A DNA stretch of 64,000 nucleotides from Malachius bipustulatus. Its lineage: Eukaryota; Arthropoda; Insecta; Coleoptera; Melyridae. Position numbers and translations under genes: made by a program. This document shows positions 1 to 64,000 of the stretch, in pieces; position 1 is the stretch's first letter; every line of letters starts with the position of its first letter. The notes below the pieces were generated by a model. It searched no databases. It was not told where the DNA came from and was given only the letters and a program-made list of their open reading frames with translations. The stretch spans positions 61,222,598-61,286,597 of the forward strand of contig OU342631.1 in the NCBI GenBank assembly GCA_910589415.1. Direction: 5' to 3'.

Positions 1-1051
1 GTTTACCTACTCATCGGCACTCGTCAACAGCGACCGCAATTTCGCTGCCCTGGAAAGACGGGCATCGTCTTATCGCGTCTGGCCCGAGTGCGCGTTTATA
101 ATTTTTCCCAAGCGATAACGCGATCTTGCGCCGGACGTGAACCTGTCCGATATGTATTCGAGACCGCTCTCGTTTCGATAGTTCGGGCGCACCCGCGCCC
201 CCCTTTCCCCAAAGTGTTGCGTTTTTTTCGAATACGAGCGGCAATGTACTCGACGTTCGAAAGGCGAGGAGGAAGGTGCGCGTTAATTTTTTAATCGTCG
301 CCCAAGCGAACAATCGGCGCCCGGGGCAGTCGCACGGTCGTATGGCTTGTTTGGGCGCCATCCGTCGCCTCACCCCCCTATGGACGTGCGACTTTGGAGT
401 CCGGTGTGTCCAGTTTTTCCCCGAATTTTGCCCGGCCGAACAAGAAACGAAGGACGGAAACCGTTCGCATCGGAAAAAGAGTCGCCCGACTCGGGGCGCC
501 TTAACCGGCGAACGGGGCGACAGATCGAGCCGCTCTCGATCGGAAAAGAGAGGTAAAACAGTGCGCTTTAAGGAGAAACAAAAATCGCATTCCGCGATGG
601 ATCCCGTTTGACGTCGCACCCGTCCAAAGATTAAAGACGTCACGACGGTCGTCGAGAGTGTCCGTGACCGATTGCTTTTTCGCCGGAATCCGAGACCCCG
701 CGATGACGAGGCTGCATCAACGGACGGGTCAAAGTGTCGACCCTTGGTCGGGGTCATCGCCTTCGACGGACCGTGTAGGACGACGTCGCGGGGGCCCCTT
801 TTTCGAATCGGTGCAACACGAAACTTTCCGTCGAACATTCAGCCTGCGTATTTTGCGAACGTCTCGCGTTTCATCTTCGGTTCAGCGCCAGGAGGTCTAC
901 CAAAATCCGTAAACTTTTCGTTGTCAAACCAACAAACGATTTAAAGGTGCCGTTCTAACAGCGACCGAGTCAATCGTACGACGAGAGTGTACCCGATCAC
1001 TTACTTGCTCACTCGAACCAACCCCGCTTCCGTTCATCACGAGATATCGAT
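1..1051. other. GC-rich flank upstream of histone H1, no gene recognised
   Basis: This kilobase is clearly more GC- and CpG-rich than the rest of the window and lies just upstream of the H1 start. Several frames are open on both strands, including 275 codons on the minus strand. None has a recognisable domain, and their Arg/Ser-rich composition is what GC-rich noncoding DNA gives. The last 120 bases presumably hold the H1 core promoter and 5' UTR. A TTTAAAG at about 940, some 110 bases before the ATG, is a weak TATA candidate. The stretch is best read as spacer between histone genes. Confidence 0.5.
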
Positions 1052-1726
1052 ATGGCCGACGTATCAGCACAGCAAACAGCCACCTCCGGTGCTGCGGCAG
1101 AGGGCGGCGTTGCCAAAGTTAAGAAGGAGAAGAAAGTCAAGAATCCCCGCTCGAAGCCGTCTCATCCTCCTACATCCGAGATGGTCAACAACGCGATCAA
1201 GGGCCTTAAGGAGCGCGGCGGTTCTTCGCTGCAGGCGATTAAGAAGTACGTCGCCGCCAACTACAAGGTCGACGCCGAGAAGGTGGCGCCGTTCATCAAG
1301 AAGTACCTCAAGTCTGCCGTCGCCGGTGGATCTCTGGTACAGACGAAAGGGAAAGGAGCGTCCGGATCCTTTAAGCTGGCTTCGTCTGCCGTCTCCGGTG
1401 AAAAGAAAACGACCGCGGCCTCCGCAAAGTCGAAGAGATCGCCGTCCGCCTCCAAACCGGCCAAGCCGAAAGCTGCTGCGGCTTCTAAGAAATCCGTAGC
1501 CGCGTCTCCGAAGGCGAAGAAGGAGAAGAAGTCCGCCGCCGTCTCCAAACCGAAAAAGGTTTCCAAGCCCGCCGCGGCAGCCGCCAAACCGAAAAGTCCA
1601 TCCAAAGCGAAAAAATCCAACAAGGCCGGACCGACGAAGAAGCCGAAAGCTCCGAAGCCCAAGTCTGCGAAAGCTGTCGCAAAGACTCCAAAGAAAGCCG
1701 CCGCCTCCCCGAAGCGCAAGAAGTGA
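1052..1726 (+). CDS. H1: Linker histone H1
   Basis: The protein has 224 residues and the three-part linker-histone layout. Residues 1-36 are a short Ala/Lys-rich tail. Residues about 37-112 form the winged-helix globular domain, including [22 protein letters not shown] and KGASGSFKL. Residues about 113-224 are a tail made almost wholly of Lys, Ala, Pro and Ser. The length is normal for an insect H1. H1 binds nucleosome entry/exit DNA and compacts chromatin. The ATG is the first in frame after GATATCGAT and gives the expected MAD start. A histone stem-loop 82 bases after the stop shows a non-polyadenylated, S-phase type mRNA. H3 lies downstream in convergent orientation, consistent with a histone cluster. 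The large minus-strand open frame over the tail is a composition shadow. Confidence 0.97.
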
Positions 1727-1807
1727 GGAGGAGGCGCCTTAAAGATTGCAGTCCTCCTTCCGTGCTCCGTATCGGTGCGGTACTGCGGGAGAAATCCACA
1801 TAAAACT

Positions 1808-1823
1808 GGTCCTTTTCAGGACC
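1808..1823 (+). terminator. Histone mRNA 3' stem-loop (H1)
   Basis: GGTCCTTTTCAGGACC is a perfect 6-bp stem with a TTTC loop and matches the metazoan replication-dependent histone stem-loop that binds SLBP. A purine-rich stretch follows from about 1831 (GACGTAAAGACTAGG). It is a plausible histone downstream element for U7 snRNP, so cleavage is expected a few bases after the loop. Confidence 0.95.
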
Positions 1824-2283
1824 GCAAAATGACGTAAAGACTAGGTTCTAGAATGAAAATAGGTAATACGCACGAACACGGCGAGCCGGCTATCGATAAT
1901 AATAATTGTTCCTTGTCGGTGGAGCGTTGCGAGAACCCCAAAGGGGGGCGTGAGAGGGGAGGTAAATGACGACGTTATGGTATCATCCGATCGTCGACGA
2001 CGCGTCGTCGTTTCGATCTCAACGGTTAGGGAGAATAAAATGAACGAGAGCAGGTAGGACGAAAGAAAATAATAGTGTATTTTTTAATTAAAAAATACTA
2101 AAAAGATTTTGGGCGCAGGGATTAGGGACGATCGAACACATCCGCGTGCATGCCCCCCGGTATCTGTCTGCCGAGGTGCGTTTTGCTTTTGGTTCAATGC
2201 AGGTTCGGGGTAACTTTTCCCACCTACGTGCGTGTACGTACAAGCGAACAAGAAGTAATCAAAGTCTGGTTACGCATTTTTGT
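1824..2283. other. Spacer between convergent H1 and H3 genes
   Basis: No gene is seen here. Both histone transcripts should end at its two edges, marked by inward-facing stem-loops. It contains an AT-rich palindrome at about 2071-2098 (TAGTGTATTTTTT, a short centre, AAAAAATACTA). I could not assign it a function. Confidence 0.6.
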
Positions 2284-2299
2284 GGTTCTGAAAAGAACC
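2284..2299 (-). terminator. Histone mRNA 3' stem-loop (H3)
   Basis: Read on the minus strand this is GGTTCTTTTCAGAACC, a perfect 6-bp stem with a TTTC loop of the canonical histone type. It lies 55 bases after the H3 stop codon and faces the H1 stem-loop. Confidence 0.95.
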
Positions 2300-2354
2300 G
2301 GTGGTGATTGACCGGTCGCCGCGATTGGCGACGGCCGAGGGGCGGAAGAAGAAC

Positions 2355-2768
<414 letters not shown>

Positions 2769-2848
2769 TTAAGCTTCAGAAGATCGGAGCAGTGCACGCT
2801 TCGCAGGACGAACGTTAAAAATCTACGCAGATTTACCCAAACACCGCT

Positions 2849-2856
2849 ATATATAA
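2849..2856 (-). promoter_or_regulatory. TATA box of histone H3
   Basis: TATATATA on the minus strand lies 84 bases upstream of the H3 ATG. It would place transcription start near 2,820-2,825 with a short leader, as is typical for insect histone genes. Confidence 0.75.
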
Positions 2857-2953
2857 TGAACGGCCGGTTACCGGGGAAAGGAGGCACGCCATTGGTCGGC
2901 TGCTTGCGCGTACGCAGCAATATTTAACACCAACTCTGCTCCACGTTTCGTTC

Positions 2954-4214
2954 TAGTGATGGGCAGAATCGAATACTTTCAAGAATCGAGACCTCAGTAC
3001 TCGAATACTTATCAGAATCGAATACTTCAGTATTCGAATACTGACGATACGAGTACCAGACCAAAGATCGATTCTGCCGCGCTCGGGACTCCGGAATCGG
3101 GCTGTTGCCGATACCGACTACCTACTACTACTACTCGAATGCTTCAGTATTCGAATACTGACGATATGAATGAGTACGAGTACTACGAGAACAAGGATAA
3201 GGATCGATTCTGCTGGTCGAAGGTCGAAGCCGCTTGACCTTGATTCCTATTCCTGCTACATATAGTAGTGTCCCGCATTGACTTTTCCCGAAGTTGTCTT
3301 AGTTATAGGTACTTATTATTATTGATATTATTATTAATACGAGGATCGAGACGGAGACGGAATAACTTAACAAATTAACTTTTTTACTATAACTAATATG
3401 CATATTATGGTATATCGGGATCGCGTTGAATATTAACTAGGTAACTACCTATAGGTATGACCTTATAATTATGAGAACTTCATTTTATTTTCAGTACACC
3501 AAAAAACTGTTAGTTGGATACAATTATTATTATGGGCAGGTACCTACCTGATCTGTATGAAAAATTTAAACAATTTGATCTTTTTGTATAAGTAAGGTTA
3601 TATAGGTAAAATTTATAAGGATAATAGTAATGTTAAATTATTAATTAAAATAATTACTTAAATTACTGCGAAAGGTACCCATATTCAGTACATATTCAAG
3701 TCATTAAAAATTATTAAAATTAAAATTAAAACAATGAATGATGATACGGTAGGTACCTAGGTAGGTAAAACACATTTTATTTTATTTTTGGAATGTGAGA
3801 TTAAAGATAGATTTCATATTTCATCTAGTCTATAAGCGACTGCAGTAGTTTGTAGACAATACAACACAATAATAAAAATAAATAATAATAGCGGCAATCC
3901 GGCAATGCAATAAATATGGACACGATTAGGAGTTCCGATTCCACATCCGAGAATCGAGACGCGAGGCGAGACCCGAGACATGAGACATTCATCCATCCGA
4001 GATCTTGTACTCGTACTCGTACTCGTATTAAAGTATTCGAATTCTTTTCTGACGTCGAAAATCGCCGATCCCACATCCGAGCCGAGAATCGCTCCACGAT
4101 CCGAGACATAAGCACAAGAAGCGACCATCCGAGATCGCGAGATCTAGTATTCGAATGCTAGTAGGTACTCGAATGTTTTTCAAGTATTCGAATTCTGTTC
4201 TGACGTCGGAATCG
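2954..4214. mobile_element. Probable hAT-like element, left end and GAATACT-rich interior
   Basis: The sequence changes abruptly after the H3 promoter. TAGTGATGGGCA at 2954-2965 resembles the CAGTGATGGGCA-type inverted end of many insect hAT elements. It is followed by repeated GAATCGAATACTT-type subterminal motifs. The palindrome AGTATTCGAATACT occurs near 3,030 and 3,150 in a shared longer context. Related inverted motifs (AGTATTCGAATTCT followed by GTTCTGACGTC or TTTCTGACGTC) occur near 4,040 and 4,190. The middle (3,240-3,900) is AT-rich with no gene. The right end is not visible and may lie in the adjacent gap. No transposase is seen, so this would be non-autonomous. Confidence 0.45.
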
Positions 4215-4414
4215 NNNNNNNNNNNNNNNNNNNNNNNNNNNNNNNNNNNNNNNNNNNNNNNNNNNNNNNNNNNNNNNNNNNNNNNNNNNNNNNNNNNNNN
4301 NNNNNNNNNNNNNNNNNNNNNNNNNNNNNNNNNNNNNNNNNNNNNNNNNNNNNNNNNNNNNNNNNNNNNNNNNNNNNNNNNNNNNNNNNNNNNNNNNNNN
4401 NNNNNNNNNNNNNN
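4215..4414. other. Assembly gap (200 N)
   Basis: Exactly 200 unknown bases, a conventional size for a gap of unknown length. Open frames running through it are artefacts. It sits between the probable hAT element and the 3' end of the minus-strand non-LTR element, so both true ends may be hidden here. Confidence 0.99.
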
Positions 4415-4614
4415 CACCTAAAAAAAAATCTCAACACACCAATTGATAATAAATATATTGCTCATAGGCAATGCACAGTGCACAGCATACCATAACACCC
4501 AAATCACCCAATAGCAACTGCCAACTGCCCTGGTCACTATAGAACACACTTTATGCCACGCAGGCAGCATAGAGTTGTACAAAAACAAGTCAATAGAGAA
4601 AGATAGAGAACATA

Positions 4615-5677
4615 TCACAAACGCAGAGTCTGCTCGCCGAATAAAACCTGCCAATAAGATCTCTTGAAAGCCCTAACATTAAAAGATTTAAGATGATCAG
4701 CGATAAAGTTGTTAACACAACGAGCAATTTGGTATCGGAACGAGCGCTTAAATGACTCAGTTCTGTGTCTAGGTATATTTAATTTTCCCCTGAATCTTAA
4801 ATGGACATTATGTACATCTGTACGATAAGTTATTAAGTCTGACAGATAAGGTGGAGTTTTATACATTATTATTTTGTGGTACAGACAGGCTGCATGCAAA
4901 AGTCGTCTTGCGCCCATATTAAGCCAGCACACCTCTCTAAGCTTATGCGAAATAGGATGATGTCACGACGTATGCCATAAACAAAACGCAAGCAGGAGTT
5001 CTGTGGTACCTGAATTCGTCGAATATCCTTCTTAAGAATACTCGGCCCATAGACAAAGTCACGCAGTAATCCAGCCGCGAGAGAACCATGGCGTTACATA
5101 CCGTTGCTTTCCTCTGCCGATCAAGAAGCCCCTTCCTGGAATATAGTGTTCTCAGTTTAAAATAAGCAGATCTCAAGCACCGTGAGATGTGAGACCTAAA
5201 TCGAAGAGAGCTGTCAAGTATCAAGCCCAAGCTACTTGCTTCCGAGGAAGGAAAAACAACTGTATCTCCAACATTTACAAAAAAGTTATGAGTCAGTGCC
5301 GCTACACTAGATGGTGGGCCAAATAACAATAATTTGGTTTTAGAATAATTAAGATGAAGACAATGATTCCCTGAGTAGTGAAGCAAGGCCTTTATATCCT
5401 CATCCATCCCGGCAGCAGCACTGTCGGCCTCATGCGGTGAAAAAGACCTATAGATTTGAGTATCATCTGCGTATAGGTGACTCAAACAGTGTTTAAAACA
5501 ACTTGGCAGAGAAAACGTGTACAGGGAGTAGAGAAGTGGACCCATAATGCAACCTTGTGGCACCCCTGTTGTAATATTTCCAAATTAATATTCCAAGTTC
5601 GACATCCTCACAAGCTGACGTCTACCAGAGAGATAGCTGCTCAGCAGTGAACATGCAGTCTCACCAATCCCAACATA
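4615..5677 (-). pseudogene. Non-LTR ORF2, RT catalytic half and C-terminus
   Basis: From 5,677 downward the minus strand gives the RT region after the palm-A block, then PQGCIMGPLLYSLY (motif B), HLYADDTQIY (motif C, catalytic aspartates intact) and KTKLLLFGP. It runs into the thumb-like region SRLDYC near 5,060. A frame change near 4,940-5,060 leads into a conserved C-terminal block (LNMGARRLLHAACLYHK to IPRHRTESFKRSFRYQ) ending at 4,615. A stop near 5,585 separates the SINE-proximal part from motif B. All pieces belong to one former ORF2. Confidence 0.85.
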
Positions 5678-5685
5678 AGAAGTAA

Positions 5686-5934
5686 GAAGAGCCTGGCGTG
5701 GTCTCGCGGTTAAGTAGCGAGAACTGCTTGATCGTTGGATCCGTCGGACTGAGTTCGATTCTCGGTGAAGGCTCTGGGTGTCTGTGTTGTTTCTACTATT
5801 TATTTGGCATACTTGAGGCTGGGTGTATGAGCAAGAGGCTCCAAACCCATATTACCGGTGTGGAGCGACTTTGTCTTACCTACATAGGGAAGACCGATGC
5901 TCCCCCTTTAAAAAAAAAATAAAAAATCATCTCT
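5686..5934 (+). mobile_element. tRNA-derived SINE inserted in the non-LTR element
   Basis: About 250 bases interrupt the RT frame of the minus-strand element. The head (about 5,691-5,772) has a tRNA fold pattern, with an A-box-like block at 5,698-5,714 and a B box (GAGTTCGATTCTC) at 5,751-5,763. GCC and GGC at the ends act as acceptor remnants. The tail is A-rich (TTTAAAAAAAAAATAAAAAA near 5,908-5,927). AGAAGTAA flanks both sides (5,678-5,685 and 5,935-5,942), fitting a target-site duplication in the interrupted RT. A few non-A bases lie between the tail and the right copy, so exact ends are uncertain. Confidence 0.8.
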
Positions 5935-7345
5935 AGAAGTAACAGCGACCAGAGTTTTATGGTCAATGCTATCGGACGCATGACTGAAGTCAAAGAGTAC
6001 TAATTCCGTCATACCTTCATCCCTTGCCGCAAAGATGTGATCAGTGATAGACATGATATTTGTCCCACATGAGTGATGGGGTCGAAATCCAGATTGACAC
6101 GAAGGAAGTATGTTGTTCGTCTCCAAATACGCACTCAGCTGACGGTACATAATCTTCTCAATCACCTTTGAAAGAGCAGGCAGAACACTTATAGGATCAC
6201 TAAACTGAAGAGGTGAAGCATACTTCGGCACCGGCACCACAACAGCCGATTTTCACGTATCAGGGAAGCCGGACTTTTCAAAACAAACATTAATTATATG
6301 TGTAATGTATGATACTATTATATCCCCCACACTGAAACAACATACGAATACCAATACCGTCGAGCCCAACCGCATTCGTCCCGATAGAATTAAGGACATC
6401 CCGAACAATGTCAGGGGAAACGTACTCAAAATTGAATTCCTGGTGACCATCACGCAGGCCTGAAAATTTTTGGTTTTGATAGTAATGCACAACCAGTGGG
6501 ACAGGAGCCATACCAGATGACTTATCTAAAAAGAACCTGTTTAACGCTTCAGGATTACGCAATGGGTCAGGTATTTCATTCCTGCTCTCAGACTTAAGAG
6601 CTCGCTCACCAAAATGATCTCATATCCCTCCGGTCAATACAGTTTCTGAAGTAATTTCTCTTCTCAGTCCTGCACATACGAGGCACCCGGTTACGCAAGA
6701 TCCTATAGTCTTCAAGATGATCTATGCTACGAGTCCACCTCCATTTACAACGTGCCTTATTTCTTAGTTTTATAGTACGATTTAAACAATCGGTAATCCA
6801 TGGGGAGGACAGTCTCGTAACACGAACCCTCCGCAATGGCGAATGTGTATCAAAGAGATCGATAACCATATGGTTGAAAAGTTCAACCTTCTCCTTGACA
6901 TCATCAATTTTAAATATCAAATGAAAAGATGCGAGAGCCAAATCAGCAAGAAATCTACCATGGTCAAAGCTTCTGTAATCGCGCCTTGTTCTAAATTGAA
7001 TCGTTTTTGGTGGTACCTCAAAACTCAGCTCACAGAGCACTGCCTCATGATCCAACCTAAAATCGGAAAGAAACGAGAAGACGTCAACCGATCTAACACA
7101 ATCTTCACCAGTAGCAAGCACATGATCGACGAGAGTGGATATGTCGCTGTTATTCTAGTTGGTGAATCGACTACCTGACACAGACCATGCAAAAGTTGAC
7201 CAGAAGTCAGCCAATCTCCTGACTCCCACACTTCCTTCATCTAACAAATGTACATTAAAGTCTCCAACACAGATTAGTGTATCGCAAGATGGAAAAATAT
7301 CTGCAACAGAACTATGTAACTGACTATGTTTATCTCTACCTTTTG
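5935..7345 (-). pseudogene. Non-LTR ORF2, endonuclease end to RT first half
   Basis: On the minus strand from 7,345 the coding track gives endonuclease motifs (GDFNVHLL near 7,262, then the LDHEAVLCEL region near 7,040). A linker rich in Arg and Lys follows (6,610-6,900). The RT palm start appears in pieces: GLDGIGIRML (about 6,360), PISVLPALSKVIEKI and FRPHHSC (about 6,100-6,190), and ELVLFDFSHASDSIDH (about 5,965-6,010, motif A). At least four frame changes occur (near 6,250, 6,300, 6,600 and 7,130-7,180). The track stops at the SINE boundary and resumes at 5,677. It is nonfunctional. Confidence 0.85.
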
Positions 7346-7350
7346 TTCGT

Positions 7351-7795
7351 CAAAATCCTAAATTGTTTTATAAAAAAAAACATTAGAAACAGGTTGTTTC
7401 CTACAAGTGAAATTAAAAAACTCTCAATCCAGTTACGCCACGAAACATGACACTCATGTTCTCCTGACACATATCTGCATTAGATTCCAGACCGTCTTTG
7501 GGTGTTGCTGGAAAAAAAAATAAAAAACACAGAACCAGGTAGTTTTCTATGATCTCGCCGATGGGCATTCTCGAGTTACCTAAAAACCTCCTAACTTCGG
7601 TACACCACAAAATCTTACACGCGTTCGCCTGACATGAATCTGATTTGAAAACAGTCGATTACAGACCATACCGTCTTTTGATGTTGCTGAAAAAACCTTG
7701 CGCATCAATCGCATGATAGTTTATTTTTATGCGATTCAATTATAAATATTCTTACCGACATTGGCTTTCTGAAATTTTTCATAGTCAGGTTATGA
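7351..7795. repeat. Noncoding stretch with a diverged about 178-bp direct duplication
   Basis: No gene is recognised. Two diverged copies of one unit run from roughly 7,410 to 7,510 and 7,590 to 7,690. Both end in ACCGTCTTT, TGTTGCTG and an A run. The last 60 bases (7,686-7,750) contain AATCGCA, a 17-base loop, then TGCGATT. They match a stretch at 10,924-10,985 across the left border of the DNA interrupting gag, so a related repeat family is present in both places. Confidence 0.55.
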
Positions 7796-8130
7796 AAATT
7801 AGCGTATAGGTAATTTGAAATTTTAGAGAAATAAACATCTTGTAAAATAAATTCTAATATATCTGCCATTTCTCTTATTTGCTTCTTGAAATTTTTCAGA
7901 GTTAAGGGTTATTAGTATAGTTGTCTACTGTGAAAATTTTAGTTCAATTCCTCTAAAAATATGCTCATAAACGGTTATAGCTATAGAAGAAAGACATACG
8001 CTTGTGCTTTAACAAATCATATACTGTCGCACATTTTTGGAAATGGTTAGAATTTCACAAAGATCAAATCTGATTAATTCTAAGAAAGACATACACAACT
8101 TGTTGAAAACATTATTATAAATATTAAAAA
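7796..8130. repeat. 335-bp tandem duplication, unit 1 (carries the empty target site)
   Basis: Positions 7,796-8,032 are repeated nearly identically at 8,131-8,367, and 8,033-8,130 is repeated at 52,932-53,033. The unit was therefore duplicated in tandem and the second copy was split by Gypsy-1. Unit 1 keeps the uninterrupted target GCAC at 8,029-8,032. The sequence is AT-rich and noncoding. It includes CTCATAAACGGTTATAG, also seen near 11,570. Confidence 0.9.
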
Positions 8131-8367
8131 AAATTAGCGTATAGGTAATTTGAAATTTTAGAGAAATAAACATCTTGTAAAATAAATTCTAATATATCTG
8201 CCATTTCTCTTATTTGCTTCTTGAAATTTTTCAGAGTTAAGGGTTATTAGTATAGTTGTCTACTGTGAAAATTTTAGTTCAATTCCTCTAAAAATATGCT
8301 CATAAACGGTTATAGCTATAGAAGAAAGACATACGCTTGTGCTTTAACAAATCATATACTGTCGCAC
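8131..8367. repeat. 335-bp tandem duplication, unit 2 left part
   Basis: This repeats 7,796-8,032 and ends in GCAC (8,364-8,367). It abuts the first base of the Gypsy-1 5' LTR. Its missing right part is found at 52,932-53,033, on the far side of the retrotransposon. Confidence 0.9.
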
Positions 8368-9992
8368 TGTAACGTTGTTAAGGCTTAATACTTTAATTAG
8401 CTCCATTTAGAATTATTAAATGGGACCTCATTATCTAAATCCTTGGTATTAAGGTATTCGCCAAGTCACCCTTCTTAATTAAAACAAGAGAAGAAATAAA
8501 GGTTCCTAAAACATGAGTTTCGAACTAGCATCGCCACCTGTTGCCGAGTGGTAAAACTAACTAAACTAGGCAAGTTCATGATCCCTACCTTTTAGTACGA
8601 TCTGTAACTTCTTCTCATACCATCTTCCTTTTCGATTAGCTAGAAACACAGATGTCTCTGTGATGTAGTTTCAAGAATTTAAATGCAACAACCTTTCTTC
8701 GAGTTGCGCAGCAAAAGGTGCTACGGCATTTCTGAACAGGTTGTTGATCTTCCAATCTCGGTGCTCGAAGCGACAAGTTGCACCCCTATCTTATCTCTTT
8801 ATTACCTAAAGGACCAATATTAAATTGGGTAAGTAAAGCGATCAAATGATCTAAAACTTTCTCTAATAGAGTTTATATATTGTTATAGTTCTTTCTACCT
8901 ACCCTATCAATCGGGGTACTATCTTATCTCGTCGGAAAACCTATCTACGGAGTTGAACCCCACCTGTCTTTGCTGACGCCATATTGGTTTCCATATTTTC
9001 TACATCCGAATATCCGCTTTTATGGAAGGAATCTCTTACACTATCTGAAGGTTTTGCTGCTACCTGCCCCTGAATACTGGATCCCAACATTCGGAGCCCC
9101 ATATTTTCGAGTTTCATCTAACCTCGAAGGACGACCACGCTAACTAGTGCCCAGCACGTGTTTCACGAGGCACGACACCATCCACCAGTCTTTCTGCTAC
9201 CCCAGAGGGAGACCACGGTCTCCTATCCTGAGATTTCGTCCAGGGCCCCGCTTCTCCAGTCTCAGCACGACATTTCAAGGAATACAAAATGTCGTATCAG
9301 TAAGCAAAGTGTGACATAACCCTTGTTGCTCAGAGTGATATCAGAGAAATCTGTTAGGAGTCTCATGTCTTTTTATTGCCTTATCTCGTCAAGAGATTGA
9401 TTGTTTTAATAATTAATACTTATAATCATAATAACTTTAAAATACCTGATATACAATTATTACCGTTATTATTCAAGTAATACTTGAAAAGAATTTGTCA
9501 CTTATTATGTGAAGGAAAGATAGATATCTATTTTCTCTACCAGTTAAACTGTTAAATGAGATATTTTACTACCTGATCAATTAATTAGTATTTCATAACC
9601 ATAGAATTTCAATCATTTATTTTGTAAACAGAATTCATAAATATACTTTTCATTAAAAGATCAACTCTATTATTCAGTAGGTAGATACTACAGTAGTTAG
9701 AAATTATTAACATCTCATAACCTGAGTGAATTTTGATGCCTTTATAGTTCAGGTTACTTTAGATCTATTATTCAAAAACCATAAGGCACTGGCATCCCAC
9801 TATCTTTTATCTTAGAGGTAATTAAACCGTACCGCTTTATGTTGCTGATGTCACTACAGTCCCACGAAATCTGAGTGAGATTTTGGTGCATCGATTAATA
9901 CTTCGGCCCAACGAAGGTAAGTCGGCAATTATTTCAACAACGATCGAATTTTAATTGGCCCAGGGTCTATTCTAAAAAGCCGACCGGCAACA
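8368..9992 (+). repeat. Gypsy-1 5' LTR
   Basis: 1,625 bp, TG...CA ends. It is rich in TTATCT/TTACCT motifs, like other noncoding parts of the same element. Positions 9,801-9,957 are absent from the 3' LTR, where the junction falls at short CCCA repeats. That suggests a post-insertion deletion in the 3' copy. The same 157 bp contains a consensus splice donor. Confidence 0.93.
9913..9922 (+). promoter_or_regulatory. Candidate 5' splice donor in Gypsy-1 leader
   Basis: GAAGGTAAGT is a full-consensus donor (AAG/GTAAGT) near the 3' edge of the 5' LTR. It could allow a spliced RNA for the downstream third ORF. A plausible acceptor is the CTTCAAGGCAG near 49,210-49,218, just before that ORF. This is inferred from consensus only. 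Confidence 0.35.
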
Positions 9993-10710
9993 ATTGGCAT
10001 CCCTGGCGGGGAACGTTTACTTCTTTGGATTAGAAACCCAATTTATCTTTATCTTACTTGGTTTTTACATATCTGGGATTTTCAGATATTAAATCTCATA
10101 ATTATTTGAACTTTACGATTTGTCTGCGATATCACTTGATATTTATATAAATTTCTCTTATTGCTTAATGCATGTATTTATTGTAAGCTTTGCATGATTT
10201 AGTTATAAGTATTATTGTTTCCTAATATATGTGTACCTACCTAATTATCTTTGTGCAAAGTGCCGTGCCGCGAAAATACCTACTTTTTCTTACCGCTACA
10301 CTGCCGCTAAGGGTTAATCCGCCAGGGAGCCTTACGGAGTGGTTGATTATACCGTCGCGATATATCTCGAGCATGTTTTAAAGAAGCTTGATTCCGTACA
10401 GAGAGGATACTCGGATACGAGAGCTCTGTAGTTAAGCTGTCTTTGAAAACTGCATCCAAAAATCTTTCCCTGAAAATTATCTTACCACTTCTCATGATTT
10501 AAGTTAGGTTAGGTTTCCATAAATCTTCGACTTTCCAGTCAGCTGTTGGTAATAGTACCGACAAGCGCTAAAGCTACGAGCAGTGTTGCGACGTATTCCT
10601 TGCATTCTTTACGTCAAACGTAGAAAACGAATTCTTTACGTGTAAAGATACATCATAGCGTCACATAGCTTTTCCGATCCCTACCTTACCGACTTTAGTA
10701 GACTTCAATC
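9993..10710 (+). other. Gypsy-1 leader between 5' LTR and gag
   Basis: About 700 bases with the PBS at its start and no coding frame of note. It is AT-rich in the first half. The region presumably carries packaging and dimerisation signals, which I cannot identify from sequence. Confidence 0.6.
9995..10012 (+). other. Gypsy-1 tRNA primer-binding site
   Basis: TGGCATCCCTGGCGGGGA begins two bases after the LTR. TGG complements the CCA end of a tRNA, and the rest resembles the complement of an acceptor stem. The tRNA was not identified. Confidence 0.7.
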
Positions 10711-10926
10711 ATGAATCCCGTTCTAGCTTTATTAAGTGAAGAACTCGCTTATGAAATAGCGATTAGAAAACAAGTCCCATTTAATACACAGGAGAAAAGA
10801 CGAATTCAATTTCGTGCCCTGTTAAATAGGGAAGAAAATTCTCTTTCTATTTCCGAATCTGTCTACCCCTTTGACAAAGATTCTGCGGAGGTGAAAAAGA
10901 CTCTTGCAGATTTGAAAATCAAAAAA
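10711..10926 (+). pseudogene. gag: Gypsy-1 gag, 5' fragment
   Basis: The ATG at 10,711 opens a frame whose first 72 residues (LLSEELAYEIAIRKQV, later VYPFDKDSAEVKKTL) resemble the N-terminal helical region of arthropod Gypsy Gag. It ends in a Lys-rich helix near 10,926. The frame runs to a stop at 10,977, but the last 16 residues come from inserted DNA. The continuation of the same helix resumes near 43,190, about 32 kb away. The spacing between the two halves fits that of related Gag proteins, so one gag gene was split by an insertion. Confidence 0.75.
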
Positions 10927-11040
10927 CCTTCTTGCGCATCAATCGCAGAAATAGTGTATTTTTATGCGATTCAATAATAAATATTTTCTTCCTATTTTTT
11001 TTTTTATAATGAATATAATGAAAAAATAATCCGATTTTTT

Positions 11041-11058
11041 GGGGGGGGGGGGGGGGGA
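11041..11058. repeat. Poly-G run
   Basis: A run of about 17 G preceded by T6 lies in the tail region of the tRNA-like sequence. It is unusual in an AT-rich genome and a likely spot for length error in the assembly. Confidence 0.8.
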
Positions 11059-11084
11059 AAGCGGAAAACCACCTACCTACCAAA

Positions 11085-11180
11085 AAAAAAAGAATAGCCC
11101 TCTCGTGGTTTCGAACCCGCATCAACAGTTTACTATTTAGGCAAGGGTTCGCTTGCCTAACTAACTGAGCTAAAGGTGCC
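11085..11180 (-). mobile_element. tRNA-like sequence, probable SINE head or tRNA pseudogene
   Basis: On the minus strand, TTTAGCTCAGTTAG (11,161-11,174) matches a tRNA A box. GGTTCGAAACC (11,107-11,117) matches the B box exactly. The D arm does not close normally and the spacing is stretched, so it is probably not a functional tRNA. A T-rich then poly-C tail on the same strand fits a SINE or retropseudogene. Confidence 0.55.
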
Positions 11181-12153
11181 TTTCAAATATGTAGCGATGA
11201 TCGAGTAGGTATATGTAGTACGTCCAATACTTCATCCTACACATTTTATTTTTTAAACTAGTCATATCTTAGTTATTAAAAGACCAATTTGAATACTTTT
11301 TTCACCCGCATGTAGGTGATTTAATTGTCGTTGCGATTGCTCTTCTAATTTTCAGAACCATTCATAATTGAATGTGAAAAAAAATAAAAAAGAAATTGCG
11401 AACCATTTCATCGATTTAATAAGTGCAAGCTAATTTTGCACAAGCGAAAAACTTTTTTGTTTTTCGTTTAAAGTGCTACATTAATGGAGGAGAATTGAAG
11501 CTAAGACATCAAATTATATGTTAAAGCAAAAAAAAATGGAAAATTTCGGTTCAACTTCTTCAAAAATGGACTCATAAACGGTTATAGAATTGACACATTT
11601 TCACCCTTTTTCCTACCCACGACACTGGCTTATTAATGGAAAATATGCTAATTTTATTGCATTAACTCAAATTTCCAATAATTTTCTTCAAATCCTGTTA
11701 ATTTGATTTCAAAGTTTTTTTCCCATCTTGCTCATACAGGGGTTCAAATATTAGCAAATTTTTCACAAATTAAAATGACCGCCATTTTGAAACGGCTCGA
11801 CCGATTTTGCTCAAGTACAATACCAGACCAGTTTTTATAGACATCTTACTCCCACAAAAATTTCAGCCTCCTAGATTCAAAACTGCGACCTGAAATGAGA
11901 TGACAAAAACCGGATACCTGGAATTTTGAAGGGACACCCTGTAGAAGTGATGGGACTTTTGGAAAGTTTTTCAACGAAAATCCAACGTCATTCCCAAATT
12001 TTACAAGGACCCAAAATTTCGTTCACTAATCTTAAAAGATAAAGCCACAGGAGCGTTTTTAAAATCGAAATTTCGCGATTTTGGAGAAATATATATATAA
12101 ATATATAAATATATATAATAAATTAGTAGTTTATTTCGACTGTCCAGTTATAT
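11181..12153. other. AT-rich stretch of the gag insert, no gene
   Basis: No coding region is seen. A shared motif with the left flank (CTCATAAACGGTTATAG near 11,573) and GGACACCCTGTA near 11,931 suggest old transposon sequence. The end (about 12,090-12,120) is a degenerate (TA)n tract against which the Penelope-like element sits. Confidence 0.5.
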
Positions 12154-12645
12154 TATGATATTAGGAATTATTTGGGTTTGCAGTCAATTAAATCAAAGAA
12201 CACTCTTTTTTCTACGTCAAGCTTTCGAATTAATTTTAATTCTTCTTCAGGACTATCTATAATATGATTAACAATATTAAATTTAGTATATAGGTGTTAC
12301 AAAGATGGAAATTATATACTTACAGAATTTGAGATTAAAATTTAAAGTTTGTAAAAATTGCTAACCATAGGACTATTTTTGTATACATTCAAAGCAACTA
12401 ACACCAACAAAGATAAAATTACATAACTAATGAAGTTCAATTTCAAATTCAGGCCGAAATGATAAAAAAAATTTTAAAGTTTTTTCTAATCTAAATGATT
12501 GACATATAAATAATAATTTTTTTAAAAAAATTGAATAAAGATGATTTGATATCTAAAAATTATTTGTTTTTGACGACTTCATTATTATGTAAGTCCCCTA
12601 TTGTTAGATAAAATTAATATTATTGTAATAACATTGAAGGAAAAA
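12154..12645 (-). repeat. Penelope-like element, left inverted terminal repeat
   Basis: Reverse complement of 14,492-14,983 with only a few differences. It contains the minus-strand copy of the hammerhead-like core at 12,223-12,250. Confidence 0.93.
12223..12250 (-). ncRNA. Hammerhead-like core in left terminal repeat
   Basis: This is the minus-strand copy of the motif described at 14,887-14,914: CTGAAGA, a 6-bp hairpin GAATTA/TAATTC, then GAAA. Because the terminal repeats are inverted, the two cores lie on opposite strands. Confidence 0.45.
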
Positions 12646-14440
12646 TATTAAAGCTACTAATATTATTACAAATTTTATTCAAAATAATTCAACTTCAACC
12701 AGTCAATTTAGAAATTATTTCAAAAGTACTTCTCAATTTTTAAAAAGTAATCCTGATCTGATAGTTCTAAATGCCGATAAAGGTAATGTTACAGTAATTC
12801 TTGGACGTGATGACTATCATAATTTATCACTTGAAATGTTGAATGATCAAGAGACATATAAAAAACTTCCAAGAGACCCTACATGTACTTTGGCACAAAA
12901 AGCAAACAATTTAGTTACATCTTTAAAAAAGAATGGACAAATAAATCAAGAAATTGCTAAAAAATTAATGATCTATAATCCAATTTCACCTAAATATTAT
13001 GGTCTCCCTAAGATACATAAAGTAGTATTAAAATTAAGACCAATAATTTCTTCAATAGACTGTCCTAATAGTAAGTTATCAAAATTTCTTTCTGACATTT
13101 TAACTTCTTCTTATAACAATGAGAATAACTACTATATCAAAAATTCAATAGAGTTTGCTAGGTACATTAATCAGATCACCATTCCTCTAAACTATGTTAT
13201 CATTAGCCTGGACGTTGTATCACTTTTCACTAACATACCATTTGATTTAATAACAAAAAGTATTGAAAAAAGATGGGATAATATAAAAGAAAATTGTAAC
13301 ATTACGAAACAAAATTTTTTGAAAATAATTGAATTTATTTTTGATTCTACGTATTTTTCTTATAATAACACCTATTATAAACAAATTACAGGTACACCAA
13401 TGGGAGCCATAATCTCACCAATTCTTTCTCAATATATAATGGATGATCTTCTAGATTGGTGTATTGATAAACTTCCTTTTCAAATTCCTTTTTGTAAAAA
13501 ATACGTTGATGACATAATTTGTTCAGTTCCAATTAATTTAGTACAAGAAACTTTAAGAATATTTAACAGCTACCATCATAAAATTCAATTCACTGTTGAA
13601 GAAGAAAGTAATTCATCTTTGCCATTTCTAGATACTAGAATTATCAGAAAAGACACCAATTTAATAACTGAATGGTACACAAAACCAACCTATTCAGGAA
13701 GATACATAAATTAATATTCTTACCATCCTTATAAATGTAAAATAAATTTGATAATCAATATAAAAAATAAAATCTTAGAAATCACACATGAATCATTAAA
13801 ACAAACAAATCTTAAAAAATTTTATGAAATATTAAGACTAAATTCTTATCCAAAAAATTTGTTAAATAAACTAATTTATTCTACACCTTCTACAATTAAT
13901 AATCAGAATAACATCAATGATCAACAAACAAATCCTGTTGTTACAAGATATTTTTCTCTTCCTTATATTAAACCTCTTTTTTCAAAACTTGCTCCTCTTT
14001 TAAAAATAACAGATAATGATAGAGCTGCCTTTAAAACTCAGAAGACCGTTAAACAGCTTTTTTCAAAAATTAAGGATAAAACTCCAATAATGCAACAATC
14101 AAATGTTGTATATTGCATTCCTTGTGCTAACTGCAATCTTTGTTACATAGGACAAACTTCAAGGAATTTAAAATCTCGTATAACATCCCATAGAAGTGAT
14201 GCAAAACGTAATACAGGCACTTGTGCTCTAGCTAAACATGTTAACAATAAAGATCACCAAATGAATTATGATGGTACATCAATCTTAGATATAGAAAGTA
14301 ACACCTTTAAAAGAACTTTTATAGAAATGATTAGAATCCAACAAAATTCAAATGCTATGAACTCCATGAAAGATGTAGAAAATCTTAGTAGCATTTACAC
14401 ATTTTTAGTAAAAATTGATAAAGAAAACAACCTACAATAA
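12638..14440 (+). pseudogene. Penelope-like RT with GIY-YIG endonuclease, one in-frame stop
   Basis: The frame is open from 12,638, with no ATG until 12,836. It shows the group-specific block NADKGNVTVI (about 12,770), YGLPKIHK (about 13,000), palm motif A LDVVSLFTNIP (about 13,209), TGTPMGAIISP (about 13,390) and the catalytic YVDD at 13,502-13,513. A TAA at 13,712-13,714 follows the GRYIN block, and the same frame then continues. It ends in the zinc-binding-like CIPCANC and the GIY-YIG motif CYIGQTSRNLKSRI (about 14,140). A single nonsense codon is the only break after the start. The N-terminal third typical of the family is missing. Copying uses target-primed reverse transcription. Confidence 0.92.
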
Positions 14441-14491
14441 TCTAAATTTAATCCAAAGTTTAAATAGTTTTGATTCTTCCGATATTTTTAT

Positions 14492-14980
14492 TTTTTCCTT
14501 CAATGTTATTACAATAATATTAATTTTATCTAACAATAGGGGACTTACATAATAATGAAGTCGTCAAAAACAAATAATTTTTAGATATCAAATCATCTTT
14601 ATTCAATTTTTTTAAAAAAATTATTATTTATATGTCAATCATTTAGATTAGAAAAAAATTTAAAAATTTTTTTATCATTTCGGCCTGAATTTGAAATTGA
14701 ACTTCATTAGTTATGTAATTTTATCTTTGTTGGTGTTAGTTGCTTTGAATGTATACAAAAATAGTCCTATGGTTAGCAATTTTTACAAACTTTAAATTTT
14801 AATCTCAAATTCTGTAAGTATATAATTTCCATCTTTGTAACACCTATATACTAAATTTAATATTGTTAATCATATTATAGATAGTCCTGAAGAAGAATTA
14901 AAATTAATTCGAAAGCTTGACGTAGAAAAAAGAGTGTTCTTTGATTTAATTGACTGCAAACCCAAATAATTCCTAATATC

Positions 14981-14983
<3 letters not shown>
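14492..14983 (+). repeat. Penelope-like element, right inverted terminal repeat
   Basis: Inverted copy of 12,154-12,645. It follows the stop of the GIY-YIG domain by about 50 bases, so it forms the 3' UTR and end. It abuts (TA)n directly. Confidence 0.93.
14887..14914 (+). ncRNA. Hammerhead-like ribozyme core of the Penelope-like element
   Basis: CTGAAGA (14,887-14,893) matches the CUGANGA core strand. GAATTA-AAAT-TAATTC is a perfect 6-bp stem II, and GAAA (14,911-14,914) matches the second core strand. AAGCTT then gives a palindromic stem III of the kind that works only in a dimer. GTC and GAC could start stem I. One extra A sits between the core and stem II. Penelope-like elements are known to carry hammerhead motifs in their terminal repeats, so family and position agree, but activity is uncertain. 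Confidence 0.5.

Positions 14984-15012
<29 letters not shown>
14984..15012. repeat. (TA)n microsatellite between Penelope-like element and element A
   Basis: About 29 bases of alternating A and T. Both neighbouring elements end exactly at it. Confidence 0.95.
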
Positions 15013-15016
<4 letters not shown>

Positions 15017-15039
15017 GTCAGTGCGTTCATTGCTGGACA
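15013..15039 (+). repeat. Element A left terminal inverted repeat
   Basis: It begins TTATGTCAGTGCG and ends TTGCTGGACA, pairing with 26,573-26,599. Mismatches cluster at positions 6-11 of the repeat. Further inward lie three more GCTGGAC copies, one of them in the palindrome GCTGGACGTCCAGC at 15,084-15,097. Confidence 0.7.
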
Positions 15040-15141
15040 AAAATTTATACCTATCCGCTAATTGCTGGACAACCTGCATCATAGCTGGACGTCCAGCAAT
15101 AGACATTCAATATCTATACGTTTATGCGTGCATTGCTGGAC

Positions 15142-15584
15142 GGTGATTATCCCCTCCAAAACCATACATTTTTGCGATGTTGCCGTTACAATTCTGATAG
15201 ATTATTAAGTAGTTTTTAATGTAATTTTATCTTGTTAACAGGAAAGATGGTTAAAGAACTTACTTACATCAGTGAGTTTTAGTCAATTTTCTTCAGAAAT
15301 TGAAATATTATTGATAAAAAAATTTTAAGATATAATAATAGGAATAGGTATAAAAATGATGTTTCACAAAAAAAAAACAATAAGTTGACTTATTTTTTTA
15401 CCCATAATTTCACAGTACCTAGTTAATTATAATTTTATAATATTATACCTATTGTAAATTTTTAAATTCAAAAAAAAGTCAGTAAAATTTAATTTAAATA
15501 AGAAAAAACACTTTTATCATTATTAGGCACTTGTCATCGTTACCTGTTCTTATTATGTGCTCTTCCCAGAATGGGAGAGATAAT
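15142..15584. other. Element A, unique AT-rich stretch before the satellite
   Basis: No gene is recognised. It is AT-rich, with runs such as A9 near 15,370. Confidence 0.5.
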
Positions 15585-18350
15585 ATGAAATAATTTTCTA
15601 TGACAGAGTCCGGCCGATCGCCAAATATTTTTCCAGAATCGGCAATACCTCGCTTGAAAATACCTAATTCCAGGTCTCAAATTACTCGATGACTTCAAAT
15701 CAACTGATTTTTGCAAATTCTGAAAATATTTTTGCGATAGCGCCGAAGATTCCTCCATAAAAAATTATTTCATGATTGCCATCGATTTATAGATGCGCGA
15801 AGCTGCGCAAAGTGGATTTTCGGTTAATTCGAAGTCATCGAGCAACTAGAGCTATGAAATTAGGTATTTAAGACCGCACTGTTGCCAATTCTGTTAATAT
15901 TTTTGCGATCGCGCCGAAGATCCTGTCACAGAAAATTATTTCTAAATTGATGCCGATTGAGATCCACAATGCAGCGCAAAGTGGATTTTCGGTTGATTCG
16001 AAGTCATCGAGCAACTCGCGCCATGAAATTAGGTATTTAGGACTGCACTGTTGCCAATTCCGTTAATATTTTTGCGATCGCGCCGAAGATCCTGTCACGG
16101 AAAATTATTTCAAAATTGATGCTGATTGAGATCCACAATGCAGCGCAAAGTGGATTTTCAATTGATTGAAGTCATCGAGCAACTCGCGCCATGAAATTAG
16201 GTATTAAGGACCGCACCGTTGCCAATTCTGTTAATATTTTTGCGATCGCGCCGAAGATCCTTTCACAGAAAATTATTTCAAAATTGATGCCGATTGAGAT
16301 CCACGATGCAGCGCAAAGTGGATTTTCGGTTGATTCGAAGTCATCGAGCAACTCGCGCCATGAAATTAGGTATTTAGGACCGCCCTGTTGCCAATTCTGT
16401 TAAAATTTTTGCGATCGACCCGAAGATCCAGTCACAGAAAAATTATTTCAAAATTGACGCCGATTGAGATCCACGATGAAGCGCGAAGTGGATTTTCGGT
16501 TGATTCGAAGTCATCGAGCAACTCGCGCCATGAAATTAGGTATTAAGGACCGCACCGTTGCCAATTCTGTTAATATTTTTGCGATCGCGCCGAAGATCCT
16601 TTCACAGAAAATTATTTAAAAATTGATGCCGATTGAGATCCACGATGCAGCGCAAAGTGGATTTTCGGTTGATTCGAAGTCATCGAGCAACTCGCGCCAT
16701 GAAATTATGTATTAAGGACCGCACCGTTGCCAATTCTGTTAATATTTTTGCGATCGACCCGAAGATCCAGTCACAGAAAAATTATTTCAAAATTGATGCC
16801 GATTGAGATCCACGATGCAGCGCAAAGTGGATTTTCAATTTATTTGAAGTCATCGAGCAACTCGCGCTATGAAATTAGGTATTTAAGACCGCACTGTTGC
16901 CAATTCTGTTAATATTTTTGCGATCGACCCGAAGATCCAGTCACAGAAAAATTATTTCAAAATTGATGCCGATTGAGATCCACGATGCAGCGCAAAGTGG
17001 ATTTTTAATTTATTTGAAGTCATCGAGCAACTCGCGCTATGAAATTAGGTATTTAAGACCGCACTGTTGCCAATTCTGTTAATATTTTTGCGATCGCGTC
17101 GAAGATCCTGTCACAGAAAATTATTTCAAAATTGATGCCGATTGAGATCCACGATGCAGCGCAAAGTGGATTTTCGGTTGATTCGAAGTCATCGAGCAAC
17201 TCGCGCCATGAAATTATGTATTAAGGACCGCACCGTTGCCAATTCTGTTAATATTTTTGCGATCGACCCGAAGATCCAGTCACAGAAAAATTATTTCAAA
17301 ATTGATGCCGATTGAGATCCACGATGCAGCGCAAAGTGGATTTTCAATTTATTTGAAGTCATCGAGCAACTCGCGCTATGAAATTAGGTATTTAAGACCG
17401 CACTGTTGCCAATTATGTTAATATTTTTGCGATCGCGCCGAAGATCCTGTCACAGAAAATTATTTCAAAATTGATGCCGATTGAGATCCACGATGCAGCG
17501 CAAAGTGGATTTTCGGTTAATTCGAAGTCATCGAGCAACTCGCGCCATGAAATTAGGTATTTAAGACCGCACTGTTGCCAATTATGTTAATATTTTTGCG
17601 ATCGACCCGAAGATCCAGTCACAGAAAAATTATTTCAAAATTGATGCCGATTGAGATCCACGATGCAGCGCAAAGTGGATTTTCAATTTATTTGAAGTCA
17701 TCGAGCAACTCGCGCTATGAAATTAGGTATTTAAGACCGCACTGTTGCCAATTATGTTAATATTTTTGCGATCGCGCCGAAGATCCTGTCACAGAAAATT
17801 ATTTCAAAATTGATGCCGATTGAGATCCACGATGCAGCGCAAAGTGGATTTTCGGTTGATTCGAAGTCATCGAGCAACTCGCGCCATGAAATTAGTTATT
17901 TAAGACCGCACTGTTGCCAATTATGTTAATATTTTTGCGATCGCGCCGAAGATTCCGCCATAAAAAATGATTTCATTATTGCCACCGATTAGATGCGCGA
18001 ACCTGCGCAAAGTGGATTTTCGGTTAATTTCAAGTCATCGAGTAATTTGAGACGTGGAATTTTGTATTTTAGAGCGCGGTTTTGCCAATTTTCAAAATAT
18101 TTTTGCGATCGCGCCGAAGATTCCGCCATAAAAAATTATTTCGTTATTGCCACCGACTAATTAGATGCTTTTAGAGCGCAGTATTGCCAATTCTGAAAAT
18201 ATTTTTGCGATCGACCCGAAGATCCAGTCACAGAAAATTATTTCAAAATTGATGCCGATTGAGATCCACGATGCAGCGCAAAGTGGATTTTCGGTTAATT
18301 CGAAGTCATCGAGCAACTCGCGCCATGAAATTAGGTATTTAAGACCGCAC

Positions 18351-20238
18351 CCAATAAACAATTTTCATCACTTTAAGTAACAGTCATTTTTTATAAGGGG
18401 TTTATTAGGGTTGCGCGTTTATATTAGAGGTTTATAAAATTACTATTGGTACCCAAGTTATGTAGTGGTTATATAAAATTACTATAAGGCTCCAGACCCA
18501 AAGGTTTTATAAAGTGGTAACGGGAACCTATTCATCACTAGCTTATATAACTTATAGTAATGGTTACTATAGGTTATATAATGCATTTTTATAATAGTTG
18601 CGGTGACCAACTTATAAATCCAATAGTGTCGAGTTCCTGCGTATGTTCAGGTGGTGACACGTATAAAACTAAATCACTTCACAGTAAAATCAGTTACCAT
18701 TATAAAATCCAAGAAGTGCTGTTGGTGTTGAAAATCACTATTATAAAACTTGAATCAGGATAATTTTTCAGGTTAGGTCTTAATCATAAACAACGTTTCA
18801 CTAAACCTATAGCTGTGGAAAAATGGAGACAATAAATAATTGGGAAAAAGTTAAAAATAGAGGTAATAAAACAATAAAGCTTTCTGAACGACACATTTGC
18901 CCTAATGGTATGATGACGACAGAGACATCCATGTTATTTAGGTACCAAAATCTAATCTGTAAAAGTATTAATAATTATTAATTATCAGGCTAATAATTAT
19001 TAATGAAAAATTGTTCTGAAACGAACGCATTATAAACAAAACCAATTCACCAGATCTGGCCACAGGTAAGTGGCGTTGCAGTGGTTGCTTCTACCTTGGG
19101 TGATTATGATGGCTCATAGTAACGAGAGTTACCCTTAGTTATATACCGTCACTTTTAGCAACTGTGAACACCGTAAGTTTTATACCGTCACTTTTAGCAA
19201 CTGTGAACACCGTAAGTTTTATACCGTCACTTTTAGTAACTGTGAACACCGTAAGTTTTATACCGTCACTTTTAGTAACTGTAAACACCGTAAGTTATAT
19301 ACCCCCACTTTTAGTAACTGTGGACACTAACAGATACATAATGGTTCCACAACGGCCTCTGACGTCTTATAGGTACAGCCGCCATATTTTTGATATCTTT
19401 CTGTAGACGCCATGACACAGGGCGGAAGAAAATTTCGAATAAATGAATTAAACAGCAGTGTCATACAGAATAATCGTTCGTATTTCATCAAGGATCGACT
19501 AATGTGTCACTTTACATGTTGTGTTTAAGAAAAATAAATTAGTTTTAGAAACAAGCTAACAAAAAATTACATTTTGAAATTCTAAATTATTTATGATATT
19601 AAGGGCCCTTTAATTATTTAGAGGTACAAATGAAAATCATACAGTCCAAAAAAATTCGCAGTACAATTTTAGTCATTTCGAGTGTCTGATGGCGAATCTC
19701 AATATCAGTTTGTACGTAGATTACGACTAGTAGGTGCGTATACCTTCATACTTCATCTTCGATGCAACAGACGATTTGCCGTTAAGAGGTGTTTGTATTC
19801 TATATGATTGCCTTAGTTTCCCACAAACTTACAAAGAGAAACGTAAAAGATGGTGATAAAGTACAAGAGCAAGCAGGATAACAAATAAACGATGCAGTTG
19901 CCGAAAGGTTGTGGTTACCATTATAAACAAAGTTTATAAAGGTTGTGGAAACATTCTTGTTACTTGATTAAAGACTCATGAGTTCTATAAGGGGTATATA
20001 AGTAGTTATATTAAGGTGGTGGATATGTTTCTATCACCGTTCTTATAAAACTTAAAGTTGTATAAGGTTACCAAACATTAGGTAACGGTAACCCTTATAG
20101 AGTCCGCCATTTAAGCTCTTTAAGGGGTATATAGAGGTAACTGAAACGTTGTCGTCGACCATTTATATTACTGAAAGTTTTATAATTTAGTGATGGTGAT
20201 ATTTCGAGAACCTTTATAAAACAAAAATTGTTTATTGG
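18351..20238. mobile_element. 1.9-kb non-autonomous DNA element inserted in array A
   Basis: The insertion has perfect 15-bp inverted ends (CCAATAAACAATTTT) and is flanked by GCAC on both sides (18,347-18,350 and 20,239-20,242). The satellite reads straight through once it is removed. The interior is full of TTTATAA/TTATAAA motifs on both strands near the ends and a 39-bp tandem repeat in the middle. It has no transposase. The 4-bp duplication could also be read as 3 bp with one more C at each end. The superfamily is not determined. Confidence 0.85.
19145..19340 (+). repeat. 39-bp tandem repeat, five copies
   Basis: ACCGTCACTTTTAG recurs at 19,145, 19,184, 19,223 and 19,262, with a variant at 19,301, an exact 39-base period. 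Because 39 is divisible by three, the repeat gives an open frame with a 13-residue repeat. I do not regard that as a gene. Confidence 0.93.
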
Positions 20239-23200
20239 GCACTGTTGCCAATTATGTTAATATTTTTGCGATCGACCCGAAGATCCAGTCTCAGAAAAAT
20301 TATTTCAAAATTGATGCCGATTGAGATCCACGATGCAGCGCAAAGTGGATTTTCAATTTATTTGAAGTCATCGAGCAACTCGCGCTATGAAATTAGGTAT
20401 TTAAGACCGCACTGTTGCCAATTATGTTAATATTTTTGCGATCGCGCCGAAGATCCTGTCACAGAAAATTATTTCAAAATTGATGCCGATTGAGATCCAC
20501 GATGCAGCGCAAAGTGGATTTTCGGTTGATTCGAAGTCATCGAGCAACTCGTGCCATGAAATTAGGTATTTAGGACTGCACTGTTGCCAATTCCGTTAAT
20601 ATTTTTGCGATCGCGCCGAAGATTCCGCCATAAAAAATGATTTCATTATTGCCACCGATTAGATGCGCGAACCTGCGCAAAGTGGATTTTCGGTTAATTT
20701 CAAGTCATCGAGTAATTTAAGACGTGGAATTTTGTATTTTAGAGCGCGGTTTTGCCAATTTTCAAAATATTTTTGCGATCGCGCCGAAGATTCCGCCATA
20801 AAAAATTATTTCGTTATTGCCACCGACTAATTAGATGCTTTCAGAGCGCAGTATTGCCAATTCTGAAAATATTTTTGCGATCGCGCCGAAGATTCCGCCA
20901 TAAAAAATGATGTCATTATCGTAACCGATTTAAATGCGCGGAGCTGCGCAAAGTGGATTTTCGGTTGATTCGAAGTCATCGAGCACCTCGCACCATGAAA
21001 TTAGGTATTTAGGACCGCACTGTTGCCAATTCTGTTAATATTTTTGCGATCGACCCGAAGATCCAGTCACAGAAAAATTATTTCAAAATTGATGCCGATT
21101 GAGATCCACGATGCAGCGCAAAGTAGATTTTCAATTTATTTGAAGTCATCGAGCAACTCGCGCTATGAAATTAGGTATTTAAGACACAGAAAATTATTTC
21201 AAAATTGATGCCGATTGAGATCCACCATGCAGCGCAAAGTGGATTTTCGGTTGATTCGAAGTCATCGAGCAACTCGCGCCATGAAATTAGGTATTTAGGA
21301 CTGCACTGTTGCCAATTCCGTTAATATTTTTGCGATCGCGCCGAAGATTCCGCCATAAAAAATGATTTCATTATTGCCACCGATTAGATGCGCGAACCTG
21401 CGCAAAGTGGATTTTCGGTTAATTTCAAGTCATCGAGTAATTTGAGATGTGGAATTTTGTATTTTAGAGCGCGGTTTTGCCAATTTTCAAAATATTTTTG
21501 CGATCGCGCCGAAGATTCCGCCATAAAAAATTATTTCGTTATTGCCACCGACTAATTAGATGCTTTTAGAGCGCAGTATTGCCAATTCTGAAAATATTTT
21601 TGCGATCGACCCGAAGATCCAGTCACAGAAAAATTATTTCATAATTGATGCCGATTGAGTTCCACGATGCAGCGCAAAGTGGATTTTCGGTTAATTCGAA
21701 GTCATCGAGCAACTCGCGCTATGAAATTAGGTATTTAAGACCGCACTGTTGCCAATTCTGTTAATATTTTTGCGATCGCGCCGAAGATCCTGTCACAGAA
21801 AATTATTTCTAAATTGATGCCGATTATTGAGATTCACGATGCAGTGCAAAGTGGATTTTCGGTTAATTCGAAGTCATCGAGCAACCAGCGCTATGAAATT
21901 AGGTATTTAAGACCGCACTGTTGCCAATTCTGAAAATATTTTTGCGATCGCGCCGAAGATCCTGTCACAGAAAATTATTTCAAAATTGATGCCGATTGAG
22001 ATCCACGATGCAGCGCAAAGTGGATTTTCGGTTGATTCGAAGTCATCGAGCAACTCGCGCCATGAAATTAGGTATTTAGGACTGCACTGTTGCCAATTCC
22101 GTTAATATTTTTGCGATCGCGCCGAAGATTCCGCCATAAAAAATGATTTCATTATTGCCACCGATTAGATGCGCGAACCTGCGCAAAGTGGATTTTCGGT
22201 TAATTTCAAGTCATCGAGTAATTTGAGATGTGGAATTTTGTATTTTAGAGCGCGGTTTTGCCAATTTTCAAAATATTTTTGCGATCGCGCCGAAGATTCC
22301 GCCATAAAAAATTATTTCGTTATTGCCACCGACTAATTAGATGCTTTTAGAGCGCAGTATTGCCAATTCTGAAAATATTTTTGCGATCGACCCGAAGATC
22401 CAGTCACAGAAAAATTATTTCATAATTGATGCCGATTGAGTTCCACGATGCAGCGCAAAGTGGATTTTCGGTTAATTCGAAGTCATCGAGCAACTCGCGC
22501 TATGAAATTAGGTATTTAAGACCGCACTGTTGCCAATTCTGTTAATATTTTTGCGATCGCGCCGAAGATCCTGTCACAGAAAATTATTTCTAAATTGATG
22601 CCGATTATTGAGATTCACGATGCAGTGCAAAGTGGATTTTCGGTTAATTCGAAGTCATCGAGCAACCAGCGCTATGAAATTAGGTATTTAAGACCGCACT
22701 GTTGCCAATTCTGAAAATATTTTTGCGATCGCGCCGAAGATCCTGTCACAGAAAATTATTTCAAAATTGATGCCGATTGAGATCCACGATGCAGCGCAAA
22801 GTGGATTTTCGGTTAATTCGAAGTCATCGAGCAACTCGCGCCATGAAATTAGGTATTTAAGACCGCACTGTTGCCAATTATGTTAATATTTTTGCGATCG
22901 ACCCGAAGATCCAGTCACAGAAAAATTATTTCAAAATTGATGCCGATTGAGATCCACGATGCAGCGCAAAGTGGATTTTCAATTTATTTGAAGTCATCGA
23001 GCAACTCGCGCTATGAAATTAGGTATTTAAGACCGCACTGTTGCCAATTATGTTAATATTTTTGCGATCGCGCCGAAGATCCTGTCACAGAAAATTATTT
23101 CAAAATTGATGCCGATTGAGATCCACGATGCAGCGCAAAGTGGATTTTCGGTTGATTCGAAGTCATCGAGCAACTCGTGCCATGAAATTAGGTATTTAGG

Positions 23201-25259
23201 ACTGCACTGTTGCCAATTCCGTTAATATTTTTGCGATCGCGCCGAAGATTCCGCCATAAAAAATGATTTCATTATTGCCACCGATTAGATGCGCGAACCT
23301 GCGCAAAGTGGATTTTCGGTTAATTTCAAGTCATCGAGTAATTTGAGACGTGAAATTTTGTATTTTAGAGCGCGGTTTTGCCAATTTTCAAAATATTTTT
23401 GCGATCGCGCCGAAGATTCCGCCATAAAAAATTATTTCGTTATTGCCACCGACTAATTAGATGCTTTTAGAGCGCAGTATTGCCAATTCTGAAAATATTT
23501 TTGCGATCGACCCGAAGACAGTCACAGAAAAATTATTTCATAATTGATGCCGATTGAGATCCACGATGCAGCGCAAAGTGGATTTTCGGTTGATTCGAAG
23601 TCATCGAGCAACTCGCGCTATGAAATTAGGTATTTAAGACCGCACTGTTGCCAATTCTGTTAATATTTTTGCGATCGCGCCGAAGATCCTGTCACAGAAA
23701 ATTATTTCTAAGTTGATGCCGATTATTGAGATTCACGATGCAGCGCAAAGTGGATTTTCGGTTAATTCGAAGTCATCGAGCAACCAGCGCTATGAAATTA
23801 GGTATTTAAGACCGCACTGTTGCCAATTCTGAAAATATTTTTGCGATCGCGCCGAAGATCCTGTCACAGAAAATTATTTCAAAATTGATGCCGATTGAGA
23901 TCCACGATGCAGCGCAAAGTGGATTTTCGGTTAATTCGAAGTCATCGAGCAACTCGCGCCATGAAATTAGGTATTTAAGACCGCACTGTTGCCAATTATG
24001 TTAATATTTTTGCGATCGACCCGAAGATCCAGTCACAGAAAAATTATTTCAAAATTGATGCCGATTGAGATCCACGATGCAGCGCAAAGTGGATTTTCAA
24101 TTTATTTGAAGTCATCGAGCAACTCGCGCTATGAAATTAGGTATTTAAGACCGCACTGTTGCCAATTATGTTAATATTTTTGCGATCGCGCCGAAGATCC
24201 TGTCACAGAAAATTATTTCAAAATTGATGCCGATTGAGATCCACGATGCAGCGCAAAGTGGATTTTCGGTTGATTCGAAGTCATCGAGCAACTCGTGCCA
24301 TGAAATTAGGTATTTAGGACTGCACTGTTGCCAATTCCGTTAATATTTTTGCGATCGCGCCGAAGATTCCGCCATAAAAAATGATTTCATTATTGCCACC
24401 GATTAGATGCGCGAACCTGCGCAAAGTGGATTTTCGGTTAATTTCAAGTCATCGAGTAATTTGAGACGTGAAATTTTGTATTTTAGAGCGCGGTTTTGCC
24501 AATTTTCAAAATATTTTTGCGATCGCGCCGAAGATTCCGCCATAAAAAATTATTTCGTTATTGCCACCGACTAATTAGATGCTTTTAGAGCGCAGTATTG
24601 CCAATTCTGAAAATATTTTTGCGATCGCGCCGAAGATTCCGCCATAAAAAATGATGTCATTATCGTAACCGATTTAAATGCGCGAAGCTGCGCAAAGTGG
24701 ATTTTCGGTTGATTCGAAGTCATCGAGCAACTCGCGCCATGAAATTAGGTATTTAGGACCGCACTGTTGCCAATTCTGTTAATATTTTTGCGATCGACCT
24801 GAAGATCCTGTCACAGAAAATTATTTCAAAATATTGATGCCGATTGAGATCCACGATGCAGCGCAAAGTGGATTTTCGGTTAAATCAAAGTCATCGAGCA
24901 ACTCGCGCTATGAAATTAAGTATTTAAGATCGCACTTTTGCCAATTCTGTTAATCGGCATCAATTTTGAAATATTTTTTGGTGGCAGGATCTTCGGCGCG
25001 ATCGCAAAAATATTAACATAATTGGCAACAGTGCGGTCTTAAATACCTAATTTCATAGCGCGAGTTGCTCGATGACTTCAAATCAACCGAAAATCCACTT
25101 TGCTCAGCTTCGCGCATCTAAATCGGTGGCAATGTTGAAATATTGCCTTTACAAAGAAAACTAATGATGAACTAGAAAAACTTATAATCACAACTGTTTA
25201 GAATAATTGCAGAAATTTAAATTAGGTCATATTATTATTAGGGTTTAGTTTAAATTATA

Positions 25260-25555
25260 CTTTTATTGAACCACTTATTTTGATTAGCAATATTTGAAAA
25301 TTTTTATTGGGATTTAGGTTCTAATTTTAATATGTCACCAAAGATCCTTATTCTAAGGACAAATAAGAAACCTTCGCATAGCATGTCACCAGGTGAAGAC
25401 TGAAGACATGGACGGTACCGTTTCGTCCTTATTATGAACTCATCAGCATGTCACATCAGTCAGACCCACGCTACACATACTGTACGAAAGTTGAAACTTC
25501 TATATATTTAACTGGTCTTTTCTGATGGTGGTGACCTGCAATTTTTAATGAATTA
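25260..25555 (-). repeat. Hammerhead-bearing repeat, left (minus) copy
   Basis: Near-perfect reverse complement of 25,880-26,175, both 296 bp long. Read on the minus strand it begins TAATTCATTAAAAATTGCAG and ends GGTTCAATAAAAG. A third, partial copy of the 3' end lies at about 25,587-25,656 in plus orientation. The inverted pair with about 325 bases between resembles a small Penelope-like or retrozyme-like unit. Confidence 0.85.
25405..25452 (-). ncRNA. Hammerhead ribozyme, minus-strand copy
   Basis: Read on the minus strand this is the same fold as at 25,984-26,031: stem I GACATG/CATGTC, core CTGATGA, stem II GTTC/GGAC (one U-G wobble), GAA, stem III ACGG/CCGT closed by TA, and C at the cleavage position. 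Only one base in stem II differs from the plus copy, and pairing is kept. Confidence 0.85.
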
Positions 25556-25879
25556 GAAGGCAACCAGAGATGCAGGCGTGCAATTAGATCCCAATAAAAA
25601 TTTTCAAATATTGTTGATCAAAATAAGTGGTTCAATAAAAGTATAATTTAAATCTAAAGAGGCCATGGTGAAAAATGAGCCTTTCAACATTTTAATTCGT
25701 GTATTAATTTCTATCTTAATTACACGGTCAAACAATTCCATTATTTTCTAAAATGAATTTAGGTAGGTATACTTATAGGGATCAGTGCATAGTTTCTTGA
25801 AAAACCCTCAGTATAGTATTGTCAAAAATTCACAAATCCGTATACTTAAAATTTTTAACAATTAAAAATTAACTTAAAC

Positions 25880-26175
25880 TAATTCATTAAAAATTGCAGA
25901 TCACTACCATCAGAAATGACCAGTTAAGATATATAGAAGTTTCAACTTTCGTACAGTATGTGTAGCGTGGGTCTGACTGATGTGACATGCTGATGAGTCC
26001 ATAATAAGGACGAAACGGTACCGTCCATGTCTTCAGTCTTCACCTGGTCACATGCTGTGCGAAGGTTTCTTATTTGTCCTTAGAATAAGGATCTTTAGTG
26101 GCATATTAAAATTAGAACCTAAATCCCAATAAAAATTTTCAAATATTGTTAATCAAAATAAGTGGTTCAATAAAA
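25880..26175 (+). repeat. Hammerhead-bearing repeat, right (plus) copy
   Basis: Inverted partner of 25,260-25,555. The 3' end has AATAAAA, which may be a polyadenylation-like signal or chance in AT-rich DNA. There is no coding capacity. Confidence 0.85.
25984..26031 (+). ncRNA. Hammerhead ribozyme (type I topology)
   Basis: All conserved parts are present in order: stem I strand GACATG (25,984-25,989), core CTGATGA (25,990-25,996), stem II GTCC/GGAC with loop ATAATAA, core GAA (26,012-26,014), stem III ACGG/CCGT with a two-base TA loop, cleavage base C at 26,025, and stem I strand CATGTC (26,026-26,031). Stem I extends past an internal loop with GACTGA/TCAGTC, the usual place for tertiary contacts in fast natural hammerheads. 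Self-cleavage between 26,025 and 26,026 is predicted. Similar ribozymes occur in animal retrozymes, SINE-like satellites and Penelope-like repeats. Confidence 0.9.
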
Positions 26176-26503
26176 GGATGCTTTAGATCTTATTAAAGAA
26201 ATATTTTAAATATCTTAAAGAAATAAATTTATCATACATGCAATAAATCATTCGAACAAATAGTTAATAGGTTTACACAGGCCCAAGTCAAAGAAAAAAT
26301 AGTTTTTACTTCTCAAGTTTAACATTTTATCAAATTTATGAGTATTATTATAATGAGTATTATATAAATTATTGAATACTATATTAATTTTCTTTTTAAT
26401 ATTAAGCCACATGTGCACAAATTATGTATGAGTAAGGTTAAATATTATGATTTCCCGAGTTTTTACGAAAAATATCCCACTATGGCAACACTGCAATAAA
26501 TAT
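26176..26503. other. Element A, AT-rich stretch before its right end
   Basis: No gene or clear repeat is visible in this AT-rich segment, which lies between the hammerhead repeat and the GTCCAG-bearing right end. Confidence 0.5.
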
Positions 26504-26572
26504 GTCCAGGAAAACCCGCATAGATGTATGAATTATACGTCCAGCTAAACCCGCTTAAACATATAGAAGGGA

Positions 26573-26595
26573 TGTCCAGCAATAAACGAATCCGC

Positions 26596-26599
<4 letters not shown>
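26573..26599 (-). repeat. Element A right terminal inverted repeat
   Basis: On the minus strand it begins TTATGCGGATTCG and ends TTGCTGGACA. It pairs with 15,013-15,039 and abuts the (TA)n tract at 26,600. Confidence 0.7.

Positions 26600-26663
<64 letters not shown>
26600..26663. repeat. (TA)n microsatellite between elements A and B
   Basis: About 64 bases of TA repeats with a few extra A. Element A ends at its left edge and element B begins at its right edge. Confidence 0.95.
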
Positions 26664-26665
<2 letters not shown>

Positions 26666-26688
26666 TTTTCAACGGGATGATTTGCGGT
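26664..26688 (+). repeat. Element B left terminal inverted repeat
   Basis: It starts CTTTTTCAACGGGATGATTT directly after (TA)n and pairs with 43,020-43,044. Confidence 0.8.
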
Positions 26689-26834
26689 TTTATCCCCACT
26701 CTTATAATGGGTTAAAGAGGACTGCAAAACTGTTTATCTGAGACTGCAAATTGAACAAATTGGGACCGCAAAACATCTTCACCCCCGTAGGGGAAATCAA
26801 ACGGTGATCTACAGTCACAACTAACTGAATATTT

Positions 26835-29800
26835 ACATCGGATAATTTGAGACTTGGAATTGGGTATTTAAGACCGCGCTGTTGCCAATTCTGAAAATAT
26901 TTTTACGATCGCGCAGAAAATTCAGGCACAGAAATTTTTTCAAAATTGATGTCGATTGAGATCTACGATGCAGCGCAAAGTGGATTTTCGGTTGATTTGA
27001 ACCAATCGGATGATTTGAGACTTGGAATTAGGTATTTAACACCGCGCTGTTGCCAATTCTGAAAATATTTTTACGGTCGCGCAGAAAATTCAGGCACAGA
27101 AAATTATTTCAAAATTGATGCCGATTGAGATCCACTATGCAGCGCAAATTGGATTTTCGGTTGATTTGAAGTCATCGAGCAACTCGCGACATGAAATTAG
27201 GTATTTCAGACCGCACTGTTGCCAATTCTGTTAATATTTTTGCGATCGCGCCAAAGATCCTGTCGCAGAAAATTATTTCAAAATTGAAGCCGATTCAGAT
27301 TCACGATGCAGCGCAAAGTGGATTTTCGGTTGATTTGAAGTCATCGAGCAACTCGTGACATGAAATTAGGTATTTCAGACCGCACTGTTGCCAATTCTGA
27401 ATTTTTTTCGATCGCGCAGATGATCCTGTCACAGAAAAATATTTCAAAATTGATGCCAATTGAGATCCACGATGCAGCGCAAAGTGGATTTTCGGTTGAT
27501 TTGAAGTCATCGAGCAACTCGCGACATGAAATTAGGTATTTAAGACTGCACTGTTGCCAATTCTGTTAATATTTTTGCGATCGCGCAGAAGATCCTGTCG
27601 CAGAAAATTATTTCAAAATTGAAGCCGATTCAGATTCACGATGCAGCGCAAAGTGGATTTTCGGTTGATTTGAAGTCATCGAGCAACTCGCGACATGAAA
27701 TTAGGTATTTAAGACCGCACTGTTGCCAATTCTGTTAATACTTTTGCGATCGCGCCAAAGATCCTGTCGCAGAAAATTATTTCAAAATTAATGCCGATTG
27801 AGATACACGATGCAGCGCAAAGTGGATTTTCGGTTGATTTGAAGTCATCGAGCAACTCGCGACATGAAATTAGGTATTTAAGACCGCACTGTTGCCAATT
27901 CTGTTAATATTTTTGCGATCGCGCCAAAGATCCTGTCACAGAAAATTATTTCAAAATTGATGTCGATTCAGGTTCATGATGCAGCGCAAAGTGGATTTTC
28001 GATTGATTTGAAGTCATCGAGCAACTCGCGACATGAAATTAGGTATTTCAGATCGCACTGTTGCCAATTCTGTTAATATTTTTGCGATCGCGCCGAAGAT
28101 CCTGCTGTCGCAGAAAATTATTTCAAAATTGAAGCCGATTCAGATTCACGATGCAGCGCAAAGTGGATTTTCGATTGATTTGAAGTCATCGAGCAACTCG
28201 CGACATGAAATTAGGTATTTAAGACCGCACTGTTGCCAATTCTGTTAATATTTTTGCGATCGCGCCAAAGATCCTGTCACAGAAAATTATTTCAAAACTG
28301 ATGTCGATTCAGGTTCATGATGCAGCGCAAAGTAGATTTTCGATTGATTTGAAGTCATCGAGCAACTCGCGACATGAAATAAGGTATTTAAGACCGCACT
28401 GTTGCCAATTCTGAAGTTTTTTTACGATCGCGCAGAAGATCCTGGCACAGAAAAATATTTCAAAATTGATGCCGATTGAGATCCACGATGCAGCGCAAAG
28501 TGGATTTTCGGTTGATTTGAAGTCATCGAGCAACTCGCGACATGAAATTAGGTATTTTAGACCGCACTGTTGCCAATTCTGTTAATATTTTTGCGATCGC
28601 GCCGAAGATCCTGTCGCAGAAAATTATTTCAAAATTGAAGCCGATTTAGATTCACGATGCAGCGCAAAGTGGATTTTCGATTGATTTGAAGTCATCGAGC
28701 AACTCGCACATGAAATTAGGTATTTAAGACCGCACTGTTGCCAATTCTGTTAATATTTTTGCGATCGCGCCAAAGATCCTGTCGCAGAAAATTATTTCAA
28801 AATTGAAGCCGATTCAGATTCACGATGCAGCGCAAAGTGGATTTTCGGTTGATTTGAAGTCATCGAGCAACTCGCGACATGAAATTAGGTATTTCAGACC
28901 GCACTGTTGCCAATTCTGAATTTTTTTACGATCGCGCAGAAGATCCTGTCACAGAAAAATATTTCAAAATTGATGCCAATTGAGATCCACGATGCAGCGC
29001 ATAGTGGATTTTCGGTTGATTTGAAGTCATCGAGCAACTCGCGACATGAAATTAGGTATTTAAGACCGCACTGTTGCCAATTGTGATTTTTTTTTACGAT
29101 CGCGAGGAAGATTCTGTCACAGAAAATTATTTCAAAATTAATGCCGATTGAGATCCACGATGGCAAAGTGGATTTTCGGTTGATTTGAAGTCATCGAGCA
29201 ACTCGCGACATGAAAGTAGGTATTTAAGACTGCACTGTTGCCAATTCTGTTAATATTTTTGCGATCGCGCCAAAGATCCTGTCGCAGAAAATTTTTCCAA
29301 ATTGAAGCCGATTCAGATTCACGATGCAGCGCAAAGTGGATTTTCGGTTGATTTGAAGTCATCGAGCAACTCGCGACATGAAATTAGGTATTTCAGACCG
29401 CACTGTTGCCAATTCTGAATTTTTTTACGATCGCGCAGAAGATCCTGTCACAGAAAAATATTTCAAAATTGATGCCAATTGAGATCCACGATGCAGCGCA
29501 AAGTGGATTTTCGGTTGATTTGAAGTCATCGAGCAACTCGCGACATGAAATTAGGTATTTAAGACCGCACTGTTGCCAATTCTGTTAATATTTTTGCGAT
29601 CGCGCCAAAGATCCTGTCGCAGAAAATTATTTCAAAATTGAAGCCGATTCAGATTCTGAATTTTTTTACGATCGCGAGGAAGATTCTGTCACAGAAAAAT
29701 ATTTCAAATTTGATGCCAATTGAGATCCACGATGCAGCGCAAAGTGGATTTTCGGTTGATTTGAAGTCATCGAGCAACTCGTGACATGAAATTAGGTATT

Positions 29801-32800
29801 TCAGACCGCACTGTTGCCAATTCTGAATTTTTTTACGATCGCGCAGAAGATCCTGTCAGAAAAATATTTCAAAATTGATGCCAATTGAGATCCACGATGC
29901 AGCGCAAAGTGGATTTTCGGTTGATTGGAAGTCATCGAGCAACTCGCGACATGAAATTATGTATTTAAGACCGCACTGTTGCCAATTCTGTTAATATTTT
30001 TGCGATCGCGCCAAAGATCCTGTCGCAGAAAATTATTTCAAAATTGAAGCCGATTCAGATTCACGATGCAGCGCAAAGTGGATTTTCGGTTGATTTGAAG
30101 TCATCGAGCAACTCGCGACATGAAATTAGGTATTTCAGACCGCACTGTTGCCAATTCTGAATTTTTTTACGATCGCGCAGAAGATCCTGTCACAGAAAAA
30201 TATTTCAAAATTGATGCCAATTGAGATCCACGATGCAGCGCAAAGTGGATTTTCGGTTGATTTGAAGTCATCGAGCAACTCGCGACATGAAATTAGGTAT
30301 TTAAGACTGCACTGTTGCCAATTCTGTTAATATTTTTGCGATCGCGCAGAAGATCCTGTCGCAGAAAATTATTTCAAAATTGAAGCCGATTCAGATTCAC
30401 GATGCAGCGCAAAGTGGATTTTTGGTTGATTTGAAGTCATCGAGCAACTCGCGACAGGAAATTAGGTATTTCAGACCGCACTGTTGCCAATTCTGAATTT
30501 TTTTACGATCGCGCAGAAGATCCTGTCACAGAAAAATATTTCAAAATTGATGCCAATTGAGATCCACGATGCAGCGCAAAGTGGATTTTCGGTTGATTTG
30601 AAGTCATCGAGCAACTCGCGACATGAAATTAGGTATTTCAGACCTATTGTTGCCAATTCTGAATTTTTTTACGATCGCGCAGAAGATCCTGTCACAGAAA
30701 ATTATTTCAAAATTGATGCCGATTCACGTTCATGATGCAGCGCAAAGTGGATTTTCGATTGATTTGATTGAAGTCATCGAGCAACTCGCGACATGAAATT
30801 AGGTATTTAAGACCGCACTGTTGCCAATTCTGAATTTTTTTTACGATCGCGCAGAAGATCCTGTCACAGAAAAATATTTCAAAATTGATGCCGATTGAGA
30901 TCCACGATGCAGCGCAAAGTGGATTTTCGGTTGATTTGAAGTCATCGAGCAACTCGCGACATGAAATTAGGTATTTAAGACCGCACTGTTGCCAATTCTG
31001 TTAATATTTTTGCGATCGCGCCAAAGATCCTGTCGCAGAAAATTATTTCAAAATTGAAGCCGATTCAGATTCTGAATTTTTTTACGATCGCGAGGAAGAT
31101 TCTGTCACAGAAAAATATTTCAAATTTGATGCCAATTGAGATCCACGATGCAGCGCAAAGTGGATTTTCGGTTGATTTGAAGTCATCGAGCAACTCGTGA
31201 CATGAAATTAGGTATTTCAGACCGCACTGTTGCCAATTCTGAATTTTTTTACGATCGCGCAGAAGGTCCTGTCACAGAAAAATATTTCAAAATTGATGCC
31301 AATTGAGATCCACGATGCAGCGCAAAGTGGATTTTCGGTTGATTTGAAGTCATCGAGCAACTCTCGACATGAAATTAGGTATTTCAGACCGCACTGTTGC
31401 CAATTCTGATTTTTTTTTACGATCGCGCAGAAGATCCTGTCAGAAAAATATTTCAAAATTGATGCCAATTGAGATCCACGATGCAGCGCAAAGTGGATTT
31501 TCGGTTGATTGGAAGTCATCGAGCAACTCGCGACATGAAATTATGTATTTAAGACCGCACTGTTGCCAATTCTGTTAATATTTTTGCGATCGCGCCAAAG
31601 ATCCTGTCGCAGAAAATTATTTCAAAATTGAAGCCGATTCAGATTCACGATGCAGCGCAAAGTGGATTTTCGGTTGATTTGAAGTCATCGAGCAACTCGC
31701 GACATGAAATTAGGTATTTCAGACCGCACTGTTGCCAATTCTGAATTTTTTTACGATCGCGCAGAAGATCCTGTCACAGAAAAATATTTCAAAATTGATG
31801 CCAATTGAGATCCACGATGCAGCGCAAAGTGGATTTTCGGTTGATTTGAAGTCATCGAGCAACTCGCGACATGAAATTAGGTATTTAAGACTGCACTGTT
31901 GCCAATTCTGTTAATATTTTTGCGATCGCGCAGAAGATCCTGTCGCAGAAAATTATTTCAAAATTGAAGCCGATTCAGATTCACGATGCAGCGCAAAGTG
32001 GATTTTTGGTTGATTTGAAGTCATCGAGCAACTCGCGACAGGAAATTAGGTATTTCAGACCGCACTGTTGCCAATTCTGAATTTTTTTACGATCGCGCAG
32101 AAGATCCTGTCACAGAAAAATATTTCAAAATTGATGCCAATTGAGATCCACGATGCAGCGCAAAGTGGATTTTCGGTTGATTTGAAGTCATCGAGCAACT
32201 CGCGACATGAAATTAGGTATTTCAGACCTATTGTTGCCAATTCTGAATTTTTTTACGATCGCGCAGAAGATCCTGTCACAGAAAATTATTTCAAAATTGA
32301 TGCCGATTCACGTTCATGATGCAGCGCAAAGTGGATTTTCGATTGATTTGAAGTCATCGAGCAACTCGCGACATGAAATTAGGTATTTAAGACCGCACTG
32401 TTGCCAATTCTGAATTTTTTTTACGATCGCGCAGAAGATCCTGTCACAGAAAAATATTTCAAAATTGATGCCGATTGAGATCCACGATGCAGCGCAAAGT
32501 GGATTTTCGGTTGATTTGAAGTCATCGAGCAACTCGCGACATGAAATTAGGTATTTAAGACCGCACTGTTGCCAATTCTGTTAATATTTTTGCGATCGCG
32601 CCAAAGATCCTGTCGCAGAAAATTATTTCAAAATTGAAGCCGATTCAGATTCACGAAGCTGCGCAAAGTGGATTTTCGGTTGATTTGAAGTCATCGAGCA
32701 ACTCGCGACATGAAATTAGGTATTTAAGACCGCACTGTTGCCAATTCTGTTAATACTTTTGCGATCGCGCCAAAGATCCTGTCGCAGAAAATTATTTCAA

Positions 32801-35800
32801 AATTAATGCCGATTGAGGTCCACGATGCAGCGCAAAGTGGATTTTCGGTTGATTTGAAGTCATCGAGCAACTCGCGACATGAAATTAGGTATTTAAGACT
32901 GCACTGTTGCCAATTCTGTTAATATTTTTGCGATCGCGCAGAAGATCCTGTCGCAGAAAATTATTTCAAAATTAAAGCCGATTCAGATTCACGATGCAGC
33001 GCAAAGTGGATTTTTGGTTGATTTGAAGTCATCGAGCAACTCGCGACAGGAAATTAGGTATTTAAGACCGCACTGTTGCCAATTCTGAATTTTTTTCACG
33101 ATCGCGCAGAAGATCCTGTCACAGAAAAATATTTCAAAATTGATGCCGATTGAGATCCACGATGCAGCGCAAAGTGGATTTTCGGTTGATTTGAAGTCAT
33201 CGAGCAACTCGCGACATGAAATTAGGTATTTAAGACCGCACTGTTGCCAATTCTGTTAATATTTTTGCGATCGCGCCAAAGATCCTGTCGCAGAAAATTA
33301 TTTCAAAATTGAAGCCGATTCAGATTCACGATGCAGCGCAAAGTGGATTTTCGGTTGATTTGAAGTCATCGAGCAACTCGCGACATGAAATTAGGTATTT
33401 CAGACCGCACTGTTGCCAATTCTGAATTTTTTTACGATCGCGCAGAAGATCCTGTCACAGAAAAATATTTCAAAATTGATGCCAATTGAGATCCACGATG
33501 CAGTGCAAAGTGGATTTTCGGTTGATTTGAAGTCATCGAGCAACTCGCGACATGAAATTAGGTATTTAAGACCGCACTGTTGCCAATTCTGTTAATATTT
33601 TTGCGATCGCGCCAAAGATCCTGTCGCAGAAAATTATTTCAAAATTGAAGCCGATTCAGATTCACGATGCAGCGCAAAGTGGATTTTCGGTTGATTTGAA
33701 GTCATCGAGCAACTCGCGACACGAAATTAGGTATTTCAGACCGCAGTGTTGCCAATTCTGAATTTTTTTACGATCGCGCAGAAGATCCTGTCACAGAAAA
33801 ATATTTCAAAATTGATGCCAATTGAGATCCACGATGCAGCGCAAAGTGGATTTTCGGTTGATTTGAAGTCATCGAGCAACTCGCGACATGAAATTAGGTA
33901 TATAAGACCGCACTGTTGCCAATTGTGAATTTTTTTTACGATCGCGAGGAAGATTCTGTCACAGAAAAATATTTCAAAATTGATGCCGATTGAGATCCAC
34001 GATGCAGCGCAAAGTGGATTTTCGGTTGATTTGAAGTCATCGAGCAACTCGCGACATGAAATTAGGTATTTAAGACCGCACTGTTGCCAATTCTGTTAAT
34101 ATTTTTGCGATCGCGCCAAAGATCCTGTCGCAGAAAATTATTTCAAAATTGAAGCCGATTCAGATTCACGATGCAGCGCAAAGTGGATTTTCGGTTGATT
34201 TGAAGTCATCGAGCAACTCGCGACATGAAATTAGGTATTTCAGACCGCACTGTTGCCAATTCTGATTTTTTTTACGATCGCGCAGAAGATCCTGTCACAG
34301 AAAAATATTTCAAAATTGATGCCAATTGAGATCCACGATGCAGCGCAAAGTGGATTTTCGGTTGATTTGAAGTCATCGAGCAACTCGCGACATGAAATTA
34401 GGTATTTAAGACTGCACTGTTGCCAATTCTGTTAATATTTTTGCGATCGCGCAGAAGATCCTGTCGCAGAAAATTATTTCAAAATTGAAGCCGATTCAGA
34501 TTCACGATGCAGCGCAAAGTGGATTTTTGGTTGATTTGAAGTCATCGAGCAACTCGCGACAGGAAATTAGGTATTTCAGACCGCACTGTTGCCAATTCTG
34601 AATTTTTTTACGATCGCGCAGAAGATCCTGTCACAGAAAAATATTTCAAAATTGATGCCAATTGAGATCCACGATGCAGCGCAAAGTGGATTTTCGGTTG
34701 ATTTGAAGTCATCGAGCAACTCGCGACATGAAATTAGGTATTTCAGACCTATTGTTGCCAATTCTGAATTTTTTTACGATCGCGCAGAAGATCCTGTCAC
34801 AGAAAAATATTTCAAAATTGAAGCCAATTGAGATCCACGATGCAGCGCAAAGTGGATTTTCGGTTGATTTGAAGTCATCGAGCAACTCGCGACATGAAAT
34901 TAGGTATTTAAGACTGCACTGTTGCCAATTCTGTTAATATTTTTGCGATCGCGCAGAAGATCCTGTCGCAGAAAATTATTTCAAAATTGAAGCCGATTCA
35001 GATTCACGATGCAGCGCAAAGTGGATTTTCGGTTGATTTGAAGTCATCGAGCAACTCGCGACATGAAATTAGGTATTTAAGACCGCACTGTTGCCAATTC
35101 TGTTAATACTTTTTCGATCGCGCCAAAGATCCTGTCACAGAAAATTATTTCAAAATTGATGTCGATTCAGGTTCATGATGCAGCGCAAAGTGGATTTTCG
35201 ATTGATTTGAAGTCATCGAGCAACTCGCGACATGAAATTAGGTATTTAAGACCGCACTGTTGCCAATTCTGAATTTTTTTTACGATCGCGCAGAAGATCC
35301 TGTCACAGAAAAATATTTCAAAATTGATGCCGATTGAGATCCACGATGCAGCGCAAAGTGGATTTTCAGTTGATTTGAAGTCATCGAGCAACTCGCGACA
35401 TGAAATTAGGTATTTCAGATCGCACTGTTGCCAATTCTGTTAATATTTTTGCGATCGCGCCGAAGATCCTGCTGTCGCAGAAAATTATTTCAAAATTGAA
35501 GCCGATTTAGATTCACGATGCAACGCAAAGTGGATTTTCGATTGATTTGAAGTCATCGAGCAACTCGCGACATGAAATTAGGTATTTAAGACCGCACTGT
35601 TGCCAATTCTGATTTTTTTTTACGATCGCGCAGAAGATCCTGTCAGAAAAATATTTCAAAATTGATGCCAATTGAGATCCACGATGCAGCGCAAAGTGGA
35701 TTTTCGGTTGATTGGAAGTCATCGAGCAACTCGCGACATGAAATTATGTATTTAAGACCGCACTGTTGCCAATTCTGTTAATATTTTTGCGATCGCGCCA

Positions 35801-38800
35801 AAGATCCTGTCACAGAAAATTATTTCAAAACTGATGTCGATTCAGGTTCATGATGCAGCGCAAAGTAGATTTTCGATTGATTTGAAGTCATCGAGCAACT
35901 CGCGACATGAAATAAGGTATTTAAGACCGCACTGTTGCCAATTCTGAAGTTTTTTTACGATCGCGCAGAAGATCCTGGCACAGAAAAATATTTCAAAATT
36001 GATGCCGATTGAGATCCACGATGCAGCGCAAAGTGGATTTTCGGTTGATTTGAAGTCATCGAGCAACTCGCGACATGAAATTAGGTATTTTAGACCGCAC
36101 TGTTGCCAATTCTGTTAATATTTTTGCGATCGCGCCGAAGATCCTGTCGCAGAAAATTATTTCAAAATTGAAGCCGATTTAGATTCACGATGCAGCGCAA
36201 AGTGGATTTTCGATTGATTTGAAGTCATCGAGCAACTTGCACATGAAATTAGGTATTTAAGACCGCACTGTTGCCAATTCTGTTAATATTTTTGCGATCG
36301 CGCCAAAGATCCTGTCGCAAAAAATTATTCCAAAACTGAAGCCGATTCAGATTCACGATGCAGCGCAAAGTGGATTTTCGGTTGATTTGAAATCATCGAG
36401 CAACTCGCGACATGAAATTAGGTATTTCAGATCGCACTGTTGCCAATTCTGTTAATATTTTTGCGATCGCGCCAAAGATCCTGTCGCAGAAAATTATTTC
36501 AAAATTGAAGCCGATTCAGATTCACGATGCAGCGCAAAGTGGATTTTCGGTTGATTTGAAGTCATCGAGCAACTCGCGACATGAAATTAGGTATTTCAGA
36601 CCGCACTGTTGCCAATTCTGAATTTTTTAACGATCGCGCAGAAGATCCTGTCACAGAAAAATATTTCAAAATTGATGCCAATTGAGATCCACGATGCAGC
36701 GCATAGTGGATTTTCGGTTGATTTGAAGTCATCGAGCAACTCGCGACATGAAATTAGGTATTTAAGACCGCACTGTTGCCAATTGTGATTTTTTTTTACG
36801 ATCGCGAGGAAGATTCTGTCACAGAAAATTATTTCAAAATTAATGCCGATTGAGATCCACGATGGCAAAGTGGATTTTCGGTTGATTTGAAGTCATCGAG
36901 CAACTCGCGACATGAAAGTAGGTATTTAAGACTGCACTGTTGCCAATTCTGTTAATATTTTTGCGATCGCGCCAAAGATCCTGTCGCAGAAAATTTTTCC
37001 AAATTGAAGCCGATTCAGATTCACGATGCAGCGCAAAGTGGATTTTCGGTTGATTTGAAGTCATCGAGCAACTCGCGACATGAAATTAGGTATTTCAGAC
37101 CGCACTGTTGCCAATTCTGAATTTTTTTACGATCGCGCAGAAGATCCTGTCACAGAAAAATATTTCAAAATTGATGCCAATTGAGATCCACGATGCAGCG
37201 CAAAGTGGATTTTCGGTTGATTTGAAGTCATCGAGCAACTCGCGACATGAAATTAGGTATTTAAGACCGCACTGTTGCCAATTCTGTTAATATTTTTGCG
37301 ATCGCGCCAAAGATCCTGTCGCAGAAAATTATTTCAAAATTGAAGCCGATTCAGATTCTGAATTTTTTTACGATCGCGAGGAAGATTCTGTCACAGAAAA
37401 ATATTTCAAATTTGATGCCAATTGAGATCCACGATGCAGCGCAAAGTGGATTTTCGGTTGATTTGAAGTCATCGAGCAACTCGTGACATGAAATTAGGTA
37501 TTTCAGACCGCACTGTTGCCAATTCTGAATTTTTTTACGATCGCGCAGAAGGTCCTGTCACAGAAAAATATTTCAAAATTGATGCCAATTGAGATCCACG
37601 ATGCAGCGCAAAGTGGATTTTCGGTTGATTTGAAGTCATCGAGCAACTCTCGACATGAAATTAGGTATTTCAGACCGCACTGTTGCCAATTCTGATTTTT
37701 TTTACGATCGCGCAGAAGATCCTGTCAGAAAAATATTTCAAAATTGATGCCAATTGAGATCCACGATGCAGCGCAAAGTGGATTTTCGGTTGATTGGAAG
37801 TCATCGAGCAACTCGCGACATGAAATTATGTATTTAAGACCGCACTGTTGCCAATTCTGTTAATATTTTTGCGATCGCGCCAAAGATCCTGTCGCAGAAA
37901 ATTATTTCAAAATTGAAGCCGATTCAGATTCACGATGCAGCGCAAAGTGGATTTTCGGTTGATTTGAAGTCATCGAGCAACTCGCGACATGAAATTAGGT
38001 ATTTCAGACCGCACTGTTGCCAATTCTGAATTTTTTTACGATCGCGCAGAAGATCCTGTCACAGAAAAATATTTCAAAATTGATGCCAATTGAGATCCAC
38101 GATGCAGCGCAAAGTGGATTTTCGGTTGATTTGAAGTCATCGAGCAACTCGCGACATGAAATTAGGTATTTAAGACTGCACTGTTGCCAATTCTGTTAAT
38201 ATTTTTGCGATCGCGCAGAAGATCCTGTCGCAGAAAATTATTTCAAAATTGAAGCCGATTCAGATTCACGATGCAGCGCAAAGTGGATTTTCGGTTGATT
38301 TGAAGTCATCGAGCAACTCGCGACAGGAAATTAGGTATTTCAGACCGCACTGTTGCCAATTCTGAATTTTTTTACGATCGCGCAGAAGATCCTGTCACAG
38401 AAAAATATTTCAAAATTGATGCCAATTGAGATCCACGATGCAGCGCAAAGTGGATTTTCGGTTGATTTGAAGTCATCGAGCAACTCGCGACATGAAATTA
38501 GGTATTTAAGACTGCACTGTTGCCAATTCTGTTAATATTTTTGCGATCGCGCAGAAGATCCTGTCGCAGAAAATTATTTCAAAATTGAAGCCGATTCAGA
38601 TTCACGATGCAGCGCAAAGTGGATTTTTGGTTGATTTGAAGTCATCGAGCAACTCGCGACAGGAAATTAGGTATTTCAGACCGCACTGTTGCCAATTCTG
38701 AATTTTTTTACGATCGCGCAGAAGATCCTGTCACAGAAAAATATTTCAAAATTGATGCCAATTGAGATCCACGATGCAGCGCAAAGTGGATTTTCGGTTG

Positions 38801-41800
38801 ATTTGAAGTCATCGAGCAACTCGCGACATGAAATTAGGTATTTCAGACCTATTGTTGCCAATTCTGAATTTTTTTACGATCGCGCAGAAGATCCTGTCAC
38901 AGAAAATTATTTCAAAATTGATGCCGATTCACGTTCATGATGCAGCGCAAAGTGGATTTTCGATTGATTTGAAGTCATCGAGCAACTCGCGACATGAAAT
39001 TAGGTATTTAAGACCGCACTGTTGCCAATTCTGAATTTTTTTACGATCGCGCAGAAGATCCTGTCACAGAAAAATATTTCAAAATTGATGCCAATTGAGA
39101 TCCACGATGCAGCGCAAAGTGGATTTTCGGTTGATTTGAAGTCATCGAGCAACTCGCGACATGAAATTAGGTATTTAAGACTGCACTGTTGCCAATTCTG
39201 TTAATATTTTTGCGATCGCGCAGAAGATCCTGTCGCAGAAAATTATTTCAAAATTGAAGCCGATTCAGATTCACGATGCAGCGCAAAGTGGATTTTTGGT
39301 TGATTTGAAGTCATCGAGCAACTCGCGACAGGAAATTAGGTATTTAAGACCGCACTGTTGCCAATTCTGAATTTTTTTACGATCGCGCAGAAGATCCTGT
39401 CACAGAAAAATATTTCAAAATTGATGCCGATTGAGATCCACGATGCAGCGCAAAGTGGATTTTCGGTTGATTTGAAGTCATCGAGCAACTCGCGACATGA
39501 AATTAGGTATTTAAGACCGCACTGTTGCCAATTCTGTTAATATTTTTGCGATCGCGCAGAAGATCCTGTCACAGAAAAATATTTCAAAATTGATGCCAAT
39601 TGAGGTCCACGATGCAGCGCAAAGTGGATTTTCGGTTGATTTGAAGTCATCGAGCAACTCGCGACATGAAATTAGGTATTTAAGACTGCACTGTTGCCAA
39701 TTCTGTTAATATTTTTGCGATCGCGCAGAAGATCCTGTCGCAGAAAATTATTTCAAAATTGAAGCCGATTCAGATTCACGATGCAGCGCAAAGTGGATTT
39801 TCGGTTGATTTGAAGTCATCGAGCAACTCGCGACATGAAATTAGGTATTTAAGACTGCACTGTTGCCAATTCTGTTAATATTTTTGCGATCGCGCAGAAG
39901 ATCCTGTCGCAGAAAATTATTTCAAAATTGAAGCCGATTCAGATTCACGATGCAGCGCAAAGTGGATTTTTGGTTGATTTGAAGTCATCGAGCAACTCGC
40001 GACAGGAAATTAGGTATTTCAGACCGCACTGTTGCCAATTCTGAATTTTTTTACGATCGCGCAGAAGATCCTGTCACAGAAAAATATTTCAAAATTGATG
40101 CCAATTGAGATCCACGATGCAGCGCAAAGTGGATTTTCGGTTGATTTGAAGTCATCGAGCAACTCGCGACATGAAATTAGGTATTTCAGACCTATTGTTG
40201 CCAATTCTGAATTTTTTTACGATCGCGCAGAAGATCCTGTCACAGAGAATTATTTCAAAATTGATGCCGATTCACGTTCATGATGCAGCGCAAAGTGGAT
40301 TTTCGGTTGATTTGAAGTCATCGAGCAACTCGCGACATGAAATTAGGTATTTCAGACCGCACTGTTGCCAATTCTGAATTTTTTTACGATCGCGCAGAAG
40401 ATCCTGTCACAGAAAAATATTTCAAAATTGATGCCAATTGAGATCCACGATGCAGCGCAAAGTGGATTTTCGGTTGATTTGAAGTCATCGAGCAACTCGC
40501 GACATGAAATTAGGTATTTAAGACTGCACTGTTGCCAATTCTGTTAATATTTTTGCGATCGCGCAGAAGATCCTGTCGCAGAAAATTATTTCAAAATTGA
40601 AGCCGATTCAGATTCACGATGCAGCGCAAAGTGGATTTTTGGTTGATTTGAAGTCATCGAGCAACTCGCGACAGGAAATTAGGTATTTCAGACCGCACTG
40701 TTGCCAATTCTGAATTTTTTTACGATCGCGCAGAAGATCCTGTCACAGAAAAATATTTCAAAATTGATGCCAATTGAGATCCACGATGCAGCGCAAAGTG
40801 GATTTTCGGTTGATTTGAAGTCATCGAGCAACTCGCGACATGAAATTAGGTATTTCAGACCTATTGTTGCCAATTCTGAATTTTTTTACGATCGCGCAGA
40901 AGATCCTGTCACAGAAAATTATTTCAAAATTGATGCCGATTCACGTTCATGATGCAGCGCAAAGTGGATTTTCGATTGATTTGAAGTCATCGAGCAACTC
41001 GCGACATGAAATTAGGTATTTAAGACCGCACTGTTGCCAATTCTGAATTTTTTTTACGATCGCGCAGAAGATCCTGTCACAGAAAAATATTTCAAAATTG
41101 ATGCCGATTGAGATCCACGATGCAGCGCAAAGTGGATTTTCGGTTGATTTGAAGTCATCGAGCAACTCGCGACATGAAATTAGGTATTTAAGACCGCACT
41201 GTTGCCAATTCTGAATTTTTTTACGATCGCGCAGAAGATCCTGTCACAGAAAAATATTTCAAAATTGATGCCAATTGAGATCCACGATGCAGTGCAAAGT
41301 GGATTTTCGGTTGATTTGAAGTCATCGAGCAACTCGCGACATGAAATTAGGTATTTAAGACCGCACTGTTGCCAATTGTGAATTTTTTTTACGATCGCGA
41401 GGAAGATTCTGTCACAGAAAATTATTTCAAAATTAATGCCGATTGAGATCCACGATGCAGCGCAAAGTGGATTTTCGGTTGATTTGAAGTCATCGAGCAA
41501 CTCGCGACATGAAATTAGGTATTTAAGGCTGCACTGTTGCCAATTCTGTTAATATTTTTGCGATCGCGCCAAAGATCCTGTCGCAGAAAATTATTTCAAA
41601 ATTGAAGCCGATTCAGATTCTGAATTTTTTTACGATCGCGAGGAAGATTCTGTCACAGAAAAATCTTTCAAATTTGATGCCAATTGAGATCCACGATGCA
41701 GCGCAAAGTGGATTTTCGGTTGATTTGAAGTCATCGAGCAACTCGTGACATGAAATTAGGTATTTCAGACCGCACTGTTGCCAATTCTGTTAATATTTTT

Positions 41801-42739
41801 GCGATCGCGCCAAAGATCCTGTCGCAGAAAATTATTTCAAAATTGAAGCCGATTCAGATTCACGATGCAGCGCAAAGTGGATTTTCGGTTGATTTGAAGT
41901 CATCGAGCAACTCGCGACACGAAATTAGGTATTTAAGACCGCACTGTTGCCAATTCTGTTAATATTTTTGCGATCGCGCCAAAGATCCTGTCGCAGAAAA
42001 TTATTTCAAAATTGAAGCCGATTCAGATTCACGATGTAGCGCAAAGTGGATTTTTGGTTGATTTGAAGTCATCGAGCAACTCGCGACAGGAAATTAGATA
42101 TTTAAGACCGCACTGTTGCCAATTCTGTTAATATTTTTGCGATCGCGCAGAAGATCCTGTCGCAGAAAATTATTTCAAAATTGAAGCCGATTCAGATTCA
42201 CGATGCAAGGCAAAGTGGATTTTCGATTGATTTGAAGTCATCGAGCAGCTCGCGACATGAAATTAGGTATTTAAAACCGCACTGTTGTCAATTCTGATTT
42301 TTTTTACGATCGCGCAGAAGATTCTGTCACAGAAAATTATTTCAAAATTAATGCCGATTGAGATCCACTATGCAGCGCAAAGTGGATTTTCGGTTGATTT
42401 GAAGTCATCGAGCAACTCGCGACATGAAATTAGGTATTTAAGACCGCACTGTTGCCAATTCTGTTAATACTTTTGCGATCGCGCCAAAGATCCTGTCGCA
42501 GAAAATTATTTCAAAATTAATGCCGATTGAGATACACGATGCAGCGCAAAGTGGATTTTCGGTTGATTTGAAGTCATCGAGCAACTCGCGACATGAAATT
42601 AGGTATTTAAGACCGCACTGTTGCCAATTCTGAAAATATTTTTGCGATCGCGCCGAAGATCCTGTCGCAGAAAATTATTTCAAAATTGATGCCGATTGAG
42701 ATCCACTATGCAGCGCAAAGTGGATTTTCGGTTGATTTA
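26835..42739 (+). repeat. Satellite array B, about 168-bp monomers with dimeric higher order
   Basis: About 94 monomers. In much of the array two types alternate. One has CTGAATTTTTTTACGATCGCGC with GATGCCAATTGAGATCC. The other has CTGTTAATATTTTTGCGATCGC with GAAGCCGATTCAGATTC. This gives a dimeric period near 336 bp (type-1 starts at 38,017, 38,353, 38,689, 39,022 and 39,358). Blocks of several monomers are copied over longer distances, for example around 28,315-29,362 and 35,848-37,064. All units keep a CGATCGCG core. Junctions such as GATTCAGATTCTGAATTTTTTT (near 29,650, 31,070, 37,350 and 41,615) mark a repeated internal deletion. Recurrent 60-100-codon frames are monomer translations. 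Confidence 0.97.
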
Positions 42740-43019
42740 AGAATAAGCATAAAATTGTGCAACTTAATATCTAATTTAACCGATTTCGTATCTCCAACCG
42801 CTTCCAAGTAAATTAAAGTTTCTTATACAGTTACTGTCTTCATAACGTGTAACGGTTACTAATTTCCCCTCCATCCCCTCCACTTTATCAAGGACCTCAC
42901 ATCATCCTTAATAAGAATATATTAACTGCAAACAGTTTTTGAGGTCCGACCGCAAAAGCTCTATTTGCGACCGCAAAAGCAGTTTGGACTGCAAAGCATC
43001 CCTTCGGAGTAAATAAAAG
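42740..43019. other. Element B, unique right flank of the satellite
   Basis: A non-satellite AT-rich stretch followed by several GACYGCAAA motifs approaching the right terminal repeat. No gene is seen. Confidence 0.6.
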
Positions 43020-43044
43020 ACCGCAAATCATCCCGTTAAGAAAG
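43020..43044 (-). repeat. Element B right terminal inverted repeat
   Basis: On the minus strand it starts CTTTCTTAACGGGATGATTT. It pairs with 26,664-26,688 with two mismatches and is followed directly by (AT)n. Confidence 0.8.
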
Positions 43045-43068
43045 ATATATATATATATATATATATAT
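43045..43068. repeat. (TA)n microsatellite right of element B
   Basis: About 24 bases of AT repeats. The right shell of the gag insert begins immediately after, at CGTGGGCAGG. Confidence 0.95.
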
Positions 43069-43189
43069 CGTGGGCAGGTGAATTTTGGAAAACCACTTTT
43101 TCGTGATCTGGGGGTCATGATCGGTGGACATTTGATGAGTTTGGGTGATTTTCGAAAAGTGATGTCGTCCTCAATAGTGTATTTTTTGT

Positions 43190-44418
43190 TAAAAAATACA
43201 CTAATACAGGACGCTCCCTTGTCTCTTAATGACCCTATCTGTCAAAGAATCCAATGCCGTCTGAATCATGTGATCTCTAGAATCAATAGATTCAAACTTG
43301 ATCAAGATCCCGAAGCAAAAGCTTTAGCTGATGCTTTATTTTCTGAGGCTCTAGAATTAGAAGGTCAATGGCTTCTGAAAAATGACCAGTCCCTAGACCA
43401 AACAGATAACTCATCTAATCCCCAGAGTGCATCAAGCTCTACTGTCTCCACTCATTCTAGACCTAGTGTTCCAGTTTATAAATGGAATATTAAATTTTCT
43501 GGTTCCTCTAAGGATAATTTGATCCAATTTCTGGAAAAGGTCAAAGAACTTCAAAGGTCGAGAAATGTCTCAGACCGCGATCTTTTTGATTCTGCTATGG
43601 ATCTTTTTGAAGACAAGGCCCTGATTTGGTTTCGCAGTGTTGCAAGCTCAATTATTTCTTGGGAAGATCTCAAGAATAAATTGAAAATTACTTTTCTCCT
43701 CTCTTACGACGATGACCTATTAGAGGAAATCAAACAACGAACTCATGGTGAATTTGAATTAGTTGCTATCTATGTTGCCTCGATGCAAGGCTTGTTTAAG
43801 AGACTATCTACTCCTCCATCAGAAGTGGAACAATTTAAAATAATCAAGAAAAATCTTCACCCTTATTTCCAAAACCATCTTGCCCTAGTTGAGGTAAACA
43901 ACATTCAGGACATAATTTCCATTGGTAAGAAGTTAGAAGATAATAGGACTATAGTCCAACAATATCGTCCCCCTCCCTCTAAGAAGGTTCAAAGTCTCTT
44001 AAATTCAGACCTAGCATGTTCTGGAGAACCAGCCTTTTTCTCTTCTCGTAAAGCCAGAGACACACCAACTAAAGGTGCACCTACACCTAGTAACACCAAG
44101 ATCCCAGTTACTAACCTTTCTGCAGTCACCTGTTGGAATTGTTCCAACAAAGGTCATACCTATGTAAGGTGTAATCTCCCTAGAAAAGTTTTTTGTTATG
44201 GCTGTGGCCATAAAAATGTCTACAAGTCTAAATGCCCCTCATGTTCGGCAGATTTCCTGAACTCTCTCAAAGTCACTTCTCGTTCAAAAAACGGCGAAGT
44301 TGCACAACAGGGTGCAGTGCGACAAGAAGAGACAAGCCGCCCAAAGCGAGCCCTTGTAGAAAAGAGCTTGAAGTCAAAGGACGATCAGTCTCCTCCCTCT
44401 CCAAAAGACCAGCACTAG
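43190..44418 (+). pseudogene. gag: Gypsy-1 gag, main part (capsid and nucleocapsid)
   Basis: The frame is open from 43,078, but its ATG and first 37 or so codons lie in inserted DNA. Gag-like sequence begins near 43,190. It contains the helix RLNHVISRINRFK, a capsid-like region with LIQFLEKVKELQ, DLFEDKALIWFRSV and LKITFLLSY, and a zinc knuckle CWNCSNKGHTYVRC (CX2CX4HX4C, about 44,130-44,172). A second Cys-rich knuckle, CYGCGHKNVYKSKC, follows. Gag forms the particle shell and binds RNA. The N-terminal part lies at 10,711-10,926. The frame overlaps pol, with a -1 slippery site at 44,286-44,292. Confidence 0.9.
44286..44292 (+). promoter_or_regulatory. -1 ribosomal frameshift site, gag to pol
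   Basis: AAAAAAC lies in register with gag as A AAA AAC, the classical X XXY YYZ form. A -1 slip there enters the pol frame. About nine bases later TGCAC and GTGCA can pair around AACAGG, giving a possible stimulatory hairpin. The site falls inside the gag/pol overlap, just after the nucleocapsid zinc knuckles, as expected. Confidence 0.8.
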
Positions 44419-47400
44419 TATCTTCCAGTTATCTTGTTGATTTCACTATTCAAAAGGAACAGTGGAAATCATGGTTGCAAAAAGTTGCAAACTTTTTCGA
44501 ATCTTTTCGAATACCTCCTAAACAGGACATACCTAAACCAATAAGTGCTGACTCTTTAATACCTGTTGTAGCTCCAATCTTACTATCTAACCCTGTTGAT
44601 AATAGGCCATTTATAGCTGTTAAAATGTGTGACGTACCTTATACAGCCCTCTTTGATACCGGCGCCAATATCTCTGTTTGTGATTTGGAAACCATGCAGG
44701 AAGTTCTGGGTGAACTACCCATCCCTTCCAAAAATTCGGATTTATTGTGTTCTCTAAAAAATGCCGATGGTTCCCCTCTATCTGATATCGACATAATTGA
44801 ACTCGATCTAACCATAGATGACGTCACAAAGAAAGTACAATTCCATGTGGTATCTTCCATCTCACCACAGATTATCTTGGGAATAGACGTAGCTCGTATT
44901 TTCAACATGATGATTAATTTCGTAAATGAATCTTTCGAAGTTCATCCCGGTGATCCTTCGTCTTCATTATCTTCTATCCTACCTGACGAACTCAAGGTTT
45001 GTGCTATCAATAAGATTCAGGATATCTCTTGTTTACCTCCTACCGACCTATCTAGACTTGAATTGACGATAGACAAATTCAAAAGTTTGGCCCGTGTTGA
45101 TATACTCCCTGAGACTAATGTGCTATGCCATTCCATAGAAACAAAAGACGCTAAGCCTTTTAGACAGAGACAATATCCCTTATCTCCAACCCTTCAACAA
45201 TATCTGAATGAAGAGGTAGATAAATTACTTAAGTTGGAAATAGTCGAAAAAAGTAATTCTCCTTGGGTGTCCCCTGTTCTTTTGGTCCGCAAGAAAGACA
45301 AAACATACCGTATGTGTTTTGATGGTCGGAAACTAAACGAGATCACCACACATGACTCATATCCCCTGCCTAGAATCGATACTATCTTGAGCAAGCTCAA
45401 AGACGCTAATTACCTTACCTCCATCGATTTAAAGCAGGCTTTCTTTCAAGTTCCTTTGGATGAAGAATCCCGCCCAAAGACCGCTTTTGTAGTTCCCGGG
45501 AGAGGTTTATTCCAATTCCGACGAATGCCTTTCGGACTGAGAAACAGTGCTCAAACCCAACAACGACTTATGGACACAATTTTAGGTCCAGCTTTGGAGC
45601 CATTTGTTTTCGTTTATCTTGACGATATAATTATCGCCACCAATAGTTTCGAGAAGCACCTGGAAATTTTAAGGGAAGTATACGAGCGTTTAAAAGACGC
45701 TAATCTTACTGTCAACTTCGATAAATGTCACTTCTGTCGAGATTCTCTCTCCTTTTTGGGTTTTATTATCGATAGAAACGGATTGCGAGTTAGTGAAGAG
45801 AAAGTTAAATCGATTATTGAGTCCCCTGTTCCTCATAACACCACTGGAGTAAGACACGTCCTAGGTATCTTACAATATTATAGGCGTTTCATAAAGGATT
45901 TTTCTACAATCAGTGCTCCTATCTCAGCTCTGCTACATAACCGAAAAAAGGGACAGTCAATAACTTGGAACTCAGAAGCTGATCAAGCTTTTAAACTTCT
46001 CAAAGAACGACTAACTACAGCTCCCGTTCTAGCTAGCCCAGATTTCTCGAAGCCCTTTTGCATACAGACGGATGCAAGTGATTTCGGGTTAGGTGCAGTG
46101 CTCTTTCAAGTTGAGGGAGATTTCGAACACCCCATTGCTTTTGCTAGTCGAATGCTTTCGAAAGCCGAGAAGAAATACACTGTTACCGAAAGAGAATGTT
46201 TAGGTGTCCTCTTTGGTATAGAATACTTTCGCCCTTATGTCGAAGGTGCAAATTTTACAGTTTATACCGATCATGCCTCTCTTCTCTGGCTTCGCACGTT
46301 AAAAGATCCTATGGGTCGCGTAGCTAGATGGTGTTTACGCCTCAGCCAGTTTGATTTCGACATTAAACATCGAAAAGGCACTTGCAATGTCCCTGCAGAC
46401 TATCTTTCCCGTTCTATTTCTTCTATCTCTCTTCAAAACTTTGTACCTGATGATTGGTATAAAGACATGGTCTCCAAAGTTACCGAGTTTCCTGAGAAAT
46501 ACCCTGACTTTACCGTCAAAGACAATATTCTTTATAAACATGTTAAGCCTCGAGTGGAAGTCGTGTCAAACCTATCTGATTGGAAAATTGTTGTCCCTAC
46601 TCCTAACCGGGAGGAAATAATTGCTCAATTTCATGACCCTCCAACTTCTGCGCATTTTGGAGTAAGTAAAACTTTGGCGAGAATATCTGAAGTTTATTAT
46701 TGGCCCAAAATGATTATCTCAGTCAAAAAGTACGTGAGAAACTGCCAGGTTTGTGGTTCACACAAAGCCCCAAACACTGCTCGCGTAGGACTCATGGGTA
46801 ATTATAAGAAAATCAATTTTCCCTTCCAATTTCTCTCTATTGACTTCATGGGACCTTTCCCTCGATCTAAGGCTAGAAACACCCAACTTTTAGTCGTCAC
46901 AGATTGGTTTTCGAAGTTCGTTTTGGTTAAACCAATGCCTAATACTACAGCAGCTGCCGTTACAAAATTTCTTGAGAACCAAGTGTTCTTAATTTTCGGT
47001 GTGCCCCAAATTCTGCTTTGTGACAACGCTCAAATTTTTAAAAGCAGTCTATTTACTAATTTGCTGAAAAACTATGAAGTTAATTTGTGGTATAGCGCCA
47101 GGCATTTATCTCAGGTGAATCCGACCGAGAGAACGAATCGTACCATCCTTACAGCCATCTCATCTTACATCCGTGACAATCATAAAGATTGGGATAAAAA
47201 TGTTTATAAAATTGCACAAGCAATTAACTTATCGGTGAGCGAAGTTACTAAACACGCTCCAGCTTTCCTACTCTTCGCTAGAAATGTCCCTGTAGACGGA
47301 ACCTTTTACGGTCCAGTCTCAGATAATTATCTAGAATTACCTGATGATCTGTCTTATGTTCATCGAGAACAAGACATATCTAAACTACCTCCTATCTTCA

Positions 47401-47702
47401 GCGATATACGTGATAGACTTAAGAAAGCTTACGAAGTAAGTAAGAAACATTACGACTTACGCAAGCGCCCCGATGTTTTCACCGAGGGTGACCTCGTCTG
47501 GAAACATACCTACCCACTTTCGAATGCCGCAAAGAATTTTGCTGCTAAATTGGCCCCAAAATTCGTACTATGTCGGATATCTAAAGTAGTGTCTAAATTA
47601 GTGTACGAATTACAAGACCAAGAAGGCAATCCCCTAGGTCGCTGGCATTCTAAAGATTTGAAGGCGTATCGAGGCGAAGACCCGCCGAAAAACGACGAAT
47701 AG
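44292..47702 (+). CDS. pol: Gypsy-1 pol polyprotein (protease, RT, RNase H, integrase)
   Basis: The frame is open from 44,232, but expression is most likely by -1 frameshift at 44,286, so pol-specific codons begin at 44,292. In order it shows an aspartic protease (LFDTGANIS, about 44,650), then RT with SIDLKQAFFQVPL, MPFGLRNSAQ and catalytic YLDD (about 45,616). RNase H follows with TDASDFGLGAV (about 46,070). Integrase comes last, with an HHCC zinc domain (about 46,630-46,770) and the D,D-35-E core: SIDFMG (about 46,840), LCDNAQ (about 47,020), PTERTNR (about 47,120). All catalytic residues seen are intact and there is no stop across about 1,137 codons. It copies element RNA and integrates the DNA. 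The intact frame fits the very young LTRs. Confidence 0.95.
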   Translation, partial: RRSCTTGCSATRRDKPPKASPCRKELEVKGRSVSSLSKRPALVSSSYLVDFTIQKEQWKSWLQKVANFFESFRIPPKQDIPKPISADSLIPVVAPILLSNPVDNRPFIAVKMCDVPYTALFDTGANISVCDLETMQEVLGELPIPSKNSDLLCSLKNADGSPLSDIDIIELDLTIDDVTKKVQFHVVSSISPQIILGIDVARIFNMMINFVNESFEVHPGDPSSSLSSILPDELKVCAINKIQDISCLPPTDLSRLELTIDKFKSLARVDILPETNVLCHSIETKDAKPFRQRQYPLSPTLQQYLNEEVDKLLKLEIVEKSNSPWVSPVLLVRKKDKTYRMCFDGRKLNEITTHDSYPLPRIDTILSKLKDANYLTSIDLKQAFFQVPLDEESRPKTAFVVPGRGLFQFRRMPFGLRNSAQTQQRLMDTILGPALEPFVFVYLDDIIIATNSFEKHLEILREVYERLKDANLTVNFDKCHFCRDSLSFLGFIIDRNGLRVSEEKVKSIIESPVPHNTTGVRHVLGILQYYRRFIKDFSTISAPISALLHNRKKGQSITWNSEADQAFKLLKERLTTAPVLASPDFSKPFCIQTDASDFGLGAVLFQVEGDFEHPIAFASRMLSKAEKKYTVTERECLGVLFGIEYFRPYVEGANFTVYTDHASLLWLRTLKDPMGRVARWCLRLSQFDFDIKHRKGTCNVPADYLSRSISSISLQNFVPDDWYKDMVSKVTEFPEKYPDFTVKDNILYKHVKPRVEVVSNLSDWKIVVPTPNREEIIAQFHDPPTSAHFGVSKTLARISEVYYWPKMIISVKKYVRNCQVCGSHKAPNTARVGLMGNYKKINFPFQFLSIDFMGPFPRSKARNTQLLVVTDWFSKFVLVKPMPNTTAAAVTKFLENQVFLIFGVPQILLCDNAQIFKSSLFTNLLKNYEVNLWYSARHLSQVNPTERTNRTILTAISSYIRDNHKDWDKNVYKIAQAINLSVSEVTKHAPAFLLFARNVPVDGTFYGPVSDNYLELPDDLSYVHREQDISKLPPIFSDIRDRLKKAYEVSKKHYDLRKRPDVFTEGDLVWKHTYPLSNAAKNFAAKLAPKFVLCRISKVVSKLVYELQDQEGNPLGRWHSKDLKAYRGEDPPKNDE

Positions 47703-48194
47703 TTCCTTGTAATATCTTCACTTTAACTTTATTTTCCTACCTATCTTTATCTCTCTTTTTGTATTTGACAAAAATTCGTTTAGAAAATGAGGCCTAGCAA
47801 TATGAGAATTGAGAAAGCTCCGTTTCTAGTTGTATCTTAGAATGAATGAAGAATGTATGTAGAATGAATACCGTATCTTTCAAAGCATTTCTCAAGGATC
47901 TCGATGTTAGCTGTATGAATGTGGATCCAAGTGTAAATGTTGCTAATTTTGGGATCGGTATCTGCTATCCTCAGGCTCTCATTCTATTTTATCGCTCAAA
48001 CTTTTGAGAACCCATATCTTTCTGGTTATCTGAATCATTACCTTGAAAAGTAACTATTCGCCAATCTTGTCTGACTAACGTTTACAGGTCTAATGTTATC
48101 TTTTAAATTTTCTTATGTTCAATGAACTAAAGAAAATGCTATCTTGCCGTTGTATCTACCTTATCTTATCTTTTACCTTTATCTTATCTACCGT

Positions 48195-48520
48195 CTAGTT
48201 TTAGACGGGTGCTTTCCGACAGTTTCCGCCCTGCTGTAGGCTAAAGTGAAAACTGCCCTGTTTGTCCAAACAAAAGGCAACAGGTTATCTTTATCTTACC
48301 CACCATCTTTCTAAGTACGGGTGCTTTCCTGACAGTTTCCGCCCTGCTACGTGCTAAAGAGAAAACTGCTCTGCTTGTCCAATCAGACGACAGCAGATTC
48401 CTTTATCTTATCTACCATCTTTCTAAGGTGCTTTAAGATTTTCCGCCCTGCATGGCTAAAGTGAAAAATCCCTCTGTTGTCTCAACGGTAGACAACAGAA
48501 TATCTCTACCTTATCTTACC
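48195..48520 (+). repeat. About 110-bp tandem repeat, three diverged copies
   Basis: GTGCTTTCC or GTGCTTT, then TTTCCGCCCTG, GCTAAAG and a closing TTATCTTA run recur at 48,207, 48,319 and 48,428. The third copy is shortened. It lies in the noncoding part of Gypsy-1. Confidence 0.8.
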
Positions 48521-48924
48521 TATCTTTCAAGAAAACGAAAATTGAATTAGCAATTTTCTTCTTGATAAAAGACAGACATAAGCTTTAGTCAAAGCTTCGT
48601 GCCTTTCTTACCTCCAATTTCTTTTCAAAGAAAAGGAATTAGTTTATCTTACCTTATCTATATCTATTAGTACCATAAATAGAATGGTAACTAATATTTA
48701 TCTTCTCTGCGAATATTTTCCAAAATGGAAAATAAAAATCTATGTGAATTCTAGTGTAGAATTTGCAAAGATGACTTTAGATTTTCGGTGTTAACACAAA
48801 TGAATTTGAACACGGATATCGAATGTCCCCTACCTTAGCGATGAAAATGGTTGTTCCATTTTTCTTATCTTACCGAGTGAGATAAATTATCTTACCGTTA
48901 CCTTAATGTTTATCTAATAATCCA

Positions 48925-49125
48925 GGCGATTATTGATGTTTTCTCTGTGCGAGTATCGATGTTTTCTCCGTGCGTTTATCAATGTTTCCTCCATGCGATT
49001 ATTTGAATGATTATCCAGGCGATTATCGATGTTTCCTCCATGCGATTATTTAAATGATTATCCAGGCGATTATCGATGTTTCCTCCATGCGATTATTTGA
49101 ATGTTTATCCAGGCGATTGACAGTT
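48925..49125 (+). repeat. 47-bp tandem repeat in Gypsy-1
   Basis: The unit TCCAGGCGATTATCGATGTT, followed by TCCTCCATGCGATTATTTGAA, repeats with a 47-base period (49,021, 49,068 and 49,115). More diverged copies lie to the left. Confidence 0.85.
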
Positions 49126-49251
49126 TTCCCGTGCGTGTAGTGAGCTTTTAAACAATCAGTGTGTTTACGCTGCTTGATAAATTTCACGTTGTTATCTGTT
49201 ACCTGGCCTTCAAGGCAGAGTAAGTTTCTCCCCTTTTCTTACCCGTGCAAT

Positions 49252-50451
49252 ATGGAGTCGCGTAGGCGACGACGTAGCCAAATTTTCGCTGGCTTTAAAG
49301 ACGAAAAGATTACCTTCAATTTCAGACTTTGGGAGGAGATGAAACTCCTACCCGAATTCGGAGTAAACCCGGATATTAGGGCTTGGCAAGTAAAAGCAAA
49401 TAAAGAATGTTTTCTTATTGAAAAGGATAGATATTTTAAATTTCTTTCTCTTCAAGCTGTACTGGAACACCGCCACCCTGACATAGATGTTTTAGACCAT
49501 TTCTGTGAAGTCGCACAAGAAAGGTGTGACACAGATAATATGGACGTGACCGCATCTTTGTTCAGATATAATGCCAGGCACCTCTCTACCGAGGCAGTTA
49601 TCTTTGAGAATCCTATGGCCGAGGATGAGAAACAACGGTTTCGAATTCTAGGTTCATATAAAAAGCCCAGCGAAGATTGGTTACAGGTGCACAGAAACAC
49701 TTGGACAAAGTTCCAAAAACAAGGAAACCCTGAGCGAGTTAGCATTAACCGTCCAATCAAATCCATAAAGTCAAGATTCGAACCAGAGACTGAGTTGGCG
49801 ATTACTTTAGGACAGTTGTTACCTAGTCGTGTTCGTTGTCATGAGAGGGCCATGTTGGCGATAGCCTATCCTACAACTATGATTATTAGTCCTTGTAGGA
49901 CACCAATACCTTTATATAGTAGAAGAATCTACTACCCTCGTGACATTACGCCTGATATTCATCATGCGGAACGTCGACATCCGTTAAAACATCTAATTAT
50001 ACCACTCTATTTAGACTCAAAATTTCCCCTTCCGGAAATGCTCAAAAATAGGTGTGTTTGCCAACTTCTCTCATATCGAATCATCAAAAATAATCTTTTT
50101 GTGACCGCTCTTATATTTGACCATTTGATTAAAAATTCTTCTTGTTCCCCTAGGAGCAAAGACATCTTTCCTCCATGGCGAGAAAGTTTCCCTAAATTTT
50201 CCCCGTTGATTGACATTAGCGCAATCCAGATAATCACCCTTGCAGACACTCTTGTGCCTACACCTGTGGGACAAGAGCACTGGATTGTATTGGGACAACT
50301 TTTAGTACGCTTGGTGAATGATGGCCAAATGTGGAGAAGGTTCGAATCTCACTTCGGTGTCCTGAATAGGGAACCTGAAGACGACTTTACTAACTTTTTA
50401 TGGTTTCCAAGAAACCGTCCTAACCGTTTCCATTCCTCGAGGTATCTCTAG
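49252..50451 (+). CDS. Gypsy-1 third ORF, unknown protein (399 aa)
   Basis: A single open frame lies between pol and the 3' LTR. An upstream in-frame ATG at 49,159 exists, but the ATG at 49,252 starts a cleaner protein with a very basic N-terminus (MESRRRRRSQIF). I see no signal peptide, transmembrane helix, furin-like site or coiled coil, so it does not look like an envelope. The body mixes acidic and aromatic stretches (FNFRLWEEMKLLPEFG) with hydrophobic patches in the C-terminal half. The intact frame in a young element implies selection. It may be translated from a spliced RNA using the donor at 9,915. No family is recognised. Confidence 0.7.
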   Translation: MESRRRRRSQIFAGFKDEKITFNFRLWEEMKLLPEFGVNPDIRAWQVKANKECFLIEKDRYFKFLSLQAVLEHRHPDIDVLDHFCEVAQERCDTDNMDVTASLFRYNARHLSTEAVIFENPMAEDEKQRFRILGSYKKPSEDWLQVHRNTWTKFQKQGNPERVSINRPIKSIKSRFEPETELAITLGQLLPSRVRCHERAMLAIAYPTTMIISPCRTPIPLYSRRIYYPRDITPDIHHAERRHPLKHLIIPLYLDSKFPLPEMLKNRCVCQLLSYRIIKNNLFVTALIFDHLIKNSSCSPRSKDIFPPWRESFPKFSPLIDISAIQIITLADTLVPTPVGQEHWIVLGQLLVRLVNDGQMWRRFESHFGVLNREPEDDFTNFLWFPRNRPNRFHSSRYL

Positions 50452-51463
50452 AAAGAGATGTTTACCTTGATGTTTCTTTATCTCACAGTCAAACTCGTTT
50501 GGGAGTCCAAGTTCTCTTGTATTATCTTTACCCAGGAAGGTTACCTATCTTTTAATTTTCTGATGCTCAGATTTTCTATAGCATCGACCCCCTTGAGGAT
50601 CGATACTCTCCCTGTTTGCTAGTTGAACCTGCCACTCGATCATGATAATCTTACCTCTGACTTTTTCGCTCACCACTGTCTCAGTGGCGGGGCATGCCTC
50701 AAAGCAGAACGCGGGTTGTCGTTGGTCGGGGAAGCGGCGTTCAACAGCAAGGGAAATGTTTCGTGCCCACCTCAGGAGATTTTTCCTTCTTAGGAATTCT
50801 AATTTTATTTATTTTAGAATGTTCATTACTGTGATATCTGACAGTATTATTGATTTTGTTTATCTTAGTATGTATCTTATCTTATCGTATCTATCTTATC
50901 TTATATTATCTAACCATACCTTATAGTATTATCGTATCTTATTATCTAGAAATTATTCCTTTGTGTTTCGACATTGTTCGGCGAGAACAATTACCGTTTA
51001 AGAAAGTTATCTTAATTATCTTATTACTACCGTTACTAGCATATCTTTTATTTTTGTTACCTTTGCAATGAAGCATGAATATTTTATTTTTAATACCTCA
51101 TGAATAATTATTACCTAGTGCTTAATATTTAGTTGCATGTAATTTTAGTAAACCTAACACTATTCCCTTTGTAAGTTGCATGTTACATTAGTAAGCATAT
51201 ATAAGAGAAATTTTATTCATTCAACAAAATCAATCCACGATGTCGTTGACAATTTGTTAGTTCAGAATTGTTATCTTATTTCCTCGAAAGGTTCACCACG
51301 ATATTTGTGAACGTGATTTCTGAATCATATTCTCTAAACTTATCGTCACCTAGTTGTCCCGCAAACATACCCTTCTTCGGGTATAGTAACAACTTGAAAT
51401 ACGCCTGTGCTTTTTCCAGTTGGTTTTTCTTTAATTCTTTCCTTACCCCGGTAAAGAGAGGTG
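50452..51463. other. Gypsy-1 region between ORF3 and 3' LTR
   Basis: No convincing gene. It is AT-rich with TTATCTTATC runs near 50,870-50,950. The last 13 bases are the purine tract. Confidence 0.6.
51451..51463 (+). other. Gypsy-1 polypurine tract
   Basis: GTAAAGAGAGGTG lies directly before the TG of the 3' LTR. It is mostly purine and is the expected primer for plus-strand synthesis. Confidence 0.7.
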
Positions 51464-52931
51464 TGTAACGTTGTTAAGGCTTAATACTTTAATTAGCTCC
51501 ATTTAGAATTATTAAATGGGACCTCATTATCTAAATCCTTGGTATTAAGGTATTCGCCAAGTCACCCTTCTTAATTAAAACAAGAGAAGAAATAAAGGTT
51601 CCTAAAACATGAGTTTCGAACTAGCATCGCCACCTGTTGCCGAGTGGTAAAACTAACTAAACTAGGCAAGTTCATGATCCCTACCTTTTAGTACGATCTG
51701 TAACTTCTTCTCATACCATCTTCCTTTTCGATTAGCTAGAAACACAGATGTCTCTGTGATGTAGTTTCAAGAATTTAAATGCAACAACCTTTCTTCGAGT
51801 TGCGCAGCAAAAGGTGCTACGGCATTTCTGAACAGGTTGTTGATCTTCCAATCTCGGTGCTCGAAGCGACAAGTCGCACCCCTATCTTATCTCTTTATTA
51901 CCTAAAGGACCAATATTAAATTGGGTAAGTAAAGCGATCAAATGATCTAAAACTTTCTCTAATAGAGTTTATATATTGTTATAGTTCTTTCTACCTACCC
52001 TATCAATCGGGGTACTATCTTATCTCGTCGGAAAACCTATCTACGGAGTTGAACCCCACCTGTCTTTGCTGACGCCATATTGGTTTCCATATTTTCTACA
52101 TCCGAATATCCGCTTTTATGGAAGGAATCTCTTACACTATCTGAAGGTTTTGCTGCTACCTGCCCCTGAATACTGGATCCCAACATTCGGAGCCCCATAT
52201 TTTCGAGTTTCATCTAACCTCGAAGGACGACCACGCTAACTAGTGCCCAGCACGTGTTTCACGAGGCACGACACCATCCACCAGTCTTTCTGCTACCCCA
52301 GAGGGAGACCACGGTCTCCTATCCTGAGATTTCGTCCAGGGCCCCGCTTCTCCAGTCTCAGCACGACATTTCAAGGAATACAAAATGTCGTATCAGTAAG
52401 CAAAGTGTGACATAACCCTTGTTGCTCAGAGTGATATCAGAGAAATCTGTTAGGAGTCTCATGTCTTTTTATTGCCTTATCTCGTCAAGAGATTGATTGT
52501 TTTAATAATTAATACTTATAATCATAATAACTTTAAAATACCTGATATACAATTATTACCGTTATTATTCAAGTAATACTTGAAAAGAATTTGTCACTTA
52601 TTAAGTGAAGGAAAGATAGATATCTATTTTCTCTACCAGTTAAACTGTTAAATGAGATATTTTACTACCTGATCAATTAATTAGTATTTCATAACCATAG
52701 AATTTCAATCATTTATTTTGTAAACAGAATTCATAAATATACTTTTCATTAAAAGATCAACTCTATTATTCAGTAGGTAGATACTACAGTAGTTAGAAAT
52801 TATTAACATCTCATAACCTGAGTGAATTTTGATGCCTTTATAGTTCAGGTTACTTTAGATCTATTATTCAAAAACCATAAGGCACTGGCATCCCACGCCC
52901 AGGGTCTATTCTAAAAAGCCGACCGGCAACA
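51464..52931 (+). repeat. Gypsy-1 3' LTR
   Basis: 1,468 bp, identical to the 5' LTR except for two substitutions and the absence of the equivalent of 9,801-9,957. It is followed by the target duplication GCAC at 52,932-52,935. Confidence 0.95.
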
Positions 52932-53033
52932 GCACATTTTTGGAAATGGTTAGAATTTCACAAAGATCAAATCTGATTAATTCTAAGAAAGACATACACA
53001 ACTTGTTGAAAACATTATTATAAATATTAAAAA
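52932..53033. repeat. 335-bp duplication, unit 2 right part
   Basis: It begins with the duplicated target GCAC and then repeats 8,033-8,130. It proves that the sequence right of Gypsy-1 is the continuation of the sequence at 8,367. Confidence 0.93.
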
Positions 53034-53097
53034 TGTGCAGCATCTGCACCCGCATATGAATAAATAAATAATAAAAAAGGGAAGAATTAGAAATAAT

Positions 53098-53722
53098 AAT
53101 GTTACGGGTCTCACAATAAATAAATCACCACCAAGGTCTGCAAATCTTTATTGACCAAATTATAACCTCTAATTAATAATAAACACACACAGCTGACTAC
53201 ACTACTACTTTTGTACTTGTCTGTTATTTAAACCGCTATACTGTCACTACTGGCTTCCTTACTTCACACTTCACTTCACTACTGCTCTGTCTATACTTCA
53301 GTCTTCACTGCTTCGCGTTCAGGATACTACTACTCTGTCTTCAGCTTATTCACTCCACGCCTCAAACTAAAACTGTCCCACGCAGCCGCGAGGCTGCTCT
53401 TATATAGTTCCCTCGACGGGGCAGCGAAACAGTAGGTACATTCTCGAACGTTGCACTGGCTGTCGATTCGTGGATTCTGGAAATGTCGGATTGTTCGGCG
53501 AGCCCACTCCAGAAATCCATAGAACCAACACTGTCCGTCAATGTGTCACATGACATGTGACTGGAACTGTCGCGAACATGTCATTGACTATAACTCAGTA
53601 TAAAAAAAGAGAATGTAAACAAACAAGCAAATCGTGGACTAGAATGTTAAAGGTTAAAGCAATTACTATTATAAAGAAGAAGCAATTACTAGAATTTTTC
53701 CAGAGCGGTCTCGTTATACTGC
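53098..53722 (-). repeat. Probable 3' LTR of a second Gypsy element (minus strand)
   Basis: On the minus strand, the pol stop near 53,760 is followed by AAATAGAAAGGGGGC (purine tract) and then AGTATAACGAG. The segment ends near GTAACATT at 53,098. Start and end are typical of gypsy-type LTRs. No second LTR is in view, so the limits are inferred. Confidence 0.55.
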
Positions 53723-53759
53723 CCCCTTTCTATTTTTCGAGCGTCCCGCTCGAACGGAC

Positions 53760-54812
53760 TTATTCGCTGTCTCCACAGTAGGGTGCCAGACGATTCAGGT
53801 GGACTACCCTCATCTTGCACTTGGGGGCTCCGCTCCGCTGTATCCTATACACCACGTCGTTTATCCTTTTAATAATTATGTAAGGCCCTTCCCAGAACGC
53901 ATAAACTTGGGCGACAGACCCTTCTTCCTAGTTGGATTATAAAACCACACTTTGTCTCCTTCTGTGAAGTCACCAGAGTTTGCCTTCAAGTCGTACCTCG
54001 CCTTCATTCGGTCGCTGGCCAACTTGATCTTCCTCCTGACAAGGGAATGCACTTCTGCCATGGAGTTTCTTAATGCGTCGACATAGTTTCTGATCTCCGA
54101 TGGTGGACTGCTTGGTGAACCGAACACCAAATCACAGGGTAGCCGAATCTCTTTGCCGAATACAACCTTGGCCGGTGTCTGTCCCGTAGTCTCATGGATG
54201 GCTGCCCTGTATGACATCAGCAACAAAGGCAGGTAGTGGTCCCAGTCTCTCTGATTGTTGCTCACCACCTTCGACAGATGCTCCTCCATTGTTCGATTAA
54301 ACCGTTCTACCATACCATCAGACTGTGGATGGAGAGGTGTAGTCCTTGTCTTGTTTATCCCGAGCAGTTTACACATTTCTGCGAAAAATTGGGATTCAAA
54401 GTTTCGTCCTCGATCGGAATGCAACTCTAAAGGTACGCCAAATCTGCTAATTAAATTATACACCAAGACTCTCGCAACTATATCAGCTTCTTGGTTCGGT
54501 ATGGCGTATGCTTCAGGCCACTTGCTGAAATAATCCATGGCAACCAGGATAAAGCGATTGCCGCTGTCGCTGATTGGAAAAGGACCTGCTACGTCTATGG
54601 TTATCCTCTCCAATGGGGCTCCGACGTTGTACTGCTTCATAGCGTCTGTCAGTCTTCTGCTTGGGCCCTTGCTTGCAGCAAATTTTTCTCACTTACGGCA
54701 CCAGGCTTCGACATCGTCCTTGCAGTTCACCCAGTAGAACATCTCTCGAACTTTCGCTAGTGTTTTGTTTACTCCGAAGTGAGCTCCTGACGTACCCCCA
54801 TTAACTGCATGT
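53760..54812 (-). pseudogene. Gypsy-2 pol fragment: integrase (minus strand)
   Basis: The minus strand gives part of an HHCC zinc domain (HFGVNKTLAKVREMFYWV near 54,740-54,790), then after a frameshift near 54,680 the integrase core with IDVAGP, HSDRGRNFES and MVERFNR (all three catalytic acids present). It ends with the C-terminal region and WFYNPTRKKGLSPK. Another frameshift near 53,890 leads to the end VVHLNRLAPY before the stop at about 53,760. RT and everything upstream are missing because the element is cut off at about 54,815, where it meets Gypsy-3 head to head. Confidence 0.88.
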
Positions 54813-54814
54813 AT

Positions 54815-55792
54815 TTCAAGACACCAGCCGGAAGAAAGCCGGGATACCTTCACCCCATACATAAATATCCCCGGCCTTTCCACACGATACACGTAGATCA
54901 TCTGGGGCCTTTCTGCAAGTCAAACAAAGGAAATACACAATTACTAGTGTTTGTGGATGCATATACGAAATTTTGTTCCATAAAGGCAGTTAAGAATACA
55001 AAATCCCGACATGTCATTCACGAGCTAGCTAGCATCATCAAAACATTCGGAGCCCCGAAACGAATCATCTGTTACCAGGGTAGGTCATTTGCGTCCAAAG
55101 CGTTTAAAACCTACTGCGCACAGAAAAATATTACAGTTCATTTTCATGCTGTGGGCATGCCCAGGGGGAATGGACAAGTTGAAAGGTATCACCGCACAAT
55201 CACAGAATCCCTAGCCACCATGGGTGCAGATCAGGATGACTCAGCTTGGGATGAAAATGTAGCAAACATTCAACTGGGTCTTAATAATACTGTGAACAAG
55301 TCCCTTGGGGTGACGCCTTCCGAAGTGCTTCTAGGATATCGTTCCGGTCCAGATAATCATACCGATCTTGATGACGATTTAGAGGCGACCGTGGACGTAA
55401 CAGCTATACGTAAAAGCATCATTGAAAAGTGCTTACAAGCCCAAAACAGTCAAAAGGCACGTTTCGATGCCCACAGGGGATCACCTAGATACTATCAGGT
55501 TGGAGATCTGGTAGTAGTCAAAATTTCATCTATCGCGGGTCAAGGCAGCAGCAAGAAATTGTTGCCCAGATGGAAAGGGCCTTTCCGCATCATGAAAATT
55601 CTTGAAAATGACCGCTACGAAGTTGCTGAAATTTCGGGTGCGGTGAGATCAAGGATATCCTACAAAGGAGTATATGCGGCGGAGCATATTAAAAAGTGGA
55701 TAGTTTTTGACACCCCTTCAGTACAGGTCAGTGGGTTCATCCGATCAGCACTTTATGTGCTCCCGTTCGTGAGTCGTCGAGGAGGCAGACCA
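54815..55792 (+). pseudogene. Gypsy-3 pol fragment: integrase with a damaged active site
   Basis: A 328-codon frame on the plus strand (open from 54,809) starts at TPAGRKPGYLHPI just after the HHCC region. It continues through HVDHLGPF (first catalytic Asp). The second core motif reads IICYQGRSF, with Tyr (TAC at 55,073-55,075) where the family has catalytic Asp. NGQVERYHRT supplies the Glu. The C-terminal RWKGPFRIMKIL region is typical of Gypsy integrases and is followed by a 91-bp repeat. The fragment lacks protease, RT and RNase H. It is in the opposite orientation to Gypsy-2 and a different lineage. It is not functional despite its open frame. Confidence 0.88.
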
Positions 55793-56125
55793 TAGTTTCT
55801 CTGTGCTCATGTGGGAGCCGTCGAGAAAATGGTGCTGTGGCTTCTCTGTACTCCCAGTCATGAATCGTCGAGGAGGCAGACCATGGTTTCTCTGGGCTCA
55901 TGTGGGAGCCGTCGAGAAAATGGTGCTGTGGCTTCTCTGTACTCCCAGTCATGAGTCGTCGAGGAGGCAGACCATGGTTTCTCTGGGCTCATGTGGGAGC
56001 CGTCGAGAAAATGGTGCTGTGGCTTCTCTGTACTCCGATCCTGAGTCGTCAAGAAGATAGATCAGGGCTGCTCTGTGCTCTTGTAGAGCCGTCGAGTAGA
56101 TGGTTCTATGGCTTCTTTGTACGAC
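55735..56125 (+). repeat. 91-bp tandem repeat, about four copies
   Basis: CATGTGGGAGCCGTCGAGAA starts at 55,808, 55,899 and 55,990, an exact 91-base period, with a diverged copy from about 56,066. GTCGTCGAGGAGGCAGACCA also recurs. It follows the Gypsy-3 integrase and probably belongs to that element's 3' region. Confidence 0.93.
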
Positions 56126-56821
56126 AGACTTACACACTTTAAAAAAAAAAGGTTTTCTTTTGCTCTTTAACAAATTACAAAACTCCCCCGATTACAAAAC
56201 TCCCCCGAGCTTTTCTTGCGCATTTTCTTATTTGTTTTTTTGTTATAGTAATGCCATGGAACGCATCCGCGTAGTCAGGATGGCCGTGTGAGCAAGAAAA
56301 GGACCAGAATGACCAGGGCCTCTCAGTTCTGGCATCACAGCATAGCGCGCGCTGTCCTTGAAAAATCGACAACTCCGGCTGCCGCTGAGCGATGATGATT
56401 AACTAAATGGGATAGAGGCCCAATCTCGGAAATATGCAAATACCGACAGACAAAACAGTAACCTTGTAGCTCTTGTGCGAATAACATTAAATGCGTTCTA
56501 AGCTTATTCTGCGCAATATTATTTAAAATATTCCTTATCCTTCCTACAATAATAATATGTTCACTTTAATACAGCGGTACATTATAAATGCCTACCTATT
56601 TAACTGCGTACGCAACAAAATTATCCGCTGATATAATGCTTTGAGAGTAACTTTAAATTGAAATTATACTTGAAACTAAAACGTTCAATTACTAATGACA
56701 AATTATTAATAATAATTAATTATCATTGACTGCAGCTGTCAAAAACCGTGAAAAGTTACCTAACTGTGAATTTAAAAACAGCTTAGTGGTCCCAGTTCCT
56801 GCATGAGGGCGCTGTAAAAAT
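56126..56821. other. AT-rich intergenic stretch
   Basis: No gene is recognised. A short direct repeat ATTACAAAACTCCCCCGA lies near 56,175 and 56,193. The first part may be the remaining 3' LTR of Gypsy-3. Confidence 0.5.
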
Positions 56822-56829
56822 GGACGGAG

Positions 56830-57560
56830 TAGGGAACCTGTATTACCGCTTTACTAGGGTAGCGCATTCTCATTCTCACAAAAAGTTGGGAAAAAAGTTG
56901 GGAATGTCAAATTTGACTTCATAAACGTCAGATTTTTCATGAACGTACAACTGTCTAAAAGTTCACATAATTATTTGTTATTAAGTCTGCGTATTTTATA
57001 AAAATGGTAAACTTTTGATGCATTAGAAGATGTTTCAACAATAAAAAGTGGGCTTTCCACTTGTTGGCGTTGCCTAAAGGTGACTTTCTTAATATTTTAA
57101 ACTCATTATAGTCCTCTATCAATACTTACCTGTTACTAGGATCTTCTGAACAAAAAATGCATCCAGGTAGGCTTTATTACATCTTGATGAATCTTATTTT
57201 TAAGTATCAGTTATGTGTACTAAGATCACGCTGCCGTTCGTGTGTCTACCAAAACGCTTTTTATCAGTAACTACGTTAGATATATCGAGATAAAAATTAT
57301 ACCTAATACTAAAGTCTATAACTTCGTGATTCTATAAACCGTAATTATGTTTTTAATACCCACTGCAAAGAGGATTCCTTGAATTTTATTCGTGTTATTA
57401 TTTTGTTTAATTTTCAAACTTCGCTTTTTTCCACTTGATACCTACGCCTGTGACCAAATGTGCCAAAAATATGACATCCAGCTGTTCAAACATAACCGTG
57501 TTTAGTAAACGTCAAAAAGTGAATGCGCTACCCTAGTAAAACGGTAATGCAGGTTCCCTA
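56830..57560. mobile_element. hAT-type MITE with 8-bp target duplication
   Basis: 731 bp with inverted ends of about 40 bases (TAGGGAACCTGTATTACCGC and TAGGGAACCTGCATTACCGT at the two tips, then TTTACTAGGGTAGCGCATTC in both). It is flanked by GGACGGAG on both sides (56,822-56,829 and 57,561-57,568). An 8-bp duplication is the hAT hallmark. There is no transposase inside. Confidence 0.9.
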
Positions 57561-57568
57561 GGACGGAG

Positions 57569-58035
57569 GTTTTGAGAGGAAGTGTCCGGTATTAATATTT
57601 TAAGGTATTTGTTAACATGATGCTGACTGACAAGGAGACTGAGTCATTCCTTTGTCAATCGGTCAGCTGTTGAGACACGCTACGCTACAGTTGTTAATTT
57701 AATACAAGAAACAAATAAAGTTTAATTTATTCCCTTATTATTTTCTTTCAATGATTAATCGATCTCATCCAAAATCTCATTTTTATTAATTAGTGTTTCA
57801 TTTGATTAGCAAAGTGCTAAAGGTTTTTTTGGTCTCTGAGTCGATTGGTAAACAGTGAAAAATTCGGTCGTGTTCCATCGAAGTTTTCTATGGTTTATAC
57901 GAGTTGAAAATTGCATTGTTTCCACTCAATAGTGAAAAGATAATAAGTAGTTTTAGTTTTCATTAAAATTTTTTGATCTTGAATAATTATATTTTTTATA
58001 TATTTTATATTTATATTTAAATATTAATATATTTT
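57569..58035. other. AT-rich stretch, no gene
   Basis: Nothing recognisable apart from ATATTTATAT-rich sequence at 57,985-58,050, just before the non-LTR element. Confidence 0.5.
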
Positions 58036-58163
58036 ATATTATATATTATATAGATCTTGATAACTAAAAAGGGCCATCCGTTTCGGTGCCTGGATAGGCA
58101 ACCAATTATTTCCACAAGATGTATGCTGATCTGCCCAGCTGCCCATAGCAAACCTAGATTATC

Positions 58164-58817
58164 ATGAATAAGGAAAGTCTGGCCACCTCTGACTACAGGA
58201 GCGGCCCAAACACTCAGAATGAAAATCAACCAACTGCCTCCACATCTGAAGAATCGCAAGTTATCAACCAAAGACGTTCATACACCCAAGCAACGAAATC
58301 CACACCAGTCATTACATTCCCAAAGAAAGATCAAGCAATAATAATAAACGTAAATGAGACACTAAAGTTAGGCGACTATGTTAAAGCAATCGGAGAAATA
58401 GTAAATCCAAAAAATATTATATTTGCCTCCCGTATCAGCAATAATAGAATTTGCATCTACCTAACCAATACAGAAATTGTGAACTCTCTAGTAACCGATC
58501 ATGAAACAATTAAAATAAGAGATATTGAGCTGCAAATACGACGCCTTATTACACCAGCGAAAAGGTTGATCATATCCAATGTGTGCCCCTCAATCCCTCA
58601 TCAAGTCATAGAACAAACACTTGTTACAATGGGTATGAGGTTGATCTCGCCGGTCTCCTTCCTGCGAGCAGGAATTCCGGGGGATGACTTCAGCCACATA
58701 CTGAGTTTCAGAAGGCAAGTATATATACACCCACCAAATAACCCGGATATTTTAAAAGAAACATCAACCATCATCACTTACGAAGAGACACAATACAGAA
58801 TTCCTATCCTACGATAG
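58164..58817 (+). pseudogene. I-like ORF1, N-terminal part
   Basis: 217 residues starting MNKESLATSD, with a polar N-terminus and then an RRM-like region (IRRLITPAKRLIISNVCPSI) as in Jockey/I-type ORF1 proteins, ending YRIPILR. The stop TAG at 58,815-58,817 is followed within two bases by the ATG of the zinc-knuckle part in another frame. The two should be one RNA-binding protein, so a one-base change is likely. Reinitiation at the adjacent ATG is a possible alternative. Confidence 0.8.
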
Positions 58818-58818
58818 C

Positions 58819-59529
58819 ATGGTGTGTTTTATCTGCAAACAAGCAGGACACATAGCTGGTAACTGCCCGAATCCAAAGCCCGGAATAGCTCAACCAGAAG
58901 TCGCAACTCTCACAAACCAAAACATGACCATATTAAACTCAGAACTACACATGAAAGATGACCAGTCCGCACCACAGACAAAGAAGCGACCCGCACCATC
59001 AGACACGGCTTCGTCCACCTCAAAAGATACCTCTCCAGACCCTGATCTACAATTAATGCAGCCCCCTGGAGAAGTTACAAGATTCTCACAGCGAAAACCG
59101 GAAAGAACCAAGAAACATAAAAAACTCAAACCATCAAACTCCACAAACTCACCGAATTCTGATTCACTAGAAACTATCAAGCATATTTTCGACGACAGCG
59201 CAAACCACCAGCTCATATCGGACTTCACATATGAGAAATTCAAAGCATTTATTGAAAACTGCAGTGGAAATCCAGATCCCCTATCTGAAGCCCGACGCTT
59301 CACAAGCAACATACCATCCCTACTAACGGACATTTATAATATATACCCAAATATCAAAGAAAGGAGTCTAAAGGTACGACTAACTCGCATATCAACAAAA
59401 ATCAAGAAACAAATAAAATCCGAAGGAATAGAAACAGAAAGTATAGCAAGCATCCAAAGTTCCCAGTACGATACAGACTCCTCCCAATTCCTAGAGGAAG
59501 AGGAGCAAGGCGCATTAGATTCATATTAG
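58819..59529 (+). pseudogene. I-like ORF1, zinc-knuckle C-terminal part
   Basis: 236 residues beginning with the zinc knuckle CFICKQAGHIAGNC (CX2CX4HX4C), which normally sits inside ORF1. A long polar Ser/Pro/Lys-rich tail follows (KKRPAPSD, TKKHKKLKPS), and then a helical C-terminus. It stops at 59,529, directly before the ORF2 frame. It binds element RNA in the ribonucleoprotein particle. Confidence 0.8.
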
Positions 59530-59530
59530 T

Positions 59531-62500
59531 CTCTTCAACCTAATACATTGGAATTGCCGCGGGCTCTACCCGCGATTACCTCGTATCCAACAGCTTATAG
59601 CAGACTGCACCCCCAGTGTAGTCTGCCTACAGGAAACGAATTTAAAACCCACACAAGCGCCAAGATTCTCTCAATACGTCGGCTATCATCAATATCGTAC
59701 CACACACCAAAATGCTAGCGGCGGCACCTCCATCTATATCAAAAACACATATCACAGTGAGGTACTGAACATAAATACAGACATAGAATCTACTGTAACG
59801 AATGTCTGGTGTCCAAACAAACTTACCGTTTGCAATATATGTATACTTGCCACCAAACCGCAACACTACGCAAGCTGAACTTATACAACTTATTGACCAA
59901 TTGCCTTCCCCGTTTCTCATAGTCGGTGACTTCAACGCCCATAATCAATTATGGGGATCCAGACAAACTTTCGGAAGGGGTAAAATCATCGAAAATATTA
60001 TAACATTCCATAACTTAGTTCTTCTAAATTCTGGCCAAAGTACCCATTTATGCATAGCCACCGGAAATTTCTCCTCCATCGATCTGAGTTTTTCAGACCC
60101 CAGATCAGCTCCCAATCTAGAATGGGAAGTGTTAGACAATTTATATGGAAGCAACCATTTTCCGATTAAAATAAATGATCGATCAAAGACTCTAAGCTGT
60201 ACCTCGACTCGGAAAGGGTGGAACATAAAAAACGCAGATTGGGCGAGCTTCCAGAATGCAATTTCAGATAAGATTAGCGAACTAGAAATAACAGGCGACA
60301 TAAACAACGACGTCGAAAAGTTCTCCAGAATAATAATAGAGGCTGCAGATAACCATGTAGGACGAACAAGATTCCCTAACACAGGCACAAAATCAGTCTT
60401 GTGGTGGAACAGTAAATGTCGAGACGCAGTTTCCAATACAAATCGTGCGCTAAACAAATATAGGAAACAGAAGACGCCTGAAAACCTACGCCACCTCAGG
60501 GAACAAAAATCAGCTGCCCAAGAAATCATCAATGAAAGTAAGACAAACGCTTGGAAAGACTATGTGTCTAAGATAACCTGCAACACAACACCAGGTGAAA
60601 TGTGGAACAAAATAAAAAGAATGAAGGGTTCAAAAACGGAGTTCAACATTCCGGCCTTAGAAGACTCAAATGGCATCAAGATCACCTCGAGTGGGGATAT
60701 TGCATCTCTGCTAGCGGAATCCATATCGCAAAAGTCCAGCAACGACAATTACAGCAAAGAGTTCTTACTACACAGGAAGGCAATAGAATCAGAGCAGCTA
60801 AATTATACCAAGAACTCATCAAATCCAATCAATTACGATCTTACCAAAGAAGAACTCCATTTCGCCCTAGCTAACACAAAAAACTCAGCCCCAGGTCCAG
60901 ATGAAATACCTGCTCTCTTCCTAAAAAATCTACCTGAAACTGCAATGGATCACATTCTAAAGCTCTTCAACACGATATGGAAAACAAACTCCTTCCCAAA
61001 ACAATGGCAAAACTCGATAATCTTGCCTATCTACAAACCTGGAAAACCAAAATGCGATCCCACATCATACAGACCTATATCTCTCACTTGTACAATGTGT
61101 AAGCTCCTAGAGAAAATAGTTAATAAAACACTTCTCTGGTACATAGATACAAACAAACTCATTGCACCCACACAAACAGGATTCCAACCGAACAAATGCA
61201 CCTTGGACAACCTCATCCAATTCAAAGAAGAAATTGAAGACGCCTTTCACTCCAACCAAAACCTCATGGCAGTTTTCTTTGACCTGGAACGAGCCTTCGA
61301 CACGACCTGGAAATACAGTATCCTCCGAAAACTGATAAAGCAAAATATAGGTGGACATATCTTGAAATTTATAGAAAACTTCCTGAAAGACAGAACTTTT
61401 CAAGTCAGAATTAATGATGTATACTCAGCGAGGCACAATCAGGAAAATGGAGTTCCTCAAGGCTTAGTCTTAAGCCCCACATTATTCCTGCTAGCAATCA
61501 ACGACGTTGACTCGGCAATTACGCCACCGTTAAAATCATCACTATATGCGGACGACCTCCTCATATACTGCAGGGGCAAATCTACAACAACAACTAGCAA
61601 CCTAATACAAGAAGCGATAAAGAGGCTGGAAGTCTGGTCAAATGAAACGGGCTTCAAGTTTTCAACCCAAAAATCCAAGTTCATGGTCTTCACAAAGAAA
61701 AAAACCCCAAGTAGATCACCAAAATTAAAACTAAACGGAGTTGATCTAGAACAGGTCAACTCCCATACATTCCTCGGCATAATTTTCGACTTCGGGCTCA
61801 ACTGGAAAACCCACATAAGTCAACTAAAAGCAGACTGCCTGCAACGGCTTAATATTATGAAATCTCTAGCCCATCACCGATGGGGAGCACACGAAACAGC
61901 TCTCCTAAAAATATACCGCTCCCTAGTACGAGCCAAAATTGATTACGGTGCCATTGTATATGGATCAGCCAGTAAGTCCACTTTAAAATGTCTGGACGTT
62001 ATACAGAACACAGGCCTCAGACTAGCTCTAGGTGCTTTCAGAGCAAGTCCCGTAATAAGTATACACAAGGAAGCCAATGAGCCGCCCCTCTGGATCCGGA
62101 GAAAATATCTCGAATATTCATATGCAGCTAGAATAGCGGCAAATGACCGGAACCCAGCATATAAGACCCTGTTCCACGAAAATTGTGATCAAAAGCACGC
62201 CAACAGACCACAATACCGGAAGCCCATCTGTCAGAAAATAAGAACCTCTAGCCTGAGAGTAGATCCCCGATCAATAGACCAAATTTCTCCTGGCAAAACC
62301 GCACCATGGACGCTCAGTCTCCCCCATTGTGACGCTACTCTAAATTCACGCATCAATCAATACACCACTAAAGATGAAATCCAAGAAGCATTTCAAGATC
62401 TCCTGGGGACATATGACTATGACATGAAAATTTCCACAGATGCTTCAAAGGGAAGAAACGGAGTAGGCTGCGCAATAGTATCAGACACACAGGAAATCAA

Positions 62501-63188
62501 ATTTCGGTTACTATCCTCATGCAGCGTGATTACAGCAGAACTCTTCGCAATATTCCAAGCAGTGAATTTACTGAAAAAAAAAATTTTTTACAAGGCAATG
62601 ATCTGTTCAGATTCTCTAGCAGCGGTCACCTTAATAAATAAACTCTTCACATACGATCCCCTTATAGGAAGAATACAAGAAGGTATCAATAATCTGATAA
62701 AACAGAGAAAATGGATAGCAATAATATGGATCCCAGCACATAGCAATATCAGAGACAACGAGAGAGCAGATGAAGCCGCTCGGAATGCCTCTTCAATGGA
62801 CCCAAATGTCACCGATCTCAGTCAACAAAAAGCGGACATCAAAGCCCAGATCATAAACCATATTACGGAATTATGGCATCAGCATTGGAACAATCAACAC
62901 ACCAAACTGTCTGAAATAGCGACTCACGAAGATCTACAATACCCACCGAATATCTCAAGACGTGACCTGACCGTACTCCGGAGACTAAGAATAGGCCACA
63001 CCAAATTAACGCACGCCTACATCATGACAAGACAGAATCCACCACAATGTGAAACCTGTGCCGTCCAACTGACAGTCAGACACATCCTTATTGACTGTCC
63101 AAAATACATAATTAAGTCACAGAAACCAAACCAACTTAGGATCCAACTTGCAAGAAATACTCAGCATAACTCCCCAAAGTGTGAATAA
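59531..63188 (+). pseudogene. I-like ORF2: endonuclease, reverse transcriptase, RNase H (one frameshift)
   Basis: The first 100 or so residues (HWNCRGL, VVCLQET: AP endonuclease start) are in one frame up to about 59,840. The rest is open from 59,802 in the next frame, so one base is out. Then come GDFNAHNQLWG (endonuclease), GPDEIPALFLK, FFDLERAFDTTW, GVPQGLVLSP and catalytic YADD (61,544-61,555). RNase H follows with TDASKGRNGVG (about 62,435), TAELFAIFQA, SDSLAAV and NERADEAA. A Cys/His motif near the end (CETCAVQLTVRHILIDC) is typical. All RT and RNase H catalytic acids are present. The enzyme nicks target DNA and copies element RNA in place. The 1,128-codon open stretch is close to intact. 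Confidence 0.92.
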
Positions 63189-63295
63189 GCTCATGAACTA
63201 CTTAAAGAAAGCCGACCTATTCGAACACCTCTGACATAAGTACCTACATAATTAATATAGCTATTACTTACCAAATCAAATAAATATACTTAGAT

Positions 63296-64000
63296 ATGTA
63301 GTGTTTGTCAGGATAGCTTTAATTAAAACCAACTAATAATTTAACGTTATTTAATTAGATCTTCTTGAGTAACTTTCAATATTCACAATCAATTTTCTCT
63401 AACTTATTTATTTACTTTTAGTCACCTGCTGTCATGGTTACACATTACCTGCAGACAGAGACTACTTAGAATATATAAATTTAATTAAAAATTCAGACAT
63501 ACTACAATTCGGCCATTCTGACCTTACTGTCTGACCTCAGACATGTCTATATTAATTAAATTCTTAATTTTGCATAATTCGTCCTAATAGGTACATAATT
63601 TCATAATTAACTACATAATAATTTTCCATAATTTTTCTTAATAGATATATAACTGCATAATAACTTCGTAATTCATAATAATATTGTCTTCTTCATAAAC
63701 AATTTTCCATAACTTTTCCTAATAGATACATAACTGCATAATAACTTCGTAATTCATAATTTTCCATAACAATGTCCTTAAGTACATAACTTCATAATTC
63801 ATAATAATATTGTCTTCTTCATAAATAATTTTCCATAACTTTTCCTAATAGATACATAACTTCTTTGGTCACTTGTGCTTGCACCTTCTCTTACCATAGT
63901 TGCTTCAAATCTAACATAAAGTTTTTAGCAACTTGATATGGAGCGTTTTTTACGTCATACGCTAGGGTACCAACTTTTCCTAGCTGCATAACAATCATAG
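63296..64000. repeat. AT-rich flank with a degenerate tandem repeat
   Basis: No gene is present. From about 63,590 to 63,870 a unit with TTTTCCATAACTTTTCCTAA, then TAGATACATAACTGCATAAT, ACTTCGTAATTCATAATAAT and TTGTCTTCTTCATAAA recurs two to three times with partial copies. The rest shows nothing I can name. Confidence 0.7.

Follow-up and report, generated by a model that had tools for sequence, protein, structure and literature searches.

Two unrelated families of putative large terminal-inverted-repeat transposons share one satellite core in the beetle Malachius bipustulatus

The spread of a single satellite family over many chromosomes has long called for an explanation, and the case for transposition has been made chiefly on short arrays carried by Helentrons and MITEs. 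Among the closest described systems (the sources cited here and below are drawn on in part), HINEs are characterized by subterminal repeats, a 3' palindrome, oligo-T sites and no target duplication, and the repeats of the oyster Cg_HINE elements are also related to a classical satellite (PMC7492417). The Xenopus element miDNA4 is thought to have captured a repeat that already existed (PMC12628747), and plant elements of the SaTar and MuTAnT type involve a Mutator-like transposase and 9-10-bp duplications at non-TA sites (PMC5907723, PMC4486113). In the open-access papers searched we found no description of very large TIR elements that have a satellite core and sit in (TA)n, which is weak evidence of novelty. 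The beetle genome examined here brings to this question two unrelated families with the same cargo, in the form of elements 10-52 kb long, their paired ends intact, that can be counted and aligned.

The window analyzed is a 64-kb stretch of Malachius bipustulatus DNA (C2:61222598-61286597) from an assembly of 544 Mb in 52 contigs. A sequence-only reading of this window had described two adjacent elements, A and B, with unrelated terminal inverted repeats (TIRs) and one plan: each bordered by (TA)n, with short subterminal motifs, a long core of one shared satellite and mirrored ends. We regard it as probable, at roughly 0.86, that A and B belong, as non-autonomous elements, to two TIR DNA transposon families that are unrelated to each other and have one satellite family as their core. 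By 29-mer comparison and genome pattern search, the TIRs of A lie at 15011-15039 (+) and 26573-26601 (-), and those of B at 26660-26688 (+), where the first four bases overlap the TA tract, and 43020-43048 (-). The arms agree at 23/29 positions in A and 27/29 in B, against 19 and 20, respectively, for the next best opposite-strand 29-mers of the window. Local alignment of the first 100 bases of the two ends separates B from shuffled sequence (score 47, shuffle maximum 27) and does not separate A (29, shuffle maximum 30); the case for the A TIRs rests on their fixed register at the TA border and on the copies elsewhere in the genome. The three bordering tracts, (TA)13 at 14986-15011 on the left of A, (TA)n with a two-base interruption at 26601-26662 between A and B, and (TA)11 at 43046-43067 on the right of B, bear out the description, and a scan of the window finds at least six perfect TA units in a row at these three places only.

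Subterminal organization is where the common plan holds in part. The left TIR of A is iterated 32 bp farther inward (15043, 22/29), with another TIR-like iteration at 15114 (21/29), and GCTGGAC, the core motif of its TIR and subterminal sequence, has seven of its nine window sites in the two ends of A, where it is mostly mirrored. In B the subterminal motif is GACYGCAAA, which a motif search places three times on the left (26720-26772, +) and four times on the right, the outermost copy falling inside the TIR and the remainder in a right unique part (42740-43019, +); since every copy is on the + strand, the subterminal parts of B are no mirror images. Beyond the satellite, the end sequences of A and B have nothing in common.

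Both elements do have a long satellite core, as claimed, although that of A is not satellite alone. An inverted, diverged monomer at 15583-15707 (-) forms its left junction and is common to the copy on contig C17 described below; the main array follows at 15712-24936 (+; profile search) and is interrupted by a nested 1.9-kb TIR element (18353-20238) with GCAC seen directly at either side. Inverted satellite closes the array on the right (24952-25144, -; sequence comparison and profile search), and the right end of A then carries inverted 257-nt arms (25251-26185) with hammerhead-like motifs that score 31.8 and 28.5 bits, below the Rfam cut-off of 34, and appear only at a laxer threshold; at gathering thresholds Rfam gave no match in the window. 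The B array extends uniformly on one strand across 26855-42738 (+; profile search) and holds 92 nearly full monomers. Neither window copy contains an open reading frame of 150 codons or more wholly within its bounds, and one frame crosses the right border of B. Elsewhere in the 64 kb, a frame at 49144-50451 has no relatives and belongs to no Pfam family, and histone H1 is encoded; among at least 120 relatives of this histone, the organisms given are beetles and one hemipteran.

To the left of A, an imperfect TA tract (12089-12118) precedes a Penelope-like element (PLE; 12153-14984, +) comprising reverse transcriptase and GIY-YIG reading frames flanked by 493-nt inverted repeats that are 100% complementary. 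This PLE sits in the interval between the imperfect tract and the TA tract of A, which makes the arrangement a string of modules, TA-PLE-TA-A-TA-B-TA. The PLE is thus a module of the TA chain shared with A and B, outside both elements, and in this window none of the three interrupts another, the PLE itself not being a TIR element.

The claim of a shared monomer is well supported. A profile search at E 1e-5 returned 145 satellite matches in the window, all inside A or B, and the 131 nearly full-length monomers among them were compared (39 in A and 92 in B) after 14 shorter ones had been dropped. Mean monomer distance is 0.109 among the monomers of A, 0.059 among those of B and 0.114 across the two elements; every one of the 131 has its nearest neighbor in its own element, and the 92 monomers of B form one clade (support 0.92) within the diversity of A. 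The longest exact repeat measures 883 bp within A and 940 bp within B, and 74 bp between the two. Taken together, the repeats, distances, neighbors and clade point to local amplification and count against recent exchange between A and B. Derivation of the satellite from the end sequence of either element was considered and rejected, as no alignment extends past the array junctions. Genome-wide, exact matches to a 23-base word of the satellite number 1,078 (control 0); the window accounts for 81 of these, A containing 19 and B 62. Fifteen stretches of the assembly (150 kb) contained no satellite, and of four further stretches one consisted entirely of it and pointed to the C17 copy of A. Viral contigs scanned with the satellite word and with the B TIR gave no match.

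Two results that would have refuted the sequence-only reading, a TIR present once only and TIRs lacking paired inverted ends, did not occur across the assembly. A 27-base pattern of the B TIR hits 24 sites, all without mismatch (control 0), which resolve into 11 inverted pairs and two single ends (C6:10186751 and C17:14913446). The A TIR pattern, searched with up to three mismatches, hits 11 sites (control 0), five inverted pairs and a single right end on C16, and the first 288 bases of A recur at five places at 97-100% identity. Each pair, of either family, joins one left-type to one right-type end. B pairs span 9,970-34,458 bp and lie on seven contigs (C1, C2, C3, C4, C6, C16 and C22), and A pairs span 11,591, 12,734, 23,130, 25,849 and 51,899 bp; among all 16 no short copy is found, the spans covering a 5.2-fold range from 9.97 to 51.9 kb. 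The same inverted ends thus recur as pairs at different loci (11 for B, 5 for A, controls 0), which is how a class II element is recognized.

Docking in (TA)n likewise extends beyond the window. With TATATATATAT prefixed to the B pattern, all 24 sites are found again, 19 perfectly and five with a single mismatch among the eleven prefixed bases, so that none of the 24 B ends is off TA. All four A ends that were read, those of the window copy and of the C17 copy, abut TA-rich tracts, the tract at the start of the C17 copy being impure. As both borders are TA repeat, a target duplication would be indistinguishable from the target sequence itself.

Satellite accompanies these ends elsewhere too, as had been anticipated. 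It lies in or at the end of two of the five A pairs and five of the 11 B pairs, the cores examined being those of seven of the 16; beyond the window this amounts to one more A copy and two more B copies with satellite inside, together with two other B pairs and an unpaired B end that show the right junction. A 38-base pattern spanning the right satellite/end junction of the window B recurs at four of 12 B right ends (the window on C2, C4, C6 at 6.99 Mb and the unpaired end on C17), always at a distance of 326 bp from the outer edge of the TIR. In the two C1 copies of B the spacing is 374 instead of 335 bp, which implies at least two types of B right junction. The first 100 places of the satellite word, all on C1, put 51 in one of these B pairs and 43 in the other, and in both, as in the window, the strand of the word tracks the orientation of the element. 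The remaining six of these 100 fall at two sites (4.89 Mb, and 73.97 Mb, where the count is a minimum), so that at least two satellite sites on C1 belong to no A or B pair found. Exclusive carriage of the satellite by A and B is accordingly rejected, and transposition may not be its sole route of dispersal.

The copies are known from the assembly alone, and for one further copy, the A element on C17, the outer flanks were read. It spans 1,813 to 53,711 and is flanked by TA on both sides. Its right-type end is 94.0% identical to that of the window over 801 aligned positions and its left-type end 94.5% identical over 586. Satellite runs throughout 2,555-29,963 and from 50,401 to about 53,140, and is also present in 400-base probes at 40,001 and 50,001, coverage of the core leaving out 30,001-40,000 and 40,401-50,000 (19.6 kb). 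Through the left end, the inverted monomer and the switch of satellite strand the two copies align for some 830 bp, after which their arrays diverge, and in the two copies read the long array points in opposite directions relative to the element. When 161 of the 162 C17 satellite matches were added to the comparison, 289 of 292 monomers were nearest to their own array, with one tie and two nearest to the other A copy. Arrays are remodeled after arrival, as these private monomers and the 5.2-fold variation in span demonstrate. The proposal that arrays are mobilized whole therefore stands insofar as satellite travels joined to the ends, and falls short insofar as arrays are rebuilt locally and the direction of the A array differs between the two copies read. 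As a separate observation, 146 bp matching window positions 57839-57984 exactly lie about 26 kb beyond the right flank of the C17 copy and are probably a dispersed repeat.

The C17 flanks bear on the alternative that survives best, which we nonetheless consider unlikely: that ectopic recombination, for which TA tracts or satellite arrays may have served as substrate, copied satellite-rich blocks as segmental duplications, with the TIRs as passengers. That the C17 copy begins 1.8 kb from the start of its contig, with a left flank 86% like that of the window over 589 bp, is what such a duplication might leave behind. Yet the flank sequence in question is itself repetitive in the window, the ends of the element are closer than the flank (94-94.5%), and on the other side the match to the window is limited to the TA tract. 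A further point against it is that in 11 B pairs on seven contigs the repeated unit has inverted TIRs at (TA)n as its limits.

Far less probable is that the ends of A and B are independent insertions into or beside older satellite arrays that merely resemble one element. Insertion into an array does happen, as the nested element at 18353-20238 attests, and the C1 sites show satellite in no pair found; set against this are the 16 inverted left/right pairs, window satellite that is present within pairs and absent outside them, and junctions that recur at unlinked places. The simplest form of the idea, a single array split by independent insertions, is rejected by the genome-wide pairing of ends. 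Equally remote is a Helentron-like (HINE) rolling-circle origin. A central satellite array enclosed by conserved ends does recall the oyster Cg_HINE (PMC7492417), a known carrier of short satellite arrays, whereas inverted repeats form the outermost borders of A and B, which dock in (TA)n and not at oligo-T sites.

Paired, oriented and repeated ends, B ends that are all in TA, and shared satellite junctions leave transposition of satellite-containing elements as the best explanation. In essence, a transposase encoded at another locus would recognize the TIRs together with the repeated subterminal motifs and insert the whole element into (TA)n by cut-and-paste movement, a single transfer carrying many monomers. 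By analogy with SaTar and MuTAnT, the enzyme could be Mutator-like. An occupied TA tract may then receive another element alongside, as the arrangement in the window suggests: because a TA tract is left on each side, a second element can dock beside the first, giving the end-to-end string. After arrival each array would grow, shrink and homogenize locally, so that copies keep their ends and come to differ in length and to hold private monomers.

More broadly, the satellite may be a hitchhiker: at least two unrelated TIR families would have taken it up, carried it as multi-kilobase cargo, deposited it in (TA)n and stacked there, most dispersed arrays being placed by transposition and owing their length and sequence to local regrowth. 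We give this wider account even odds. The mismatch-free 27-base ends at all 24 B sites suggest that spread may be recent enough for insertions to differ between individuals. A and B accordingly offer a concrete route by which one satellite family could reach many chromosomes.

Parts of this route have precedents. The Cg_HINE Helentrons of the Pacific oyster resemble A and B in dispersing satellite-like arrays as element centers, but are of the rolling-circle class, with short arrays, no terminal inverted repeats and oligo-T sites (PMC7492417). In the foldback element Tetris of Drosophila virilis, tandem repeats within the transposon seeded longer satellite arrays, and, as for A and B, no autonomous copy is known; unlike in A and B, the repeats reside within long TIRs, target duplications measure 8-10 bp, three copies are structurally complete and the long arrays lie mostly outside the element (PMC4079207). 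Tandem repeats within both long TIRs, the mark of a foldback element, are not what we see: the window B array has one orientation, and in A inverted pieces are short and confined to the ends. Closer in design is miDNA4 (Scalvenzi and Pollet 2014, via the review PMC12628747), a non-autonomous TIR element with a central satellite array of variable copy number. A and B likewise show conserved ends around a central array that varies in length (cores in seven of 16 pairs, spans over all 16), whereas miDNA4, a Tc1/mariner MITE, has a single set of ends, and A and B have two unrelated sets around one satellite, total lengths of 10-52 kb and docking in TA tracts.

It is in the choice of site that the plant elements come closest. 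SaTar of guayule and rice (PMC5907723), rice Micron and Medicago MuTAnT (PMC4486113) are, like A and B, TIR elements found mainly in (TA)n microsatellites, and they too occur as unrelated elements end to end with TA between and none interrupting another. They differ in being plant elements of about 0.2-1.7 kb (autonomous forms about 5 kb) against 9.97-51.9 kb here, and in having known Mutator-like partners; the parts of these two papers drawn on mention no satellite core. In A and B, then, the docking in TA and end-to-end stacking described in plants find an animal counterpart.

The repeat family to the left of the TA chain (the succession of TA tracts that separates the Penelope-like element, A and B) is not confined to this locus, as it also borders the second copy of A, on contig C17. 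The family lies at window 7795-8032 and 8130-8367 here and at L020:1-1762 there, L020 being the stretch taken from the start of C17, and it may represent a further module that ends at TA. These two window intervals are exact direct repeats of 238 bp, set 335 bp apart. A direct repeat of 1,433 bp, 99.86% identical between its copies, lies on either side of the A/B locus (8368-9800 and 51464-52896).

Among the satellite-word matches listed, two places on contig C1 of the assembly (G000 C1:4893495-4894105 and C1:73969544 onward) lie outside all the A and B pairs identified. These could be free arrays, remnants, or the cargo of a third carrier.

To the right of B, a Ty3/gypsy-like coding region (window 43069-47702) starts near the element's right TA tract; no direct repeat suitable as its LTRs was found in window 42700-50500. 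A 435-codon ORF follows (49144-50451), with neither detectable relatives nor a Pfam family, and a minisatellite of about four copies of a 91-bp unit (55756-56122) overlaps the end of an integrase ORF.

The RT and GIY-YIG parts of the window's Penelope-like element share one frame, with a stop codon between them (12638-14440). The small contig C11 (L007, G000:C11:1-10000) carries a different Penelope-like element, in two regularly spaced copies, whose RT is approximately 43% identical to that in the window. In the right end of A, two type I hammerhead-like motifs face opposite ways (window 25405-25452, minus strand; 25984-26031, plus strand), both scoring under the Rfam cut-off; the C17 copy has a single such arm (L020:2233-2547). 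Hammerheads are a frequent cargo of Penelope-like elements.
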